The notes: generated from the letters alone by a model not told the origin. 50,960 nucleotides of DNA from Moraxellaceae bacterium (GCA_031119205.1 JAVHYF010000033.1:1-50960); one strand, 5' to 3'. Positions 1 to 50,960 are shown, numbered from the stretch's first letter. Made by a program: numbers and translations.

Positions 1-2
1 GA

Positions 3-79
3 CGCGGGGTGGAGCAGTCTGGCAGCTCGTCGGGCTCATAACCCGAAGGTCACAGGTTCAAATCCTGTCCCCGCAACCA
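3..79 (+). tRNA. initiator tRNA-fMet (CAT anticodon)
   Basis: A 77-nt cloverleaf with encoded CCA end. The acceptor strands pair except at the first position, C1 opposite A72. The anticodon stem carries three G-C pairs around CTCATAA. The C1:A72 mismatch and the GGG/CCC pairs are the hallmarks of initiator rather than elongator tRNA-Met. A strong hairpin terminator follows 11 nt later. Confidence 0.97.
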
Positions 80-90
80 AATCCTTCAGC

Positions 91-123
91 AAAAGGCCCG
101 ATCGCAAGATCGGGCCTTTTGCT
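91..123 (+). terminator. rho-independent terminator after tRNA-fMet
   Basis: A perfect 13-bp stem (91-103 with 108-120) closes a GCAA tetraloop. The right arm ends in TTTT and is followed by GCTTTG. The left arm begins AAAA, so it could also work in the opposite direction. It ends the tRNA transcript. Confidence 0.9.
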
Positions 124-238
124 TTGTGCGCACGGGTTGATCACGCGCCATGTCGCGCGACCATCCGGCACAGGCGCTGGATGGTATTTTCCCGCTGCTG
201 GTGTTTCCCCTTTTCTTCAGTCCGTATCGAGCACGTCG

Positions 239-607
239 ATGATCAACCTGCACGTCTTTTCCCGTCCCTCCGGCTTCCTTTTGTTCAAGGACTACGCCCT
301 GGGCGTAGTCATCGCTCGCAGCAAGGACGTGGCCGAATCGAAGGCCCTGCAGGAAGACAGTGCCGCATTCCGCATCGGGATCTGCAATTTCGCGGACAGG
401 CACAAGAAGCGCGCCAAGGACATCTTCCTGTTCATCGACGATGAGGATGAAGCCGCGCCCTACGTCCTGTCGGTGCTGCGCAAGATGTTTGGCGATCCGG
501 AGATCGCAACGCGTCTGGTGCGACTGAACTGCAAGGTGGAGTGTCCGAAGATGAGCGCAGCGGCGGCGCAGGCACTGACCGCACGCATCCTCGAGCGGGA
601 TTTCTGA
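239..607 (+). CDS. hypothetical protein, 122 aa
   Basis: I do not recognise this protein. ATG 239 (protein begins MINLHVFSRPSGF) is chosen because residues upstream of it look non-coding; no clear Shine-Dalgarno is visible. The sequence has mixed alpha/beta character: a hydrophobic strand near residues 20-27, a basic patch HKKRAKD around residue 56 and an acidic IDDEDE run around residue 67. There is no signal peptide or membrane segment. It stands alone between the tRNA terminator and the sulfonate block. Codon use matches its neighbours. Confidence 0.6.
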   Translation: MINLHVFSRPSGFLLFKDYALGVVIARSKDVAESKALQEDSAAFRIGICNFADRHKKRAKDIFLFIDDEDEAAPYVLSVLRKMFGDPEIATRLVRLNCKVECPKMSAAAAQALTARILERDF

Positions 608-802
608 GGCTGCCGGCACGCCGTCGGCAGGACGCTGCGCAACGGGGCTCTGGCGGTCTGCTGCAATCCGTTCAGCAATCAAGGCAGGTGCTGCATCTGC
701 CGCACGCGTGAGGATGCCGCGTTACGCCCGGTGAGCTCACGCAGCCGGCGTAAAGCCCGCCTGGATGGGCGTTCCAGCGCTTTGCCGGCGCGGCCAGCCG
801 GA

Positions 803-818
803 TGGCATGGCCCCTGCT
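803..818 (+). promoter_or_regulatory. candidate sigma-54 promoter (ATPase operon)
   Basis: TGGCATGGCCCCTGCT has invariant GG (804-805) and GC (816-817) separated by exactly 10 nt, and matches the -24/-12 consensus TGGCACG-N4-TTGCW except for two positions. The predicted start site near 829 lies just before the SD (845-849) and GTG start at 856. Chance matches occur in GC-rich DNA, so support comes mainly from its position and from similar sites elsewhere in the window. Confidence 0.45.
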
Positions 819-855
819 AACTGTGCTCCGAGCATCGTTCAATCGGAGGCCGGTC

Positions 856-1707
856 GTGAGCCAGGCAGCAGTTGCAAATTCCAGCGTGGTCGCCCCCAGT
901 GGCACCCTGAGTTTCCAGAACATCCGCAAGCAGTACGACGTGAAGGGTGAAGTCCTGCAGGTGCTGGACGGCATCAATCTCGAAGTGAAGCCGGGCGAGT
1001 TCGTCAGCATCGTCGGCAGCAGTGGTTGCGGAAAGTCCACGCTGCTGCGGCTGGCCATCGGCCTGGACGACGAGTACCAGGGCGACATCCTGCTCGACGG
1101 CGAGCGCATCCGTGGCACCAGCCTCAAGCGTGGCATCGTATTCCAGGAGCATCGCCTGTTCCCGTGGCTGACGGTGGAGCAGAACATCGGCGCGGCGCTG
1201 CAGAACTCCGACCTGTCCGATGCTGCCAAGCGCAAGGCCATCCAGGACCACGTCGACCTGGTGGGCCTGCAGGGTTTCGAGAAGGCCTATCCGCACCAGC
1301 TCTCCGGCGGCATGTCGCAGCGTGTGGCGATTGCGCGCGGCCTGGTGAACCGTCCGGAAATCCTGTTGCTGGACGAACCCTTCGGTGCGCTGGACGCATT
1401 GACCCGCGCCAACCTGCAGCAGGAGCTGCAGCGCATCTGGCAGACCGAGAAGATCACCATGATCCTCGTTACCCACGACGTGGAAGAAGCGGTGTTTCTC
1501 GGCGACCGCATCGTCGTCATGCAGCCGCGCCCGGGGCGCATCAAGCGCATCGTGCCGGTGCCCGTGCCGCATCCGCGCAACCGTCACGACCACGAGCTCA
1601 ACCGCATCAAGGAGGACGTGCTGCGCGAGTTCAGCCATCTGCCGCCGGATCAACTGGTGGAGGCGAGGCCGGAGCCGCGCGCGCAGGATCTCGTGTTCGC
1701 CTGGTAA
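856..1707 (+). CDS. sulfonate-type ABC transporter ATP-binding protein
   Basis: An SsuB/TauB-family ATPase of 283 aa that would power import of sulfonates or related anions. Visible motifs are Walker [13 protein letters not shown] signature LSGGMSQR, Walker [13 protein letters not shown] and the H-loop VTHDVEEA. The start is GTG 856, preceded by GGAGG at 845-849; an in-frame ATG at 802 lies inside the candidate promoter and has no SD. The ATPase is separated from its likely partners: matching binding proteins and two permeases sit about 10 kb away (9211-13996). The methyltransferase gene begins 5 nt after its stop. Confidence 0.92.
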
Positions 1708-1712
1708 GCGCC

Positions 1713-2525
1713 GTGCCCCCCAGCCTCCAACTCGATTCGGCCGAGCTGGCCGAGAAGTACGACAGCGTCAGCGACAAGCAGTACCAGCACGGTCTGCTCC
1801 TGCTCGATGATCTCGCCGTCCAGCCCGGCCAGCGCGTGCTGGACATCGGCTGTGGCACTGGCCGCCTGGGCGAGCACGTGGCGAGCGAACGCGTCGGGCC
1901 GCGCGGCGAGGTGGTGGGTATCGACCCGCTGCCACTGCGCATCGACATTGCGCGCCGCCGTGCTTCCGCCAATCACCATGTCAGCGTGGGGCGTGCGGAG
2001 GATCTGTCGGCTTTCGCCGATGCAAGCTTCGACGTCGTCTACCTCAACAGCGTCTACCACTGGCTGCCGGACAAGCGCAGCGTGCTGGCCGGCGTGCGAC
2101 GCGTGCTGAAACCGGGCGGTCGCCTGGGCATCAGCGTGGCCTCGCGCGAGCGCCCGCATGACGTGCAGCGCGTGCTGATCGATGCGCTGGCCAGTCATGC
2201 GCTGAACAGCGCCGTGGTGAATGGCAGTACCCCGCATCGAGTCAGCGCGGCCGAGCTCACCGAGCAACTGGACGCCGCCGGGCTCCTGCTGGAGCGACTC
2301 GAGCTGCGTCGCTTCGCGGATCATTTCCCCGACGTGGAGTCGGTGCTGGATTTCTACTTCGCGAGTTCCTTCGGCAACTTCCTCACCGACTACCTGCCGG
2401 ACGTGCGCGCCAGGGTGCTGGACACCTTGCAGGCGCGCCTGCTGGCGCGACGCGGGCCGCAGGGCATCCTGCTGCACCGGAACCTGTTCTTCCTCGTGGC
2501 GTCCGCACCGCAGGACGACCGCTGA
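1713..2525 (+). CDS. class I SAM-dependent methyltransferase
   Basis: A 270-aa methyltransferase. Motif I VLDIGCGTG (about residues 42-50) binds SAM. An acidic residue after the second strand (GIDPLPLRIDIA) and a VLKPGG post-motif follow, as in UbiE/Methyltransf_11 proteins. The start GTG 1713 lies 5 nt after the ATPase stop, so the two are surely cotranscribed; its SD is weak. The substrate cannot be read from the sequence. The operon position suggests a small sulfur or thiol compound, but that is inference. The C-terminal 80 residues are helical and not typical of any one subfamily I can name. Confidence 0.85.
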   Translation: MPPSLQLDSAELAEKYDSVSDKQYQHGLLLLDDLAVQPGQRVLDIGCGTGRLGEHVASERVGPRGEVVGIDPLPLRIDIARRRASANHHVSVGRAEDLSAFADASFDVVYLNSVYHWLPDKRSVLAGVRRVLKPGGRLGISVASRERPHDVQRVLIDALASHALNSAVVNGSTPHRVSAAELTEQLDAAGLLLERLELRRFADHFPDVESVLDFYFASSFGNFLTDYLPDVRARVLDTLQARLLARRGPQGILLHRNLFFLVASAPQDDR

Positions 2526-2532
2526 CGCCCCA

Positions 2533-2570
2533 GCAAAGCGCTGCGCAGCGCTTTGCGCTGGACTGTTTTT
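2533..2570 (+). terminator. perfect palindrome, possible terminator
   Basis: 2533-2544 and 2545-2556 form a 24-nt perfect palindrome containing AAAGCGC, followed by TTTTT at 2566-2570. It lies in the 74-nt gap between the methyltransferase and the GST. It may attenuate the operon or act as a REP-like element, since its core resembles the repeat at 9082-9185. Confidence 0.5.
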
Positions 2571-2599
2571 CCACACCCACACAACAAGGATCCATCTCC

Positions 2600-3220
2600 A
2601 TGCCGAAGCTGTATGTCGCAAAGGGCGCCTGCTCGCTGGGCGCGCATGTCGTGCTCAAGGAACTGGGCATCGCCCACGAGATCGTCAAGGTGCCGCTGCG
2701 TCAGCCCGACTCGCCGATCTTCAAGGTCAATCCGCTGGGCCGCGTGCCGACGCTGGTGACGGACGATGGCGAGGTCATCACCGAGAATGCGGCGATCCTG
2801 CCGTACCTGGCCGATCTCAAGCCCGAGGCCGGCCTCTTCGCGCCCGCTGGCAGCGTCGAGCGTGCGCGCATCCAGGAATGGATCGGCCTGGTGAATTCGG
2901 ATCTGCATCCGGCGTTCCGCGCGGTGAACCGTCCCAACCTGTTCCACCCGGACGAGGCGCAGTTTCCCGCCGTGCGTGCGCAGGGCCTGACGCGCCTGCG
3001 CGATCTGCTGTCGGCGATCCAGCGCAAGCTGGAGGGCAAGACCTGGGCGATCGGGGAACGCTTCACGGTGGCGGATGCCTACCTCGGCGTCTTCATCGGC
3101 TGGCTGCCGCGTGCCGGCATCGACGCCGCGAAGGACTACCCGGGCCTCGCTGCCTACGGCGACCGCTACCATGCGCGTAGTGCGGTGAAGGCCGCGCTGA
3201 CCGTCGAAAGTACTGACTGA
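2600..3220 (+). CDS. glutathione S-transferase, beta-class-like
   Basis: A 206-aa cytosolic GST. The N-terminal thioredoxin fold begins MPKLYVAKGACSLGAH, with the Cys at residue 11 equivalent to the beta-class catalytic Cys. The cis-Pro segment GRVPTLV and ENAAILPYL bind glutathione. The C-terminal helical domain carries FTVADAYLGV, the usual N-capping box. AAGGA at 2585-2589 supports ATG 2600. Beta-class GSTs conjugate or remove glutathione from electrophiles. Here the neighbours (ABC ATPase, methyltransferase, reductase) suggest a role in organosulfur breakdown, which is inference. Confidence 0.9.
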   Translation: MPKLYVAKGACSLGAHVVLKELGIAHEIVKVPLRQPDSPIFKVNPLGRVPTLVTDDGEVITENAAILPYLADLKPEAGLFAPAGSVERARIQEWIGLVNSDLHPAFRAVNRPNLFHPDEAQFPAVRAQGLTRLRDLLSAIQRKLEGKTWAIGERFTVADAYLGVFIGWLPRAGIDAAKDYPGLAAYGDRYHARSAVKAALTVESTD

Positions 3221-3235
3221 TGCAACGGAGCCTGC

Positions 3236-3826
3236 ATGCCTGAACGCCTCGATGATCGTGCCCTGGACCAGTTGTTCCGCCAGGCGCGCACCTATCCTGC
3301 CTTCCTGCCGCGCGCCATCGACGACGCGACGATCCGCGAGCTGTACGAGCTGCTGAAATGGGGGCCGACGGCCTTCAACGCGCAGCCGGGCCGTTACCTG
3401 TTCGTGCGCTCCAGGGAGGCGAAGGAGAAGCTCGCGCCAGCACTGTCGTCCGGCAATCGCGACAAGACGCTGGCGGCACCGCTGACCGTCGTGTTCGCGT
3501 GGGACACGCAGTTCCCCGAACACCTGACGACCCAGTGGGACAAGCCCAGTGCCAAGGCACTGTTCGACGACACGCCCGCGCTGGTGGAGCCGACAGCACT
3601 GCGCAGCGGTAACCTGCAGGCGGCCTACCTGATCGTCGCAGCGCGTGCGCTGGGGCTGGACGTGGGGCCGATGTCCGGCTTCAAGCCGGACGTGGTGAAC
3701 GAAGCCTTCTTTCCGGAGGGCCGCTGGAAGGCCAACTTCCTCGCCAACATCGGTTATGGAGATCCCTCGAAGCTAGCGCCGCGTGGTCCCCGTCTGGGCT
3801 TCGACGAGGTTGCGCGTATCGTTTGA
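3236..3826 (+). CDS. RutE/HadB-like nitroreductase-family reductase
   Basis: A 196-aa FMN-dependent reductase, the same length as E. coli RutE (malonic semialdehyde reductase). It shares the family features LKWGPTAFNAQPGRYLFV near residues 40-57, SGNLQAAYLI, and the C-terminal GYGDPSK...FDEVARI. ATG 3236 follows GGAG after a 15-nt gap from the GST. No other rut pyrimidine-degradation gene is present, so it probably reduces another aldehyde or electrophile. Its last 54 nt overlap the end of the convergent serine hydrolase gene. Confidence 0.85.
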   Translation: MPERLDDRALDQLFRQARTYPAFLPRAIDDATIRELYELLKWGPTAFNAQPGRYLFVRSREAKEKLAPALSSGNRDKTLAAPLTVVFAWDTQFPEHLTTQWDKPSAKALFDDTPALVEPTALRSGNLQAAYLIVAARALGLDVGPMSGFKPDVVNEAFFPEGRWKANFLANIGYGDPSKLAPRGPRLGFDEVARIV

Positions 3827-5017
3827 CGCTTCGCTCTCCGCGTCGGCACGGCTGATCAGCACATCCGACACAGCCTTGCCGACGCGCTGGAACACCACGC
3901 CGGCTTCCGTGCGGTCGTTGAGATCCGAGGCGCAGGTCGCCACCACGATGGCCTTAGCGATGTCCTGCGGGTTGATCACCGCCATGTGGCAGGCGCGCCG
4001 GTGCTGGGTGCCGGTCTTGTGGATGATCATCTCGCTCTTGGGGATGCCGCCTTCGAGGCGGTAATCGCCGCGGCGGCCGTACTTCATCATCTTGAACAGG
4101 GTCTGGGTGCTTTGCGCGGACAACAGCTTGCCGCGCACCAGTTGTTCCAGCATGTCGCCGTAGCCTTGCAGCGTCGCGGTGTTCATGTCGCGCTGGTAGT
4201 AGCGGGCGTAGGCCTCGCCGAAGCTCTTCGCCTTCAGGTCCGCCTCGCGCAAGTCCAGTTCTCGGCGGATCGCGGCCACGCGTTGCGGGCCGATGTCCGG
4301 GCCGGCCACCTTGATGAGTTGCTGGTTGTCCAGCTTGCGCGCGTCCGGGTGCAGCTCGGCGTAGATCTCGCGGCGCACCGTCACGAAGTCGGTCAGCTGC
4401 ACCTGCTTGCCCAGCAGAGATTTCGCGGTGCCGTTCAGGTTGTCGATGCCGGCAGTGCGGATCAGCAGGTTGGCGGCCGTGTTGTCGCTGACACCCAGCA
4501 TGCGCGTCAGCAGCGACTCCACGCTGTACTGGCTCCCGTTCTCCGCCCACAGCAGTTCGCCGGCACCATCCACCTTGTCCTGTTCCTGCAGGGTCAGCGG
4601 GCTTTGCAGGCCGAGCTTGCCGGCATCCACCTGGCGCAGCACGGTGATGGCGATCGGCACCTTGACGGTGGAGCTGAGGTACCAGGGCTGGTCGGCGGCG
4701 TGGGAGTAGGTCTCGCCGGTCGCCAGACGCTTCACATAGACGCCGAGCTTGCCGTTGGACTGCCGGTCGATGCGCTGAATCTGCTGGCCCAGCTCGTCCT
4801 GCCAGCCTTGTGCCGCCGCAGGTTCAGCGTGCGGGATCAGTACGCTGACTGCCAGCAGGGCGGGCAGCAGGCTGCGCAGCAACGGGCCGCTGCTTGCTGG
4901 CGGGGACGTTTCCGCCGGCACGGGGCGCAGGCGCCACGGCAGGTGGGACGGCGGGCGCGACAGGTACTGCGGCGGACAGGACTTCGTCTCGCGAGAGCGG
5001 GGGGCAGGCGGGTTCAT
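3773..5017 (-). CDS. class A beta-lactamase-like serine hydrolase (copy 1)
   Basis: A 414-aa exported serine hydrolase of the PenP/COG2367 type. It has S116-x-x-K119 (SSTVK), SDN at 177-179 and KTG in IHKTGTQ. I do not see a canonical omega-loop ExxLN. ATG 5017 has a good SD (AGAGGA), but this start puts a ~45-residue leader before the hydrophobic signal segment (LLRSLLPALLAVSVL) and overlaps the upstream gene by 194 nt. GTG 4921 is an alternative that gives a normal signal peptide. It could be a beta-lactamase, a peptidoglycan enzyme or an esterase. It is a paralogue of the next gene. Confidence 0.85.
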   Translation of the reverse strand: MNPPAPRSRETKSCPPQYLSRPPSHLPWRLRPVPAETSPPASSGPLLRSLLPALLAVSVLIPHAEPAAAQGWQDELGQQIQRIDRQSNGKLGVYVKRLATGETYSHAADQPWYLSSTVKVPIAITVLRQVDAGKLGLQSPLTLQEQDKVDGAGELLWAENGSQYSVESLLTRMLGVSDNTAANLLIRTAGIDNLNGTAKSLLGKQVQLTDFVTVRREIYAELHPDARKLDNQQLIKVAGPDIGPQRVAAIRRELDLREADLKAKSFGEAYARYYQRDMNTATLQGYGDMLEQLVRGKLLSAQSTQTLFKMMKYGRRGDYRLEGGIPKSEMIIHKTGTQHRRACHMAVINPQDIAKAIVVATCASDLNDRTEAGVVFQRVGKAVSDVLISRADAESEASNDTRNLVEAQTGTTRR

Positions 5018-6194
5018 CGGGGATTCCTCTCGTTATGGCACCGGAACGGCACAGCGCTACGCCGACGTCACGCAATGCGCGCTCGGCACGTTCCAGCGAA
5101 AGCTCGCCGCGCGCACAGGCGGCGATGACGACACGTTGCACATGCATGCCGTGCGCAATCTTGATGACGCCGCTATCGCAGATGCGGCGGCGCTGGGTTC
5201 CGGTCTTGTGGGCGAACTGCGCGCCGGGCAACAGGCCGGCCTTGATGCGATGCGTGCCGGTGGCGGTGCGACGCATCACCCCCAGCAGGTAGTCGGTCTG
5301 CTTCGCGGACAGCATCTCGCCGTCCGCCAGCGCTTCCAGCAGATCGCCGTAAGTGGACAGGCGCGCGCTGTTCACACCGCTGGCGTAGTAGGCGGAGAAG
5401 GCCTCGTCCAGCGATGACCGCCTGAACTTCGCGACCGGTGTTTCGGTGAGGCGCGCCAGCAGGGCGAGGCGGTCCTTGTCCCGCTGCTGGCGATGCAGCA
5501 GCAGCAGGTCATTGCCGGCCAGGCGCTCGGCGGCGGGCGTCAGCTCGCCATAGACGAGACGTCGCACGTCGCCCAGCGTGGTGATGCGGCCGAAGTCGTC
5601 ACCACCGATCTCGCTGGCCACGTGGTTCACGTTACGGATGCCCACCAGCTCGATCAGCATGTCGCTGGCCGTGTTGTCGCTGTAGATGATCATCTGCTCC
5701 AGCAGGAAGCGGACGCTGAGCTGCGCGCCGACGCGCTGGCGGTTGGTCAGGCCGGCGCCGTCCACGTAGTCGGCGGCGCGCAGGGTCATCTTGCTGTCCA
5801 GATCGATCAGGCCGGCGTCGACACCGCGTAGCACCGCGATGGCGATCGGCACCTTCACGGTGGAAGCGAGATACCAGGTTTCGCTGGCGCGATAGCGCGC
5901 GGTCTCACCGGACTCCAGGTCGCGCACGTAGACGCCGATGTCCGCGCGATGCTCCGCGTCCACCACGTCCAGCGATTTTTCAAGGCGTTTGGTCCAGGCC
6001 GCGGGCGGCGCATCAGCCGGTGTACCGGCGGTCGTGACGGCGGCGCTGAAGCTCGCGGTGACCGCGACTACAAGCGCGCGAAGCCTGCGCGCAGTGGGAA
6101 ACGGCACATGTATGGGTGTGCGTATGGAGGCAGCGAGCACGCGCGCAGCGGCGTCGCGATGCGATGGAGAGAGGGGAATACTCAGTGGATGCAC
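4824..6194 (-). CDS. class A beta-lactamase-like serine hydrolase (copy 2)
   Basis: A 456-aa paralogue of the downstream gene with S111-x-x-K114 (ASTVK), SDN at 172-174 and KTG in AHKTGTQ. A hydrophobic signal segment ALVVAVTASFSAAV follows TARRLR near residue 40. The annotated start is GTG 6194, with AGGA about 10 nt upstream. GTG at residue 30 would give a shorter leader. After the catalytic domain there is a ~60-residue Pro/Ala-rich tail, and this tail is the part that overlaps the next gene in another frame. Tandem duplication is likely. Confidence 0.82.
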   Translation of the reverse strand: MHPLSIPLSPSHRDAAARVLAASIRTPIHVPFPTARRLRALVVAVTASFSAAVTTAGTPADAPPAAWTKRLEKSLDVVDAEHRADIGVYVRDLESGETARYRASETWYLASTVKVPIAIAVLRGVDAGLIDLDSKMTLRAADYVDGAGLTNRQRVGAQLSVRFLLEQMIIYSDNTASDMLIELVGIRNVNHVASEIGGDDFGRITTLGDVRRLVYGELTPAAERLAGNDLLLLHRQQRDKDRLALLARLTETPVAKFRRSSLDEAFSAYYASGVNSARLSTYGDLLEALADGEMLSAKQTDYLLGVMRRTATGTHRIKAGLLPGAQFAHKTGTQRRRICDSGVIKIAHGMHVQRVVIAACARGELSLERAERALRDVGVALCRSGAITRGIPDEPACPPLSRDEVLSAAVPVAPAVPPAVAPAPRAGGNVPASKQRPVAAQPAARPAGSQRTDPAR

Positions 6195-6221
6195 GATCCG
6201 AGTCCTGCGCAGGACGGATCG
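6195..6221. promoter_or_regulatory. imperfect inverted repeat at the hydrolase start
   Basis: GATCCG...GTCCTGC and GCAGGACGGATC form an imperfect palindrome with a 2-nt bulge, immediately upstream of the GTG start at 6194. It could be an operator or mRNA hairpin for the hydrolase pair. Confidence 0.35.
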
Positions 6222-6308
6222 TGTAACGGTACGGTGAAGTCGCAGCCGGCAGGTGTAAGAACTGTCCGATCTGCAGGTCGGCGAGTCGTCCTAAGTGTGC
6301 GAGGGGAT

Positions 6309-6336
6309 CGTGGTCGTGCAGCGCTGCACGACCACG
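6309..6336. terminator. 28-nt perfect palindrome between same-strand genes
   Basis: 6309-6322 and 6323-6336 are perfect reverse complements (arm begins CGTGGTCGTGCAGC) with no spacer. It lies 22 nt beyond the stop of the leftward monooxygenase gene. There is no T-run, so it may be a terminator of weak type or a dyad binding site. Confidence 0.4.
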
Positions 6337-6358
6337 GCTCACATCTGGAAGCGTGGCG

Positions 6359-7747
6359 TCAGGAAACCGTGTCCGTCGCCTTCGTCAGCGACTGCGCAAG
6401 TCCGAGGCGACGCGCGACGGTGAACTGGTTGGCCGGCCGCGCCAGCCCCAGGTTTTCGCGCAGCGTTTTGCCTTCGTACGCGGTGCGGAACAGGCCGCGG
6501 CGCTGCAGCTCCGGCACCACGAGGTCGACGAAATCATTCAACGATTCCGGCAGCACCGGCGGCATGACGTTGAAGCCGTCGGCGGCCTCGTTCTCGAACC
6601 ATTCCTGGATCTGGTCGGCGATGGTCTGCGGCGTGCCCACCACCACCCAGTGACCGCGCGCACCCGCGAGGTATTCGTACAACTGGCGCACCGTGAAGCC
6701 TTCGCGCTTCGCCAGCGTCAGCACCACGTTCTGGCGGCTGTTGCGGCCCTTTTCCAGCTCGGGGTAGTAAGGCGGCGGTGCGTCGAGGTTCCACTTCGTC
6801 ACGTCCTCACCGGGCCAGAACTTGGCGATCTCACCGAGACCCACGGAGGGATGGATCAGGCCCTGCAGCTTCGCCCACTTTGCCTGTGCCTCTTCCTCGG
6901 TGCGGCCGATCACCGGCGAGATGCCGGGCAGTACCAGCAGCTCTTCCGGGCGGCGACCGTACTTGGCCATACGGCCCTTGATGTCGCGGTAGAAGGATTG
7001 CGCTTCGGCGAGGCTGGTCCATGCGGTGAAGATGGCTTCCGCGGTGGCGGCCGCCAGCTCGCGGCCGGGTTCGCTGGAGCCCGCCTGCACGATCACCGGG
7101 TAGCCCTGCGGCGGGCGCTCGATGTTCAGCGGGCCGCTCACCTTGAAGAACTTCCCTTCATGATTGATCTTGTGGAGCTTCGCCGGATCGAAGTACACGC
7201 CGCTCTCCGCGTCGCGCTTGAAGGCGTCGTCCTCGAAGCTGTCCCACAGGCCCTTCACGACGTCCACGAACTCATGCGCGCGCTCGTAGCGCAGCTCCGG
7301 CTCCGGATGCCTGTCATAGCCGAAGTTGCCGAACACCGTCTCGGCGCTGGTCGTCACCACGTTCCACGCGGCGCGGCCCTTCGAGATGTGATCCAGCGAG
7401 GCGAACTTGCGCGCCAGCAGGAAGGGGTCTTCGTAGGTGGTGGAGGCGGTGGCGACGAAGCCGATGTGCTTCGTGGCGGTGGCGAGTGCGGCCCACAGCG
7501 TGACAGGCTCGAAATGCGACACGCGGCCCTGGCGGCTGAAGGCCTCCGGGTCGTCGATCCAGCGGATGCCCGGGCTGTCGGCGACGAACACCTGGTCGAA
7601 CAGGCCGCGCTCGGCGGTCCTCGCGACCTCGATGTAGTGATCGATGTTCACGCCGGAGTCGATCTGCGAACCAGGGTGGCGCCAGGCGGCGATATGGTGG
7701 CCGGTGGCCATGATGAATGCGCCGAGGCGCAGCTTGCGTTGGCTCAT
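6359..7747 (-). CDS. NtaA/SnaA/DszA-family flavin-dependent monooxygenase
   Basis: A 462-aa member of the bacterial luciferase-like (LLM) monooxygenases, which use reduced FMN from a separate reductase. Family signatures visible are LGAFIMATGHHIAAWRHP at the N terminus, SKGRAAWNVVTT near residue 125, and YPVIVQAGSSEPGRELAA. The length matches NtaA/SnaA/DszA/DmoA proteins, which cleave C-N or C-S bonds. The TauD-like gene upstream ends 64 nt before it on the same strand, so they are probably cotranscribed. Nitroreductase-type genes nearby could supply FMNH2. The exact sulfur substrate is unknown. Confidence 0.92.
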   Translation of the reverse strand: MSQRKLRLGAFIMATGHHIAAWRHPGSQIDSGVNIDHYIEVARTAERGLFDQVFVADSPGIRWIDDPEAFSRQGRVSHFEPVTLWAALATATKHIGFVATASTTYEDPFLLARKFASLDHISKGRAAWNVVTTSAETVFGNFGYDRHPEPELRYERAHEFVDVVKGLWDSFEDDAFKRDAESGVYFDPAKLHKINHEGKFFKVSGPLNIERPPQGYPVIVQAGSSEPGRELAAATAEAIFTAWTSLAEAQSFYRDIKGRMAKYGRRPEELLVLPGISPVIGRTEEEAQAKWAKLQGLIHPSVGLGEIAKFWPGEDVTKWNLDAPPPYYPELEKGRNSRQNVVLTLAKREGFTVRQLYEYLAGARGHWVVVGTPQTIADQIQEWFENEAADGFNVMPPVLPESLNDFVDLVVPELQRRGLFRTAYEGKTLRENLGLARPANQFTVARRLGLAQSLTKATDTVS

Positions 7748-7781
7748 GGTGGAGTGCTCCGGAGCAGAGGGTTCAGCGAGT

Positions 7782-7820
7782 GGATTCAGAACGAGGATTC
7801 AGAACGAGGATTCAGAACGG
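7782..7820. repeat. three tandem copies of a 13-nt unit
   Basis: GGATTCAGAACGA occurs at 7782-7794 and 7795-7807, and with its last base changed to G at 7808-7820. The third copy contains the TGA stop (7812-7814) of the TauD-like gene on the minus strand, so the other two copies are duplications of that gene's 3' end. Confidence 0.9.
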
Positions 7821-8819
7821 GCGGGCGCCAGCGAGGCTCACGCGCTTGAGCACGCGGCGCTCGCTGGCGTCGAAAGCGGTGCGCGCATGCAGCGTGGCCT
7901 GGTTGTCCCAGTGCACGATGTCGCCGACTTCCCAGCGGTGCGTGTACTGGTACTTGGCCTGCGACAGGTGGGCGCGCAGGTGGGCGATCAGCGCGATGCC
8001 GACCGCTGGCTCCACGCCCACCAGTTCCACTTCGGAATGGGTGGCGAGGAACAGGATGCGACGGCCGCTGCGTGGATGGGTGCGCACCAGCGGATGCGGG
8101 AAGCCGTGACCCAGTGGTGTCACGTCCGGTGTGCGGTAGAGCGGGCGCTTCTGCCCGCTGGCGCGCACGAAGGGGTTATAGGTGATGAGCTGCAGGCCCT
8201 CGATGCGGCGCTGCGTTTCCTCGTCCAGATCGTCCCAGGCCCGGGCAAGGTTGTACCAGGTGGTGTCGCCGCCCACGCGCGGTACTTCCTGCGCATACAG
8301 CAGCGATCCGGCCGAGGGCAGCGGCGTCCACTGATGGTCGATGTGCGGATACAGCTCGCCGTTGCCGGTGTAGCCGCCTTCCACGTTGGCTACCGGCACT
8401 ACGTCAGGCGCGCTGCCACCGTGATCCGAAGAGCCCAGCACCGGTACGTCGGCGGGCGAGTGGAAGACCGATCCGAAGTGCGTGGAGAAGGCCAGCAACT
8501 GTTCATCGCTCAACACCTGTTGCTTGAAGATCAGGATGCCGTTATCGTCCAGCGCGCTCTGCAGGCGCTGCACCAGTGCAGCGGAGAGTGGACGACGTGC
8601 GTCCAGCCTGCGCACCACGGCGCCGACACCACCGCCGGTGGGTGTGATGCTGATGTCGTCAGCAAGCTGCGGCGGAAAATCACTGTGCGCGGCGGCATGT
8701 ACCGCCAGCGACAACTGGGTGAACAGCGGCCGCACTGCGAAGCGCGTGTTGTCTAGCGGCGCTGGGCTCGGCGCAACGAGCACAGGGCTGGTGGCGACGG
8801 GTTCGGCAAGGGTAGTCAT
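7812..8819 (-). CDS. TauD/TfdA-family dioxygenase, divergent
   Basis: A 335-aa Fe(II)/2-oxoglutarate dioxygenase. The iron ligands are seen as HID (in YPHIDHQW) and the distal His in WDNQATLHARTAF; the 2-oxoglutarate Arg lies near the C terminus (RRVLKRVS). ATG 8819 has AGGAG 8 nt upstream. About 60 N-terminal residues precede the fold. The HPxY taurine-contact motif of true TauD is absent, so the substrate is probably another sulfonate, sulfate ester or unrelated acid. A candidate sigma-54 promoter lies at 8900-8915. The monooxygenase gene follows on the same strand. Confidence 0.88.
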   Translation of the reverse strand: MTTLAEPVATSPVLVAPSPAPLDNTRFAVRPLFTQLSLAVHAAAHSDFPPQLADDISITPTGGGVGAVVRRLDARRPLSAALVQRLQSALDDNGILIFKQQVLSDEQLLAFSTHFGSVFHSPADVPVLGSSDHGGSAPDVVPVANVEGGYTGNGELYPHIDHQWTPLPSAGSLLYAQEVPRVGGDTTWYNLARAWDDLDEETQRRIEGLQLITYNPFVRASGQKRPLYRTPDVTPLGHGFPHPLVRTHPRSGRRILFLATHSEVELVGVEPAVGIALIAHLRAHLSQAKYQYTHRWEVGDIVHWDNQATLHARTAFDASERRVLKRVSLAGARPF

Positions 8820-8899
8820 GCAGGCTCCTGGCGGACGCGCGATGGATGCACACGGGATGTGTGTGCGAGCGCGCCTTGTAGATAGAGAGAGCCTGCCTT

Positions 8900-8915
8900 T
8901 GCATGCCGCATGCCA
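8900..8915 (-). promoter_or_regulatory. candidate sigma-54 promoter (TauD-like/monooxygenase)
   Basis: On the minus strand TGGCATGCGGCATGCA has GG and GC separated by 10 nt and deviates from TGGCACG-N4-TTGCW at two positions. The predicted start site near 8889 leaves a ~70-nt leader before ATG 8819. Confidence 0.45.
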
Positions 8916-9081
8916 GTTTCCCGTCTGGCGTGCTGGATTGCTGCGCAGGGCGCACGACGCCGTGCTCCGACGCGTCATCAGGCATGGGCGTGAGCGGAAT
9001 CGCTGGCGGCGGCGCTGCGGCAGATGCAGCAGCGTCGCCATCAGCCTGTGCGGAATCCGACAGCGATGCCCAGGGCATTGC

Positions 9082-9185
9082 GTAGGTCGGAAAAGCGCAG
9101 CGCCTTCCGACAGGTGTGTGGCGGGAGTTACTGGCCTTGATTGGTCGGATGGCGTGTCGGAAGGCGCTGCGCTTTTCCGACCTAC
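9082..9185. repeat. REP/BIME-like inverted repeat, 31-bp arms
   Basis: 9082-9112 and 9155-9185 are exact reverse complements (arm starts GTAGGTCGGAAAAGCGCAGC) separated by 42 nt. Similar GTAGGTCGGAAAAGCGCAG elements are frequent between genes in gammaproteobacteria. It lies between the binding protein's stop and the TauD-like promoter, within the ~390-nt gap 8820-9210, where I see no gene. It may terminate or stabilise transcripts. Confidence 0.9.
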
Positions 9186-9210
9186 GAGTGCTTATCCGAC
9201 CGACCGCCTT

Positions 9211-10374
9211 TCAGCGTGCCTGTGTGGCCGCTGCGTTGCTGCCCAGTTGCTCCGGCTTTCGTCCGACGCCGGTGTTGCGCACCGGCTTGCCGTTGGCATC
9301 GAACTGCGTCCAGTAGTTCTCCAGTTGCAGCTCCTTCAGGGCAGCGTTCAGCCAGCGGCGGTCGATCCACTGGTCGACGTCAAATTTTCTGCGGATCAGC
9401 TTGTACTGGAAGGCTTCCTCCACCGACTGCTTGTTGCGCGCCACGGCATAAGGGTCGAACAGCGGCGAGAAGCGCCAGGCTAGCGGAATGCCCTGGTACT
9501 CCCAGTTGTAATGCGCTTCGGTGACACGACCTGCCGAGGCCCACAGCTTGATGATCTCGGCGCGGTTCACGTCTTCCGAGGTGTAGTGCGCAGCCTTCAG
9601 CAGCGCCTTGACCACGCGCTTCGTCGTCTCCGGGTACTTCGCCGAGAAGTCCTCGTGCACGAGGATGTGGCCCTGGCCGTTGTTGGTCGGCTCCTCGCGC
9701 GTGCTGTAGACGACCTTGCCTTCGCCCTTGTCGACGAGGAACAGGTTGTTGTTGCTGCCGAACACCGCGTCGAGGTCGCCGGACTGGAAAGCGGCCAGCG
9801 AAGCGGCGGGTTCCAGGTTCACGATCTTCACGTCACGCTCGGTCAGCTTGTGGCGCTGGAAGGCGCGGTTGGCGGCGAGCTGGGTGGCCGTGCCTTTGTG
9901 GAGGCCGATGCGCTTGCCGCGGATGTCGCTGAACTTCTCGATGCCACTGCCGGTGCGCGCGATCAGGTAGGTGTTGGTGCGACCGGTGACCAGCACCAGG
10001 CGCGCAGGTACGCCGACCGAGCGGCCTACGATGGAGGGCAGGTCGCCCAGCGTGGTGAAGTCCAGCTGCTTGTTGGTCAGGGCTTCGTTCACCGCAGGCC
10101 CCTGGCCCTTGAAGAAGATCCACTCGACCTTGGTCTTGTCGTTCCTGAATTCCTCTTCGATGAAACCGCGTTGCTGCGCGATGGCATTCCACCCGGTGCC
10201 CACGCGTGGCGGATTGCCGACGCCAGCGTTGGAGACGCCAAAGCGGATGACGGCGGGTGGCTCCTCCGCCTTCGCGTTGGCGCTGATGCTGGCGCCGGTC
10301 AGGGATGAGAGGAAGACCAGTGCCGCGAGTAGCGGCCTGCGGGCACGGGATGCAAGTGAGCGGGTTGATGTCAT
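9211..10374 (-). CDS. sulfonate ABC transporter substrate-binding protein (A)
   Basis: A 387-aa periplasmic protein of the SsuA/NMT1 type. ATG 10374 gives a clean Sec signal (RRPLLAALVFLSSLTGASISANAKA); upstream in-frame starts have none. FRNDKTKVEWIFFKGQGPAVNEALTNKQLDF is closely repeated in the divergent gene at 10912, so the two are paralogues. It has no permease of its own on its strand and probably shares those at 12172-13996 and the ATPase at 856. A candidate sigma-54 site lies 82-97 nt upstream. Confidence 0.9.
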   Translation of the reverse strand: MTSTRSLASRARRPLLAALVFLSSLTGASISANAKAEEPPAVIRFGVSNAGVGNPPRVGTGWNAIAQQRGFIEEEFRNDKTKVEWIFFKGQGPAVNEALTNKQLDFTTLGDLPSIVGRSVGVPARLVLVTGRTNTYLIARTGSGIEKFSDIRGKRIGLHKGTATQLAANRAFQRHKLTERDVKIVNLEPAASLAAFQSGDLDAVFGSNNNLFLVDKGEGKVVYSTREEPTNNGQGHILVHEDFSAKYPETTKRVVKALLKAAHYTSEDVNRAEIIKLWASAGRVTEAHYNWEYQGIPLAWRFSPLFDPYAVARNKQSVEEAFQYKLIRRKFDVDQWIDRRWLNAALKELQLENYWTQFDANGKPVRNTGVGRKPEQLGSNAAATQAR

Positions 10375-10455
10375 GGCGGTGTTCCAGCTGTTGGCGGGGA
10401 GGGTGCAGGCGCTGACTACGCGCGTTGCGTAGCCACGACCTGTCATGACTCGCTG

Positions 10456-10471
10456 TGCAACTAGTGGTCCA
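10456..10471 (-). promoter_or_regulatory. candidate sigma-54 promoter (binding protein A)
   Basis: On the minus strand TGGACCACTAGTTGCA has GG-N10-GC and a perfect TTGCA -12 box; the -24 box TGGACC deviates from TGGCAC. The start site would be near 10445, giving a ~70-nt leader to ATG 10374. Confidence 0.5.
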
Positions 10472-10817
10472 CTTGCGGATGGCATTCCGGACTACATCGC
10501 ATGGCGTGGCCGGGTTGCTGCGCGCGCAGCACGGCAGGGTGTGGCGCTGCCTCGCACCCGACAGAACGCGACCCGGGATGTCGGTCAAGCAGCAGGTGGA
10601 GCGCCGCATCGCGTGACTGCATGGCCCGCGGTGTGCCCCGGGTGTATCCCGGGTTTGTCCATATACGGCGTGCGCGATGCGGATATGCGTTCTGCTTCTG
10701 AATGGTTTGCAGCAGCGCCTTGTGCTGATGCTGCGTGACGCGCACGTCGTGCGCAGCCATGTCCGGATGACTCGCTGCAAAGCCTTGCTGCGCGGTGATT
10801 GCGCGATCTGCGAAGAG

Positions 10818-10834
10818 TTGGCACGCAGGTTGCG
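10818..10834 (+). promoter_or_regulatory. candidate sigma-54 promoter (binding protein B operon)
   Basis: TTGGCACGCAGGTTGCG contains GGCACG and TTGC with invariant GG (10820-10821) and GC (10832-10833) spaced by 10 nt. Only the last consensus base (W) is missed. The start site near 10845 precedes the SD (10900-10904) of the gene at 10912. The 346 nt between this and the divergent site hold several short palindromes but no gene; enhancer-binding sites would be expected there. Confidence 0.65.
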
Positions 10835-10911
10835 AAGGTTGTGCTCATCACACCCGGGCGGATCGCCGCACCGGGCTTGAAACGTCCCCACGACATAACA
10901 GGAGCATCAGC

Positions 10912-12129
10912 ATGACCTTCGCCCACATCGTCACCCGTCGCCGCCTGCGACGCCTGCCTCTTTCCGGTTCGCTCCTCGGCCGCATCGCTGCGGCCCTGGG
11001 CCTCGTCGCCACGCTGGCAGTCCCGGCCTTGCCGGCTGCGGCGGAAACGCCACCGGCCGAGATCCGCTTCGCCTTCGCCAGCCCGAAGATCGGCTCGCCG
11101 CCGCAGTACACCATCGGCACGGCCGGCATCGCCTACTCGAAAGGGCTCTTCGAAGAGGAGTTCAAGAACGACAAGACGAAGTTCGAGTTCTTCTTCTTCA
11201 AGGGTGCGGGTCCTGCAGTGAACGAGGCCTTCACCAACAAGCAGATCGACTTCGCGGCGCACGGCGACCTGCCGTCCGTCATCGGTCGCGCTGCCGGCCT
11301 GAAGACGCGCCTGCTGTTCGCCAACAACCACCGCAACAACATCTACCTCGCCATTCCGCCGAACTCGACGCTGAAGTCGGTGAAGGATTTGCGCGGCAAG
11401 AAGGTGTCCTTCCACAAGGGCACCAACTCGCAGACCCCGATCAACCGCCTGCTGCGCGCCAACGGCCTGACCGAGCGTGACCTCAAGGTGGTGAACCTCG
11501 ACACTGCCAGCGGCAAGGCAGCGCTGTTGAATGGCGACATCGACGCCCTGTTCGGCAGCATCGACCTGCTGCCCCTGCGCGACGAGGGCAAGCTGAAGAT
11601 CCTGTTCACCAGCAACGGCAATTCGCCGGTCTACACGCGCCAGGCGCATGTGCACGTGGATGACGAGTTCGCCACGAAGTACCCGGAGACCACCAGGCGC
11701 ATCGTCAAGGTGCTGGTGAAAGCCGCGCACTGGGGTTCGTTGCCGGAGAACCGCGCCGAGGTGCTGAAGCTGTGGGCGATCCCCGGCGTCTACACCACCA
11801 GCATCCTGGAGGAGGACTACGGCCCCGACCTGAGCGGTCGCTTCAGCCCGCTTTTCGACCCCTTCCTCGTCGGTCGCTACAAGGACGTGGTGAAGGATGC
11901 GCACGAGTACAAGCTGACCCGCAAGACCTTCGAGGTCGAGCCCTGGATCGACCGCAGCTTCGTCAATGCCGTGCTGAAGGAAGAGAAGCTGGAAGGCTTC
12001 TGGACGCCGCTGGATGTGAACGGCAAGCCGATCAAGGGCGCGAACCGCGCCAGCGCTGCCAGTGACAAGCCGGCTGCAGCACCGGTGAAGACCGCTGCCA
12101 CCGGCACTACAAGCGGCGCCGCGAAGTAA
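10912..12129 (+). CDS. sulfonate ABC transporter substrate-binding protein (B)
   Basis: A 405-aa periplasmic SsuA-like protein, first gene of an operon with two permeases. ATG 10912 is preceded by AGGAG (10900-10904). The signal peptide runs through LLGRIAAALGLVATLAVPALPAAAE. Motifs FKGAGPAVNEAFTNKQIDF and YPETTRRIVKVLVKAAHW parallel the divergent paralogue. The C terminus carries a ~30-residue Ala/Pro/Thr-rich tail (from about KPAAAPVKT) not expected in SsuA. Confidence 0.92.
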   Translation: MTFAHIVTRRRLRRLPLSGSLLGRIAAALGLVATLAVPALPAAAETPPAEIRFAFASPKIGSPPQYTIGTAGIAYSKGLFEEEFKNDKTKFEFFFFKGAGPAVNEAFTNKQIDFAAHGDLPSVIGRAAGLKTRLLFANNHRNNIYLAIPPNSTLKSVKDLRGKKVSFHKGTNSQTPINRLLRANGLTERDLKVVNLDTASGKAALLNGDIDALFGSIDLLPLRDEGKLKILFTSNGNSPVYTRQAHVHVDDEFATKYPETTRRIVKVLVKAAHWGSLPENRAEVLKLWAIPGVYTTSILEEDYGPDLSGRFSPLFDPFLVGRYKDVVKDAHEYKLTRKTFEVEPWIDRSFVNAVLKEEKLEGFWTPLDVNGKPIKGANRASAASDKPAAAPVKTAATGTTSGAAK

Positions 12130-12171
12130 GCCCGTCCAGCAGCCATCCTCCAGCCTCTCCGGGAGACCCGA

Positions 12172-13104
12172 ATGTCATCTTTCCTCGTTCCTCACCGGAC
12201 GGCGCTCACCGGCAGCGAGCTGGCGGTGGAGCTGCCGGCCGGGGGCGGGCTCGGCATCGGCGCCGAGCCTTCCGCGGCGCGGCGTCCGTCCGCGCTGGCC
12301 AAGTGGTTCAGCGCCCGGCTGCTGTCGGTGCGCGACAACTGGCGGCCCGCAGCCGGCCGTTTCCTGCTGGCCTGGGTGTTGCCGCTGGCAGTGTTCGCCC
12401 TGTGGTGGGCCGCTGCGAAGTATGGCTGGGTGGCGGAGCAGATCCTGCCGGCGCCGGCCTTCGTGGCGCAGACCTTCGGCGAGCTGTGGCAGAGCGGTGA
12501 CATCACCACCAACCTGGGCATCAGCCTGCTGCGCGTGGTGTATGGCTTCCTCATCGGTGCGGGACTCGGCCTCGTGCTGGGTGTGTCGATGGGCCTGTCG
12601 CCGGTGGCGAAGGACTACATCCATCCCATCTTCAACGCCTTCGCTCAGGTGCCCTCGCTGGGCTGGCTACCGCTGCTGATGATGCTGGTCGGCATCGAGG
12701 AGTCGCTGAAGATCATCCTCATCACCAAGGCCGTGCTGGTACCGGTGGCGATCAACACCTTCCAGGGCATCAGCAATACGCCTACGCGCCTGATCGAGGT
12801 GGCGCGGGTCTACAACTTCACCCGCTCGCAGTTGCTGCGCAAGGTGGTGTTTCCCGCGGCCTTCCCGCAGATCTGGGCCGGTGTGCGCTTCGGCATGACC
12901 AAGGCCTGGCTGGCGCTGGTGGCGGTGGAACTGCTGGCTTCCAGCGAGGGCCTCGGCTTCCTGCTGGTGTATGGCCGCCAGTTGTTCCAGCTCGACGTGG
13001 TGATGTCTGCGGTGATCGTCGTGGGCGCTGTCGGCTTCACGCTCGACAAGGGCCTGGAGCTGGTGGAACGACGCCTGCTGCGCTGGCGCCGCGAGAGTTT
13101 CTGA
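12172..13104 (+). CDS. sulfonate-type ABC transporter permease (1)
   Basis: A 310-aa SsuC-family inner-membrane permease. A hydrophilic ~60-residue N-terminal extension precedes the first membrane helix (FLLAWVLPLAVFALWWAA). The cytoplasmic coupling segment is EVARVYNFTRSQLLRKVVFPAAFPQIWAGVR. SD GGGAG lies just before ATG 12172. It follows binding protein B by 42 nt and precedes the second permease by 10 nt, so the pair probably forms a heterodimeric channel. Confidence 0.93.
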   Translation: MSSFLVPHRTALTGSELAVELPAGGGLGIGAEPSAARRPSALAKWFSARLLSVRDNWRPAAGRFLLAWVLPLAVFALWWAAAKYGWVAEQILPAPAFVAQTFGELWQSGDITTNLGISLLRVVYGFLIGAGLGLVLGVSMGLSPVAKDYIHPIFNAFAQVPSLGWLPLLMMLVGIEESLKIILITKAVLVPVAINTFQGISNTPTRLIEVARVYNFTRSQLLRKVVFPAAFPQIWAGVRFGMTKAWLALVAVELLASSEGLGFLLVYGRQLFQLDVVMSAVIVVGAVGFTLDKGLELVERRLLRWRRESF

Positions 13105-13114
13105 GGAGCATGCG

Positions 13115-13996
13115 ATGAGTCAATCCGAAACCATCTCCGCGCCTGCCGGTGCAGGTTTTGCCGCCACGCCGCGTGCAGCGGGCGCGGTGGCTGCGAAGAA
13201 GAAACCGGTTGCCGGCCCCACGCCGCGCTGGAAGAAAGTGCTGCGTGGCTTCGCGATTCCCGTCGCGCTGCTGTTGCTGTGGTCCAGCGCCTTCCGCTTC
13301 GGCTGGGTGCGCACGGACTTCCTGGCGCCGCCGGAGCAGGTGTGGGACACCTTCCTGCGCCTGTCCGCCAACGGCTACCTGTGGGAATCGCTGTACGCCA
13401 GCCTGCGGCGTGACGTCATCGGCTTCTGCATCGGCTCGGTGATCGGGCTGGTGGTCGGCGTGGGCATGGGTTTCTCGCGCTGGATCGACCGCGTGGTCGG
13501 CCCCAGCTTCCACACCGTCAAGCAAGTGTCGTTGCTGGCATGGATTCCCTTGCTGTCGCTGTGGTTCGGCCTCGGCGATCCGGCAAAGGTGGCTTTCCTG
13601 TCGCTGGCGGCCTTCTTCCCGACTGTGCTGAACACCTACGAGGGCATCCGCAGCGTGCCGCGCGAGCTGGTGGAAGTGGCGCGCGTGTTCGACTACTCGC
13701 GCTGGCAACTGATCCGCCGCGTGGTGCTGCCGGCCGCGTTGCCGTCCATCCTCACCGGCGTGCAGCTCGCGCTGATGTACTCGTGGATCGCCACGCTGGG
13801 CGCCGAGTACGTGCTGACCTCGGGCGTCGGCATCGGCAACCTGATGGTGGATGGCCGCGAGCACTTCTGGTTCGACCAGGTGATCCTCGGCGTCATCGTC
13901 GTCGGTCTGGTGGGCTTCGTGCTCAACACCGCCTCGCAACTGGCGGAGAAGCGACTGCTCGGCTGGCGTGGCACCTCGATCGCGAAGTTCAGCTGA
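13115..13996 (+). CDS. sulfonate-type ABC transporter permease (2)
   Basis: A 293-aa SsuC-family permease. After a ~40-residue polar start the first helix is IPVALLLLWSSAFRFGW. The coupling motif is [34 protein letters not shown] 13115 has GAGGAG upstream and lies 10 nt after the first permease. A rho-independent terminator at 14016 closes the transport operon. Confidence 0.93.
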   Translation: MSQSETISAPAGAGFAATPRAAGAVAAKKKPVAGPTPRWKKVLRGFAIPVALLLLWSSAFRFGWVRTDFLAPPEQVWDTFLRLSANGYLWESLYASLRRDVIGFCIGSVIGLVVGVGMGFSRWIDRVVGPSFHTVKQVSLLAWIPLLSLWFGLGDPAKVAFLSLAAFFPTVLNTYEGIRSVPRELVEVARVFDYSRWQLIRRVVLPAALPSILTGVQLALMYSWIATLGAEYVLTSGVGIGNLMVDGREHFWFDQVILGVIVVGLVGFVLNTASQLAEKRLLGWRGTSIAKFS

Positions 13997-14015
13997 ACCT
14001 GCATTGCAAAGCATA

Positions 14016-14055
14016 GGCTCCCGCGTGGCTGGTCCGCGCGGGAGCCTTCCCTTTT
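14016..14055 (+). terminator. rho-independent terminator of the ABC operon
   Basis: GGCTCCCGCG (14016-14025) pairs with CGCGGGAGCC (14037-14046) around an 11-nt loop. A pyrimidine tract, TTCCCTTTTC, follows. It separates the permease from the nitroreductase gene. Confidence 0.88.
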
Positions 14056-14084
14056 CTTTCTTCATCTCTTCGCGGATTACTGTC

Positions 14085-14930
14085 ATGAACGCGCCTGAAC
14101 CACGCCTGTCTCCCGATCCAAGTGCCTTGCTGCGCGCCCGCTATGGCGGGTTGCCGGAAGGCATCGCGCCCATCGCACTCAACCCCGTGCTGGAGACCCT
14201 GCTGTCGCATCGCTCGGTGCGCGCCTTCCTGCCGGACGCCTTGCCGGCGGGCACGCTGGAGTGGCTGATCGCCGCCGCGCAGTCCGCACCCAGCTCCTCC
14301 AACCTGCAGACCTTCAGCGTGGTGGCGGTGGAGGACCCGGCACGCAAGGCGCGTCTTGCCGAACTGGCTGGCACACAGGCTTTCATCCGCGAGGCACCGG
14401 TGTTCCTCGCCTGGCTCGTCGACCTGTCGCGCATCCAGCGCGTGGCGCAGCACAAGGGTGCGGTGGTGGAGGGCCTGGGTTACCTCGACACTTTCATCAT
14501 GGGCGCCATCGACGCCGCGCTGGCGGCGCAGAACGTGGTGAGCGCCGCGGAATCGCTGGGTCTGGGCAGCGTGTACGTCGGCGCGCTGCGCAACCAACCG
14601 GAGCCGGTGGCAGAACTGCTGTCGCTGCCCGCGAATGCCTTCCCGATCTTCGGCCTCGCGCTCGGCCGACCCGATCCGGCACGCCCCGCCGACGTGAAGC
14701 CGCGGCTCGCGCAATCGCTGGTGCTCCATCGCGAGCAGTACAGCGGCGACGCGGTGATCGACGGTGTTGCCGACTACGATGAACGCATCCGCGCCTTCAA
14801 TCGCGAGCAGGGACAGCCGCCTGCCAGCTGGAGCGAGCGCACGCTGGTACGCCTGCGCGACGCGGAGGCGCTGCGCGGCCGCGACCGCCTGCGTGATGCA
14901 CTCGCCCGCCAGGGCATCGGTCTGCGCTGA
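14085..14930 (+). CDS. NfsA/FRP-type nitroreductase or flavin reductase
   Basis: A 281-aa FMN-dependent oxidoreductase. SHRSVRAFLPDALP (about residues 43-56) and SAPSSSNLQTFSVV match the FMN-binding segments of NfsA/Frp, and GSVYVGALRNQP and FPIFGLALGRP match the later core. It is longer than E. coli NfsA at the C terminus. ATG 14085 follows the terminator closely and no SD is obvious. Family members reduce nitro compounds or supply FMNH2. The latter would suit the LLM monooxygenase in this island; that link is inference. Confidence 0.88.
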   Translation: MNAPEPRLSPDPSALLRARYGGLPEGIAPIALNPVLETLLSHRSVRAFLPDALPAGTLEWLIAAAQSAPSSSNLQTFSVVAVEDPARKARLAELAGTQAFIREAPVFLAWLVDLSRIQRVAQHKGAVVEGLGYLDTFIMGAIDAALAAQNVVSAAESLGLGSVYVGALRNQPEPVAELLSLPANAFPIFGLALGRPDPARPADVKPRLAQSLVLHREQYSGDAVIDGVADYDERIRAFNREQGQPPASWSERTLVRLRDAEALRGRDRLRDALARQGIGLR

Positions 14931-15013
14931 GCAGGCGTGGCGATGACGGACCCGCATGGATCACGCTGGCACGACGTGCAGCGAAAGAACGCACCACCCA
15001 CAGGGACAACACC

Positions 15014-15841
15014 ATGAGCGACAACAGGAACGCCAGCACCGGTTTTGCAGCGGCAGTGCAGCCGGCCGATCCGGCTACGGTCATCCGTACGGATGGCGAA
15101 GGCCTGGTTACCGGCGAGATCAGTATTCCGCTGGCTGATGGCAAACTGCCGGGCAGCCTGCCGGCATACCGGTCAGCGCCGGCAGGCGCGGGACCCCACC
15201 CGGTGATCCTGGTCATCCAGGAAATCTTCGGCGTGCATGAGCACATCCGTGATATGACGCGGCGGCTGGCGAAGCTGGGTTATCTCGCCATCGCGCCCGA
15301 GCTGTACTTCCGCCAGGGCGATCCGGCCAAGGCGCCGGACATCGACACCCTGCGCGAGACCATCGTCAGCAAGGTGCCGGACCGCCAGGTGCTGGACGAC
15401 CTCGACGCCACGCTGGCCTGGGCGGACGCCAACGGCGGTGATGCGCAACGCATCGGCATCACCGGCTTCTGCTGGGGCGGACGCATCACCTGGCTGTACG
15501 CCGCTCGCCAGCCACGCATCAAGGCCGGCGTGGCCTGGTATGGCCGCCTGAATGGTGTGGCCTCAGAAGTGACGCCGCTGCATCCCATCGATGTGGTGTC
15601 GCAACTCAAGGCGCCGGTGCTGGGTCTGTACGGCGGGCAGGACGCAGGCATTCCGCTGGAGGCGGTGGCCCATTTCCGCGAAACGCTGAAAGGCGCGCAC
15701 AGCCCGTCGGAGATCTATCTCTACCCCGAGGCCCCGCATGCCTTCTACGCCGATTACCGGCCCAGCTACCGGCCGCTGGACGCGGCGGATGGCTGGCAGC
15801 GCCTGCAGGCGTGGTTCGTGCGGCACGGCGTGGCGCCGTGA
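15014..15841 (+). CDS. dienelactone hydrolase family protein
   Basis: A 275-aa alpha/beta hydrolase. The nucleophile elbow is GFCWGG (Cys, as in dienelactone hydrolase). VILVIQEIFGVHEHIRDM is the typical N-terminal segment, with the Asp in YGGQDAGIP and the His in PEAPHAFYADYRP completing the triad. It is about 40 residues longer than minimal DLH. SD AGGGA precedes ATG 15014. The GNAT gene overlaps its stop by 4 nt. The substrate is unknown. Confidence 0.92.
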   Translation: MSDNRNASTGFAAAVQPADPATVIRTDGEGLVTGEISIPLADGKLPGSLPAYRSAPAGAGPHPVILVIQEIFGVHEHIRDMTRRLAKLGYLAIAPELYFRQGDPAKAPDIDTLRETIVSKVPDRQVLDDLDATLAWADANGGDAQRIGITGFCWGGRITWLYAARQPRIKAGVAWYGRLNGVASEVTPLHPIDVVSQLKAPVLGLYGGQDAGIPLEAVAHFRETLKGAHSPSEIYLYPEAPHAFYADYRPSYRPLDAADGWQRLQAWFVRHGVAP

Positions 15842-16317
15842 ACCGCAACCTGCGTCTCATCAGCCTGCGTGAGGCAGTGCCGGATGATGCCGCGCAACTG
15901 ATGCCGCTACTTTCCGAACTGGGATACGCACAACAGGAACAAGCGCTGCAACAGCGCATCGCTGCCTTGCATCGGCCGCAGGACAGCGTATGGGTCGCGG
16001 AGGGCGAAGGCCACCTGCTTGGCGTGGCCAGCCTGCATCTGGTGCCGATGTTCCATGCGTCCGAGGCACTGGGAAAAGTCACTGCGCTGGTGGTGTCCGC
16101 GTCGGCGCGTGGGCAGGGTCTCGGGCGGATGCTACTGCGCGCGCTGGAGGAACACGCATGGCGACATGGCGCGACACGCATGGAAGTGATCAGCGGCAAC
16201 CACCGGCCGCAGGCGCATGCCTTCTACCAGCACCTGGGTTACGCGGCGACCAGCCAGCAGCGGTTCATCCGCCAGCTCGGTGCCGCGACGGCCGGGAGCG
16301 CGATCGCGGCAGCGTGA
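15838..16317 (+). CDS. GNAT-family N-acetyltransferase
   Basis: A 159-aa acetyltransferase. The acetyl-CoA loop is seen as SARGQGLGRMLLRALEEHAW (Q/RxxGxG/A), followed by NHRPQAHAFYQHLGYA. The start GTG 15838 overlaps the hydrolase stop (GTGA), indicating translational coupling. The substrate cannot be told from sequence. Confidence 0.9.
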   Translation: MNRNLRLISLREAVPDDAAQLMPLLSELGYAQQEQALQQRIAALHRPQDSVWVAEGEGHLLGVASLHLVPMFHASEALGKVTALVVSASARGQGLGRMLLRALEEHAWRHGATRMEVISGNHRPQAHAFYQHLGYAATSQQRFIRQLGAATAGSAIAAA

Positions 16318-16344
16318 TGCGCGGTGTGTAGCGCAGTGCGTTGT

Positions 16345-17157
16345 TCAGTCATCCAGGTGGCCGTGGTGGGCCACACTGTCGTGCTTCCAGTAGGCGGAGG
16401 CCTTGATCTGGTTCCTGTGCAGGCCGTGGTGTTCCACCAGCACGCGGCGCACCGCGGTGATGGCGTCCGACTCGCCCGCCGCCCACGCGAAGCCTTCGCC
16501 TGCTGGCAGCGTGAGCGCGGACACCGCATCGGCCAGCGTCGTCTCGCCGCGCACGATCCATTGCACCTGCGGTGCGCAAGCGCTTGCGAAATCGCGGCGG
16601 TCGCCGGCATCCGCAACTTCGATCACCGCCAGCACGCGGCTACCTGCCGGCAACTCCTCGATGCGGCGCGAGATGGCGGGTAGCGCCGTGTCGTCACCCA
16701 CCAGCAGATGCCAGGCGTAGTCCACCGGGACCACCATCGAACCGCGCGGACCACCGATGCCGATGACCTGGCCGGGTGCGGCCTGCGCAGCCCAGCTGGC
16801 GGCGGGGCCGTCGCCGTGCAGCGCGAATTCGATGTCCAGTTCGCCACGCGCGGTGTCGAAGCTGCGCGGGGTGTAGTCGCGCATCTGCGGACGCGCCGCG
16901 CCTTCCGGAGACTCCAGTCTTTCCGGGCCGGCCACCGGCAGAACCAGCGTTTGCCCCGGTGGCGGCAGCATCAGCTTGACGTGATCGTCGAAGGACGCGC
17001 TGACGAAATCGTGCAGGGACGGGCTGGCGAAGCGCACGCGGACGATGCTGTGTCCCACCCGGGTGACCGACTGAACCGTGAGCTCGCGCGCCTTGATGGT
17101 GTGACGCACGCGCTCGGTGCGGCGTGCGGGCACATTCTGGTTGGCTTGTTGATCCAT
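16345..17157 (-). CDS. siderophore-interacting protein (ViuB-like ferric reductase)
   Basis: A 270-aa FAD-binding ferric-siderophore reductase. RDYTPRSFD (about residues 94-102) is the flavin-binding RxYT/S motif. GPRGSMVVPVDYAWHLLVGDDTALPAISRRIEELP is the family's phosphate/NAD(P)H segment. FAWAAGESDAITAVRR and the C-terminal KASAYWKHD are also characteristic. GAGGAG lies upstream of ATG 17157. It is divergent from marR, and two palindromic operators occupy the 90-bp gap, so repression by that MarR is likely. Confidence 0.93.
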   Translation of the reverse strand: MDQQANQNVPARRTERVRHTIKARELTVQSVTRVGHSIVRVRFASPSLHDFVSASFDDHVKLMLPPPGQTLVLPVAGPERLESPEGAARPQMRDYTPRSFDTARGELDIEFALHGDGPAASWAAQAAPGQVIGIGGPRGSMVVPVDYAWHLLVGDDTALPAISRRIEELPAGSRVLAVIEVADAGDRRDFASACAPQVQWIVRGETTLADAVSALTLPAGEGFAWAAGESDAITAVRRVLVEHHGLHRNQIKASAYWKHDSVAHHGHLDD

Positions 17158-17180
17158 GGAAAGGCACTCCTCGGCAAAAT

Positions 17181-17197
17181 GGTTGATACAATCAACC
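17181..17197. promoter_or_regulatory. MarR-type operator 1
   Basis: GGTTGATACAATCAACC is a perfect 7-3-7 palindrome, 24 bp upstream of the siderophore-interacting protein start. AT content is higher than in the surroundings. Confidence 0.75.
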
Positions 17198-17213
17198 TAT
17201 CCTATGACTTGAT

Positions 17214-17230
17214 GGTTGATGAAGTCAACC
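17214..17230. promoter_or_regulatory. MarR-type operator 2
   Basis: GGTTGATGAAGTCAACC is a second palindrome with the same arms (one mismatch). Its centre lies 33 bp from that of operator 1, about three helical turns, so both dimers face the same side of DNA. It is 18 bp before the marR start codon. Confidence 0.75.
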
Positions 17231-17247
17231 ATGTGGAGAGAAGGGAC

Positions 17248-17712
17248 ATGCCGAAAGGACCCGGAGTGGAGGGGAGCGCTGCGGTGGAGCAGGACGAAGC
17301 GCTGCTGGAGCACCTGCACGCCCTGATGCACCTGTTCAAGGCGCAGGCGCGCGATGCGCTGGCCGCCGACGGCAGCGGGCTGGGGCCGATGGAGGCCCGT
17401 GCGCTGGGTTTCATCGCGCGCCATCCCGGCAGCACGCAGCAGGACCTGGTGGAGCACAGCGGCCGTGACAAGGCGCAGATCGCGCGCCTGGTCGGCCAGC
17501 TGGGTGAGCGCGGGCTGATCGAGCGGCGTGCCGACGAGAGCGACCGCCGCTGCCAGCGCCTGCAGCTCACGCCAGCAGGGCAGGCGCTGCAGCGTCGCCA
17601 GCGGCAGAAACGCCGCCAGTTGCTGGAACGAATGCTTACCGGTTTTGACGAACACGAACGTCAGGCGCTCGGCGACCTGCTCGCGCGCATGCGCGGCAAT
17701 GCCGGGGCCTAA
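17248..17712 (+). CDS. MarR-family transcriptional regulator
   Basis: A 154-aa winged-helix repressor. The DNA-binding region runs from HPGSTQQDLVEHSGRDKAQIARLVGQLGERGLIERRADESDRRCQRLQLTPAG, with the family DxRxxRL-like wing written as DESDRRCQRLQL. ATG 17248 is chosen because GGAGAG lies 7 nt upstream. An earlier in-frame ATG at 17212 lies inside operator 2. It most likely represses itself and the divergent siderophore-interacting protein gene. Confidence 0.92.
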   Translation: MPKGPGVEGSAAVEQDEALLEHLHALMHLFKAQARDALAADGSGLGPMEARALGFIARHPGSTQQDLVEHSGRDKAQIARLVGQLGERGLIERRADESDRRCQRLQLTPAGQALQRRQRQKRRQLLERMLTGFDEHERQALGDLLARMRGNAGA

Positions 17713-17761
17713 CCCCGCGACCATCATCTCCCTGCAAAGGGCGTCTCACGAAGGACCCGTC

Positions 17762-18463
17762 ATGATCGACCTGTACTACTGGACCACGCCGAACGGCCAC
17801 AAGATCACCATGTTCCTGGAGGAAGCCGGTGTGCCCTACCGCATCCTGCCGGTGGCCATCGGCAAGGGTGAGCAGTTCAAGCCGGAGTTCCTCGCCATCG
17901 CGCCGAACAACCGCATTCCCGCCATCGTCGATCATGCGCCTGCCGGTGGCGGTGAGCCGGTGTCCATCTTCGAATCCGGTGCCATCCTGCTGTACCTCGC
18001 CGACAAGCTCGGCACGCTGATTCCGCAGGACCTGCGTGGCCGTACCGAGGCCGTGCAGTGGCTGTTCTGGCAGATGGGCGGGCTGGGGCCGATGGCCGGG
18101 CAGAACCACCACTTCACGCAGTACGCGCCGGAGAAACTGCCCTACGCCGTCGAGCGCTACGTGAAGGAAACCGCGCGCCTCTACGCGGTGCTCAACAAGC
18201 GCCTGGCCGACCGCGAGTTCGTTGCCGGCGAATACTCGATCGCCGACATCGCCAGCTATCCGTGGATCGTGCCGCACGAGCGCCAGCAGCAGAAGCTGGA
18301 AGACTTCCCGCACCTCAAGCGCTGGTTCGACACCATCGCCGCCCGGCCGGCCACGCAGCGCGCCTACGCACGGGCGAAGGAAGTGAATCCGGGCGAAAAG
18401 CCCTCGGTGGATGACGAGTCGCGCAAGGTGCTCTTCGGGCAGGACGCTTCGACAGTGCGCTGA
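17762..18463 (+). CDS. YfcG-like GST / disulfide-bond oxidoreductase
   Basis: A 233-aa Nu-class GST. The N terminus YYWTTPNGHKITMFLEE and NNRIPAIVDH...IFESGAILLYLADK match YfcG/YghU proteins, which reduce disulfides with two glutathiones instead of a catalytic Cys; the Thr-Thr-Pro-Asn segment is the signature. AAGGA lies 7 nt before ATG 17762. It follows marR on the same strand by 49 nt and may be in its regulon. Confidence 0.9.
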   Translation: MIDLYYWTTPNGHKITMFLEEAGVPYRILPVAIGKGEQFKPEFLAIAPNNRIPAIVDHAPAGGGEPVSIFESGAILLYLADKLGTLIPQDLRGRTEAVQWLFWQMGGLGPMAGQNHHFTQYAPEKLPYAVERYVKETARLYAVLNKRLADREFVAGEYSIADIASYPWIVPHERQQQKLEDFPHLKRWFDTIAARPATQRAYARAKEVNPGEKPSVDDESRKVLFGQDASTVR

Positions 18464-18542
18464 GCGGGTATCGGCGCGGGAGCTATTCGCGTAGCATCAC
18501 TGCCCCCGCGTTTTCCGGCGCATCGACTGACGAGGTGGAAGC

Positions 18543-18875
18543 ATGAAGAACTGGTTGTTTCTTGGCACCGCGATCCTGGCCGAAGTGATCGCCACCTCGG
18601 CGCTGAAGGCGAGCGATGGTTTCTCGCGCCTGCTGCCTTCCGTCATCGTCGTGGCGGGCTACGGCGTGGCCTTCTACTTCCTTTCGCTGACGCTCAAGGC
18701 CATCCCGGTCGGCATCGCCTATGCGGTGTGGTCCGGCGTCGGCATCGTGCTGGTGTCGCTCATCGCCTGGCTGGTCTTCGGCCAGAAGCTGGACGCGCCA
18801 GCGCTGATCGGCATCGGGCTGATCGTCGCCGGCGTGCTGGTGCTCAACCTGTTCTCGAAGTCGTCCGCGCACTGA
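18543..18875 (+). CDS. SMR-family multidrug efflux protein (EmrE/QacE-like)
   Basis: A 110-aa protein with four membrane helices. The essential Glu is in [22 protein letters not shown] (Glu about residue 14), as in EmrE. W63-type VWSGVGIV and the last helix [13 protein letters not shown] are typical. Such dimers export quaternary ammonium and other cations with protons. ATG 18543 follows GAGGTGGA. Its stop overlaps the kinase start (TGATG). Confidence 0.94.
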
Positions 18876-19501
18876 TGCCCGCGCCTGCATTGCAGGAGGC
18901 GCTGCTCAACATCAACGTGCTGGGCTGCAGTGGCAGCGGCAAGAGCACCTTCGCGCGGCGTCTGGCCGCAGCGCTCGGCGTGCGCTACATCGAGATGGAC
19001 GCAGTGTTCTGGGAGCCGGCATGGACCGAGCCCACGGACGAGCGCTTCTTCGCGCGCCTGCGCGACGCGCTCGTCGAGGGCGATGGCCGCTGGGTGCTGG
19101 ACGGCAGCTACACGCGCACCATTCCCATCAAGTGGCCGCTGGTGCGCACCGTCGTGTGGCTGGACATGAGCTTCGGGCTGACGGTATGGCGCGTTTTTTG
19201 GCGTGCCTTGCACCGTGCCTGGAGCGGCGCGGAGTTGTGGCCGGGCACCGGCAACTGCGAGAGCCTGGGCCGCATGTTCTCGCGCAAGTCCATCGTGCTG
19301 TGGGCCATCGAGCATCATGGCCCGAACCGCATGAAGTGCGAGGCGCAGATGCGCGACCCGCAGTACGCGCACATCCGTTTCATCCGCCTGCGTTCGCCGC
19401 GCGAGGTGGAGGCCTTCCTTCGCGCAGTCGAACGGGGGAAACCGCTGGAGAGCGTCTTGCCAACGGCTGTCGTTGATCGGGCAGCGATGGCACACGAGTG
19501 A
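18875..19501 (+). CDS. P-loop kinase-like protein (adenylate kinase/FlaR type)
   Basis: A 208-aa P-loop NTPase. Walker A is GCSGSGKSTFARRLA (about residues 17-31). YIEMDAVFWEPAW and WVLDGSYTR fit the topology-modulation/FlaR-like small-molecule kinase group. No specific substrate can be assigned. The ATG overlaps the TGA of the SMR gene, so the two are translationally coupled. Confidence 0.85.
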   Translation: MPAPALQEALLNINVLGCSGSGKSTFARRLAAALGVRYIEMDAVFWEPAWTEPTDERFFARLRDALVEGDGRWVLDGSYTRTIPIKWPLVRTVVWLDMSFGLTVWRVFWRALHRAWSGAELWPGTGNCESLGRMFSRKSIVLWAIEHHGPNRMKCEAQMRDPQYAHIRFIRLRSPREVEAFLRAVERGKPLESVLPTAVVDRAAMAHE

Positions 19502-19691
19502 TGCACCAGTGGCGCTCGGGAGCGTGGGGGATGTGCGCGATGCGTCGGCTAGTAGTCGTTCGTGCGTGGGTCGTTCGCGCGTGTGTCAAGCCTGAACAAT
19601 GCAATGGACGGCGTGAAACCATCGCTGCCCACGAAATGACCATTGTGTGAAAGCCGAGCCGCGTCAGTCGCTTACGGATTCATCCCCACAG

Positions 19692-19728
19692 TTGTCCACG
19701 GGGGCATCCACAGAAAATGTGGATAACC
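19692..19728. repeat. DnaA-box-like palindromic repeat, copy 1
   Basis: ATCCACA-GAAAA-TGTGGAT (19706-19724) is a perfect palindrome, continuing into TGTGGATAA (19718-19726), the complement of the DnaA box TTATCCACA. TTGTCCACG at 19692 is a further near match. The 37-bp unit recurs at 25376-25412. Both copies lie between convergent genes. The rest of the ~385-nt gap 19502-19885 holds the palindromic repeat that follows. Confidence 0.7.
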
Positions 19729-19771
19729 GTGTGTGGTGTCGACGCAACCGGAACGATCGTGCGGCGACGGT

Positions 19772-19872
19772 TAGTAGGGTGGGGTCGGACGAGTGTTGAA
19801 ATCCTGGCGACAACCCGCCGCCGGAGCATGGACGTTACGACGACGGTGGGTTGCTTCGCGAACCCACCCTAA
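19772..19872. repeat. ~100-bp nested palindromic repeat, copy 1
   Basis: Outer arms GTAGGGTGGG (from 19774) and AACCCACCCTA (ending 19871) enclose inner arms CAACCCGCC and GGTGGGTTG. The right end GGTGGGTTGCTTCGCGAACC is itself a hairpin. It has the same plan as the element at 22046-22150 and lies beyond the ferredoxin gene's stop, so it may terminate that operon. Confidence 0.8.
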
Positions 19873-19885
19873 GGGCCGTGCCCGC

Positions 19886-20212
19886 TCAGTACTTGTTCAG
19901 CACCCGGAAGCTCTGGTCGGTGCTGCGCTGGCTTTCGCTGCCCTTGGTCCAGCCCACCGCGCGGCGGTAGCCGCCCAGGGTGCCGGCATCCGCGAGCAGC
20001 GATTCGTCGGCGATGCCGACGCGGTCGGCATCCGGTGACACGTACAGCGCGTCCACCGGGCAGTACAACTCGCACATGAAGCAGGTCTGGCAGTCGTCCT
20101 GTCGCGCGATCACCGGCGGGCTGTCGGGCACGGCGTCGAAGACGTTGACCGGGCAGGCGCTGACGCAGAGGTTGCAGGCGATGCAGCGCGATTCGCTGAC
20201 CAGCTCGATCAT
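19886..20212 (-). CDS. 2[4Fe-4S] ferredoxin-like protein
   Basis: A 108-aa electron-transfer protein. Two cluster motifs are complete: CIACNLCVSACP near residue 10 and CQTCFMCELYCP near residue 41. A ~45-residue tail follows that has no further Cys. The ATG overlaps the upstream flavoprotein stop (ATGA), so the two are coupled and probably form a complex like AprB with AprA. It is shorter than true AprB. Confidence 0.93.
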   Translation of the reverse strand: MIELVSESRCIACNLCVSACPVNVFDAVPDSPPVIARQDDCQTCFMCELYCPVDALYVSPDADRVGIADESLLADAGTLGGYRRAVGWTKGSESQRSTDQSFRVLNKY

Positions 20213-21846
20213 GCGGCCTCCTTCGTCAGTGCTTCGGGTTGTGGCGTGGTGGCGGGGCGGGTACTCGTCCAGATTTCATCCAGCCCGCCTGCGGTGATGA
20301 GGTGGTGCTGTTTCGGGTCCAGCCCCGGATGCTCCTCGCGCTTATGCATGCCGCGTGTTTCGGTGCGGGCCAGCGCGCTGCGGTACATCCAGCGCGCGGT
20401 GGCAGTCATCGCGGCGGCCTCGCGGGCGCGGATCACCCGCGTGTTGTCGGCGCCGCGGCTGTGGCGTTGTGCGTGCCACAGCGCGTCCAGTCTGCCCAGC
20501 GAATCCTGCAGGCGCTCGGCGTGGCGGAAGTAGTTGCGCTCGTACGGAAACACCTCGGCCTGCACGGCACTGGCGACTGCCGAAGGGTCCAGCACCTGGC
20601 CACCGGTGTCGCGCACCGCGGTGCTGCCGGCGCGATGCACATGGCGCGCCACATGGTTGCTGCCCAACTGGCGTGCGTAGTCGGCGGCACCCGCACCGGC
20701 CCAGGCCCCTGAAGACATCGCCCACGCGGCGTTGTGGCTGCCACCACCGGTGAAGCCGCCGCAGATGAGTTCGCGCGTGGCGGCATCACCCGCCGCATAC
20801 AGGCCGGGCACGCTGGTGGCGCAGGTCTTGTCGGTGATGCGCAGGCCGCCCGTGCCGCGCACCGTGCCTTCCAGACGCAGCGTCACCGCGAAGCGCTGGG
20901 TGAAGGGGTCGATGCCGGCGCGGTCGAAAGGCAGGAAGAAGTTGGGCTGGGCCAGGCGCAGCGCGTCATGCAGATCCGGCGCGGCTTGATCCAGCACCGC
21001 GTACACCGGGCCTTGCAGCAGCGCCCTGGCGATCTTCGAGCGGCTGTGGCCGCTGGCACCTTCAATGACGCTGCCGTCCTCGCGCAGGAAGCGCGCGTAG
21101 CGGTAGAAGGCGGTCTTGGTCACCGACGAGAAAGCGGGTGCAATGCCATAGGCATTGGAGAACTCCATGCTCGTCAGTTCAGCACCGACTTCGGCCCCCA
21201 TCAGCAGGCCGTCGCCGGTCAGCACGTTGCAGCCCAGGGCGCGCGACAGGAAGGCACAGCCACCGGTGGCGATCACCACCGCACCGGCACGCACCAGCCA
21301 GCGCTCGCCGGCCTGGCGGCTGATGCCGCTGGCGCCGGCCACCGCGCCCTTGTCGTCCACCAGCAGTTCCAGCGCCGGGCTGTGGTCCAGGATGCGCACG
21401 CCAGCACGCTTCACACGGCTGCGCATCAGGCGCATGTACTCCGGCCCCTGCAGTGACCCGCGCCGTGGCGTGCCACCTTCATCCCGCGGGAAGGGGTAGC
21501 CCCATTCGTCCAGCTGAAGCATGTTGTCCCAGGTCTGGTCGAGCACGCGGCGCATCCACTCGCGGTCGGCCAACCAGCCGCCCAGTTGCTCGCGCCCGGC
21601 CATCGCCTCCTCGCGCAGTGCCGGGTCGGGCGGGATGTACCACACCCCGTTGCCGGACGGCGCCGCCGCGCCGGAGGTGCCGCAGAAACCCTTGTCGGCG
21701 AGTACCACGCGCGCCCCCAGGCTTGCCGCGCGCACGGCCGCCCAGGTGCCGGCCGGGCCACCACCGATGACGAGCACGTCGGCGACATGCTCGCGCGTGC
21801 CAAGGTGGTCGGCGACGCTGGCGAAGTTGGAGTCGATGCTGCCCAT
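20209..21846 (-). CDS. AprA/fumarate-reductase-like FAD flavoprotein
   Basis: A 545-aa FAD-dependent oxidoreductase. The N-terminal dinucleotide fold is DVLVIGGGPAGTWAAVRAA (about residues 24-42). The late FAD segment is GLYAAGDAATRELICGG. The overall layout and C-terminal helical domain resemble adenylylsulfate reductase AprA or fumarate-reductase flavoproteins, but I do not see the fumarate reductase HPTG motif, and no sat or other dissimilatory genes are near. ATG 21846 has AAGGA upstream, and a consensus sigma-54 promoter lies 46-61 nt before it. With the ferredoxin it may reduce an organosulfur compound. Confidence 0.85.
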   Translation of the reverse strand: MGSIDSNFASVADHLGTREHVADVLVIGGGPAGTWAAVRAASLGARVVLADKGFCGTSGAAAPSGNGVWYIPPDPALREEAMAGREQLGGWLADREWMRRVLDQTWDNMLQLDEWGYPFPRDEGGTPRRGSLQGPEYMRLMRSRVKRAGVRILDHSPALELLVDDKGAVAGASGISRQAGERWLVRAGAVVIATGGCAFLSRALGCNVLTGDGLLMGAEVGAELTSMEFSNAYGIAPAFSSVTKTAFYRYARFLREDGSVIEGASGHSRSKIARALLQGPVYAVLDQAAPDLHDALRLAQPNFFLPFDRAGIDPFTQRFAVTLRLEGTVRGTGGLRITDKTCATSVPGLYAAGDAATRELICGGFTGGGSHNAAWAMSSGAWAGAGAADYARQLGSNHVARHVHRAGSTAVRDTGGQVLDPSAVASAVQAEVFPYERNYFRHAERLQDSLGRLDALWHAQRHSRGADNTRVIRAREAAAMTATARWMYRSALARTETRGMHKREEHPGLDPKQHHLITAGGLDEIWTSTRPATTPQPEALTKEAA

Positions 21847-21891
21847 GTTGTTGTCCTTTCGATGCGGAGATCGATGTGTGCCGCTCGCTGT

Positions 21892-21907
21892 TGCAACCGG
21901 CGTGCCA
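21892..21907 (-). promoter_or_regulatory. sigma-54 promoter (flavoprotein-ferredoxin operon)
   Basis: On the minus strand TGGCACGCCGGTTGCA matches TGGCACG-N4-TTGCW at every defined position, with GG-N10-GC spacing. The predicted start near 21881 gives a ~35-nt leader to ATG 21846. This is the best sigma-54 site in the window. Confidence 0.8.
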
Positions 21908-22045
21908 GTGCTGGCGAGGCTTGTCATCGCAGGCTTCTGCGGATGCTCATGGCGGGATGGCTGCACGGAATGCGACAACGCGATGCGGGATGTGCTGCGA
22001 GGTGAGCAGAGCCGGTGCGTGTCGCTAACGCCCGAAGCAGCGAGC

Positions 22046-22150
22046 GTAGGGTGGGTTCGCGAAGCAACCCACCATCGGCGCAACGAAGACGCCAGGCGTA
22101 GATGAGAGGCTGAGCGGTGGGTTGTCGCTATCGCTCCGAACCCACCCTAC
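22046..22150. repeat. ~105-bp nested palindromic repeat, copy 2
   Basis: Outer arms GTAGGGTGGGTTCG (22046-22059) and CGAACCCACCCTAC (22137-22150) are exact complements. Inner arms CAACCCACC (22065-22073) and GGTGGGTTG (22116-22124) also pair. The same family as 19772-19872, so the two copies bracket the flavoprotein-ferredoxin operon. It fills most of the 348-nt gap 21847-22194. Confidence 0.88.
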
Positions 22151-22194
22151 AACGTGCTATGGCGTGCTACGGATTCCGGCCTTTTACCCCACGA

Positions 22195-23979
22195 TCAGAC
22201 CGTCACCTTCGTGCCATCGAAGCGCGTGAAGCTGAAGCCGTCGAAGAGCTCGCGATAGGTGTCGCGCTCGTCGCGCAGGATGCTGATCGCGAGTTCCTCC
22301 GCCTGCGGCAGCGACGAGCCGGCGTCGGAGCGCCAGTGGATGCCGCCCCAGTTGCGGCCCCAGCCGAGGTTGGCGGCCAGCTTGTTCAGCTCGCCGCCGA
22401 CGGTCAGCGCCGGGCCGGTGTAGGGCACCAGCTTCGTCGGGTCGTTCGGGTCCGGCTGCACCGGGTCCGGGATCACGAAGTTCTCGTCGAAGAAGGCCTT
22501 CAGCAGCGTGGCGTGGATGGCCGCGGCGGAGGATGCTCCGCCGGGGTAGGACGAGTGATAGGGCGCGCCATCGTGATAGGCATGCGACAGCGTGTGCAGC
22601 TTGTGCAGGCGGTGGCTGCGCGCCAGTGCTTCGGATTTCAGGAAGTCGTCATGCAGCGGAATATCGCTGATGCCGCCGGCCAGGCGCTGGTGCGCGAGGT
22701 TGGAGATCGCCTCGGGGCGCGGCGTGCGATGCACGAACCACTTCTGCCAGTAGTTGGCCCGGATCTCGCGCGTGGTCGCCAGCGGCAGCAGCGACTGCAC
22801 GAAGGGGGCACCGAAGCTGGCGTTGGCGCCCGTGGTCACCTTGTACTTCAGGTAAGGGTTGCTGGGCGTGAGCGGTGCGCCGATGCCGCCGACCACCAGC
22901 GGGTTGTTGCTGCGTGGCGTGGACAGCAGTTGCGACGCTGCCCAGAAACCGGGTGCGCCGCCGCGCGAGTACTCGGCGAGATCGCGGCCGGTGGTGAGGT
23001 AACGCAGCTTCGGGTCGAAGCGGATCACGCGGTTGTGCGTCTTGCCGCTGATGTTGGCGATCAGCTCCTCCGGGTTCAACAGGAAGTCATTGCCCGGCAG
23101 TTGCGTGCGGATCTGACCGCTGATGTTCTGCAGGCCGTAGGGCACGTCGCGCAGCAGGAACTGCGAGATGTAGGGGCCGGTCAGCACGCCCACCGGCGCG
23201 AGGGTGCGCGCCTTGCGCGGGTCTGCCGGGTCCACGTAACGCGCGGTGCCACGGAACAGCAGGGATGGCGTCACCTTGCCATCGGCATTGCGCGGGCCGG
23301 TGTAGCCGGGCAGGCGCGACAGCTCGGCGGATGCGGCCAGCAGCAGTTCGTTGCGGGTGTCGTCGCGGTACTCGCCGAAGGGTACGTCGCGCAACAGGCT
23401 CTGCCAGTAGATCTCCACCGCTTCCGCAGCCTTCTCCTGGCTCGACAGCGTGGGTGCCGGCGGAATGGCGATCTGGTGCGGGCCGAGGCCGGTGAGGTTG
23501 AGCGACAGCGTGCCGACCGGGTTCACCAGCTTGCGCGTGCCGCCCAGGGTGATCTTCTCGAAGTCCGCCACCTCGCCGGTGCGCAACGCGGCCTTCAACT
23601 GGTCCCAGGCCTTGAGGTCCACTTCACCGCGCGCGTTGTGCGGCAGGCCGCGGGTGTCGCTGCCGATCTTGTTGGCATAGCGGTCTTCGTCGCCGTTGGC
23701 GAGGTGGTTGGGCACAGGCTGGTCGTAATTGGCCTTGGCACGTGCTACACGCACGCGCAGGGTGTTGCGGCGGAGCTGTTCGTTGAGGTCACCGCCGCTT
23801 TGATTCAGGACGCGCAGGTCGGGCACCGCAGCGTCGCCCTGTGCGTGGGCGCTGCCGCTGGCAGCCAGTGCGCCGCCGACGGCGAGTGAGCCGGCCTTGC
23901 CGAAGAAGCTGCGACGGGCGGTGGAAACGGCGTCGTCCGCTTGGAGTGGGGTCTGCGTGTCGTGCTCGGGCTTGCTCAT
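22195..23979 (-). CDS. vanadium haloperoxidase homologue, Tat-exported, atypical active site
   Basis: A 594-aa protein colinear with algal/bacterial vanadium bromoperoxidases. Vanadate-pocket residues are visible as Lys413 and Arg421 in KWFVHRTPRPE, and His548 in GIHWRSD, the ligand position. The central SYPSGHA motif reads SYPGGAS: the vanadate-contact Ser is Gly480 and the acid-base His is Ala482. A twin-arginine signal (ARRSFFGKAG...ASGSAHAQG, residues 21-48) directs export. ATG 23979 has AGGGAG upstream. It may be a haloperoxidase with changed chemistry, an acid phosphatase-like enzyme, or a non-redox homologue. Confidence 0.9.
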   Translation of the reverse strand: MSKPEHDTQTPLQADDAVSTARRSFFGKAGSLAVGGALAASGSAHAQGDAAVPDLRVLNQSGGDLNEQLRRNTLRVRVARAKANYDQPVPNHLANGDEDRYANKIGSDTRGLPHNARGEVDLKAWDQLKAALRTGEVADFEKITLGGTRKLVNPVGTLSLNLTGLGPHQIAIPPAPTLSSQEKAAEAVEIYWQSLLRDVPFGEYRDDTRNELLLAASAELSRLPGYTGPRNADGKVTPSLLFRGTARYVDPADPRKARTLAPVGVLTGPYISQFLLRDVPYGLQNISGQIRTQLPGNDFLLNPEELIANISGKTHNRVIRFDPKLRYLTTGRDLAEYSRGGAPGFWAASQLLSTPRSNNPLVVGGIGAPLTPSNPYLKYKVTTGANASFGAPFVQSLLPLATTREIRANYWQKWFVHRTPRPEAISNLAHQRLAGGISDIPLHDDFLKSEALARSHRLHKLHTLSHAYHDGAPYHSSYPGGASSAAAIHATLLKAFFDENFVIPDPVQPDPNDPTKLVPYTGPALTVGGELNKLAANLGWGRNWGGIHWRSDAGSSLPQAEELAISILRDERDTYRELFDGFSFTRFDGTKVTV

Positions 23980-24045
23980 GGATGCTCCCTGGTCGATTGA
24001 TGGCCCGGCCAGCGTCGTTGCCGCACCGGTGCGCACGGCCTTCAT

Positions 24046-24061
24046 GGCAAGCGGCGTTCCA
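24046..24061 (-). promoter_or_regulatory. candidate sigma-54 promoter (haloperoxidase homologue)
   Basis: On the minus strand TGGAACGCCGCTTGCC has GG-N10-GC, one mismatch in the -24 box and TTGC in the -12 box. The start site near 24035 leaves a ~55-nt leader. The remaining ~350 nt of this divergent gap (to 24408) hold no gene I can support. Confidence 0.55.
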
Positions 24062-24408
24062 CCCGTTGTCTCGTGCATGTGCTTATGTCATTGCGTCCCG
24101 ATGCGGCCTGTCCGGTGTTGCCTGCGCAACACGAGAATCGTCGGCAAGCCGGGTCTGCGCGAAGGGCAGCAGCGTCTGCGTGCTGGCGGGCAGCAGGGGT
24201 GTTGCGAGCGATGCCCTGTCCGCTGCTCGGAAAGCCGCTGGTCATGACGTCTACTGCTGCGGTCGCAGCAAGCTCGCTGCTGACGGGAACTGTCAGGAGG
24301 GAGGTATCCGTCAGGGAACATCGGACTGGCTGCGCAGTCTCGCGTGAGGAGCCGGAGGCTCGTGGTGAGCCCGAGGTATTCCTCCCGGTGAAGAAGGAGA
24401 CGCGAATC

Positions 24409-24843
24409 ATGGAAACGCAGGAACTGCATCGTGGTCGTCTCATCGACCACATCCAACTGGTGGTGAAGGATCTGGCGGTGAGCCAGAAATTCTACGAGGC
24501 CGTCCTTGGCGTGTTGAAGGTGCCACTGGGCGGCACCGGCCCCGGCTTCTTCTGGGCGGACGAGCTGTTCGTCAGCGATGTGCGGAGCCCCGCCGCGCAC
24601 GGCAAGCTGACCGGGCGCCACCACTTTGCTTTTCAGGCGGCGGACAGGGCGACGGTGGATGCCTTCCACGCAGCTGCACTGGCCAACGGCGGCACTGACA
24701 ACGGCAAGCCCGGCATGCGTGACTACCACCCCGGCTACTACGCGGCTTTCGTGCTGGACCCGGACGGCAACAACATCGAGGCGGTGTATCACGGCGAGGC
24801 CGAGCGCAGCGCCGCGTCGGTGAAGATCAGCTTCGAGGGTTGA
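24409..24843 (+). CDS. VOC-family (glyoxalase/dioxygenase-like) protein
   Basis: A 144-aa single-domain VOC protein. The opening IDHIQLVVKDLAVSQKFYEAVLG and closing YYAAFVLDPDGNNIEAVYHG are the two halves of the betaalphabetabetabeta fold. Metal-ligand candidates are His in DHIQL, His in RHHFAF and Glu in NNIEAV. AAGGAG lies 9 nt upstream of ATG 24409. The next gene follows 42 nt later on the same strand. It is divergent from the haloperoxidase homologue. The function could be isomerase, dioxygenase or resistance-type binding. Confidence 0.9.
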   Translation: METQELHRGRLIDHIQLVVKDLAVSQKFYEAVLGVLKVPLGGTGPGFFWADELFVSDVRSPAAHGKLTGRHHFAFQAADRATVDAFHAAALANGGTDNGKPGMRDYHPGYYAAFVLDPDGNNIEAVYHGEAERSAASVKISFEG

Positions 24844-24885
24844 ACTTCGGAGAGTTGAACGTCCGTAGGTCAAAGGAGACCACGC

Positions 24886-25287
24886 ATGACGCAGCAGACA
24901 GCAGGGCAGGCAGGGGACGGAGGCGCGATTCTCCTGCGCAACACCATGGCTTTCGATCGGGCGCATGTCGCGGAATTCCGCCGTGCCATCCTGAACGCGG
25001 TCGAGTTCGCCAAGCGGAATGCACCGCAGCTGATGGTGCAGGTATACATCGACGAGGCGCAGGGGCTTTGCTACAGCTTCCAGCTCTTTCCCAGCTCGGA
25101 GGCGATCCTGCGCCACTGGCAGGTGTCGGACCCGAACATCGCCGAAGTCATGAAGTACTGCGAGGTGCGCAGCATGGAGGTGTACGGCAGCCCGAACGAC
25201 GCGGTACGCGAAGGCATCCTCGGCTCGGTGGGCAAGGCCAGCGTGAGCTTCACGCCGGAGCTGGTCGGCTTCCATCGCCTGGGCTGA
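24886..25287 (+). CDS. hypothetical protein, 133 aa
   Basis: I do not recognise this family. An AAAGGAG-type SD precedes ATG 24886. The protein looks like a single alpha/beta domain: a helix from FDRAHVAEFRRAILNAVEFAKRN, strands LMVQVYID and LCYSFQLF, then SSEAILRHWQVSDPNIAEVMKYCEVRSMEVYG. That order resembles antibiotic-biosynthesis-monooxygenase-like ferredoxin-fold proteins, but the match is not firm. It is cotranscribed with the VOC gene and ends before a strong hairpin. Confidence 0.75.
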   Translation: MTQQTAGQAGDGGAILLRNTMAFDRAHVAEFRRAILNAVEFAKRNAPQLMVQVYIDEAQGLCYSFQLFPSSEAILRHWQVSDPNIAEVMKYCEVRSMEVYGSPNDAVREGILGSVGKASVSFTPELVGFHRLG

Positions 25288-25304
25288 GTGAGCGGTCCGT
25301 GTCC

Positions 25305-25332
25305 CGGCGCTGCCCTCAAAAGGGCAGCGCCG
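25305..25332 (+). terminator. terminator hairpin after the VOC operon
   Basis: A perfect 12-bp GC-rich stem (25305-25316 with 25321-25332) closes a CAAA loop 18 nt after the stop codon. There is no long T-run, so its efficiency is uncertain. Confidence 0.65.
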
Positions 25333-25375
25333 GAATTCGTCTTCGGCTCAGTGGTTTAGCAAGGTAGTCCCGGCG

Positions 25376-25412
25376 CTATCCACGGAATCATCCACAGAAA
25401 CTGTGGATATCC
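25376..25412. repeat. DnaA-box-like palindromic repeat, copy 2
   Basis: ATCCACAG-AAA-CTGTGGAT (25390-25408) is a perfect palindrome flanked by TATCCACGG and ATCCACA. Aligned with 19692-19728, most of the 37 positions agree. Like copy 1, it lies between convergent genes (25287 and 25493). Confidence 0.7.
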
Positions 25413-25492
25413 ACATCGCCCCCCGCATCTTCCTCACATTGCACCCGCCGCATCGTTCCACGCGTGGAACAACAGCGTCGTGACGCTCGCGG

Positions 25493-26554
25493 TCATGCTG
25501 AGGTCGCAGCCAGCCGTCGCTCTAGGCCGCGGCTGTAGCGCGACAGGCTGAAGCAGCACAACCAGTAGATGGCGCCGATGAACAGGTAGGCCTCCAGGAA
25601 GAAGGGCCGCCACACCGGGTCACCGCCGATGGCCAGCGACAGCGAACCGGTGAGTTCGTACAGGCTCACCACCGTGACCAGCGTGGTTTCCTTGAACAGG
25701 CCGATGAAGCTGTTGAACATCGCCGGCAGCGCGTGGCGTAACGCCTGCGGCAGCACCACCAGCCAGTCCGCCTGGCGCGGTGTCATGCCCAGCGACAGCG
25801 CCGCCTGCACCTGACCGGCGGGCACCGCCTGGATGCCGCCGCGGATGTTCTCCGACAGGTAGGCACCACCGAACAGGCCCAGCGCGACCTGCACCCGCAG
25901 CAGCATGTCGACCCGCGCTTCCGGGGGCAGCAGCAGCGGCACCATGAAGGAGGCCATGAACAGGATGCTCACCAGCGGCACGCCGCGCAGCAGCTCCACG
26001 AACAGGCCGCACAGGGTGCGCACGGCGGGCAGGCCGGAATGCCGTCCCATAGCGGTGAGCACGCCGACCGGCAGGGCGATGGCGACCGCCAGCAGCCACA
26101 GCATGACGGTGAGCGGCAGCCCGCCCCACTGGCGGCTGGGCACCGGCGTCAGGCCCGCCACGCCGCCAGCCATCAGCGCGAAGAAGACGGGCAGGGCAGG
26201 CAGCCACACGGCGATGCGCAACGCACGCGGGCTGCGCGGAAACAGCGTGATGACGACGGCAAGCAGCAGCACGCCGACGGCGAGCATCGGCCGCCATTGT
26301 TCGGCGTAGGGATAGCGGCCGAACAGCAGGGCGCGATGCTTCTCGGTGATCACGCCCCAGCAGGCGCCGACGCCATCGGCGAAGCAGCGCTCCGCGTCCG
26401 GCGCCAGTGCCGCGCGCAGCACGGCCCAGTCGAAGGCCTGCCACATTGCCCAGCCGATGAAGGCCAGCGCGAACGCGGACAAGGCACCGTTCCAGCGGTC
26501 CGGAAACAAGGTCTGCAGCAGTCTGCCGCGCCGGAGTGTTGCCAGACGGATCAT
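25493..26554 (-). CDS. polar amino-acid ABC transporter permease (AapM-like)
   Basis: A 353-aa inner-membrane permease of the His/Glu/Gln/Arg/opine type. After several N-terminal helices, the channel domain contains the EAA-like loop SENIRGGIQAVPAGQVQAALSLGMTPRQADWLVVLPQALRHALP. AapM-type extra N-terminal helices explain its length. The ATG overlaps the stop of the upstream permease (ATGA), so the two form a coupled heterodimer. It is the last gene of the operon. Confidence 0.93.
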   Translation of the reverse strand: MIRLATLRRGRLLQTLFPDRWNGALSAFALAFIGWAMWQAFDWAVLRAALAPDAERCFADGVGACWGVITEKHRALLFGRYPYAEQWRPMLAVGVLLLAVVITLFPRSPRALRIAVWLPALPVFFALMAGGVAGLTPVPSRQWGGLPLTVMLWLLAVAIALPVGVLTAMGRHSGLPAVRTLCGLFVELLRGVPLVSILFMASFMVPLLLPPEARVDMLLRVQVALGLFGGAYLSENIRGGIQAVPAGQVQAALSLGMTPRQADWLVVLPQALRHALPAMFNSFIGLFKETTLVTVVSLYELTGSLSLAIGGDPVWRPFFLEAYLFIGAIYWLCCFSLSRYSRGLERRLAATSA

Positions 26555-27582
26555 GTGCGTGCGCCCGTTCCGCGCAAGGCGACGCGACGGTTGAACAGGC
26601 CCAGCACGCCGGCCACCAGCAGCGACAGCGCGAGGTACACCGCCATCAGCACCGCCACGCATTCGAAGGCGCGGCCGGTCTGGTTCATCGAGGTGTTGGC
26701 GATGGACACGAGGTCCGGGTAGCCGATGGCCACCGCCAGCGAGGAGTTCTTCAGCAGGTTGAGGTACTGGTTGCCCAGCGGGGGCACGATGGCCTTCAGT
26801 GCCTGCGGCAACACGATGAAGCGCAGCACGCCGGCGGGCGGCAGGCCGATGGCGCGGCCCGCATCCACCTGGCCGCGTGGCACCGACTGGATGCCACCGC
26901 GCACTGCCTCCGCAATGAAGGCCGCAGTGCCCACCGACAGGCCCAGGCATACCGCCACGAACTCCGGCGTCAGCGCTACACCGCCATCGATGCCGAAGCC
27001 TTCCAGTACCGGCCAGCTCACCGCGCCATCGACGATCCATGGCAGCACCAGCCCGCTCTTGCTGAGGAACACGCCGGGCAGCGGCTGCAGGGCTTCGCTC
27101 GAAACCGGCAGCAGCGTGGTGAGCACGAAGTACCACATCAGCAACTGCAGCAGCAGCGGCACGTTGCGGAACAGTTCCACGTAGGCGGTGGCGAGTGCAC
27201 GCACCGGTAGCGCCGGCGACAGGCGCGCGATGCCCACCGCGAAGCCGATCACCGTAGCGAGCAGCAAGGCCGGCAGCACCACGCGCAAGGTGTTGGCGAG
27301 CCCGGCGAGGAAGGCGCGCCAGAACGGCTGCGACGCATCGAAGGCAAGAACGCTCTCGCCGATCTCGAAGCCGGCCGGCTCCAGCAGGAAGCCGAAGCCC
27401 GCCTGCATGCCGCGCGCGCGCATGTTGTCGATGACGTTGCCGAACAGCCACAGGATGCCCAGCACGGCCGCCGTTACGATGACGACCTGCAGCAGGCGCG
27501 AAGGCCAGGGGGACGGTGGTGCGCCGGCCACGGCGGCGGCCGGGTGGCGCGCTGGCGTATGTGCAGGACGTGCGGTGGTCAA
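26551..27582 (-). CDS. polar amino-acid ABC transporter permease (AapQ-like)
   Basis: A 343-aa permease paired with the downstream one. The EAA loop is IAEAVRGGIQSVPRGQVDAGRAIGLPPAGVLRFIVLPQALKAIVP. An enlarged periplasmic segment (about residues 150-205) is typical of AapQ. The start appears to be TTG 27582, 24 nt after the sulfurtransferase stop, with only a weak SD. Operon context: binding protein, small membrane ORF, sulfurtransferase, AapQ, AapM. Confidence 0.9.
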   Translation of the reverse strand: MTTARPAHTPARHPAAAVAGAPPSPWPSRLLQVVIVTAAVLGILWLFGNVIDNMRARGMQAGFGFLLEPAGFEIGESVLAFDASQPFWRAFLAGLANTLRVVLPALLLATVIGFAVGIARLSPALPVRALATAYVELFRNVPLLLQLLMWYFVLTTLLPVSSEALQPLPGVFLSKSGLVLPWIVDGAVSWPVLEGFGIDGGVALTPEFVAVCLGLSVGTAAFIAEAVRGGIQSVPRGQVDAGRAIGLPPAGVLRFIVLPQALKAIVPPLGNQYLNLLKNSSLAVAIGYPDLVSIANTSMNQTGRAFECVAVLMAVYLALSLLVAGVLGLFNRRVALRGTGART

Positions 27583-27606
27583 AGGCTGGCGGCGCCTCAG
27601 GGCGTC

Positions 27607-28413
27607 TCAGGGTTTGACGACGGGGCAGCTGTCGTCGCGCGCCCAATCGCCGAAGCTCAGGTAGTAGACGCTGACGTCCTGCAGGCCGGCATGCAGCGCT
27701 GCCAGTGCCGCGAGCGCGGCACGACCGCCGCCCTGGCAGTGGGTGACGACGGGCTGCCCGGCGTGCAGGCCCGCATCGGCGAACTGCCTGCGCAGTACGT
27801 CCGGCGCGTTGAGGTGGCCGCGTGCGTCGAGCAGGGCCGTGTGACTCAGCAGGTGCGCGCCCGGGATGTGACCGCCGCGTGCGTTGCTGCGCAGGTCCTC
27901 GCCGGTGTATTCCGCCTTGCTGCGGGAGTCGAGCACCTGCACGGCGCCGCCGAGTTGCGCGCGCAGGCCGTGCCGGTCCACCAGGCCGACCACTGGCGTG
28001 TGATCTGCCGGGCGCTGGTAGCGCACGGGCACCGGCGTCTGCGTAGTTGTCTCTGCCTCGAAGCCCGGCAGTGCCCGCAGGGCCGGCCAGCCGCCGTCGA
28101 CCACAGCGGCGTCCACACCGGCCCATTGGAGGATGAACCAGGCGCGTGCAGCGTCGGTGATGCGCCCGCTGTCATACACCGCAACCGGCCGGCTACCGTC
28201 GATGCCCAGCCTGCCGATCTCTGCCGACCACAGTGCCTGCTCTTCCGCCGGGGCTTCCGGGCTCAGCGCGAGTGCGGTCCATCCGGCGATGTCCAGGTGG
28301 ACCGCGCCTGGGGCGTGCCCCACCTCGTAGTCGCTACGTGGGCGCAGGTCGATGACCACGAGATTGCCGGGCGTCTTCAGGACGTTGGGGTCGATCAGCG
28401 TGCTGCGGTTCAT
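27607..28413 (-). CDS. two-domain sulfurtransferase (SseA/thiosulfate type)
   Basis: A 268-aa tandem rhodanese protein. The N-terminal domain is inactive-type and the C-terminal active loop is Cys226 in CQGGGRA. The loop differs from the CGSGVTA of mercaptopyruvate sulfurtransferases and is closer to thiosulfate-type enzymes. No signal peptide is seen, so it is cytosolic. Its position between the binding-protein and permease genes of an amino-acid transporter suggests that the imported compound, or a product of it, donates sulfane sulfur. Confidence 0.9.
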   Translation of the reverse strand: MNRSTLIDPNVLKTPGNLVVIDLRPRSDYEVGHAPGAVHLDIAGWTALALSPEAPAEEQALWSAEIGRLGIDGSRPVAVYDSGRITDAARAWFILQWAGVDAAVVDGGWPALRALPGFEAETTTQTPVPVRYQRPADHTPVVGLVDRHGLRAQLGGAVQVLDSRSKAEYTGEDLRSNARGGHIPGAHLLSHTALLDARGHLNAPDVLRRQFADAGLHAGQPVVTHCQGGGRAALAALAALHAGLQDVSVYYLSFGDWARDDSCPVVKP

Positions 28414-28552
28414 GGTGGGTGTCCGTGATGAAGAGGGCGGGGGCAGTGACGCTGCCTGTGCGTCACTGCCTGTTCAGAGCATGGGTCGCACGGCACGCGA
28501 TGGCAAGGCGCGGGTGCCACCGGCTGCGCGCTGCACGCAGCCAGCAGCGTCT

Positions 28553-28699
28553 TCATTCCTTCCGCGCAGGGCTCGCGCTGCCCGCTTCCGGTGGCTGCGG
28601 CTCCGCTGTGAAGGGGTAGAACAGCGACGGATACAGCAGTGCGGCGACGAGCACCAGCAGGGTCAACCAGCCGAGCAACTCCATCAGCGCGTCGTCCAT
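28553..28699 (-). CDS. small membrane protein, 48 aa
   Basis: An ORF from ATG 28699 encodes one strongly hydrophobic helix, LLGWLTLLVLVAALLYPSLF (residues 8-27), after an acidic start MDDALMELL, and a Pro/Glu/Ser-rich polar tail ending ARKE. The SD is weak. It occupies most of the gap between the binding-protein and sulfurtransferase genes on the same strand. It may be an accessory subunit of the transporter. I know no family for it. Confidence 0.5.
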   Translation of the reverse strand: MDDALMELLGWLTLLVLVAALLYPSLFYPFTAEPQPPEAGSASPARKE

Positions 28700-28738
28700 G
28701 CCGGGTCGGTCCGTTTGCCGTCGTCCGTCGCCAGGCGC

Positions 28739-29785
28739 TCAGCGCACCGGCGGTGCGTAGAGGATGCCGCCCTGGTTCCACAGGCGGTTCACACCACGCG
28801 GCAGCTTCAGCACCGAGTTCGGTCCGACATTGCGCTCGAAGATCTCGCCGTAATTGCCCACCGCCTTGATGCCGCGGTACAGCCATTCGCGGTCCAGGCC
28901 CAGCAGCTTGCCGCTGTCTTCACCGGTACCCAGCAGGCGCTGCACCACCGGGTCCTTGCTGGTCGCCTTCCATGCATCCGCATTGGCCTGAGTCAGGCCG
29001 GCTTCCTCGGCTTCGATCAGGCCATAAGCCACCCACTTCACGATGGCCAGCCATTCGTCATCACCACGCCGCACCGCCGGGCCCAGCGGCTCCTTGGAGA
29101 TGATCTCGGGCAGTACCACGTAGTCGTCCGGGTTCTTCGCCTCTTTGTTGCGCAGGCCGGCCAGCCCCGACACATCGGTGGTGTAGGCCTGGCAACGGCC
29201 GGAGAAGAAGGCCTTGAACGAAGCCTCGAAGCCTTCGAACACGACGGTGCGCACCTTGATGTTCTGCGCGCGGAAATAGTCCGCCAGGTTCTTCTCGTTG
29301 GTGGTGCCGCTCTGCACGCAGATCTCGGCATTCTTCAACTGCTTCGCGCTGGTGATCTTCAGCTTCTTCGGCACCAGGAAGCCCTGACCGTCGAAGTAGG
29401 TGATGGCCGCGAACTGCAGGCCCAGCGACGCGTCCCGCGTCAGCGTCCAGGTGGTGTTGCGCGCCAGCACATCCACCTCGCCGGACTGCAACGCCGCGAA
29501 GCGCTGTTGCGAGTTGAGCGGCGTGAACGTCACCTTGCTCGGGTCATTCAGCACTGCGGCGGCGAGCGCACGGCAGTAGTCCACGTCGAAGCCCGACCAG
29601 TTGCCCTGGCTGTCCGGTAGCGAGAAGCCCGCCACGCCGGTGCTGACGCCACACTGGATGCTGCCTTTCTGACGGATGCTGTCCAGCGTCTTGCCGGCTT
29701 GCGCGGTAGCGGAGAAGGCGAGCAGGGAGGCGGCTGCAATGCCGCCGAAGAGGCGCAAGGAGAGACGGCTGACGGTATGACGCAT
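28739..29785 (-). CDS. polar amino-acid ABC substrate-binding protein (AapJ-like)
   Basis: A 348-aa periplasmic protein. The signal peptide is LRLFGGIAAASLLAFSATAQA. The mature start TLDSIRQKGSIQCGVSTGVAGFSLPDSQGNWSGFDVDYCRALAAAV and the pair FTPLNSQQRFAALQSGEVDVLARNTTWT are typical of AapJ/BztA proteins. Cys in IQCGV, ICVQSG and GRCQAY match the usual disulfides. AAGGA precedes ATG 29785. It is first gene of the operon, which has no ATPase gene. Confidence 0.94.
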   Translation of the reverse strand: MRHTVSRLSLRLFGGIAAASLLAFSATAQAGKTLDSIRQKGSIQCGVSTGVAGFSLPDSQGNWSGFDVDYCRALAAAVLNDPSKVTFTPLNSQQRFAALQSGEVDVLARNTTWTLTRDASLGLQFAAITYFDGQGFLVPKKLKITSAKQLKNAEICVQSGTTNEKNLADYFRAQNIKVRTVVFEGFEASFKAFFSGRCQAYTTDVSGLAGLRNKEAKNPDDYVVLPEIISKEPLGPAVRRGDDEWLAIVKWVAYGLIEAEEAGLTQANADAWKATSKDPVVQRLLGTGEDSGKLLGLDREWLYRGIKAVGNYGEIFERNVGPNSVLKLPRGVNRLWNQGGILYAPPVR

Positions 29786-29840
29786 CGGGTATGTCCTTGG
29801 GAGAGGGAAGTGCTGAAGGCTATCAACCGCTCTTTCACGG

Positions 29841-29855
29841 ACAAATCCGATTTGT
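29841..29855. promoter_or_regulatory. AT-rich palindrome upstream of the amino-acid ABC operon
   Basis: ACAAATCCGATTTGT is a perfect 6-3-6 palindrome 56 bp upstream of ATG 29785, next to CTAAGCTAAGCAG. It is a likely operator or LysR-type site. Confidence 0.45.
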
Positions 29856-30026
29856 TTCTAAGCTAAGCAGACGAATGTCGATGCTGTCATTGACGAGATG
29901 CTCTGCACGTCTTGTGCGAGATTCCGGGCTGCTCGTGCAATCAGCTCACGGTATGCTTGGGCGGCCATCCTCGTCGGGTTCATGGACAGACGTGGCTTTC
30001 ATTCAACAAGCTTGAAGGGGGTGTCT

Positions 30027-30581
30027 GTGGAGGAGAATGATCCTGATCCGAGCGACGGCGGCTGGCAGTTCCAGTCCGCTCTTTCCTTGTTCAATCACGT
30101 CGAATCGCAGGTAAAGCTCGCGGACCAGAAGGGCGGATTGATATTCGCGGCGGACTCCATCTTGCTGGCGGGGTATGTCTCGATCTTCAACAGCAGTCTG
30201 ATCGCACCCTTGCCGGCGGGCATCAAGGTGCTGATCCTCACGAGTTCCGGACTCGCATCAGTGGCAGTGCTCTGTGCACTGGTTCTTGTGCTTTTCAGTA
30301 TTGACCCCGTGTCGAAGACAGAGGGCTACGATCAGCGGCAGGTCTTCTTCAAGCAGATAGCGGACCGGGCACTCAACAAGGACGCGAAGGACTTCGAGAC
30401 GAACTTCCTGAGATTGACGAAAAGCGAACTGGTCGGACAGATACTGCGTTCCACTCACGGGAAGGCGGATTGGGCCAGCAGGAAACTCGGGCTCATCAAC
30501 ATGGCCATCAAGTTCTCGCTTGCGAGCCTCGCGTTTGCCACCGTCTCCGGCTTGTTTGCCTTCGCTTCGCAGTTCAAATAG
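30027..30581 (+). CDS. PycTM-like (DUF5706) membrane protein, Pycsar effector family
   Basis: A 184-aa membrane protein. LFNHVESQVKLADQKGGLIFAADSILLAGYVSIF matches the start of the Pycsar effector TM family (helix with ADxKxG leading into the first membrane span). A second span, IKVLILTSSGLASVAVLCALVLVLF, and a final one near AIKFSLASLAFATVSGLFAF enclose a cytoplasmic helical part with LVGQILRSTHGKADWASRKLGLI. GTG 30027 is chosen because GAAGGGG lies ~6 nt upstream; ATG 29982 is possible. Family members kill phage-infected cells on cyclic pyrimidine signals. No cyclase gene is nearby. Confidence 0.7.
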   Translation: MEENDPDPSDGGWQFQSALSLFNHVESQVKLADQKGGLIFAADSILLAGYVSIFNSSLIAPLPAGIKVLILTSSGLASVAVLCALVLVLFSIDPVSKTEGYDQRQVFFKQIADRALNKDAKDFETNFLRLTKSELVGQILRSTHGKADWASRKLGLINMAIKFSLASLAFATVSGLFAFASQFK

Positions 30582-30651
30582 GTGCGCTGCGCACCGTTGC
30601 CGTCTTTGGTCAGGCGTGAAAGCGCTTGCGCCTTTGTTATGGAGAAAGCGC

Positions 30652-31086
30652 ATGTCCGTCGAGAACAACGTCTTCATCCGCCCACAAGCACTGCCGACGC
30701 CTGCTGACTGGGCCTCAGCCATCCGCGCCGCAGGCTTCGAACTGGATATCGACACCGACTTCAGCTGGGACGACTTCGAGGGTTTCCTGCCGGCGAAGTA
30801 CAAGGGGCAGGACGCCGGTTTCGAGTTGTACAAGGAGGACTTCGATCTGTCGGAGCTCTCCGATGAAGAGCAGGCGGAACTGGAAGATCGTTCCCTCCTG
30901 ATCACGCTCGTGACGCATGCGGACATGCGCGAGTACATGTCTTCGATGCTAGCGGCAGCAGTGCTTTGCGCTCAGGCCGATGGTCGTCTTGCGGAAGGTG
31001 GTGAGCCGCCCTTCATCAAGGCCGGCGATGTGATCCAGTGGGCCCGCGAATGCGAGCCTGAAGTGGAAAAATTGATCGAGGATTAG
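30652..31086 (+). CDS. hypothetical acidic protein, 144 aa
   Basis: A soluble, strongly acidic protein with GGAG 7 nt before ATG 30652. The N-terminal half, TPADWASAIRAAGFELDIDTDFSWDDFEGFLPAKYKGQDAGFELY, resembles small proteins found widely as orphans or as immunity-type partners, but I cannot name the family. The C-terminal half is helical and ends in an acidic stretch. It follows the PycTM-like gene by 70 nt on the same strand. Whether they work together is unknown. Confidence 0.75.
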   Translation: MSVENNVFIRPQALPTPADWASAIRAAGFELDIDTDFSWDDFEGFLPAKYKGQDAGFELYKEDFDLSELSDEEQAELEDRSLLITLVTHADMREYMSSMLAAAVLCAQADGRLAEGGEPPFIKAGDVIQWARECEPEVEKLIED

Positions 31087-31178
31087 GTTTCAGCCCCGAT
31101 CAGTTTTACTGGCTTCGCTGTTCTGCCTGATCCAGCGCCGGGTTCTGCGTTCGTTTCTGAAGTCCAAGAACGCGGCGG

Positions 31179-32141
31179 TCATCTTCTGTTTCCTCCTGCC
31201 TGCCACTTTCGCGGCGCATCGGCGATGTCGACATGCAGATCCTCTTCGCCAGCGAAGGCGCGGAGTAGTTCATCGACTACGACACGCACACGCTTGCTCA
31301 GCAGCTTGCGGTGCGGGTAGCACAGGGCGATCTCGCGTTTTCCCGTGTCGTACTGCCCGTGCAGCACCAGACGCAGGGTGCCGGCACGCAGGTGTGGTGC
31401 GGCGTAGAGCAGGCCCGCCTGGCAGATGCCTTCTCCGGCCAGGGCCAGATCGAGGAAGGACTCCGGGTCCGAGGTCCAGATCTGCGCCTGGGGCGTCCAC
31501 TCGATGAAGCCCGCATCGGTGTCGCTGCGAAAGCGCCAGGGCGAGACCTTGCCGGAGGTGAAGCGCAGGCCGAGCAGACGATGTTGTGCCAGGTCGGCGG
31601 GCGATGTCGGCACGCCATACCGGCGCAGGTAGTCGGGTGAGGCCACCAGTACGCTGTGCAGCGCACAGACGCGGCGCGCGACGAGGCTGGAGTCCGGCAT
31701 CATGCCGCCGCGCACGACGAGGTCTATCCCCTCCGCGATGAGATCGACCGGGCGGTTGTCCAGGCTCAGTTCCACCTCGATGCGCGGATGCCGCGCCGTC
31801 AGCGCGGGCAAGGCCGGCAGCACGAAGCGGCGGCCGAAGGATACGCCGGTGGAAATGCGTACGCGGCCCACGGCCTCTGCACCATGGCTCCCCAGGTCGG
31901 TCACGGCTTCGTCGAGCAGTCGCAGCGCCTCACGCGTTTTCTCAAGAAAGGCGCTGCCTTCGGCGGTGAGTTCCAGCCGACGCGTCGAGCGGTTGAAGAG
32001 GCGCACCTGCAGCTCCTGTTCGAGCCGCATCACGTTCTTGCCGACCGCCGCCGGGGTGAGGTCGAGGCGGCTGGCCGCAGCGGTGAAGCTGCCCGCCGTT
32101 GCACTCTCGACGAAGGACACCATGCCTTGCAGGTTCTTCAT
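31179..32141 (-). CDS. LysR-family transcriptional regulator (CrgA-like)
   Basis: A 320-aa LysR regulator. The HTH is FVESATAGSFTAAASRLDLTPAAVGKNVMRLEQELQVRLFNRSTRRLELT (about residues 10-59). The effector domain begins GRVRISTGVSFGRRFVLPAL. ATG 32141 is chosen because the fold begins directly after it; no SD is clear. It is divergent from the class C serine hydrolase at 32266, across a 124-bp gap, and may control it. Confidence 0.92.
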   Translation of the reverse strand: MKNLQGMVSFVESATAGSFTAAASRLDLTPAAVGKNVMRLEQELQVRLFNRSTRRLELTAEGSAFLEKTREALRLLDEAVTDLGSHGAEAVGRVRISTGVSFGRRFVLPALPALTARHPRIEVELSLDNRPVDLIAEGIDLVVRGGMMPDSSLVARRVCALHSVLVASPDYLRRYGVPTSPADLAQHRLLGLRFTSGKVSPWRFRSDTDAGFIEWTPQAQIWTSDPESFLDLALAGEGICQAGLLYAAPHLRAGTLRLVLHGQYDTGKREIALCYPHRKLLSKRVRVVVDELLRAFAGEEDLHVDIADAPRKWQAGGNRR

Positions 32142-32265
32142 GGGGTAGATCCCGTGCGTGGAATTGCGGACAAATGGTTTTGAGTCTTCGGAAATTATGT
32201 GCATTCCGGATCGAGTTGCAAGCTTCCAGAATCCGCAGATCACAGCCTTGCAGGAGCAGTACGCC

Positions 32266-33522
32266 ATGCCGCACTCCACCTCCACCACCCGCGCCATGGC
32301 CCTGGCTGCCGGCCTCACGCTCGGTTCCGCCGCTGCCGCACAGACCCCGCCGCAAGACGCGGCCACGCGCTTTGCACCGCTGCATGCCGCCATCGACCGC
32401 GCTATCGACAGCGCGATTGCCGAGCAGCGCATCGTGGGCACGGTCGTACTCGTCGCACATGAAGGCAAGCTCGTCTATCACCGTGCGGCCGGCCTCGCGG
32501 ATCGCGAAGCCGGTACGCCGATGCGTGAGGACGCGATCTTCCTGCTCGCCTCCGTCACCAAGCCTATCGTCACCGTGGCGGCCATGCGGCTGGTGGAGCA
32601 GGGACGTCTGCGCCTGGACGACCCGGTGACGCGATGGCTGCCGGATTTCCGCCCGGCGAACCGCGACGGCAACACGCCCACCATCACCATCCATCAATTG
32701 CTGACGCACTCCGCTGGTCTCAGCTACGACTTCATGCAACCGGCGGATGCGCCCTACCAGCAACTACAGATATCGAATGGCCTCAACCGGCCCGAGCTGG
32801 GCCTGACCGAGAACCTGCGCCGCATCACGCGCGCCGGCCTGGCCTACGAGCCAGGCACTGCCTGGGGATACTCGATGGCGACGGACGTACTCGGCGCGGT
32901 CATCGAGAAGGTGAGCGGACAACCGCTGCCTGACGCCGTGGCAGCGCTGGTCACCACGCCGCTGGCGATGCGCGACACGGCATTTGCGGTCAGTGACCCG
33001 AAGCGCCTGGTGGCCCACTACGGTGATGGCGAGCCCGGCAAGCCAGCGCCGATACGCATGGGAGAGTCGGCAATCGTGCCCTTCTTCGGCGCGCCGGTGT
33101 CCTTCTCGTCACGACGCATCTTCGATGCGCGGGCCTATGCGTCCGGCGGTGCCGGCATGGCCGGTACGGCCGCCGATTTCCTCGAGCTGGCCGAGCTGTT
33201 GCAGAACGGTGGGAATGGTCTGCTACGGCGCGATACGGTCGCTGCCATGTTGCAGCCGCATGTCGGTGCTCAAGCGCAGACCCAGGGCCCGGGCTGGGGC
33301 TTCGGTTATGGCGGCGCGGTACTCGTCGACCCGGCCAGTGCGCAGACGCCGCAGTCCGTGGGCAGCATGCAATGGGGCGGCGCCTACGGGCACAACTGGT
33401 TCATCGACCCACAACGCAAGCTCACGGTCGTGGCCTTCACCAACACTACGTTCGAGGGCATGGCGGGCGCATACACGCGGGATGTACGCGATGCGGTGTA
33501 CCGGGCGCTCGATGCCCGGTAG
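32266..33522 (+). CDS. class C beta-lactamase-related serine hydrolase
   Basis: A 418-aa exported serine hydrolase (COG1680). A short signal peptide, RAMALAAGLTLGSAAAAQ, is visible. The catalytic S-x-x-K is ASVTK in LLASVTKPIVTV. The Tyr motif is GYSM rather than the usual YSN, and the third motif is GHNWF. AGGAG precedes ATG 32266 by 9 nt. It could be an esterase, a D-aminopeptidase or a carboxypeptidase, and there is no direct sign of antibiotic resistance. Confidence 0.9.
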   Translation: MPHSTSTTRAMALAAGLTLGSAAAAQTPPQDAATRFAPLHAAIDRAIDSAIAEQRIVGTVVLVAHEGKLVYHRAAGLADREAGTPMREDAIFLLASVTKPIVTVAAMRLVEQGRLRLDDPVTRWLPDFRPANRDGNTPTITIHQLLTHSAGLSYDFMQPADAPYQQLQISNGLNRPELGLTENLRRITRAGLAYEPGTAWGYSMATDVLGAVIEKVSGQPLPDAVAALVTTPLAMRDTAFAVSDPKRLVAHYGDGEPGKPAPIRMGESAIVPFFGAPVSFSSRRIFDARAYASGGAGMAGTAADFLELAELLQNGGNGLLRRDTVAAMLQPHVGAQAQTQGPGWGFGYGGAVLVDPASAQTPQSVGSMQWGGAYGHNWFIDPQRKLTVVAFTNTTFEGMAGAYTRDVRDAVYRALDAR

Positions 33523-33743
33523 TGAGTCCTGTGTGTCACCCGTACGCCAACCCCAAGGTCGTCCGCGTATTGCCAGCGAGATACCACGCAGGATGTCGAT
33601 TCACGTATGCCATGGAACATGCGCTGCCGGATGAAGTCGGATTGGAAGCGGGCCAAGCGGGCAGGACATCACCGATCACTCACCAGCTCATCGAGCACCG
33701 CGAAACACGGGGTCGTCCCGTGCACACAACGAGGAGGCAGATC

Positions 33744-34181
33744 ATGAAAACACTGATGTTCGAGACCACTATCAAGGCGACGCCCGAAGCGGTGTCGAAG
33801 GCCATGCTCGGGCCAGAGACCTACAAGGCGTGGACGAGCGCCTTCTGCGAAGGCTCCTACTACACAGGCTCGTGGGACGAAGGTGCCAGCATTCATTTCC
33901 TGTCACCCGGTGGCGATGGCATGGTTTCGGTGATCGCCGAACACAGGCCGGCCGAATTCGTGTCCATCAAGCACATCGGCATGATCGAGAATGGCGTGGA
34001 GGACACGACCAGCGAGAAGGTACGCAACTGGACGCCGGCCTACGAAAACTACCGCTTCACAGCGGTGCCCGGTGGCACGCACCTCGTCGTCACTGTGGAT
34101 ACAGTGCCCGAGTACGAGCAGTACATGCAGGACACTTTCCCGAAGGCGCTCGGCCTGCTCAAAGAGCTCTGCGAGAAGTAG
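33744..34181 (+). CDS. SRPBCC (AHSA1-like) domain protein
   Basis: A 145-aa START/SRPBCC-fold protein. MKTLMFETTIKATPEAVSKAML...YKAWTS at the N terminus and GSYYTGSWDEGASIHFL are typical of AHSA1/polyketide-cyclase-like proteins that bind hydrophobic ligands. GAGGAGG lies just upstream of ATG 33744. The 220 nt before it have no gene. Role unknown. Confidence 0.85.
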   Translation: MKTLMFETTIKATPEAVSKAMLGPETYKAWTSAFCEGSYYTGSWDEGASIHFLSPGGDGMVSVIAEHRPAEFVSIKHIGMIENGVEDTTSEKVRNWTPAYENYRFTAVPGGTHLVVTVDTVPEYEQYMQDTFPKALGLLKELCEK

Positions 34182-34237
34182 GCGGGACCTTGGAGGCTGA
34201 ATCCACGAACCTCCCCCTCCCTGATTGGCGCTGAGTT

Positions 34238-35071
34238 TCAGAAGGGCTTGTCGCCCAGGATCGTCGCACGGTGCATGACGCGGCGGTGGGGCAGGTAGTC
34301 CGCCACCGCGTAGTGCTGGGTGATGCGGTTGTCCCAGAACGCCACGTCGCCTTCACGCCAGTGCCAGCGCAAGGTGAATTCCGGTCGCGCGATGTGGGCG
34401 AACAGGAAGGCCAGCAGCGCGTCGCTTTCGCGTTGCGACAGTTCGTTGATGCGCGTGGTGAAGCCTTCGTTCACGAACAGCGACTTGCGGCCGCTCTCCG
34501 GGTGGGTACGCACTACCGGATGGGTGAGCGGCGGATGCTTCGCACGCGTCGCTTCCCACTGTGCCTTTGCGGCCGGCGTCAGCGTGTGGCGGCTGGCGGG
34601 GAAGGACTTTGCGAAGTCGTGCTCCGCCGTCAGCCCCTGCACGAGCTGCTGCAGGGGCGCCGACAGCGCATCGAATGCCGCCGCCGCACTCGCCCACAGC
34701 GTATCGCCGCCAGTGGGCGGCAACTGCTTCGCGGCAAGCACTGCGCCCAGCGGCGGCGTCTCGATGAAGGTTACGTCGATGTGCCAGTTATCGTTGTCCG
34801 GCAGGTTGTCGGCATGCGTGTCCAGTACCAGGATTTCCTGCTGGTCCGGCACGTTCGGATAGATCGGATGCACATGCAGGTTGCCGAAGCGCGCGGCGAA
34901 GTCGCGGTGCTGGCGCGGCGTCAGCGACTGCTCGCGGAAGAACAGCACCTGGTGCTTCAGCAGGGCGGCATGCAATTGCTGGCGTGTTGCCTCGCTCAAA
35001 GGCTGGTCGAGGCGGATGCCTTCGACGATGGCGCCAAGCGCAGGTGTGAGGGTGTGGAGGCTGAGGCTCAT
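34238..35071 (-). CDS. tauD: taurine dioxygenase TauD
   Basis: A 277-aa Fe(II)/2-oxoglutarate dioxygenase that releases sulfite from taurine. The iron ligands are HID in WHIDVTFIE and His in [11 protein letters not shown]. The taurine-contact residues His70 and Tyr73 of E. coli TauD are conserved in LHVHPIYPN. The C terminus [15 protein letters not shown] is almost that of E. coli TauD, which contains the substrate Arg. It is the last gene of the operon that contains the ABC transporter, 29 nt after the permease. Confidence 0.95.
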
Positions 35072-35100
35072 GGTGATCCGAAGTGGAGGCCGAGGCAGCT

Positions 35101-35997
35101 TCAGCGCTGCAATCCCCAGCGCCGCACGGTGACGCGCTCCAGCGTCTGGAAGCCGAGCGTCTCGACCAGCAGGCCGATGATGATGACCAGCGCCAGGCCG
35201 GCGAACACGCGGTCGGTATACAGCTCGTTGCGGTTCTGGAAGATGTACCAGCCCAGGCCGCCCTTGCCGGACGATGCACCGAACACCAGTTCGGCGGCGA
35301 TCAGCGTGCGCCAGGCGAAGGCCCAACCGACCTTGAGGCCGGCGAGGATGGAAGGCAGGGCCGCCGGCACGAGGATCTGCAATACGTAGCGCAGGCCACG
35401 CAGGCCGTAGTTGCGGCCGGCCATGCGCAGGGTTTCCGGCACGCCCTGGAAGCCGGCGTAGGTGTTGAGCGCCAGCGGCCATAGCACGGAGTGGATCAGT
35501 ACGAAGATAAGGCTGCCGCGGCCGAGGCCGAACCACAGTAGCGCCAGCGGCAGCAGCGCGATGGCCGGCAGCGGGTTGAACATTGCGGTCAGTGTGGACA
35601 ACAGGTCACGGCCGATGCGGGTGGACACGGCCAGCGTGGTCAGCACGAAGGCGGCGAGAATGCCTGCCGCATAGCCCTGCAGCAGAACCCCGATCGAGAT
35701 GCCGGCGCGCAGCAGCAGCTCGCCACCGGCCAGGCCTTCGAGCAGCGCCTTGCCGGTCTGCAGGAAGGTAGGGAAAAGCAGGTCGTTGTCCTGGACGCGT
35801 GCAGTGACTTCCCAGGCAAACGCCAGCACGACGAGGATCAGGCCTCGTCGCAACCAGTCCTGCTGCCAGATGCGCTGGGTCCATGGCAGCGGGCGCTCGG
35901 CAGCGCGGGGCGACAGCGGTGGCAGTGCGTGCTCGAACTCCGGGCGGACCGGTGGATCAGGCGGGAGCGATTGCCCAGGGGAAAGCGGCGCGTTCAT
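35101..35997 (-). CDS. sulfonate/taurine ABC transporter permease
   Basis: A 298-aa SsuC/TauC-family inner-membrane permease. The first helix [17 protein letters not shown] follows a ~50-residue polar, Pro-rich N terminus. The coupling loop is [37 protein letters not shown]. The ATG overlaps the ATPase stop (ATGA). Confidence 0.93.
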
Positions 35998-36866
35998 GCG
36001 CTGAGCCTTTGCGATCCCGTCTGCTGGCGGTGCCGCAGGCCAGCGTGCGCTGCCTGTGCCGGGGCACTGTATGCCACATCATCGAACAGCAAACCGTGGA
36101 TGCGCTGCGTGGTCTGCTGGAACTCCGCGCTGCCCTGACTCAGCAGGTCGAAGTGATGGCTGTTGATCTCGGCGCGCAGACGACCGGGGTGCGGTGACAG
36201 CAGGCCGATGCGGTTGCCGACGACCAGCGCTTCCTCGATGGAGTGGGTGACGAACAGCAGCGTGAAGCGCACCTCATCCCACAGCGCGAGCAGTTCCTCC
36301 TGCATCTTGCGACGGGTCAGCGCGTCGAGTGCAGCGAAGGGCTCGTCCATCAGCAGCACACGCGGCTGCATGGCCAGCGCGCGGGCAATCGCCACGCGCT
36401 GCTTCATGCCGCCGGACAGCGTGTGAGGAAAGGCGCTGGCAAAGGGGGTCAGGCCCACTTTGTCGATGTAGTGCTTCGCGCGCTCGACGGCTTCGGCGCG
36501 GCCCAGCGTGCGCGAGGCGAGCAGCGGAAAGGCCACGTTGTCGAGCACCGTCTTCCACGGCGGCAACTGGTCGAACTCCTGGAACACCACGATGCGGTCC
36601 GGACCCGGTGCATCGATCGCGCGTCCGTCGAGACGGATCTCTCCTTCCACCGGTGCAATGAAGCCGGCGATGGCCTTGAGCAAGGTGGACTTGCCGCAGC
36701 CGGACGCCCCCAGCAGTACGAAGCGGTCCGCCTCATGCACGTCGAAGCTGACCTGGTGCGTCGCCCGCACCACGTGTTGCGGTGTGCGGTACTCCAGGCT
36801 CACGCCGTCGACTTGCAGCAGCGGCCCGGTGCCGGATGAGTGATTGAGATGGGTCACGGTCGCCAC
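35994..36866 (-). CDS. sulfonate/taurine ABC transporter ATP-binding protein
   Basis: A 290-aa SsuB/TauB-type ATPase. Walker A is GASGCGKST, signature LSGGMKQR, Walker B VLLMDEPFAALD and H-loop VTHSIEEA. The start codon is GTG 36866, with GGAGGA directly upstream. Its last 4 nt overlap the permease start, and it is preceded by the binding-protein gene by 24 nt. Confidence 0.93.
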   Translation of the reverse strand: MATVTHLNHSSGTGPLLQVDGVSLEYRTPQHVVRATHQVSFDVHEADRFVLLGASGCGKSTLLKAIAGFIAPVEGEIRLDGRAIDAPGPDRIVVFQEFDQLPPWKTVLDNVAFPLLASRTLGRAEAVERAKHYIDKVGLTPFASAFPHTLSGGMKQRVAIARALAMQPRVLLMDEPFAALDALTRRKMQEELLALWDEVRFTLLFVTHSIEEALVVGNRIGLLSPHPGRLRAEINSHHFDLLSQGSAEFQQTTQRIHGLLFDDVAYSAPAQAAHAGLRHRQQTGSQRLSA

Positions 36867-36890
36867 GCTGTCCTCCTTTCCGTACGCGCC

Positions 36891-37934
36891 TCAGCTACCG
36901 CCGCCGACGTGCGCGTCGTCGAAGAAGTAGTCCTTCACCGATGCCGGCTTGTTCTTGATGGCGCCGACGCGATGCAGGAACTCGGCCAGCCCGTAGGTGT
37001 TCTGCGGCGTCAGCTTGAATTGCACTTCGGGGCTCTTGATGATCTTCAGCAGCAGCGCGCGATCCACGTTCGAGTTGTTGGTGCGGATGAAGATGTCCGC
37101 CGCCTGTTCCGGATTGCCGGCGATGAACTTCGAGGCCTCGGCCAGTGCGTCGATGAAGGCCTTGTAGGTCTTCGGGTTGTCCTTGCGGAATTTCTCGGTG
37201 GCGTACAGCACGGTGGCGGAAGCCGGGCCGCCCAGCACGTCGTAGGAGTTCAGCACGATGCGCGCATTCGGGTTGCCGGCTAGCTCCTGCTCCTGGAAGG
37301 GCGGATTGCCGAAGTGGGCGGTGATCTCGGTGCCGCCCTTGATGATCGCCGCGGCGGCATCTGGGTGCGGCACCGCGACCTGCAGCTTGTCCAGGCGCGC
37401 GAATTCCTTGTCACCCCACAGCTTCGCGGAGGCCAGTTGCAGCACGCGGGCCTGCACCGAGACCGACACCGAAGGCAGCGCGATGCGGTCCTTGTCGGTG
37501 AAGTCGGCAATCGTCTTCACGTTCGGATTGTTGCTGACCAGGTAGTAGGGGAAGTTGCCCAGTGAGGCCACGCCACGCACGTTCTGGCGGCCGTAGGTGC
37601 GGTCCCAGATGGTCAGCAGCGGGCCGACGCCGGCACCAGCCACGTCGATGTTGCCGGCCAGCAGTGCGTCATTCACGTTGGCGCCGCCGGACAGCTTCAC
37701 GAACTCCACCTTGATGTCGATGCCCTGTGCCTTGCCGTGCTTCTCCACCAGCTTCTGGTCCTGCGCGACGTTGAGCAGCAGGTACACGACGCCGAACTGC
37801 TCGGCGATGCGCAACTGGCCTTCGGCGTGTGCCAGGCTCGGCGTGGCGAGGCCTGCCACCAGCAGGCTGGCGCTGGTGAGCAGGGTGGCGAGCGTGCGCG
37901 GCAGGCGACGCGTGGAGGTGCGGGGCAGGGCCAT
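36891..37934 (-). CDS. ABC transporter substrate-binding protein (NMT1/sulfonate type)
   Basis: A 347-aa periplasmic binding protein. ATG 37934 with GAGGAA upstream gives a signal peptide ending SLAHA. The mature start EGQLRIAEQFGVVYLLLNVAQDQKLVEKHGK and SGGANVNDALLAGNIDVAGAGVGP fit the NMT1/SsuA superfamily rather than closely TauA. It may therefore bind a sulfonate other than taurine, although a true tauD is in the operon. Confidence 0.9.
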   Translation of the reverse strand: MALPRTSTRRLPRTLATLLTSASLLVAGLATPSLAHAEGQLRIAEQFGVVYLLLNVAQDQKLVEKHGKAQGIDIKVEFVKLSGGANVNDALLAGNIDVAGAGVGPLLTIWDRTYGRQNVRGVASLGNFPYYLVSNNPNVKTIADFTDKDRIALPSVSVSVQARVLQLASAKLWGDKEFARLDKLQVAVPHPDAAAAIIKGGTEITAHFGNPPFQEQELAGNPNARIVLNSYDVLGGPASATVLYATEKFRKDNPKTYKAFIDALAEASKFIAGNPEQAADIFIRTNNSNVDRALLLKIIKSPEVQFKLTPQNTYGLAEFLHRVGAIKNKPASVKDYFFDDAHVGGGS

Positions 37935-37996
37935 GATTTCCTCTGTGCGGGTTTGGTCGGATGTGGGCAATGTGTGGGCGTGTGCGGAGGGCGTGC

Positions 37997-38923
37997 CTAG
38001 AACGGCTGGCTGCCTTCGATGGTCGTGCGGTAGAGCTTGCGGCGCAGGTGGTCCGGCGTGCCGGCGGCGAGGTGCGTCACCGCGCGGTTGTCCCAGAACA
38101 CCATGTCATGCGGTTGCCAGCGGTGGCGATACACCAGCGCGTCCTGTGTGGTGTGGGCGAAGAGTTGCGCCAGCAGGTCGCGGCTCTCGTCTTCCGGCAG
38201 GCCGACGATGCGCGTCGTGAAGTGCTCGCTGACGAACAACGCCTTGCGGCCGTTCTCCGGGTGGGTGCGCACCACCGGATGCACGACCGGCTTCACTTCG
38301 TCGATCTGCGCCTGCGTCAGCTTCGGTCGCCACGGATTTCGCGCGCGCAGTTCCTCGTAGCGCGCCAGGTAATGGTGCTCGGCGCGCAGATCGCTGACCG
38401 TCTTCTTCAATGCATCCGGCAGCGTGTCCCAGGCCAGGTGCTGGTTGGCGAACAGCGTGTCGCCGCCTTCCGACGGCAACTCCTGCGCATGCAGCATCGA
38501 CCCCAGGCTTGGCCGCTCCACGTAGGACAGGTCGGAGTGCCAGAAATGGCCGGCGTCACCCAGGCCGATGGGCTGGCCGTCCTCCTTGATGTTGGAGATG
38601 ATCAGCACCTCCGGATGCCCGGCGAGCTGGAAGTTGCGTAGTACGTGGATCTGCAGCGGCCCGAAGCGGCGGCTGAAGTCGACTTGCTGCTGCGGCGTGA
38701 TGCGCTGGTCGCGGAAGACCAGCACGTGATGGTCCAGGTGAGCGCGGTGGATGCGCGCGAAATCCGCAGCCGACGGGGGCTGGCTCAGGTCCAGCCCGAT
38801 CACCTCCGCACCCAGCGGACCGGGCAGGGGGCGGATGTCTACAACACCCGCCGGGCTGTGCGAGGGCGCAGCGACATGGCGCGATGCCGTCGGTGTAGAC
38901 GTCGGGGCTGAAGATGCCGTCAT
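37997..38923 (-). CDS. TauD/TfdA-family dioxygenase (second in operon)
   Basis: A 308-aa Fe(II)/2-oxoglutarate dioxygenase. Iron ligands are HSD in WHSDLSYVE and His in WDNRAVTHLAAG. The C terminus is RRKLYRTTIEGSQPF. The taurine-contact motif reads LQIHVLRNF instead of HPxY, so it is more likely to act on another sulfonate or sulfate ester (AtsK-like) than on taurine. It is the first gene of the operon, before the binding protein by 62 nt. Confidence 0.9.
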   Translation of the reverse strand: MTASSAPTSTPTASRHVAAPSHSPAGVVDIRPLPGPLGAEVIGLDLSQPPSAADFARIHRAHLDHHVLVFRDQRITPQQQVDFSRRFGPLQIHVLRNFQLAGHPEVLIISNIKEDGQPIGLGDAGHFWHSDLSYVERPSLGSMLHAQELPSEGGDTLFANQHLAWDTLPDALKKTVSDLRAEHHYLARYEELRARNPWRPKLTQAQIDEVKPVVHPVVRTHPENGRKALFVSEHFTTRIVGLPEDESRDLLAQLFAHTTQDALVYRHRWQPHDMVFWDNRAVTHLAAGTPDHLRRKLYRTTIEGSQPF

Positions 38924-39013
38924 GATCAATGGCCCGCTTCTATGGCAGGCGCTCGGTATGGACGACGACAAATCTACGAGCACCGTGGCGTGCCGCTAAA
39001 TACTGATTCCTGT

Positions 39014-39021
39014 TTTGCTTA
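39014..39021 (-). promoter_or_regulatory. TAAGCAA box upstream of the tauD-ABC operon
   Basis: On the minus strand TAAGCAAAACAGGAAT lies ~90 nt before ATG 38923, inside an AT-rich dyad GCTAA...TTAGC (38995-39023). By eye it shares about 12 of 17 positions with the box before tctB. CysB/Cbl or another LysR protein would be the natural candidate. Confidence 0.35.
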
Positions 39022-39118
39022 GCAGGATCGCCGGCATGTCCTTATCTGCATGGAGGCTCCTGTGCGTGTGCCGGTTCGCCGCCGCGCGCACAGGAGCATC
39101 CAGAAAAACCGTCGGGTG

Positions 39119-40699
39119 TCAGGCCTGCGGCAAGGGCTTGAACACGCGCAGCTCGTCCTCGGTGCATTGCGCCAGCAGGCCGGTTTCCCATTCCAGGTAG
39201 CGGCGTGCGGCGTCGAGGTTGCCGTCGTGACGGTCGTGCACGAAGAAGAGGTAGTCGATGGCCTCTGCGTCGCTCGGCGAGTCCGGTGTGGCTTCGCGCG
39301 GCAGACCGCTTTCCAGTGCGGTCTGCCAGTCGGCGAGGAGTACCGTCTTCGTACCCGCTTCCTGCAGATCGCGAGCGGCCAGCGCGGCGAGCACCTCATC
39401 GTCGGCGATCAGCACCACGGTGTCCGCCGTGTGCTGCCGGACACGCGCCCGCGTCGTCCATGGCGAGCCGGACAGATGTTCCTTGCGGAAGGCGAGGCTG
39501 GGGCGCAGGTCGAGGACCGGCACGCCGGCCTGTGCGAGTTCGCGCAGCGTGGAGGCCTGAGCGCGCGTGGGTGACACAGGCAATGCAGTTGGCGTGATCG
39601 CCGGCAGTCGCAGGTCGGTATGGATGCCGCCTTCGACGACGGCGGCTTCGAAGCCGAGCTGGCTCAGCCAGGCGGCGACGATCGGCGCGCGGATGCCTTC
39701 GTCATCCAGCACCAGGATGCGTGCCGGGCGCACTGCGACGTACTGGTCGGTGGCCTGGATGAGCTGGCCACCTGGCGCATGCTGCGCGCCAGGCAGGGTG
39801 CCGGCCGCGTACTCGGCAGCGGTGCGGATGTCGAAGGCGTAGCTGCTGCGCGTCGGGTCATCCAGCCAGGCTTGCGCGGCAGCGGCATCAAGGAAGGTGA
39901 CGCCGGCACGTTGCGCGTAGCGGTGGGCGCCTTCGCGCCGGGCGTCATGCGTCGCAGCCAGGTCGACATCGGGAATCTCGCGCGGGCTGTCGTGTTCCAG
40001 TTCCAGCCCGGCGAGGCGCCAGCCCTGTGTGCCGTTCTCCAGCGCGATCACCGGATTGGGCAGGCCGACGTGGCGCAGGGTCTGCGCGCCGATGATGCTG
40101 CGGGTGCGGCCGGCGCAGTGCACCACCACCGGCGTCTGTGTGTCCGCCAACAGCGTGGGCACGCGCAACGCGAGCTCGCCGTTGGGCACCGGCAGCGCGC
40201 CGGGGATGGCCATCTTGCGGTGCTCGGCCGGTGTGCGGCCATCGACCAGCAGTAGGGGCGCTTTGTCTTGCAGGCGCTGCTGCAGTTCGGCGGCGGACAG
40301 GTGCGGCGTGTGGCACACCTGTTCCACGAGTTCGCCGAAGGTCTTGGACGGCAGGTTCACGCCCTTGAACAGCGCGCAGCCGGACTGCGGCCAGGCTGCC
40401 GCGCCGCCTTCCAGGATGTGGATGTCGGTGTAGCCGGCTTCCTGCAGGCGCGATGCGGCGCGTTCTGCCACGCCGTCATGGGTGTCATCAGCGTCGTCGG
40501 CGCCGATCAGCACGATGCGCACATCGCGGCGTGGCAGGCGCGCGGGCGCGTCGGCCTCCAGGCGGCTGTAGGGCAGGTTGATGGCGAAGAAGGCATGGCC
40601 TTCGCCGAACTGGCCGGGTTCGCGCACGTCGAGCAGGGCCAGCTCATCGCCGTCGTTCAGCCACTGACGCAAGGTGGCGGGTCCGGTTTTCCGGGTCAT
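39119..40699 (-). CDS. four-domain rhodanese-like protein
   Basis: A 526-aa cytosolic protein made of four rhodanese folds at about residues 9-105, 128-235, 275-365 and 385-470. Only domain 2 keeps a catalytic Cys (Cys195 in HCAGRTRS). The corresponding loops of the others (IGADDADD, LDDEGIRA, IADDEVLA) have Asp instead. DVREPGQFGEGH, DGRTPAEHRKMAIPGA, DIRTAAEYAAGTLPGA and DLRPSLAFRKEHLSGS are the four domain openings. It probably carries or transfers sulfane sulfur. It lies 53 nt after the SDR gene, so it is probably in the tct operon. Confidence 0.9.
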   Translation of the reverse strand: MTRKTGPATLRQWLNDGDELALLDVREPGQFGEGHAFFAINLPYSRLEADAPARLPRRDVRIVLIGADDADDTHDGVAERAASRLQEAGYTDIHILEGGAAAWPQSGCALFKGVNLPSKTFGELVEQVCHTPHLSAAELQQRLQDKAPLLLVDGRTPAEHRKMAIPGALPVPNGELALRVPTLLADTQTPVVVHCAGRTRSIIGAQTLRHVGLPNPVIALENGTQGWRLAGLELEHDSPREIPDVDLAATHDARREGAHRYAQRAGVTFLDAAAAQAWLDDPTRSSYAFDIRTAAEYAAGTLPGAQHAPGGQLIQATDQYVAVRPARILVLDDEGIRAPIVAAWLSQLGFEAAVVEGGIHTDLRLPAITPTALPVSPTRAQASTLRELAQAGVPVLDLRPSLAFRKEHLSGSPWTTRARVRQHTADTVVLIADDEVLAALAARDLQEAGTKTVLLADWQTALESGLPREATPDSPSDAEAIDYLFFVHDRHDGNLDAARRYLEWETGLLAQCTEDELRVFKPLPQA

Positions 40700-40752
40700 G
40701 GATTCACTTTCAGCAAGAGAGGGGGAGAAGCGTGCAATCACGCTTCTCCGGT

Positions 40753-41538
40753 TCAGAGCAGACCGCGCGCGATGCCGCCGTCAACGTTGATCGACTGGCC
40801 CACGATGTAGCTGGCGCGTGCCGACAGCAGGAAGGTCGCCACGTCGGCGATTTCCTCCGCTTGTGCGAAGCGGCCGATGAGGATCTCCTCCGCGAAGTGG
40901 GCGATCACCTCCTCAACCGGCAGCTCCTGTTCGCGCGCCATGGCCTCCGCGCGGTCGCGCCACAGGCGGGTCAGCGTGCGGCCGGGGTTGATGGCGTTCA
41001 CGCGGATGCCGTCGGTGGCCAGCTCGGCCGCCAGCGTCTTGGTCAGCGCCAGCAAGCCGGCCTTGTGCACGTTGGACACCACCTGGTTGGGGTAGGGCAT
41101 CTTCGCGGCGGCACCGCCGAACAGCAGCACGCGCGGGCTGTTGCCGGCGCGCAGCCTGGGCAGGAAGCCGCGCACCAGGCGCACGCCGCCCAGCACGTTG
41201 TGCTCGTAGTTGTGCAGCCAGGCTTCGTCGTCCAGTTCCTCGAAGCGCGCGCGGCGGCTGCCGCCGGTGGCCACCACCAGCGCGTCCAGCGCCGGTTCGG
41301 ACCAGCCGTCGAGCAGGGCCTGCACGGATGCCGGGTCGGTGACGTCCACCGCCACCGCAGCGACCGGACGGCCGGTTTCCTTCGTCAGCGTTTCCGCCGC
41401 GCGGGCCACCTTGTCCGGCGTGCGCGCGGCGATGGTCACCCGCGCGCCTTCATTCGCCAGCGTACGGGCGGTGGCGTAGCCGATGCCTTCGCTGGCGCCG
41501 ACCACCAGCACCCGGTTGTCATGCAGTTGCAGGTCCAT
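40753..41538 (-). CDS. short-chain dehydrogenase-like protein lacking catalytic Tyr
   Basis: A 261-aa Rossmann-fold SDR. The cofactor loop is VVGASEGIGYATA and the helix-4 Asn position lies near HNVLGGVRL. The C-terminal YIVGQSINVDGGIARG is standard. The usual YxxxK motif reads S155-x-x-x-K159 (SNVHK), and the preceding Ser is absent from LLFGGAAAKM. Either it uses another mechanism, as some enoyl-reductase-like SDRs do, or it is a non-catalytic NAD(P)-binding protein. It follows the TctC gene by 9 nt. Confidence 0.9.
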   Translation of the reverse strand: MDLQLHDNRVLVVGASEGIGYATARTLANEGARVTIAARTPDKVARAAETLTKETGRPVAAVAVDVTDPASVQALLDGWSEPALDALVVATGGSRRARFEELDDEAWLHNYEHNVLGGVRLVRGFLPRLRAGNSPRVLLFGGAAAKMPYPNQVVSNVHKAGLLALTKTLAAELATDGIRVNAINPGRTLTRLWRDRAEAMAREQELPVEEVIAHFAEEILIGRFAQAEEIADVATFLLSARASYIVGQSINVDGGIARGLL

Positions 41539-41547
41539 GCCTGGCGC

Positions 41548-42522
41548 TCAGTCGACGGTGATGTTGGCCTGCGGGATGATCTTCGCCCATTTGGCGAAGT
41601 TCTCCTGCACCTGCTTGCCCAGTTCGGCCGGCGCGCCTGCAGCGGTCTCGAAGCCGAGGTCCACCAGCTTGGTCTGGATTTCCGGTTCGGCCACGATCTT
41701 CTGGATCGTGGCGTTCAGCTTGTTCACCACCGCGGCCGGCGTGCCGGCGGGTGCGAACACGCCTTGCCAGTTGGTCACGTCGAAGCCGGGCAGGCTTTCG
41801 CCCACGGCCGGCACGTCCGGCAGTGCGACGGCGCGCTTCGGCGTGGTGACGGCAAGTGCCACCAGCTTGCCGGCCTTGATCTGCGGTACGGCCGGGGCCA
41901 GCGTTACGAACAGGCCGTCGATGTGGCCGCCCACCACGTTGGTGACGGCCGGGCCACCGCCCTTGAAGGCGACGTGGGTCCACTCGGTCTTCGTCTCGGA
42001 CTGGTACAGCACGGCCGACAGGTGGCCTGCGCTGCCGCTGCCTGGCGAGCCGATGCTCAGCGCCTTGCCCTTCTGCTTCGCCACCGCCGTGAAGCCCTTC
42101 AGGTCCTTCACGCCCAGCGCGGGGTTCACCACCAGCACCTGCGCGGCGGTGGTCACCAGGGCGACCGGTGCGTAGCTCTTCACCGGGTCGTAGTTCACGT
42201 TCTGGTACAGGCTGGGATTAATGGCCAACGCGTCGGACGCGACCAGCAGGGTGTAGCCGTCCGGCTTCGCCTTGGCGACGAATTCGAAGGCGGTGTTGCC
42301 GTTGGCGCCGGCGCGGTTCTCCACCACGAAGGGCTTGCCCAGCGTGGCTTCCAGGCGCTGGCCCAGCAGGCGGGCGATGGTGTCCAGGCTGCCGCCGGCG
42401 GCGGTCGGCACGATCAGGCGCACCGGCTTTTCGGGGTAATCAGCCGCGAAGGCGCTGTGGGCGTTGAGACCGACGGCGGCGATGACGGCGCCGGCCAGGA
42501 TGCGCAGGGTATTGCGTTTCAT
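41548..42522 (-). CDS. tctC: TctC/Bug-family periplasmic binding protein
   Basis: A 324-aa binding protein of a tripartite tricarboxylate transporter. The signal peptide ends AHSAFA and the mature protein begins DYPEKPVRLIVPTAAGGSLDTIARLL, the Bug signature, followed by VVENRAGANGNTAFEFVAKAKPDGYTLL. AGGAG precedes ATG 42522. The TctA gene ends 62 nt upstream. Bug ligands are carboxylates. The sulfur context raises the possibility of a sulfo-carboxylate, which is inference. Confidence 0.93.
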   Translation of the reverse strand: MKRNTLRILAGAVIAAVGLNAHSAFAADYPEKPVRLIVPTAAGGSLDTIARLLGQRLEATLGKPFVVENRAGANGNTAFEFVAKAKPDGYTLLVASDALAINPSLYQNVNYDPVKSYAPVALVTTAAQVLVVNPALGVKDLKGFTAVAKQKGKALSIGSPGSGSAGHLSAVLYQSETKTEWTHVAFKGGGPAVTNVVGGHIDGLFVTLAPAVPQIKAGKLVALAVTTPKRAVALPDVPAVGESLPGFDVTNWQGVFAPAGTPAAVVNKLNATIQKIVAEPEIQTKLVDLGFETAAGAPAELGKQVQENFAKWAKIIPQANITVD

Positions 42523-42584
42523 GTTGAAGCTCCTTGTGGGATGACGTTCGGGTACGGGGTTCGGAGAAAGGAAGCGAGCGACGC

Positions 42585-44084
42585 TCACTCCTGGAAAGCC
42601 ACTTCGCGGCCACGGCGGATCGCCGGCACCAGCAGGGTGATGAGCAGGACGAGCGCCGCCGCCAGCAGCGTCGCGCTGATCGGCCGCGTCACGAAGACGC
42701 CGAAGTCGCCCTGGGTGATGATCAGCGCGCGACGGAAGTCCTCTTCCATCAGCGGGCCGAGGATGAAACCCAGCAGCAGCGGCGCCGGGTCGCAGTCCAG
42801 CTTGATGAAGACGTAGCCGAGCAGACCGAAGATCGCGGTGAGGAACACGTCTGCCGGATTGCTGGACAGGCTGAACACGCCGATCGCGCAGAACAGCAGG
42901 ATGGCCGGGTAGAGCAGGCGGTAGGGGATGCGCATCATGCGCACCCACAGCCCGATCAGCGGCAGGTTGAGCACCACCAGCATGATGTTGCCGATCCACA
43001 TGCTGGCGATGACGCCCCAGAACAGGTCCGGCATGTCGTCCATGATCTGCGGGCCGGGCACGATGCCCTGGATGGTCAGCGCGCCGAGCAGCAGGGCGGT
43101 GGACGCGCCCGAGGGCAGGCCCAGCGTCAGCAGCGGCACCAGCGCCGTCTGCGCCGCCGCGTTGTTGGCGGACTCCGGCCCGGCTACGCCCTCGATGGCG
43201 CCCCGGCCGAAGCGCGACGGGTCCTTCGCCAGCTTCTTCTCGCTGGAGTAGGCGGTGAAGGCCGCCAGCGCCGCGCCCGCACCGGGCAGCACGCCCAGCA
43301 GCGAGCCGATGCCGGTACCTCGCAGGATCGCGCGCCAGGACGCTGCAAAGGCCGCGCGGTCCGGCCACACCTTGCCGATGCGGTGCTGGATGCTGCGTTC
43401 GCCTTCCGGTCGCTCCAGGTTGGCGATGATCTCCGACACGCCGACCAGGCCCATCGAGATCACCACGAAGCTGATGCCGTCTGCCAGCGAGCTGAAGCCG
43501 AAACTCAGGCGTGCCTGGTTGGACGATACGTCGGTGCCGACGAGGCCGAAGGCGAGGCCGGTGAGCACCATCGCGATGGCCTTGAGCGGATCGCCGCGCG
43601 CCAGCACCACCGCACCGATGAGGCCGAAGGCCATCAGCGCGAAGTTGTCCGCCGGGCCGAACTTCAGCGCGAGGCTGGCGAGTGCCGGCGAAAACAGCGC
43701 CATGAACAGCGCTGCGATGGAACCCGCGATGAACGAGCCGATGGCCGCGATGCCCAGCGCCACGCCGGCTTGCCCCTTCTGGGCCATCGCGTGACCGTCG
43801 ATGGCCGTGACGACCGACGAAGGCTCGCCCGGCAGCTTCATGAGGATGGCGGTCGTCGAGCCCCCGTACTGCGCGCCGTAGTAGATGCCGGCCAGCATGA
43901 TGATGGCGGTGACCGCCGGCAGGCCGAATGTCATCGGCAACAGCAGCGCGATGGTGACCACCGGCCCGACGCCGGGCAGCACGCCCACCACCGTACCCAG
44001 CAGCGCACCGAAGAAGCAGTACATCAGGTTGTCGACGGTCATCACCACCGACATGCCGAGCGCGAGGTTCTGCAGCAACTCCAT
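42585..44084 (-). CDS. tctA: tripartite tricarboxylate transporter large permease TctA
   Basis: A 499-aa membrane protein with about 11-12 helices. GVLPGVGPVVTIALLLPMTFGL and YYGAQYGGSTTAILMKLPGEPSSVVTAIDG are highly conserved TctA segments, repeated in the second half as GVLPGAGAALAAF and GVAGPESANNAAAQTALVPLLTLGLPSG. ATG 44084 lies 2 nt after the TctB stop. Confidence 0.96.
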   Translation of the reverse strand: MELLQNLALGMSVVMTVDNLMYCFFGALLGTVVGVLPGVGPVVTIALLLPMTFGLPAVTAIIMLAGIYYGAQYGGSTTAILMKLPGEPSSVVTAIDGHAMAQKGQAGVALGIAAIGSFIAGSIAALFMALFSPALASLALKFGPADNFALMAFGLIGAVVLARGDPLKAIAMVLTGLAFGLVGTDVSSNQARLSFGFSSLADGISFVVISMGLVGVSEIIANLERPEGERSIQHRIGKVWPDRAAFAASWRAILRGTGIGSLLGVLPGAGAALAAFTAYSSEKKLAKDPSRFGRGAIEGVAGPESANNAAAQTALVPLLTLGLPSGASTALLLGALTIQGIVPGPQIMDDMPDLFWGVIASMWIGNIMLVVLNLPLIGLWVRMMRIPYRLLYPAILLFCAIGVFSLSSNPADVFLTAIFGLLGYVFIKLDCDPAPLLLGFILGPLMEEDFRRALIITQGDFGVFVTRPISATLLAAALVLLITLLVPAIRRGREVAFQE

Positions 44085-44086
44085 GC

Positions 44087-44590
44087 TCAGTTCCCCCAGC
44101 CCGGCCACAGGTCCACCGGCAGGCCCAGCCCGTAGCGGAAGATCACCCCCACGATGGCCGACAGAGCCAGTACCAGCAGCGGCAATTCGAAGCGCGCACC
44201 CTTCCAGCTCGCTACGCGCGCCGCGACGATCAGCAAGGCGGACGCCGGCACCAACCCGGTCGTCTCGATGGCGAAGCCGAAGCCAAGCAGGCCGGCGGTA
44301 CCCGCCACGATGGGCAGCGGTGCGAAGGCCGGCAGCGGATCGTCAGCGCCACGCAGCCCGCGCAATGCGATGACGAAACCCAGCGCGCCGAGCAGCAGCC
44401 CGAGGCGCAGCGGCAGGTAACCCGGCCCCATGCGCTGGGCGGAGCCCTGCGCCAGTTCTGCGCCCTGCACGGTGACGACGATGCCGATCAGCAGGAACAG
44501 CAGACCGGCGAGGAAATCCTTCTGGCGGAGTGCGCGGGAGAGGCCACGCGACGGAGCATGGCCGGAGAGAAGCGAAGAGAACGACGACAT
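44087..44590 (-). CDS. tctB: tripartite tricarboxylate transporter small permease TctB
   Basis: A 167-aa protein with four membrane helices: DFLAGLLFLLIGIVVTVQ, LGLLLGALGFVIAL, LPIVAGTAGLLGFGFAI and LPLLVLALSAIVGVIFRYGL. RMGPGYLPLRLGLLLG after the first helix is the TctB signature. ATG 44590 is chosen for family length. It is the first gene of tctB-tctA-tctC-SDR-rhodanese. Confidence 0.92.
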   Translation of the reverse strand: MSSFSSLLSGHAPSRGLSRALRQKDFLAGLLFLLIGIVVTVQGAELAQGSAQRMGPGYLPLRLGLLLGALGFVIALRGLRGADDPLPAFAPLPIVAGTAGLLGFGFAIETTGLVPASALLIVAARVASWKGARFELPLLVLALSAIVGVIFRYGLGLPVDLWPGWGN

Positions 44591-44650
44591 GGACAGCAGA
44601 CCTTTGAGCGGAACGGCCGCCCGTTTTTCCGGGCGACGTTGCGATGCGGG

Positions 44651-44669
44651 TCGATGCATATGGCATCGA
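44651..44669. promoter_or_regulatory. palindrome upstream of tctB
   Basis: TCGATGCATATGGCATCGA has perfect 7-bp arms around ATATG, about 60 bp before ATG 44590. It is a possible operator. The remainder of the 348-nt gap 44591-44938 holds the TAAGCAA box and no gene. Confidence 0.45.
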
Positions 44670-44726
44670 CGTGGCGCATTGCCGTGTCAGGACTCTACGA
44701 GGCGGGTCTGCTGCGACGAACGTCGG

Positions 44727-44743
44727 ATAACTGATTTGCTTAT
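44727..44743 (-). promoter_or_regulatory. TAAGCAA box upstream of the tct operon
   Basis: On the minus strand ATAAGCAAATCAGTTAT, with ATAA/TTAT ends typical of LysR-type sites. It resembles the box before the tauD-ABC operon (39014-39021) and shares TAAGCAA with the one before the upstream lysR gene (45870-45878). Confidence 0.4.
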
Positions 44744-44938
44744 GCGATGAAGCCGGGGTTGGCGAGTCGTGGAGAAGGTGCCGTCGCCGCAATGCATTGC
44801 CAGTAAAGGCTTTACACGATCCGGGTCACGACGCCCTTGCCTGCGGATGGGGAGGGATGCATTAGCGTCAGGAATGGATTGTTTGCAATCGCTAATCGGT
44901 CGCCGCCATTCCTGACGACCGGAAAGCGGAGCGGATGC

Positions 44939-45799
44939 TCAGCCGTTGGCGACCAGCCGGCTCGCGATCAGGTCGAAGGCCTGGCGCACCACCGGATTCA
45001 CCGTGCTCTTGCGGATCCACAGGTAATAGGTGACGTCCGGCAGCGGCGGCAGCCCGTCGCTCGGCCCCAGCGTGCGCAGGTCCGGCGTCAGCATCTCCAG
45101 CGTGCGCGCGGTGACACCCAGCCCGGCGCGGATGGCGGCCTTGATGCCGATCAGGCTGGACGAGCTGTAGGCCAGTCGCCAGGGCACACGCTGCGCATCC
45201 AGTGCTTCCAGCGCCAGGCGACGGAATATGCTCGGCTCGTCGATCAACACCAGCGGTAACGGCTGCTGTGGCACATGCACGAACTGCGACGCGCAGATCC
45301 ATAGTGTCGGCAGCGTGCGCAACACGATGCCGTGCAGGCGCGGGTCTTCGCGCGTGGAGATCGTCATGTCCAGCTCGCCACGATGCAGCGCCTCCATCAG
45401 GTGCGGACTGCGCGCGACGTTGATCTCCAGCTTCAGGTTCGGCGACGAGCGCGCGATGTGACTCAGCACCGGCGGCAGCAAGGTATCCGCGATGTCATGC
45501 GGCGCTCCGATGCGCAGCGACCCCACCAGCGCGCTGTCCGACAGCGAACGCATCGCATCGTCGTTCAGGCTCAGCATCTCCCGTGCATAACGCAGCAACT
45601 GCCGCCCGTGATCCGTGAGTTGCTTGGTCCGCCCCTCCCGCTGGAACAACGCCACCCCCACCTGCGCCTCCAGCCGCTGCATCTGCTGCGTCACCGCCGA
45701 TTGCGTCAGCCCGACACGTTCCCCGGCAGACGTGAAGCTACCTTCGTCCGCCGCAGCGACGAAGCTGCGCAGGAGTTCGAGGTCGAGGGTGGGGAGCAT
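44939..45799 (-). CDS. LysR-family transcriptional regulator
   Basis: A 286-aa LysR regulator. The HTH is FVAAADEGSFTSAGERVGLTQSAVTQQMQRLEAQVGVALFQREGRTKQLT. The effector domain starts GSLRIGAPHDIADTLLP. It lies upstream of the tct operon on the same strand and ends ~350 nt before tctB, so it is the natural candidate regulator of that operon. Identity to CysB/Cbl is not evident from the effector domain. Confidence 0.93.
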   Translation of the reverse strand: MLPTLDLELLRSFVAAADEGSFTSAGERVGLTQSAVTQQMQRLEAQVGVALFQREGRTKQLTDHGRQLLRYAREMLSLNDDAMRSLSDSALVGSLRIGAPHDIADTLLPPVLSHIARSSPNLKLEINVARSPHLMEALHRGELDMTISTREDPRLHGIVLRTLPTLWICASQFVHVPQQPLPLVLIDEPSIFRRLALEALDAQRVPWRLAYSSSSLIGIKAAIRAGLGVTARTLEMLTPDLRTLGPSDGLPPLPDVTYYLWIRKSTVNPVVRQAFDLIASRLVANG

Positions 45800-45869
45800 G
45801 ATGGTGCGGGAGTAAGAGGTTTGAGGCAGTCTGACACGATCGTATCCACCGCAAAATCAGGATCGTGCA

Positions 45870-45878
45870 ATTGCTTAT
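45870..45878 (-). promoter_or_regulatory. TAAGCAA box upstream of lysR
   Basis: On the minus strand ATAAGCAAT, 70 nt before ATG 45799. It shares the TAAGCAA core with the boxes before tctB and the tauD-ABC operon, suggesting autoregulation by this LysR or a common regulator. Confidence 0.35.
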
Positions 45879-46083
45879 CCAACCACATTGAGCAAGCAGT
45901 TTCAGAACATCGCTTCACATTCGCCTTTACGAATGGTGGCGCCGGTTTGATGTGTTCCGTCTGCTTTTGGGATTGATCGTATGCTGGGGAGAGGAGAACC
46001 CTAGATGAGCGCGCTCAGTATGACCGCGTGGCCTTTTTTTCGTTATCCGAAGTTCTTTGTTTGCCCGAAACCTGGAGTCCGAG

Positions 46084-46665
46084 ATGCCACAGTTCCTTCC
46101 AGCTCTTGCTAGGCATGACGCAAGGGTCATGATGTTTGTGGATGGCGAGAATCTTGCCATTCGCTACAAAGAGATGCTCGCGAACAGTGAGGCAGTTTCC
46201 CATGTTGTTCACGTAGAGGATGTGTTTGTCTGGACGCGCTACGCCTCCAGGCTAAATGGGCCGCAAGAGTATGTGCGTCGTTACTACTACACTTCATCGC
46301 GAGGTGACAGCGAGGCTCGAGCCTCGTACGAAGAGCAGTTGCGATCCCTAGGAATAGAGGCTCCTAGAGTTTTTCCGCGGAAGAGGAATGGCCGGTCAAA
46401 AAGGGTCGACATAACCTTGGCGACGGAAATGCTAACTCATGCACACCGGAAGAACTTTGACATAGCTGTACTGGTAGCTGGTGATGAGGACTATGTGCCC
46501 TTGATAGAAGCTGTGAAGGCGGAGGGCAGGCGGGTTGCTGTCTGGTTCCTTGGAAACGGGCTGAGTCCGGCACTGCGTAACGCCGCTGACTTCTACTGGG
46601 ACATTGGTGAAGTGCTCTTCCAAGATTCCAGAAATAGAAACGTGTTCGATGTTCTATACGGCTAG
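46084..46665 (+). CDS. NYN-domain protein (LabA/DUF88-like)
   Basis: A 193-aa PIN-like NYN nuclease domain. Acidic residues expected at the metal site are seen in MMFVDGENLAI, KRVDITLATEML and VLVAGDEDYVPLIEAVK. GGAG 6 nt before ATG 46084 supports the start. Base composition is visibly less GC-rich than its neighbours and codon use is more mixed, which suggests acquisition. NYN proteins process or degrade RNA. It is alone, between a LysR gene and a repeat-rich region. Confidence 0.88.
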   Translation: MPQFLPALARHDARVMMFVDGENLAIRYKEMLANSEAVSHVVHVEDVFVWTRYASRLNGPQEYVRRYYYTSSRGDSEARASYEEQLRSLGIEAPRVFPRKRNGRSKRVDITLATEMLTHAHRKNFDIAVLVAGDEDYVPLIEAVKAEGRRVAVWFLGNGLSPALRNAADFYWDIGEVLFQDSRNRNVFDVLYG

Positions 46666-46670
46666 ATTTG

Positions 46671-46707
46671 GTAGGGCGCAAAAAGCCGCAGGGCATTGCG
46701 CCGGATG
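46671..46707. repeat. GGGCGCAA/TTGCGCC REP-like element, copy 1
   Basis: GTAGGGCGCAAAAAGCCGC and GGGCATTGCGCCGGATG form an imperfect hairpin directly after the NYN gene. ATTGCGCCGGATG and the preceding GCCG-AGGG recur at 50118-50150. It may act as terminator of the NYN gene. Confidence 0.6.
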
Positions 46708-46714
46708 TTCTCAA

Positions 46715-46749
46715 CCGGTGAGCACCCTTGCCCTGAGCTTGTCGAAGGG
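46715..46749 (+). repeat. 35-nt direct repeat, copy 1 (GAGCTTGTCGAAGG type)
   Basis: Contains CCTGAGCTTGTCGAAGG, a sequence frequent between genes of several proteobacteria. It matches 47890-47924 with two mismatches in 35 nt, in the same orientation. Confidence 0.85.
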
Positions 46750-46800
46750 ATCGAAGCGGTCGAAAGGCGGGAATCCAGCGACGTTGCCTGTGGTGTTGCT

Positions 46801-46960
46801 GTTCTGCCGGCTCCCGCCGCAGCGCATGCGCCCGCTCGTTACGCTTGGCCGGGAGTTCGCCCCGGCGGGCGACATACTCTCTGCTGCGCGGCAGAGAGTA
46901 TGCAGAGAACGCGCCCCGCTTCCACCGCCACGCTTCGCGTGGTCCCCTGCGCTGCGCGCC
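46801..46960 (+). repeat. ~160-bp inverted repeat, left arm
   Basis: This arm is the reverse complement of 47712-47871. Three mismatches are seen in the best-matching ~120 nt and more at the outer end. It contains a hairpin, CATACTCTCTGC...GCAGAGAGTATG (46873-46902). No coding gene is supported in 46666-47339; open frames there are shadows of the repeat. Confidence 0.9.
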
Positions 46961-47339
46961 ATGACGAGCGGCTGCGGAACTCGCGCTGCGCGCTCAGACA
47001 GTCCTCGCCGTCGCGCTACGCGCGATCCCTCGTCCCGGCTGTGCTGCTCGGCGGCTGCAGAGGGGATGGGGGCCGTGCCGGGTTGCCGCGCTTTGCCTCT
47101 GCGGGTAGCGCCGTGTGAAGCATGCAGACGGTATGCTGTGGCCCTGTCTTTGAAGTGAGGTTTCGTCGATTCTGTTAGTGGGTATTGAACAGAGGGGTGA
47201 CTGAACAGAAATCCCTGTGTGACAAGCCTTTCCGGATATTGGCCGGCGCCATGTTGGGGAGCACGCGCCGATCTTAGACAGCAACGCTGCTCCCTAAAAC
47301 AAGTTAGACAGCCGAAGCTATTGCCGACAAGGACGAAAA

Positions 47340-47594
47340 ATGACGACACGGAATCCACAAGCAACCGGAGAACTACTTCTAGTCGATTATTTTCACGAGT
47401 CCTCGAGCACTCACTACGACAAAAGCAGAACCGTAAAGCTATATGTCTCAAGTAGCGGCGAAATTGTTCTGGAAGAGTTCCAAGACGAAAACGATCAGTT
47501 CAAAGGACCGGGCACGGAGCAAACCAGCAGATGGACAATTGAGCGGGAAACATTGATTGAGCTAATCAAGGCCAATGCAAAGCGAGCGAGGTAA
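47340..47594 (+). CDS. hypothetical protein, 84 aa, low GC
   Basis: I do not recognise this protein. AAGGA (47329-47333) sits 6 nt before ATG 47340. The sequence is hydrophilic, with mixed charge (SSTHYDKSRTVKLYVSSSGE, then EEFQDENDQFKGPG), a likely beta-rich N terminus and a helical end ETLIELIKANAKRAR. GC content is clearly lower than the surrounding DNA. It is the only gene between the two arms of the ~160-bp inverted repeat, so it looks like recently acquired cargo. Confidence 0.7.
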   Translation: MTTRNPQATGELLLVDYFHESSSTHYDKSRTVKLYVSSSGEIVLEEFQDENDQFKGPGTEQTSRWTIERETLIELIKANAKRAR

Positions 47595-47711
47595 TAGCTT
47601 GTCTAGCCCGGCAGTCGAGCGGGACATCCAAAAGCTGCGCTTTTGGTTCCCTCCGCTTCGCTCCGGCTGCCCCTCACTTCCACGTTGAGGCTCACCGGAT
47701 CAAGTCTGCAC

Positions 47712-47871
47712 GGCGCGCAGCGCAGGGAACCACGCGAAGCGTGGCGGCGGAAGCGGGGCGCGTTCTCTGCATACTCTCTGCCGCGCAGTAGAGAGTATGT
47801 CGCCCGCCGGGGCGAACTCCCGGCCAAGCGTAACGGGTGGCCACAGACCGTGCGGCGGGAGCCGGAAGAAC
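47712..47871 (-). repeat. ~160-bp inverted repeat, right arm
   Basis: Reverse complement of 46801-46960, including its own hairpin around CATACTCTCTGCC...AGAGAGTATG. The ~750 bp between the arms could invert by homologous recombination. The rest of 47595-47998 holds this arm, the direct repeat and a second CGAAG...GGGCTCAGC inverted motif, and no gene. Confidence 0.9.
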
Positions 47872-47889
47872 GACAAGGCAAGAGCGCAT

Positions 47890-47924
47890 CCGGCGAGCAC
47901 CCGTGCCCTGAGCTTGTCGAAGGG
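47890..47924 (+). repeat. 35-nt direct repeat, copy 2
   Basis: Same orientation as 46715-46749. Here it is followed after ~25 nt by GGCTTCGACGGGCTCAGCC, so CCTGAGCTTGTCGAAGG and its near complement form a hairpin, the usual form of this repeat. Confidence 0.85.
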
Positions 47925-47998
47925 CTGGCGATACTTGCGCAGCCTGGCTTCGACGGGCTCAGCCAGCGGAGGTGCGCGCGGCGCCATATGCTTCGATC

Positions 47999-48466
47999 TT
48001 ACGCAGCACCGGACTGGATTTCCGGCCGCGCCTGTCCCACCAGCCCCAGAAACTCGCCAACCCCCTCCAGCCCGAAGTTCACGTACGCCGTCTGCAGCAG
48101 CACGTACCTCCGGTCCGTCTCCGTGCGGTCGCCGCGGCTCAGTGCGAGGTTGAGGTGGCCGAGGTGGGCGGCGGCGTGGGCGACTTCGGCGACGGCGATG
48201 ACGTAGGCGGATTGTTCCGGCGTCATGTCGCCCACTTCTTCCGCCAGTTTGGCGAGTGCCTTGAACCAGCGCTTGGTGCCGAGGTCGGTGTCCAGTTCGC
48301 CTTCGCGGAAGCGGCGGATGTCCTTGATGGCGGACTCCACCGTGGGTCGTGCGCGGCGGTGCGTGACCCAGGCGTAGCTCTCCACGCGCGCGATGGTGTC
48401 ATCGAGCAGGTCGTAGAGATCGTCGAGGCTGGTGTCGGTGCTGGCTGAGAGGGAGATGTGCGACAT
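47999..48466 (-). CDS. hypothetical helical protein, 155 aa
   Basis: I do not recognise this protein. It looks all-helical and soluble: TSLDDLYDLLDDTIARVESYAW, then RPTVESAIKDIRRFREGELDTDLGTKRWFKALAKLAEEVGDMTPEQSAYVIAVAEVAHAAAHL. There is no signal peptide. It follows the chorismatase-like gene by 79 nt on the same strand and may be cotranscribed with it. Confidence 0.75.
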   Translation of the reverse strand: MSHISLSASTDTSLDDLYDLLDDTIARVESYAWVTHRRARPTVESAIKDIRRFREGELDTDLGTKRWFKALAKLAEEVGDMTPEQSAYVIAVAEVAHAAAHLGHLNLALSRGDRTETDRRYVLLQTAYVNFGLEGVGEFLGLVGQARPEIQSGAA

Positions 48467-48545
48467 GCTGTTTCCTTTTTCCTGTCCGGTTTCTGTTGAT
48501 GAGTACCGTCGTGCGATGCGCGAGGCTGGTCCGCGAACGGACGAT

Positions 48546-49736
48546 CTACGCAGTTGCCGTGGCGTGTGCGATGCCTTCGAGTTCGACCAGCAGGTCGTCG
48601 CGGCAGACGTCGCCGATGGTGTAGATCACCGGGATCTCGCCCAGGCGTTTCTCGCAGACGGCGCGGACGGCGGGGTAGTCCGCGGCGTGTTTGACGTAGG
48701 CGCGCACGATGCCGAGGTTGCCGAGCCCGGCGCTGAAGCCGGGCAGCCCGTGCCGTGTGAGGTTCTCTGCGGAAATCAGCGCGGTGATGTTGTCCAGCGT
48801 CTCTTCGGTCTGCAGTGCGGCGTTGCCGATGTGCTGCGTCTCCGACGCGGTGATGGAGGCGGTGCCGGAGATGTAGATGCTGGCCTTGTCGCCGTAAGCG
48901 ACCGCCATGGCGCGCGAAAACTTGGGCGACTGCGGGCTGTAGTGCTTCGCGTAGTCGAAGGCGGCGACCTGGCGCGGATTCTCCAGCGGCACGGTGCGTA
49001 CGTCGTCACGTTTTGTCAGCAGCGCCAGCGTGCTCAGGCGGATGTCCTGCCCGGCCATGCCGATGGCGGTGGAGGCCGGATACACGGCGCGGCTAATGGA
49101 CGCGGGTGTGTAGTCCGTGAGGAAGTCGATGCCCTGGAAGAAATCGGTACGTGAGCGGTTGAGTTCCTGGTAACGCTGCGCGCTGGTGGCGTGGGCGTCT
49201 GCCGAGGTGATGTTGCCGACATAGAACCAGGTGCGCACGATCTGCTCGACGCGCGCGCCGGCACTGGCGAGCGCGCTTTCCGCATCCGTCAGGGCGTGTC
49301 CAGTCTGGTCGTAGGCGCTGGGCTCCTGCCGTTCCCCGTTACCCACGTTCGCGGTCTGCACCCACGTGATGCCGTCATGGCGCACGACGGTGGACTGTGC
49401 GCCGCGATACTCCACCGTCGCGCCCGCGATGCCAGAGGCTTCGACTGACAGCAGCTTTCCCTCGTCGCACGGAGGCTGGGCGATGTAACTGGTTGCGGGG
49501 ATGTCGGTGTTTCCGTACAGCGCGAGCAGGGCACGATGAACTTCACCGATTCGGGCCGGATCGCGGATGAATATCGACTGATGTGTCACCTTCCCGCCAT
49601 TGCGCGCGAACGTGTCAGTGATGTGATTCACCGCCTCGCTCAGTTGCGATTCGTAGGTCGTGCCACGGTATGCCAATTCGGTGGCGTAGAGGTGGACGAC
49701 GGCGCCTGATCCGGCGTCCGGGTGATGCGTCTGCAT
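48546..49736 (-). CDS. FkbO/Hyg5/XanB2-type chorismatase-like protein
   Basis: A 396-aa protein with YjgF/RidA-like domains. The first (about residues 20-130) has SQLSEAVNHITDTFARNGGKVTHQSIFIRD and ATSYIAQPPCDEGKLLSVEA. The second carries VRTWFYVGNI, YPASTAIGM and SPKFSRAMAVAYGDKASIYISGTASI, ending RDDLLVELEGIA, where the Glu corresponds to the catalytic acid of chorismatases. Such enzymes turn chorismate into hydroxybenzoates or a dihydrodiol plus pyruvate; XanB2 of Xanthomonas makes 3- and 4-hydroxybenzoate for xanthomonadin and ubiquinone. AAGGAA precedes ATG 49736. A RidA-like deaminase is the alternative. Confidence 0.75.
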   Translation of the reverse strand: MQTHHPDAGSGAVVHLYATELAYRGTTYESQLSEAVNHITDTFARNGGKVTHQSIFIRDPARIGEVHRALLALYGNTDIPATSYIAQPPCDEGKLLSVEASGIAGATVEYRGAQSTVVRHDGITWVQTANVGNGERQEPSAYDQTGHALTDAESALASAGARVEQIVRTWFYVGNITSADAHATSAQRYQELNRSRTDFFQGIDFLTDYTPASISRAVYPASTAIGMAGQDIRLSTLALLTKRDDVRTVPLENPRQVAAFDYAKHYSPQSPKFSRAMAVAYGDKASIYISGTASITASETQHIGNAALQTEETLDNITALISAENLTRHGLPGFSAGLGNLGIVRAYVKHAADYPAVRAVCEKRLGEIPVIYTIGDVCRDDLLVELEGIAHATATA

Positions 49737-49898
49737 GTGCGTTTCCTTCTGCTTCGTGTGCGTCGGAAACGAGTATAGGTAGGCGGAAAGTCCTGGAACT
49801 CCGGGTGTAGACGATTGGATATCGATTGAAGATGTTCGAGCATGAAAGGCCCATTTCACTCAGCGCTAGTTGATCGGGCTCAATATCCGGGAGGGTTT

Positions 49899-49963
49899 GG
49901 ATCACTGACGTAAGCGCAAGAAAAAACGCTCGCAGAACGGGAGCGTTGTCCGGTCAGTGATCC
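49899..49963. repeat. nested cruciform downstream of the truncated permease
   Basis: GGATCACTGAC (49899-49909) is the exact complement of GTCAGTGATCC (49953-49963), and encloses the terminator hairpin 49925-49947. It lies in the 469-nt gap 49737-50205, where I see no gene. Confidence 0.7.
49919..49947 (-). terminator. rho-independent terminator, minus strand
   Basis: On the minus strand AACGCTC pairs with GAGCGTT around a 9-nt loop and runs into TTTTTTC. It lies ~260 nt after the stop of the leftward permease at 50206 and would end that transcript before the chorismatase promoter. Confidence 0.8.
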
Positions 49964-50117
49964 GGCGAGGTGGGTGTGCCTGCCGATGGATGTTGTGCCG
50001 GCTCTCGGTCAGTCAGGAGTGAAGTTTCAAGCGCCGCATCCACGCGCGAAGGATCGGCGTAGATGCTTCATCTGCACTGCATGGACTCTAGGGCGCAATG
50101 CCGCGGATCAACGCTCA

Positions 50118-50150
50118 GGGTGAAATAGCCGAAGGGGATTGCGCCGGATG
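50118..50150. repeat. REP-like element, copy 2
   Basis: Contains GCCGAAGGGGATTGCGCCGGATG, matching 46685-46707 at most positions. It lies 55 nt past the permease stop. Confidence 0.55.
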
Positions 50151-50205
50151 CAGCAGTCGCTGCCCCAGCAATATGGCGTGGCCGCCGGTGGCAGATCGCA
50201 GCGCG

Positions 50206-50960
50206 TCAGGCGTGCAACCAGCGTGCATGCGCAGTGCGCGCCAGATGGTCCAGCAGATATCCCAGGAAGCCGATCAGCAGGATGCCTGCCATCAGCTCCG
50301 AGTAGGCGAGGCGGTCGCGGGTGTCGAGGATGAAGTAGCCGAGGCCGGCTGAGACGCCGAGCATTTCGGCGGGTACCAGCACGATCCAGATGATGCCGAT
50401 GGCAAGCCGAACGCCGGTGAGGATGTGCGCGGTGATGCCGGGCAGTACGACGCGCAGGATGGTTTCGCGACGCGTGGCGGACAGGCTGCGGGCGAGCAGC
50501 AGCCAGTTGGGGTCGAGCTGGGCGACGCCGGCGGCGGTGTTGAGCAGCACCGGCCACACGGCGGCGAAGGCGAGCAGGAAGTACACCGGCGCGTCGCCCA
50601 CACCCAGCACCATCACTGCCAGCGGCATCCAGGACAGCGGCGAGATCATCCGCAGGAACTGGAACAGCGGTGTGCTGCCTTGTGCGAAAAGCCGTGAGGT
50701 GCCGGCCAGGACGCCCAGCGGCACGCCGATGGCGATGGCCAGCGCCAGCCCCACCCCCACGCGTTGCAGGCTGACCCACACATGACGCCAGATGTCGCCA
50801 CCGGTGAGCAGATGCCATAGCGCCAGCACCGAGCGTTCCGGTGCGAAGGCGGCGGCGATGGGCATGTCGACCTGCAGGGCGTGCGTGCCGAGTGCCCACA
50901 GCCCTGCCGCCAGGAGGATGCCGGCCAGTGGTAGCGCGAAGGGCAGGGCGATGGACAGCG
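50206..50960 (-). CDS. sulfonate-type ABC transporter permease, 5' end outside window
   Basis: An SsuC/TauC-family permease of which 251 residues are in the window. The reading frame is open to the right edge (LPFALPLAGILLAAGLWALG upstream of an internal ATG at 50865), so the true start is beyond it. Helices and the coupling loop LLLARSLSATRRETILRVVLPGITAHILTGVRLAIG are clear. It is likely part of another sulfonate or nitrate transport operon extending out of the window. Confidence 0.92.
   Translation of the reverse strand, partial: LSIALPFALPLAGILLAAGLWALGTHALQVDMPIAAAFAPERSVLALWHLLTGGDIWRHVWVSLQRVGVGLALAIAIGVPLGVLAGTSRLFAQGSTPLFQFLRMISPLSWMPLAVMVLGVGDAPVYFLLAFAAVWPVLLNTAAGVAQLDPNWLLLARSLSATRRETILRVVLPGITAHILTGVRLAIGIIWIVLVPAEMLGVSAGLGYFILDTRDRLAYSELMAGILLIGFLGYLLDHLARTAHARWLHA

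Follow-up and report, generated by a model that had tools for sequence, protein, structure and literature searches.

Does one regulator control the six scattered gene groups that carry a sigma-54-type sequence upstream of their first gene in the window, the 50,960-nucleotide stretch of DNA from a Moraxellaceae bacterium (GCA_031119205.1, JAVHYF010000033.1) analysed here? A preliminary description had proposed RpoN control through an SfnR-type activator, and in silico this proposal is supported by the presence of RpoN, an SfnR-family activator, a shared palindrome and co-occurrence across genomes. It is very probable that the six sites are sigma-54 (RpoN) promoters of one organosulfur-scavenging regulon whose likely activator is EBP_A, an enhancer-binding protein encoded outside the window. 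Since the groups share the same rare promoter type, most of them with a shared activator site alongside, they are probably under one starvation switch.

A sigma-54 promoter is one at which transcription begins some 12 bp past the GC element and requires both RpoN and an ATP-driven activator. The GG-N10-GC core within TGGCACG-N4-TTGC is present in all six sites, which are real, located 38–82 bp upstream of start codons and were correctly placed to within one base in the preliminary description (Table 1). Its statement that the monooxygenase and the dioxygenase share no operon does not hold, as TauD is the first gene of a TauD-NtaA unit with one promoter, while the six groups are indeed scattered. 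The order of ssuB and the three genes following it is identical in a related Rhodocyclales MAG (locus L110, genome G019), as is that of the genes from SBP2 to the dienelactone-hydrolase-like gene, there with extra genes interspersed.

Table 1. Features of the window and the activator gene outside it. Mismatches of sigma-54-type sites are counted against the 15-base reference TGGCACGNNNNTTGC; gap, distance from GC to start codon; N6 and N9, candidate enhancers TGCTG-N6-CAGCA and TGCTG-N9-CAGCA, with distance to the -24 box.
Feature	Position	Strand	Details
N9 enhancer	659-677		exact; 125 bp upstream of ssuB
N6 enhancer	689-704		1 mismatch; 98 bp upstream of ssuB
Sigma-54-type site, ssuB	803-817	+	TGGCATGGCCCCTGC; 2 mismatches; gap 38 bp (856 GTG)
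ssuB, SsuB/TauB-like ABC ATPase	856-1707	+	
Methyltransferase	1713-2525	+	same strand as ssuB
GST	2600-3220	+	same strand as ssuB
RutE-like nitroreductase	3236-3826	+	same strand as ssuB
NtaA/DmoA-family FMN monooxygenase	6359-7747	-	TIGR03860 588 bits, cut-off 279.7; downstream of TauD, one unit
TauD-like 2-oxoglutarate dioxygenase	7812-8819	-	top NCBIfam match taurine dioxygenase NF007104, E 2.4e-36, below cut-off
Sigma-54-type site, TauD-NtaA unit	8901-8915	-	TGGCATGCGGCATGC; 2 mismatches; gap 81 bp
N6 enhancer	9016-9031		1 mismatch; 100 bp upstream of TauD
SBP1, SsuA-family substrate-binding protein	9211-10374	-	TIGR01728 E 6.6e-41, 140 bits, below cut-off 163.5
Weak sigma-54-type site, SBP1	10457-10471	-	TGGACCACTAGTTGC; 3 mismatches; gap 82 bp
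N6 enhancer	10516-10531		exact, TGCTGCGCGCGCAGCA; 44 bp upstream of SBP1, 287 bp upstream of SBP2
N9 enhancer	10696-10714		1 mismatch; 104 bp upstream of SBP2
Sigma-54 site, SBP2	10819-10833	+	TGGCACGCAGGTTGC; 0 mismatches, exact consensus; gap 78 bp
SBP2, SsuA-family substrate-binding protein	10912-12129	+	
Two SsuC-like permeases	12172-13104, 13115-13996		after SBP2
Nitroreductase	14085-14930		after SsuC-like permeases
Dienelactone-hydrolase-like protein	15014-15841		after nitroreductase
AsfB-like 2x[4Fe-4S] ferredoxin	19886-20212	-	Pfam Fer4 family
AsfA-like flavoprotein	20209-21846	-	fumarate reductase / AprA superfamily
Sigma-54 site, asfA	21893-21907	-	TGGCACGCCGGTTGC; 0 mismatches, exact consensus; gap 46 bp
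N6 enhancer	21993-22008		1 mismatch; 85 bp upstream of asfA
Vanadium-haloperoxidase homologue	22195-23979	-	PDB 1qi9, E 2.7e-49
Sigma-54-type site, haloperoxidase homologue	24047-24061	-	TGGAACGCCGCTTGC; 1 mismatch; gap 67 bp
N6 enhancer	24255-24270		exact, TGCTGCGGTCGCAGCA; 193 bp upstream of haloperoxidase homologue
VOC-family gene	~24409-24843		PF00903; divergent from haloperoxidase homologue
LysR gene	31179-32468		
EBP_A, SfnR-family enhancer-binding protein	contig C77, 87672-88799		~376 aa; outside window

The genome encodes RpoN (TIGR02395, 471 bits, cut-off 277) as well as EBP_A, which combines an AAA+ sigma-54 domain (PF00158, 227 bits) with a Fis-type HTH and fits the family size range of 360–380 aa. 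NtrC-type models aligned with EBP_A over the AAA+ and C-terminal parts only, and no receiver or other sensor domain was recognised, so its amount is probably the switch. No sigma-54 site precedes its own gene. In a tree built without a Pseudomonas SfnR of proven function, EBP_A falls with 100/100 support into a clade with activators linked to SfnG, SfnB or MsuD. The clade member in Variovorax ginsengisoli adjoins SsuD, an SfnB/DszC-like protein and SfnG, another (L236) has SsuE, NtaA and a sulfate-binding protein in its vicinity, and in L110 a relative is located inside the orthologous locus itself. Seven of 14 activator-bearing loci contain a labelled SBP, NtaA or TauD gene and two further ones have sulfur neighbours (SsuD in L242, a sulfate-binding protein in L239); at L237, L238 and L245 no organosulfur neighbour was seen. 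The GAFTGA loop forms the sigma-54 contact of such activators; EBP_A and one clade relative (G064) read GAYTGA, and 12 other clade members GAFTGA.

A candidate binding site, the palindrome TGCTG-N6-CAGCA, was derived from other genomes without the window sequence. It occurs exactly in 7 of 17 external promoters, picked by eye as 12 of an earlier set of 22 sites plus five, compared with a maximum of 2 across 20 resamplings (L127, L131 and L156, lacking coordinates at that stage, were left out here and counted in the later analysis that gave the systematic set and the comparison of genomes with and without EBP_A); a systematic external promoter set has it in 7 of 11. With up to one mismatch allowed, 9 of the 12 sigma-54 promoters of organosulfur genes in this genome have it upstream (8 distinct sites); it occurs at 0 of the 7 other promoters with an exact sigma-54 site and in 12 of 213 upstream regions taken as controls. 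Spacers of 5, 7, 8 or 10 in place of N6 are found at 0–1 of the 12 promoters. Admitting either N6 or N9, the latter chosen post hoc among ten spacers, raises the count to 11 of 12; spacer 12 likewise reaches 5 of 12 at one mismatch or fewer (control 12 of 213). SBP2 has only the N9 form with one mismatch within the 300-bp limit, which just excludes the exact N6 form at 287 bp. The version with six-base arms, TTGCTG-N6-CAGCAA, is unspecific by itself, given 24 genome matches at one mismatch or fewer and 13 of the 15 others examined inside genes. We infer that TGCTG-N6-CAGCA is the SfnR site; the copy upstream of the haloperoxidase homologue might act on the divergently oriented VOC-family gene as well.

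Whether the promoter sites exceed chance depends on how strictly they are defined. Enrichment fails for the loose pattern, with 218 observed and 259 expected matches anywhere in the window at up to three mismatches (shuffling) and 150 matches genome-wide at up to one mismatch against 154 for the reversed pattern. It holds for the exact consensus, found ten times in the 4.63-Mb genome against three for the reversed pattern; all ten are intergenic according to the gene caller of this analysis, although two resemble one duplicated stretch. It also holds for position before starts: at two mismatches or fewer, 5 of the 6 claimed starts have a site compared with 1 of 35 other listed window starts, a list from which operon-internal starts were mostly left off. 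Control stretches totalling 400 kb elsewhere in this genome contain 227 transcription-unit starts, of which 0, 5 and 20 have a site at up to one, two and three mismatches (reversed pattern: 3 at up to two, 13 at up to three), and 5/6 against 5/227 gives a Fisher p of 2.7e-7.

The suspicion that the weaker sites are chance in GC-rich DNA is thus countered for the set, not for each site singly. In its fullest form, only the SBP2, asfA and haloperoxidase-homologue sites would be sigma-54 promoters, and the ssuB, TauD and SBP1 units would depend on sigma-70 together with an activator of the LysR type, for example CysB. The two and three mismatches of the weak sites, at levels that 5 and 20 control starts also reach, would fit this, as would the SsuD cluster on contig C69, which manages without a sigma-54 site. 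Yet a candidate palindrome with 0–1 mismatch lies 44–125 bp upstream of every weak site, the L110 orthologues of SBP1 and SBP2 are also preceded by sites, and further organosulfur genes, namely an ABC transporter on C77 and SBP2 of L110, have the weak form TGGCATG-N4-NTGC in front of them. The SBP1 site, weak taken alone, is better supported by its exact palindrome and by the better site TGGCCCGGCATTTGC before the L110 orthologue. On balance we regard this alternative as unlikely, if the most serious one.

Which activator binds is less clear-cut, since the genome encodes another member of the SfnR family, EBP_B, whose gene on C77 is divergent from that of the ABC transporter. It belongs to the SfnR clade on a long branch, and a motif search found neither GAFTGA nor GAYTGA in it or in a Pseudomonas MYb185 protein. 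EBP_B rather than EBP_A could bind some enhancers, possibly the N9 ones, and, as it lacks GAFTGA, act there as an anti-activator. The region between EBP_B and the transporter contains an exact N9 palindrome, and exact N9 is frequent here (5 of 12 organosulfur promoters, sharing four sites; none in the 213 control upstreams), whereas the 17 external promoters lack it. Against this, the N9 spacing was picked post hoc and TGCTGCTG-like runs blur the spacing, and we consider such a role for EBP_B unlikely, slightly more so than that the three weak sites are due to chance.

An answer to another activator such as NtrC, which would make this a nitrogen-scavenging regulon, is improbable. Other exact sigma-54 promoters of the genome do precede amidase-like and amino-acid-type binding-protein genes, as judged by eye, and two of these seven carry strict NtrC-like palindromes (up to two mismatches); a looser NtrC pattern (up to one mismatch) occurs at 3 of 12 organosulfur and 5 of 7 other promoters, separating the groups poorly. 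However, none of the 12 organosulfur promoters has the strict form, none of the seven others examined has the SfnR-type palindrome, and the sites track EBP_A across genomes. A site with up to one mismatch precedes 11 of 63 organosulfur genes in genomes with EBP_A and 1 of 129 in genomes without; for up to two mismatches plus palindrome the counts are 13 of 63 and 0 of 128, in a comparison that includes relatives, so that the genomes are not independent, and in which 12 of 31 EBP-bearing loci had been selected for their EBP or neighbouring match, with 12 of the 13 double matches coming from the remaining loci. Of 60 genomes tested that share these transport genes, 43 lack EBP_A. That GG-N10-GC matches merely abound in 66% GC DNA and have no regulatory meaning would suit the loose counts, yet is highly improbable in light of the position relative to starts, the exact-match excess, the palindromes and the cross-genome association.

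The proposed regulon most resembles the SfnR/sigma-54 sulfate-starvation regulon of Pseudomonas putida and P. aeruginosa (sfnFG, sfnA, msu), with which it shares sigma-54 promoters, an SfnR-clade activator without recognised sensor domain, and organosulfur oxygenases and uptake proteins as targets. It differs in its targets, TauD-NtaA, the SBP1/SBP2 transporter, AsfAB and the haloperoxidase homologue, and in that SfnG is absent above cut-off (best match 156 bits, cut-off 383), so dimethyl sulfone use is not indicated and the regulon is not filed under that substrate. With the aliphatic sulfonate systems ssu and tau it shares SsuA-, SsuB-, SsuC- and TauD-family proteins, which however fall below equivalog cut-offs, and an NtaA/DmoA-type monooxygenase replaces SsuD.

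AsfAB proper is defined by being needed for arylsulfonate use. The flavoprotein and ferredoxin gene pair, previously called an AprA-like complex, is better described as AsfAB-like: it resembles the pair of the asfRABC aromatic desulfonation cluster (P. putida S-313, Variovorax), and the window AsfA is 65% identical to a Variovorax ginsengisoli protein. Downstream of an AsfA paralogue on C77 (52%) come genes for a ferredoxin, a binding protein, a permease and an ATPase, as in that cluster. PMC4267179 describes an asf gene content matching these AsfA-like, ferredoxin and transport genes, and a LysR-type activator for the asfRABC system. In contrast, no LysR-type activator was found among those neighbours that were scanned here, the window's LysR gene being listed in Table 1, and the sigma-54 site before asfA is an exact one.

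The regulon probably reaches contigs C77, C60 and C45 too. Promoter and palindrome together also mark asfA2, the C77 ABC transporter and a methyltransferase gene beside a sulfatase (C60); on C45, TauD has a promoter site with the N9 palindrome only and NtaA a promoter site with neither N6 nor N9. The regulon is not universal to the organosulfur clusters of the genome. The cluster on C69 of the genome's SsuD, itself above the equivalog cut-off, has no sigma-54 site at up to three mismatches between its genes despite one N6 palindrome (1 mismatch), and the window's second TauD cluster (35–45 kb) has none at up to two.

The haloperoxidase homologue aligns over about 500 residues with the vanadium-dependent bromoperoxidases (PDB 1qi9, 1qhb) and keeps the Lys/Arg of KWxxHRxxRPE and the Arg/His of GRxxxGIHWRSD. 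The active-site SGHA stretch, in contrast, reads GGAS (PSGH to PGGA; YPGGAS), with the catalytic His and the preceding Ser gone, and the protein is therefore classed as a homologue and not as a haloperoxidase. The His is missing in all five subfamily members seen. Three others are located in organosulfur loci: within an SBP-SsuC-SsuC-SsuB-NtaA-(member)-TauD run in Aquincola tertiaricarbonis, between ssuC and ssuB in another Burkholderiales genome, and near EBP_A and SBP1 in Rhizobacter.

CysB regulates SfnR in Pseudomonas, and by analogy EBP_A would be abundant when sulfate or cysteine is scarce, its level acting as the switch. It would bind TGCTG-N6-CAGCA, perhaps also the N9 form, at a distance of 44–193 bp before the -24 box, and reach by looping the sigma-54 holoenzyme already positioned at TGGCACG-N4-TTGC, where ATP hydrolysis would open the promoter. 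The response would yield an uptake system (SsuB, SBP1, SBP2 and two permeases), desulfurising oxygenases of the TauD and NtaA type, the haloperoxidase-like protein and, for arylsulfonates, AsfAB as an electron-transfer pair. Somewhat tentatively, we suggest that a His-less haloperoxidase-fold subfamily may have been recruited to bacterial organosulfur scavenging, acting on organosulfur substrates and not on halides, and that AsfAB may also have been brought under SfnR/sigma-54 control in this lineage.

The preliminary description placed six GG-N10-GC sites before start codons, and all six are present in the window; they precede ssuB, tauD-ntaA, the genes of two SsuA-family substrate-binding proteins (SBP1 and SBP2), asfA and the gene of a haloperoxidase homologue. 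Its statement that the monooxygenase and the dioxygenase share no operon does not hold, as TauD and NtaA are encoded in one unit behind one promoter. Two REP-like elements lie near these promoters: a perfect 32-nt inverted repeat (9081-9112 / 9155-9186) upstream of tauD and an inverted pair of 39 nt (19833-19871 / 22047-22085, 92%) on both sides of asfAB.

Among the proteins encoded here, the NtaA/DmoA-family monooxygenase scores 588 bits in NCBIfam, above its cut-off of 280, while the SsuB/TauB-like ATPase, the TauD-like dioxygenase, the two SsuA-family binding proteins and two SsuC-like permeases fall under the equivalog cut-offs; a nitroreductase and a dienelactone-hydrolase-like protein are also encoded. 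The flavoprotein gene is overlapped by a 2x[4Fe-4S] ferredoxin gene and has a paralogue (52%) on another contig of the genome, C77, followed by genes for a ferredoxin, binding protein, permease and ATPase. In a study of aromatic desulfonation, the asf gene content is the same set (PMC4267179), and because the surroundings of the paralogue match it, the pair previously called an AprA-like complex is better read as AsfAB-like than as the AprA complex of sulfate reduction. A search of 101 genomes gave no close AsfA orthologue outside the organism's own genome. Apart from these genes, the overlapping frames 3773-5017 and 4824-6194 resemble class A beta-lactamases by eye, and a PF00144 beta-lactamase/esterase-family protein is encoded at 32158-33522.

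Features in the window, on contig C77 and in other genomes (sites are compared with TGGCACGNNNNTTGC)
Feature	Location	Strand	Description
sigma-54 site, ssuB	803	+	2 mismatches; start 856, 38 bp on
sigma-54 site, tauD-ntaA	8901	-	2 mismatches; start 8819, 81 bp on
sigma-54 site, SBP1	10457	-	3 mismatches; start 10374, 82 bp on
sigma-54 site, SBP2	10819	+	0 mismatches; start 10912, 78 bp on
sigma-54 site, asfA	21893	-	0 mismatches; start 21846, 46 bp on
sigma-54 site, haloperoxidase homologue	24047	-	1 mismatch; start 23979, 67 bp on
exact N6 palindrome	5485		inside reading frame 4824-6194
exact N6 palindrome	10516		SBP1/SBP2
exact N6 palindrome	24255		haloperoxidase homologue
flavoprotein (AsfA-like)	20209-21846		fumarate reductase/AprA superfamily
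haloperoxidase homologue	22195-23979		aligns with vanadium bromoperoxidase 1qi9, E 2.7e-49
EBP_A	C77:87672-88799		376 aa, without receiver
EBP_B	C77, L106:4514-5632	-	372 aa, without receiver; SfnR clade
His-less relative	L156:1-1395		Rhizobacter
His-less relative	L263:11809-13599		Microvirga plasmid
His-less relative	L154:14826-16565		Aquincola
His-less relative	L264:8505-10292		genome G345

Enrichment over chance, on which the preliminary description had made its claim depend, is absent by plain counting and present for the exact consensus and for position before starts. At up to three mismatches the window holds 218 consensus matches versus 259 in shuffles, and at up to one mismatch the 4.63 Mb draft genome holds 150 versus 154 for the reversed pattern, so that consensus counts alone were dropped as evidence. 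Exact sites number ten genome-wide versus three for the reversed pattern; all ten are intergenic according to a simple gene caller, as are 5 of the 20 one-mismatch places fetched. Two of the ten are the SBP2 and asfA sites, and two resemble one duplicated stretch. In 400 kb of the same genome, in stretches chosen by position, none of 227 transcription unit starts has a site at up to one mismatch and five have one at up to two (three for the reversed pattern). In the window, sites at up to two mismatches stand before five of the six starts claimed, compared with one among the 35 others listed (claimed starts versus genome control, Fisher p 2.7e-7).

A candidate activator site points in the same direction. 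The palindrome TGCTG-N6-CAGCA was derived without use of the window, from 17 sigma-54 sites of other genomes (12 out of 22, plus five) that had been picked by eye because they precede organosulfur genes or genes linked to an activator. It is exact in 7 of the 17 promoters and never in more than two in 20 resamplings. When one mismatch is allowed and the search extends no more than 300 bp from the -24 box, it occurs in 11 of these 17. Of the organosulfur sigma-54 promoters in the genome under study, 9 of 12 have it, at 8 distinct sites and with 5 of the 6 claimed promoters among them. What qualified the twelve, one of them that of EBP_B, was a sigma-54 site preceding either an SfnR-family gene or an organosulfur gene, not the palindrome. 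It is found at none of seven other exact sigma-54 promoters (an eighth, which shares its stretch with another, was left out) and in 12 of 213 control upstream regions. In a systematic set, made up of all sites at up to one mismatch that precede labelled organosulfur genes where the locus is activator-positive, 7 of 11 have the palindrome, two of them exactly. A longer N9 spacing is exact at five of the twelve promoters (four sites) versus 0/213 controls, which is weaker evidence since it was spotted after ten spacers had been tried. The extended form TTGCTG-N6-CAGCAA matches 24 places genome-wide at up to one mismatch (7 with the pattern reversed), the sites at 10516 and 24255 among them; of 15 others fetched, 13 lie in genes, and seven are beyond these. 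As the long form lies mostly in genes, the five-base form plus position was used instead. When the regions between SBP1 and SBP2 in the window and in locus L110 were aligned pairwise, the result had too many gaps to yield a base-by-base footprint.

The genome has an RpoN gene and 14 PF00158 matches, of which the ten strongest were examined. Three of these ten are short and receiver-less, namely EBP_A, EBP_B and a 323-aa protein; the last falls outside the SfnR clade, a 100/100 maximum-likelihood group that contains every tested SfnR-like activator and in which EBP_A is sister to the L110 protein. EBP_A carries GAYTGA and most others GAFTGA; EBP_B has neither. EBP_B also shows a long branch, and its gene is divergent from an ABC transporter with a sigma-54 promoter site; it may be an anti-activator. 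Control by NtrC was put to the test and is disfavoured. The preliminary description brought in SfnR from dimethyl sulfone use in Pseudomonas; that compound is not the indicated substrate here, because the best SfnG match in the genome reaches 156 bits, the cut-off being 383.

Of 101 related genomes, 8 including its own encode an EBP_A relative at E <= 1e-108 (54-68% identity); the next match stands at E 9e-84 and 46%. Apart from this genome, the best SBP2 relatives are those of G038 and G019 (Rhodocyclales MAG RYN_555, of the same family as the genome under study); both have EBP_A, and in locus L110 of G019 it lies together with ssuB, SBP1 and SBP2. In Variovorax ginsengisoli the relative adjoins SsuD (628 bits, cut-off 518) and SfnG (611 bits, cut-off 383), with an SfnB/DszC-like protein, under the cut-offs, beside it; in G064 (locus L236) the activator has SsuE, NtaA and a sulfate-binding protein in its vicinity. 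Labelled SBP, NtaA or TauD genes are found in 7 of 14 activator-bearing loci and SsuD or a sulfate-binding protein in two more; no organosulfur neighbour was found in L237, L238 and L245. Other neighbours of SfnR-family genes include a family 2A encapsulin shell gene (L236:3707-4618), a cysteine desulfurase cargo gene (L239:13007-15830, shell there by eye) and encapsulin-type genes, all by eye (L240:5246-9536); family 2A encapsulin with cysteine desulfurase is reportedly a nanocompartment tied to sulfur metabolism (PMC8049743). Rhizobacter has a two-mismatch sigma-54-type site upstream of its activator gene (L156:9796, minus strand), unlike EBP_A here; autoregulation may differ between genomes. 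Two highly similar 71-aa proteins, Mop/TOBE molybdopterin-binding-like by eye, are encoded directly before EBP_A (L105:17426-17641) and within an SsuD cluster on contig C69 (L284:3472-3687).

Across genomes, sites go with the activator. One contig scan yielded 80 loci with SBP2 relatives, and EBP_A was found in 17 of 60 genomes with such loci (5/11 plus 13/50, one genome in both). The simple gene caller erred in some GC-rich loci, and starts were therefore anchored by tblastn. A site at up to one mismatch precedes 11 of 63 organosulfur genes in activator-positive versus 1 of 129 in activator-negative genomes (p 2.2e-5), and a site at up to two mismatches plus palindrome 13 of 63 versus 0 of 128 (p 2.2e-7), p values that overstate independence as the genomes are related. 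With activator genes counted the one-mismatch figures are 11/78 versus 1/129; in a closely similar count (11/79 versus 1/128) the reversed pattern gave 0 and 0. The comparison leaves out 41 genes in 18 loci lacking activator information (0/41 at up to one mismatch, 1/41 at up to two). Since only 17 of 60 have the activator, most tested genomes with these transporters manage without this control. This agrees with PMC4676750, in which rpoN mutants of Ralstonia solanacearum grew normally when supplied with aliphatic sulfur. If the regulon holds, a possible reason is that 43 of the 60 genomes, Ralstonia sp. 25mfcol4.1 among them, lack the activator, R. solanacearum itself lying outside the 60.

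Within the genome, asfA2 and the ABC transporter on C77, a methyltransferase gene adjoining a sulfatase on C60 and the TauD and NtaA genes on C45 are likely further members, the C45 NtaA promoter having no palindrome. The C69 cluster encodes a true SsuD (607 bits, cut-off 518), with SsuE, SsuA, SsuC and SsuB by eye, and has one palindrome with one mismatch and no intergenic sigma-54 site at up to three. A second cluster of TauD and SBP genes in the window (35-45 kb) has no site at up to two mismatches; the stretch 34238-45799 combines TauD, binding protein and ABC genes with TctA and a protein of three rhodanese domains. An exact site without palindrome stands before an amidohydrolase-like gene adjoining an MFS gene (C45:54526-57540). 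Genes that look similar by eye adjoin the SfnR-family gene of Pseudomonas sp. MYb185 (L244:3067-8458), so that the C45 genes may form a further organosulfur unit.

Compared with vanadium haloperoxidases, the haloperoxidase homologue retains the Lys/Arg stretch and the vanadate-side Arg/His stretch, whereas their SGHA is replaced by GGAS. Relatives at E <= 1e-40 occur in 10 of 399 sampled genomes of the order, its own included. Neither the window protein nor any of the four nearest relatives found, with identities of 50-65%, has the catalytic His; nine more distant relatives retain it. Three of these four lie in organosulfur loci, two of which were fetched for SBP relatives and the third for the haloperoxidase itself; the Microvirga protein has no labelled organosulfur neighbour. 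Aquincola tertiaricarbonis has on one strand two SBP2-like genes, SsuC, SsuC, SsuB, NtaA (80% identical to that of the window), the homologue and TauD; in G345 ssuC and ssuB flank it (gaps 24 and 13 bp) and ssuD is nearby; in Rhizobacter both EBP_A and SBP1 are found within 10 kb of it, and the SBP1 promoter there has a sigma-54 site with one mismatch. As no EBP_A was found in the Aquincola genome, the organosulfur tie is independent of the regulator. We propose from the sequence, with a twin-arginine-like N-terminus by eye, that the protein acts outside the cytoplasm on organosulfur compounds. Tentatively, and with the Aquincola and Rhizobacter cases adding weight to the recruitment, a His-less haloperoxidase-fold subfamily could have been recruited to organosulfur scavenging, with AsfAB in this lineage also under SfnR/sigma-54. 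No title among those listed in literature searches linked haloperoxidase to sulfate starvation or vanadium haloperoxidase to alkanesulfonate, and none on the SfnR site or palindrome, or on sigma54, alkanesulfonate and enhancer-binding protein, described these links, subscription papers being mostly outside reach.

Taken together, control of scattered organosulfur genes by RpoN and an SfnR-type activator, as first suggested, is well supported by sequence evidence. In the most likely mechanism, an SfnR-family protein on TGCTG-N6-CAGCA would activate sigma-54 polymerase, with sulfur limitation as the presumed trigger. SfnR/sigma-54 control under sulfate starvation is known mainly from Pseudomonas; the kind of regulon is already known and the target set is new. 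If true, the same switch would be at work, patchily, among Betaproteobacteria and its enhancer code would be predictable, it would have other targets in arylsulfonate desulfonation and the His-less haloperoxidase homologue, and its promoters would offer a direct route to unrecognised sulfur-scavenging genes.
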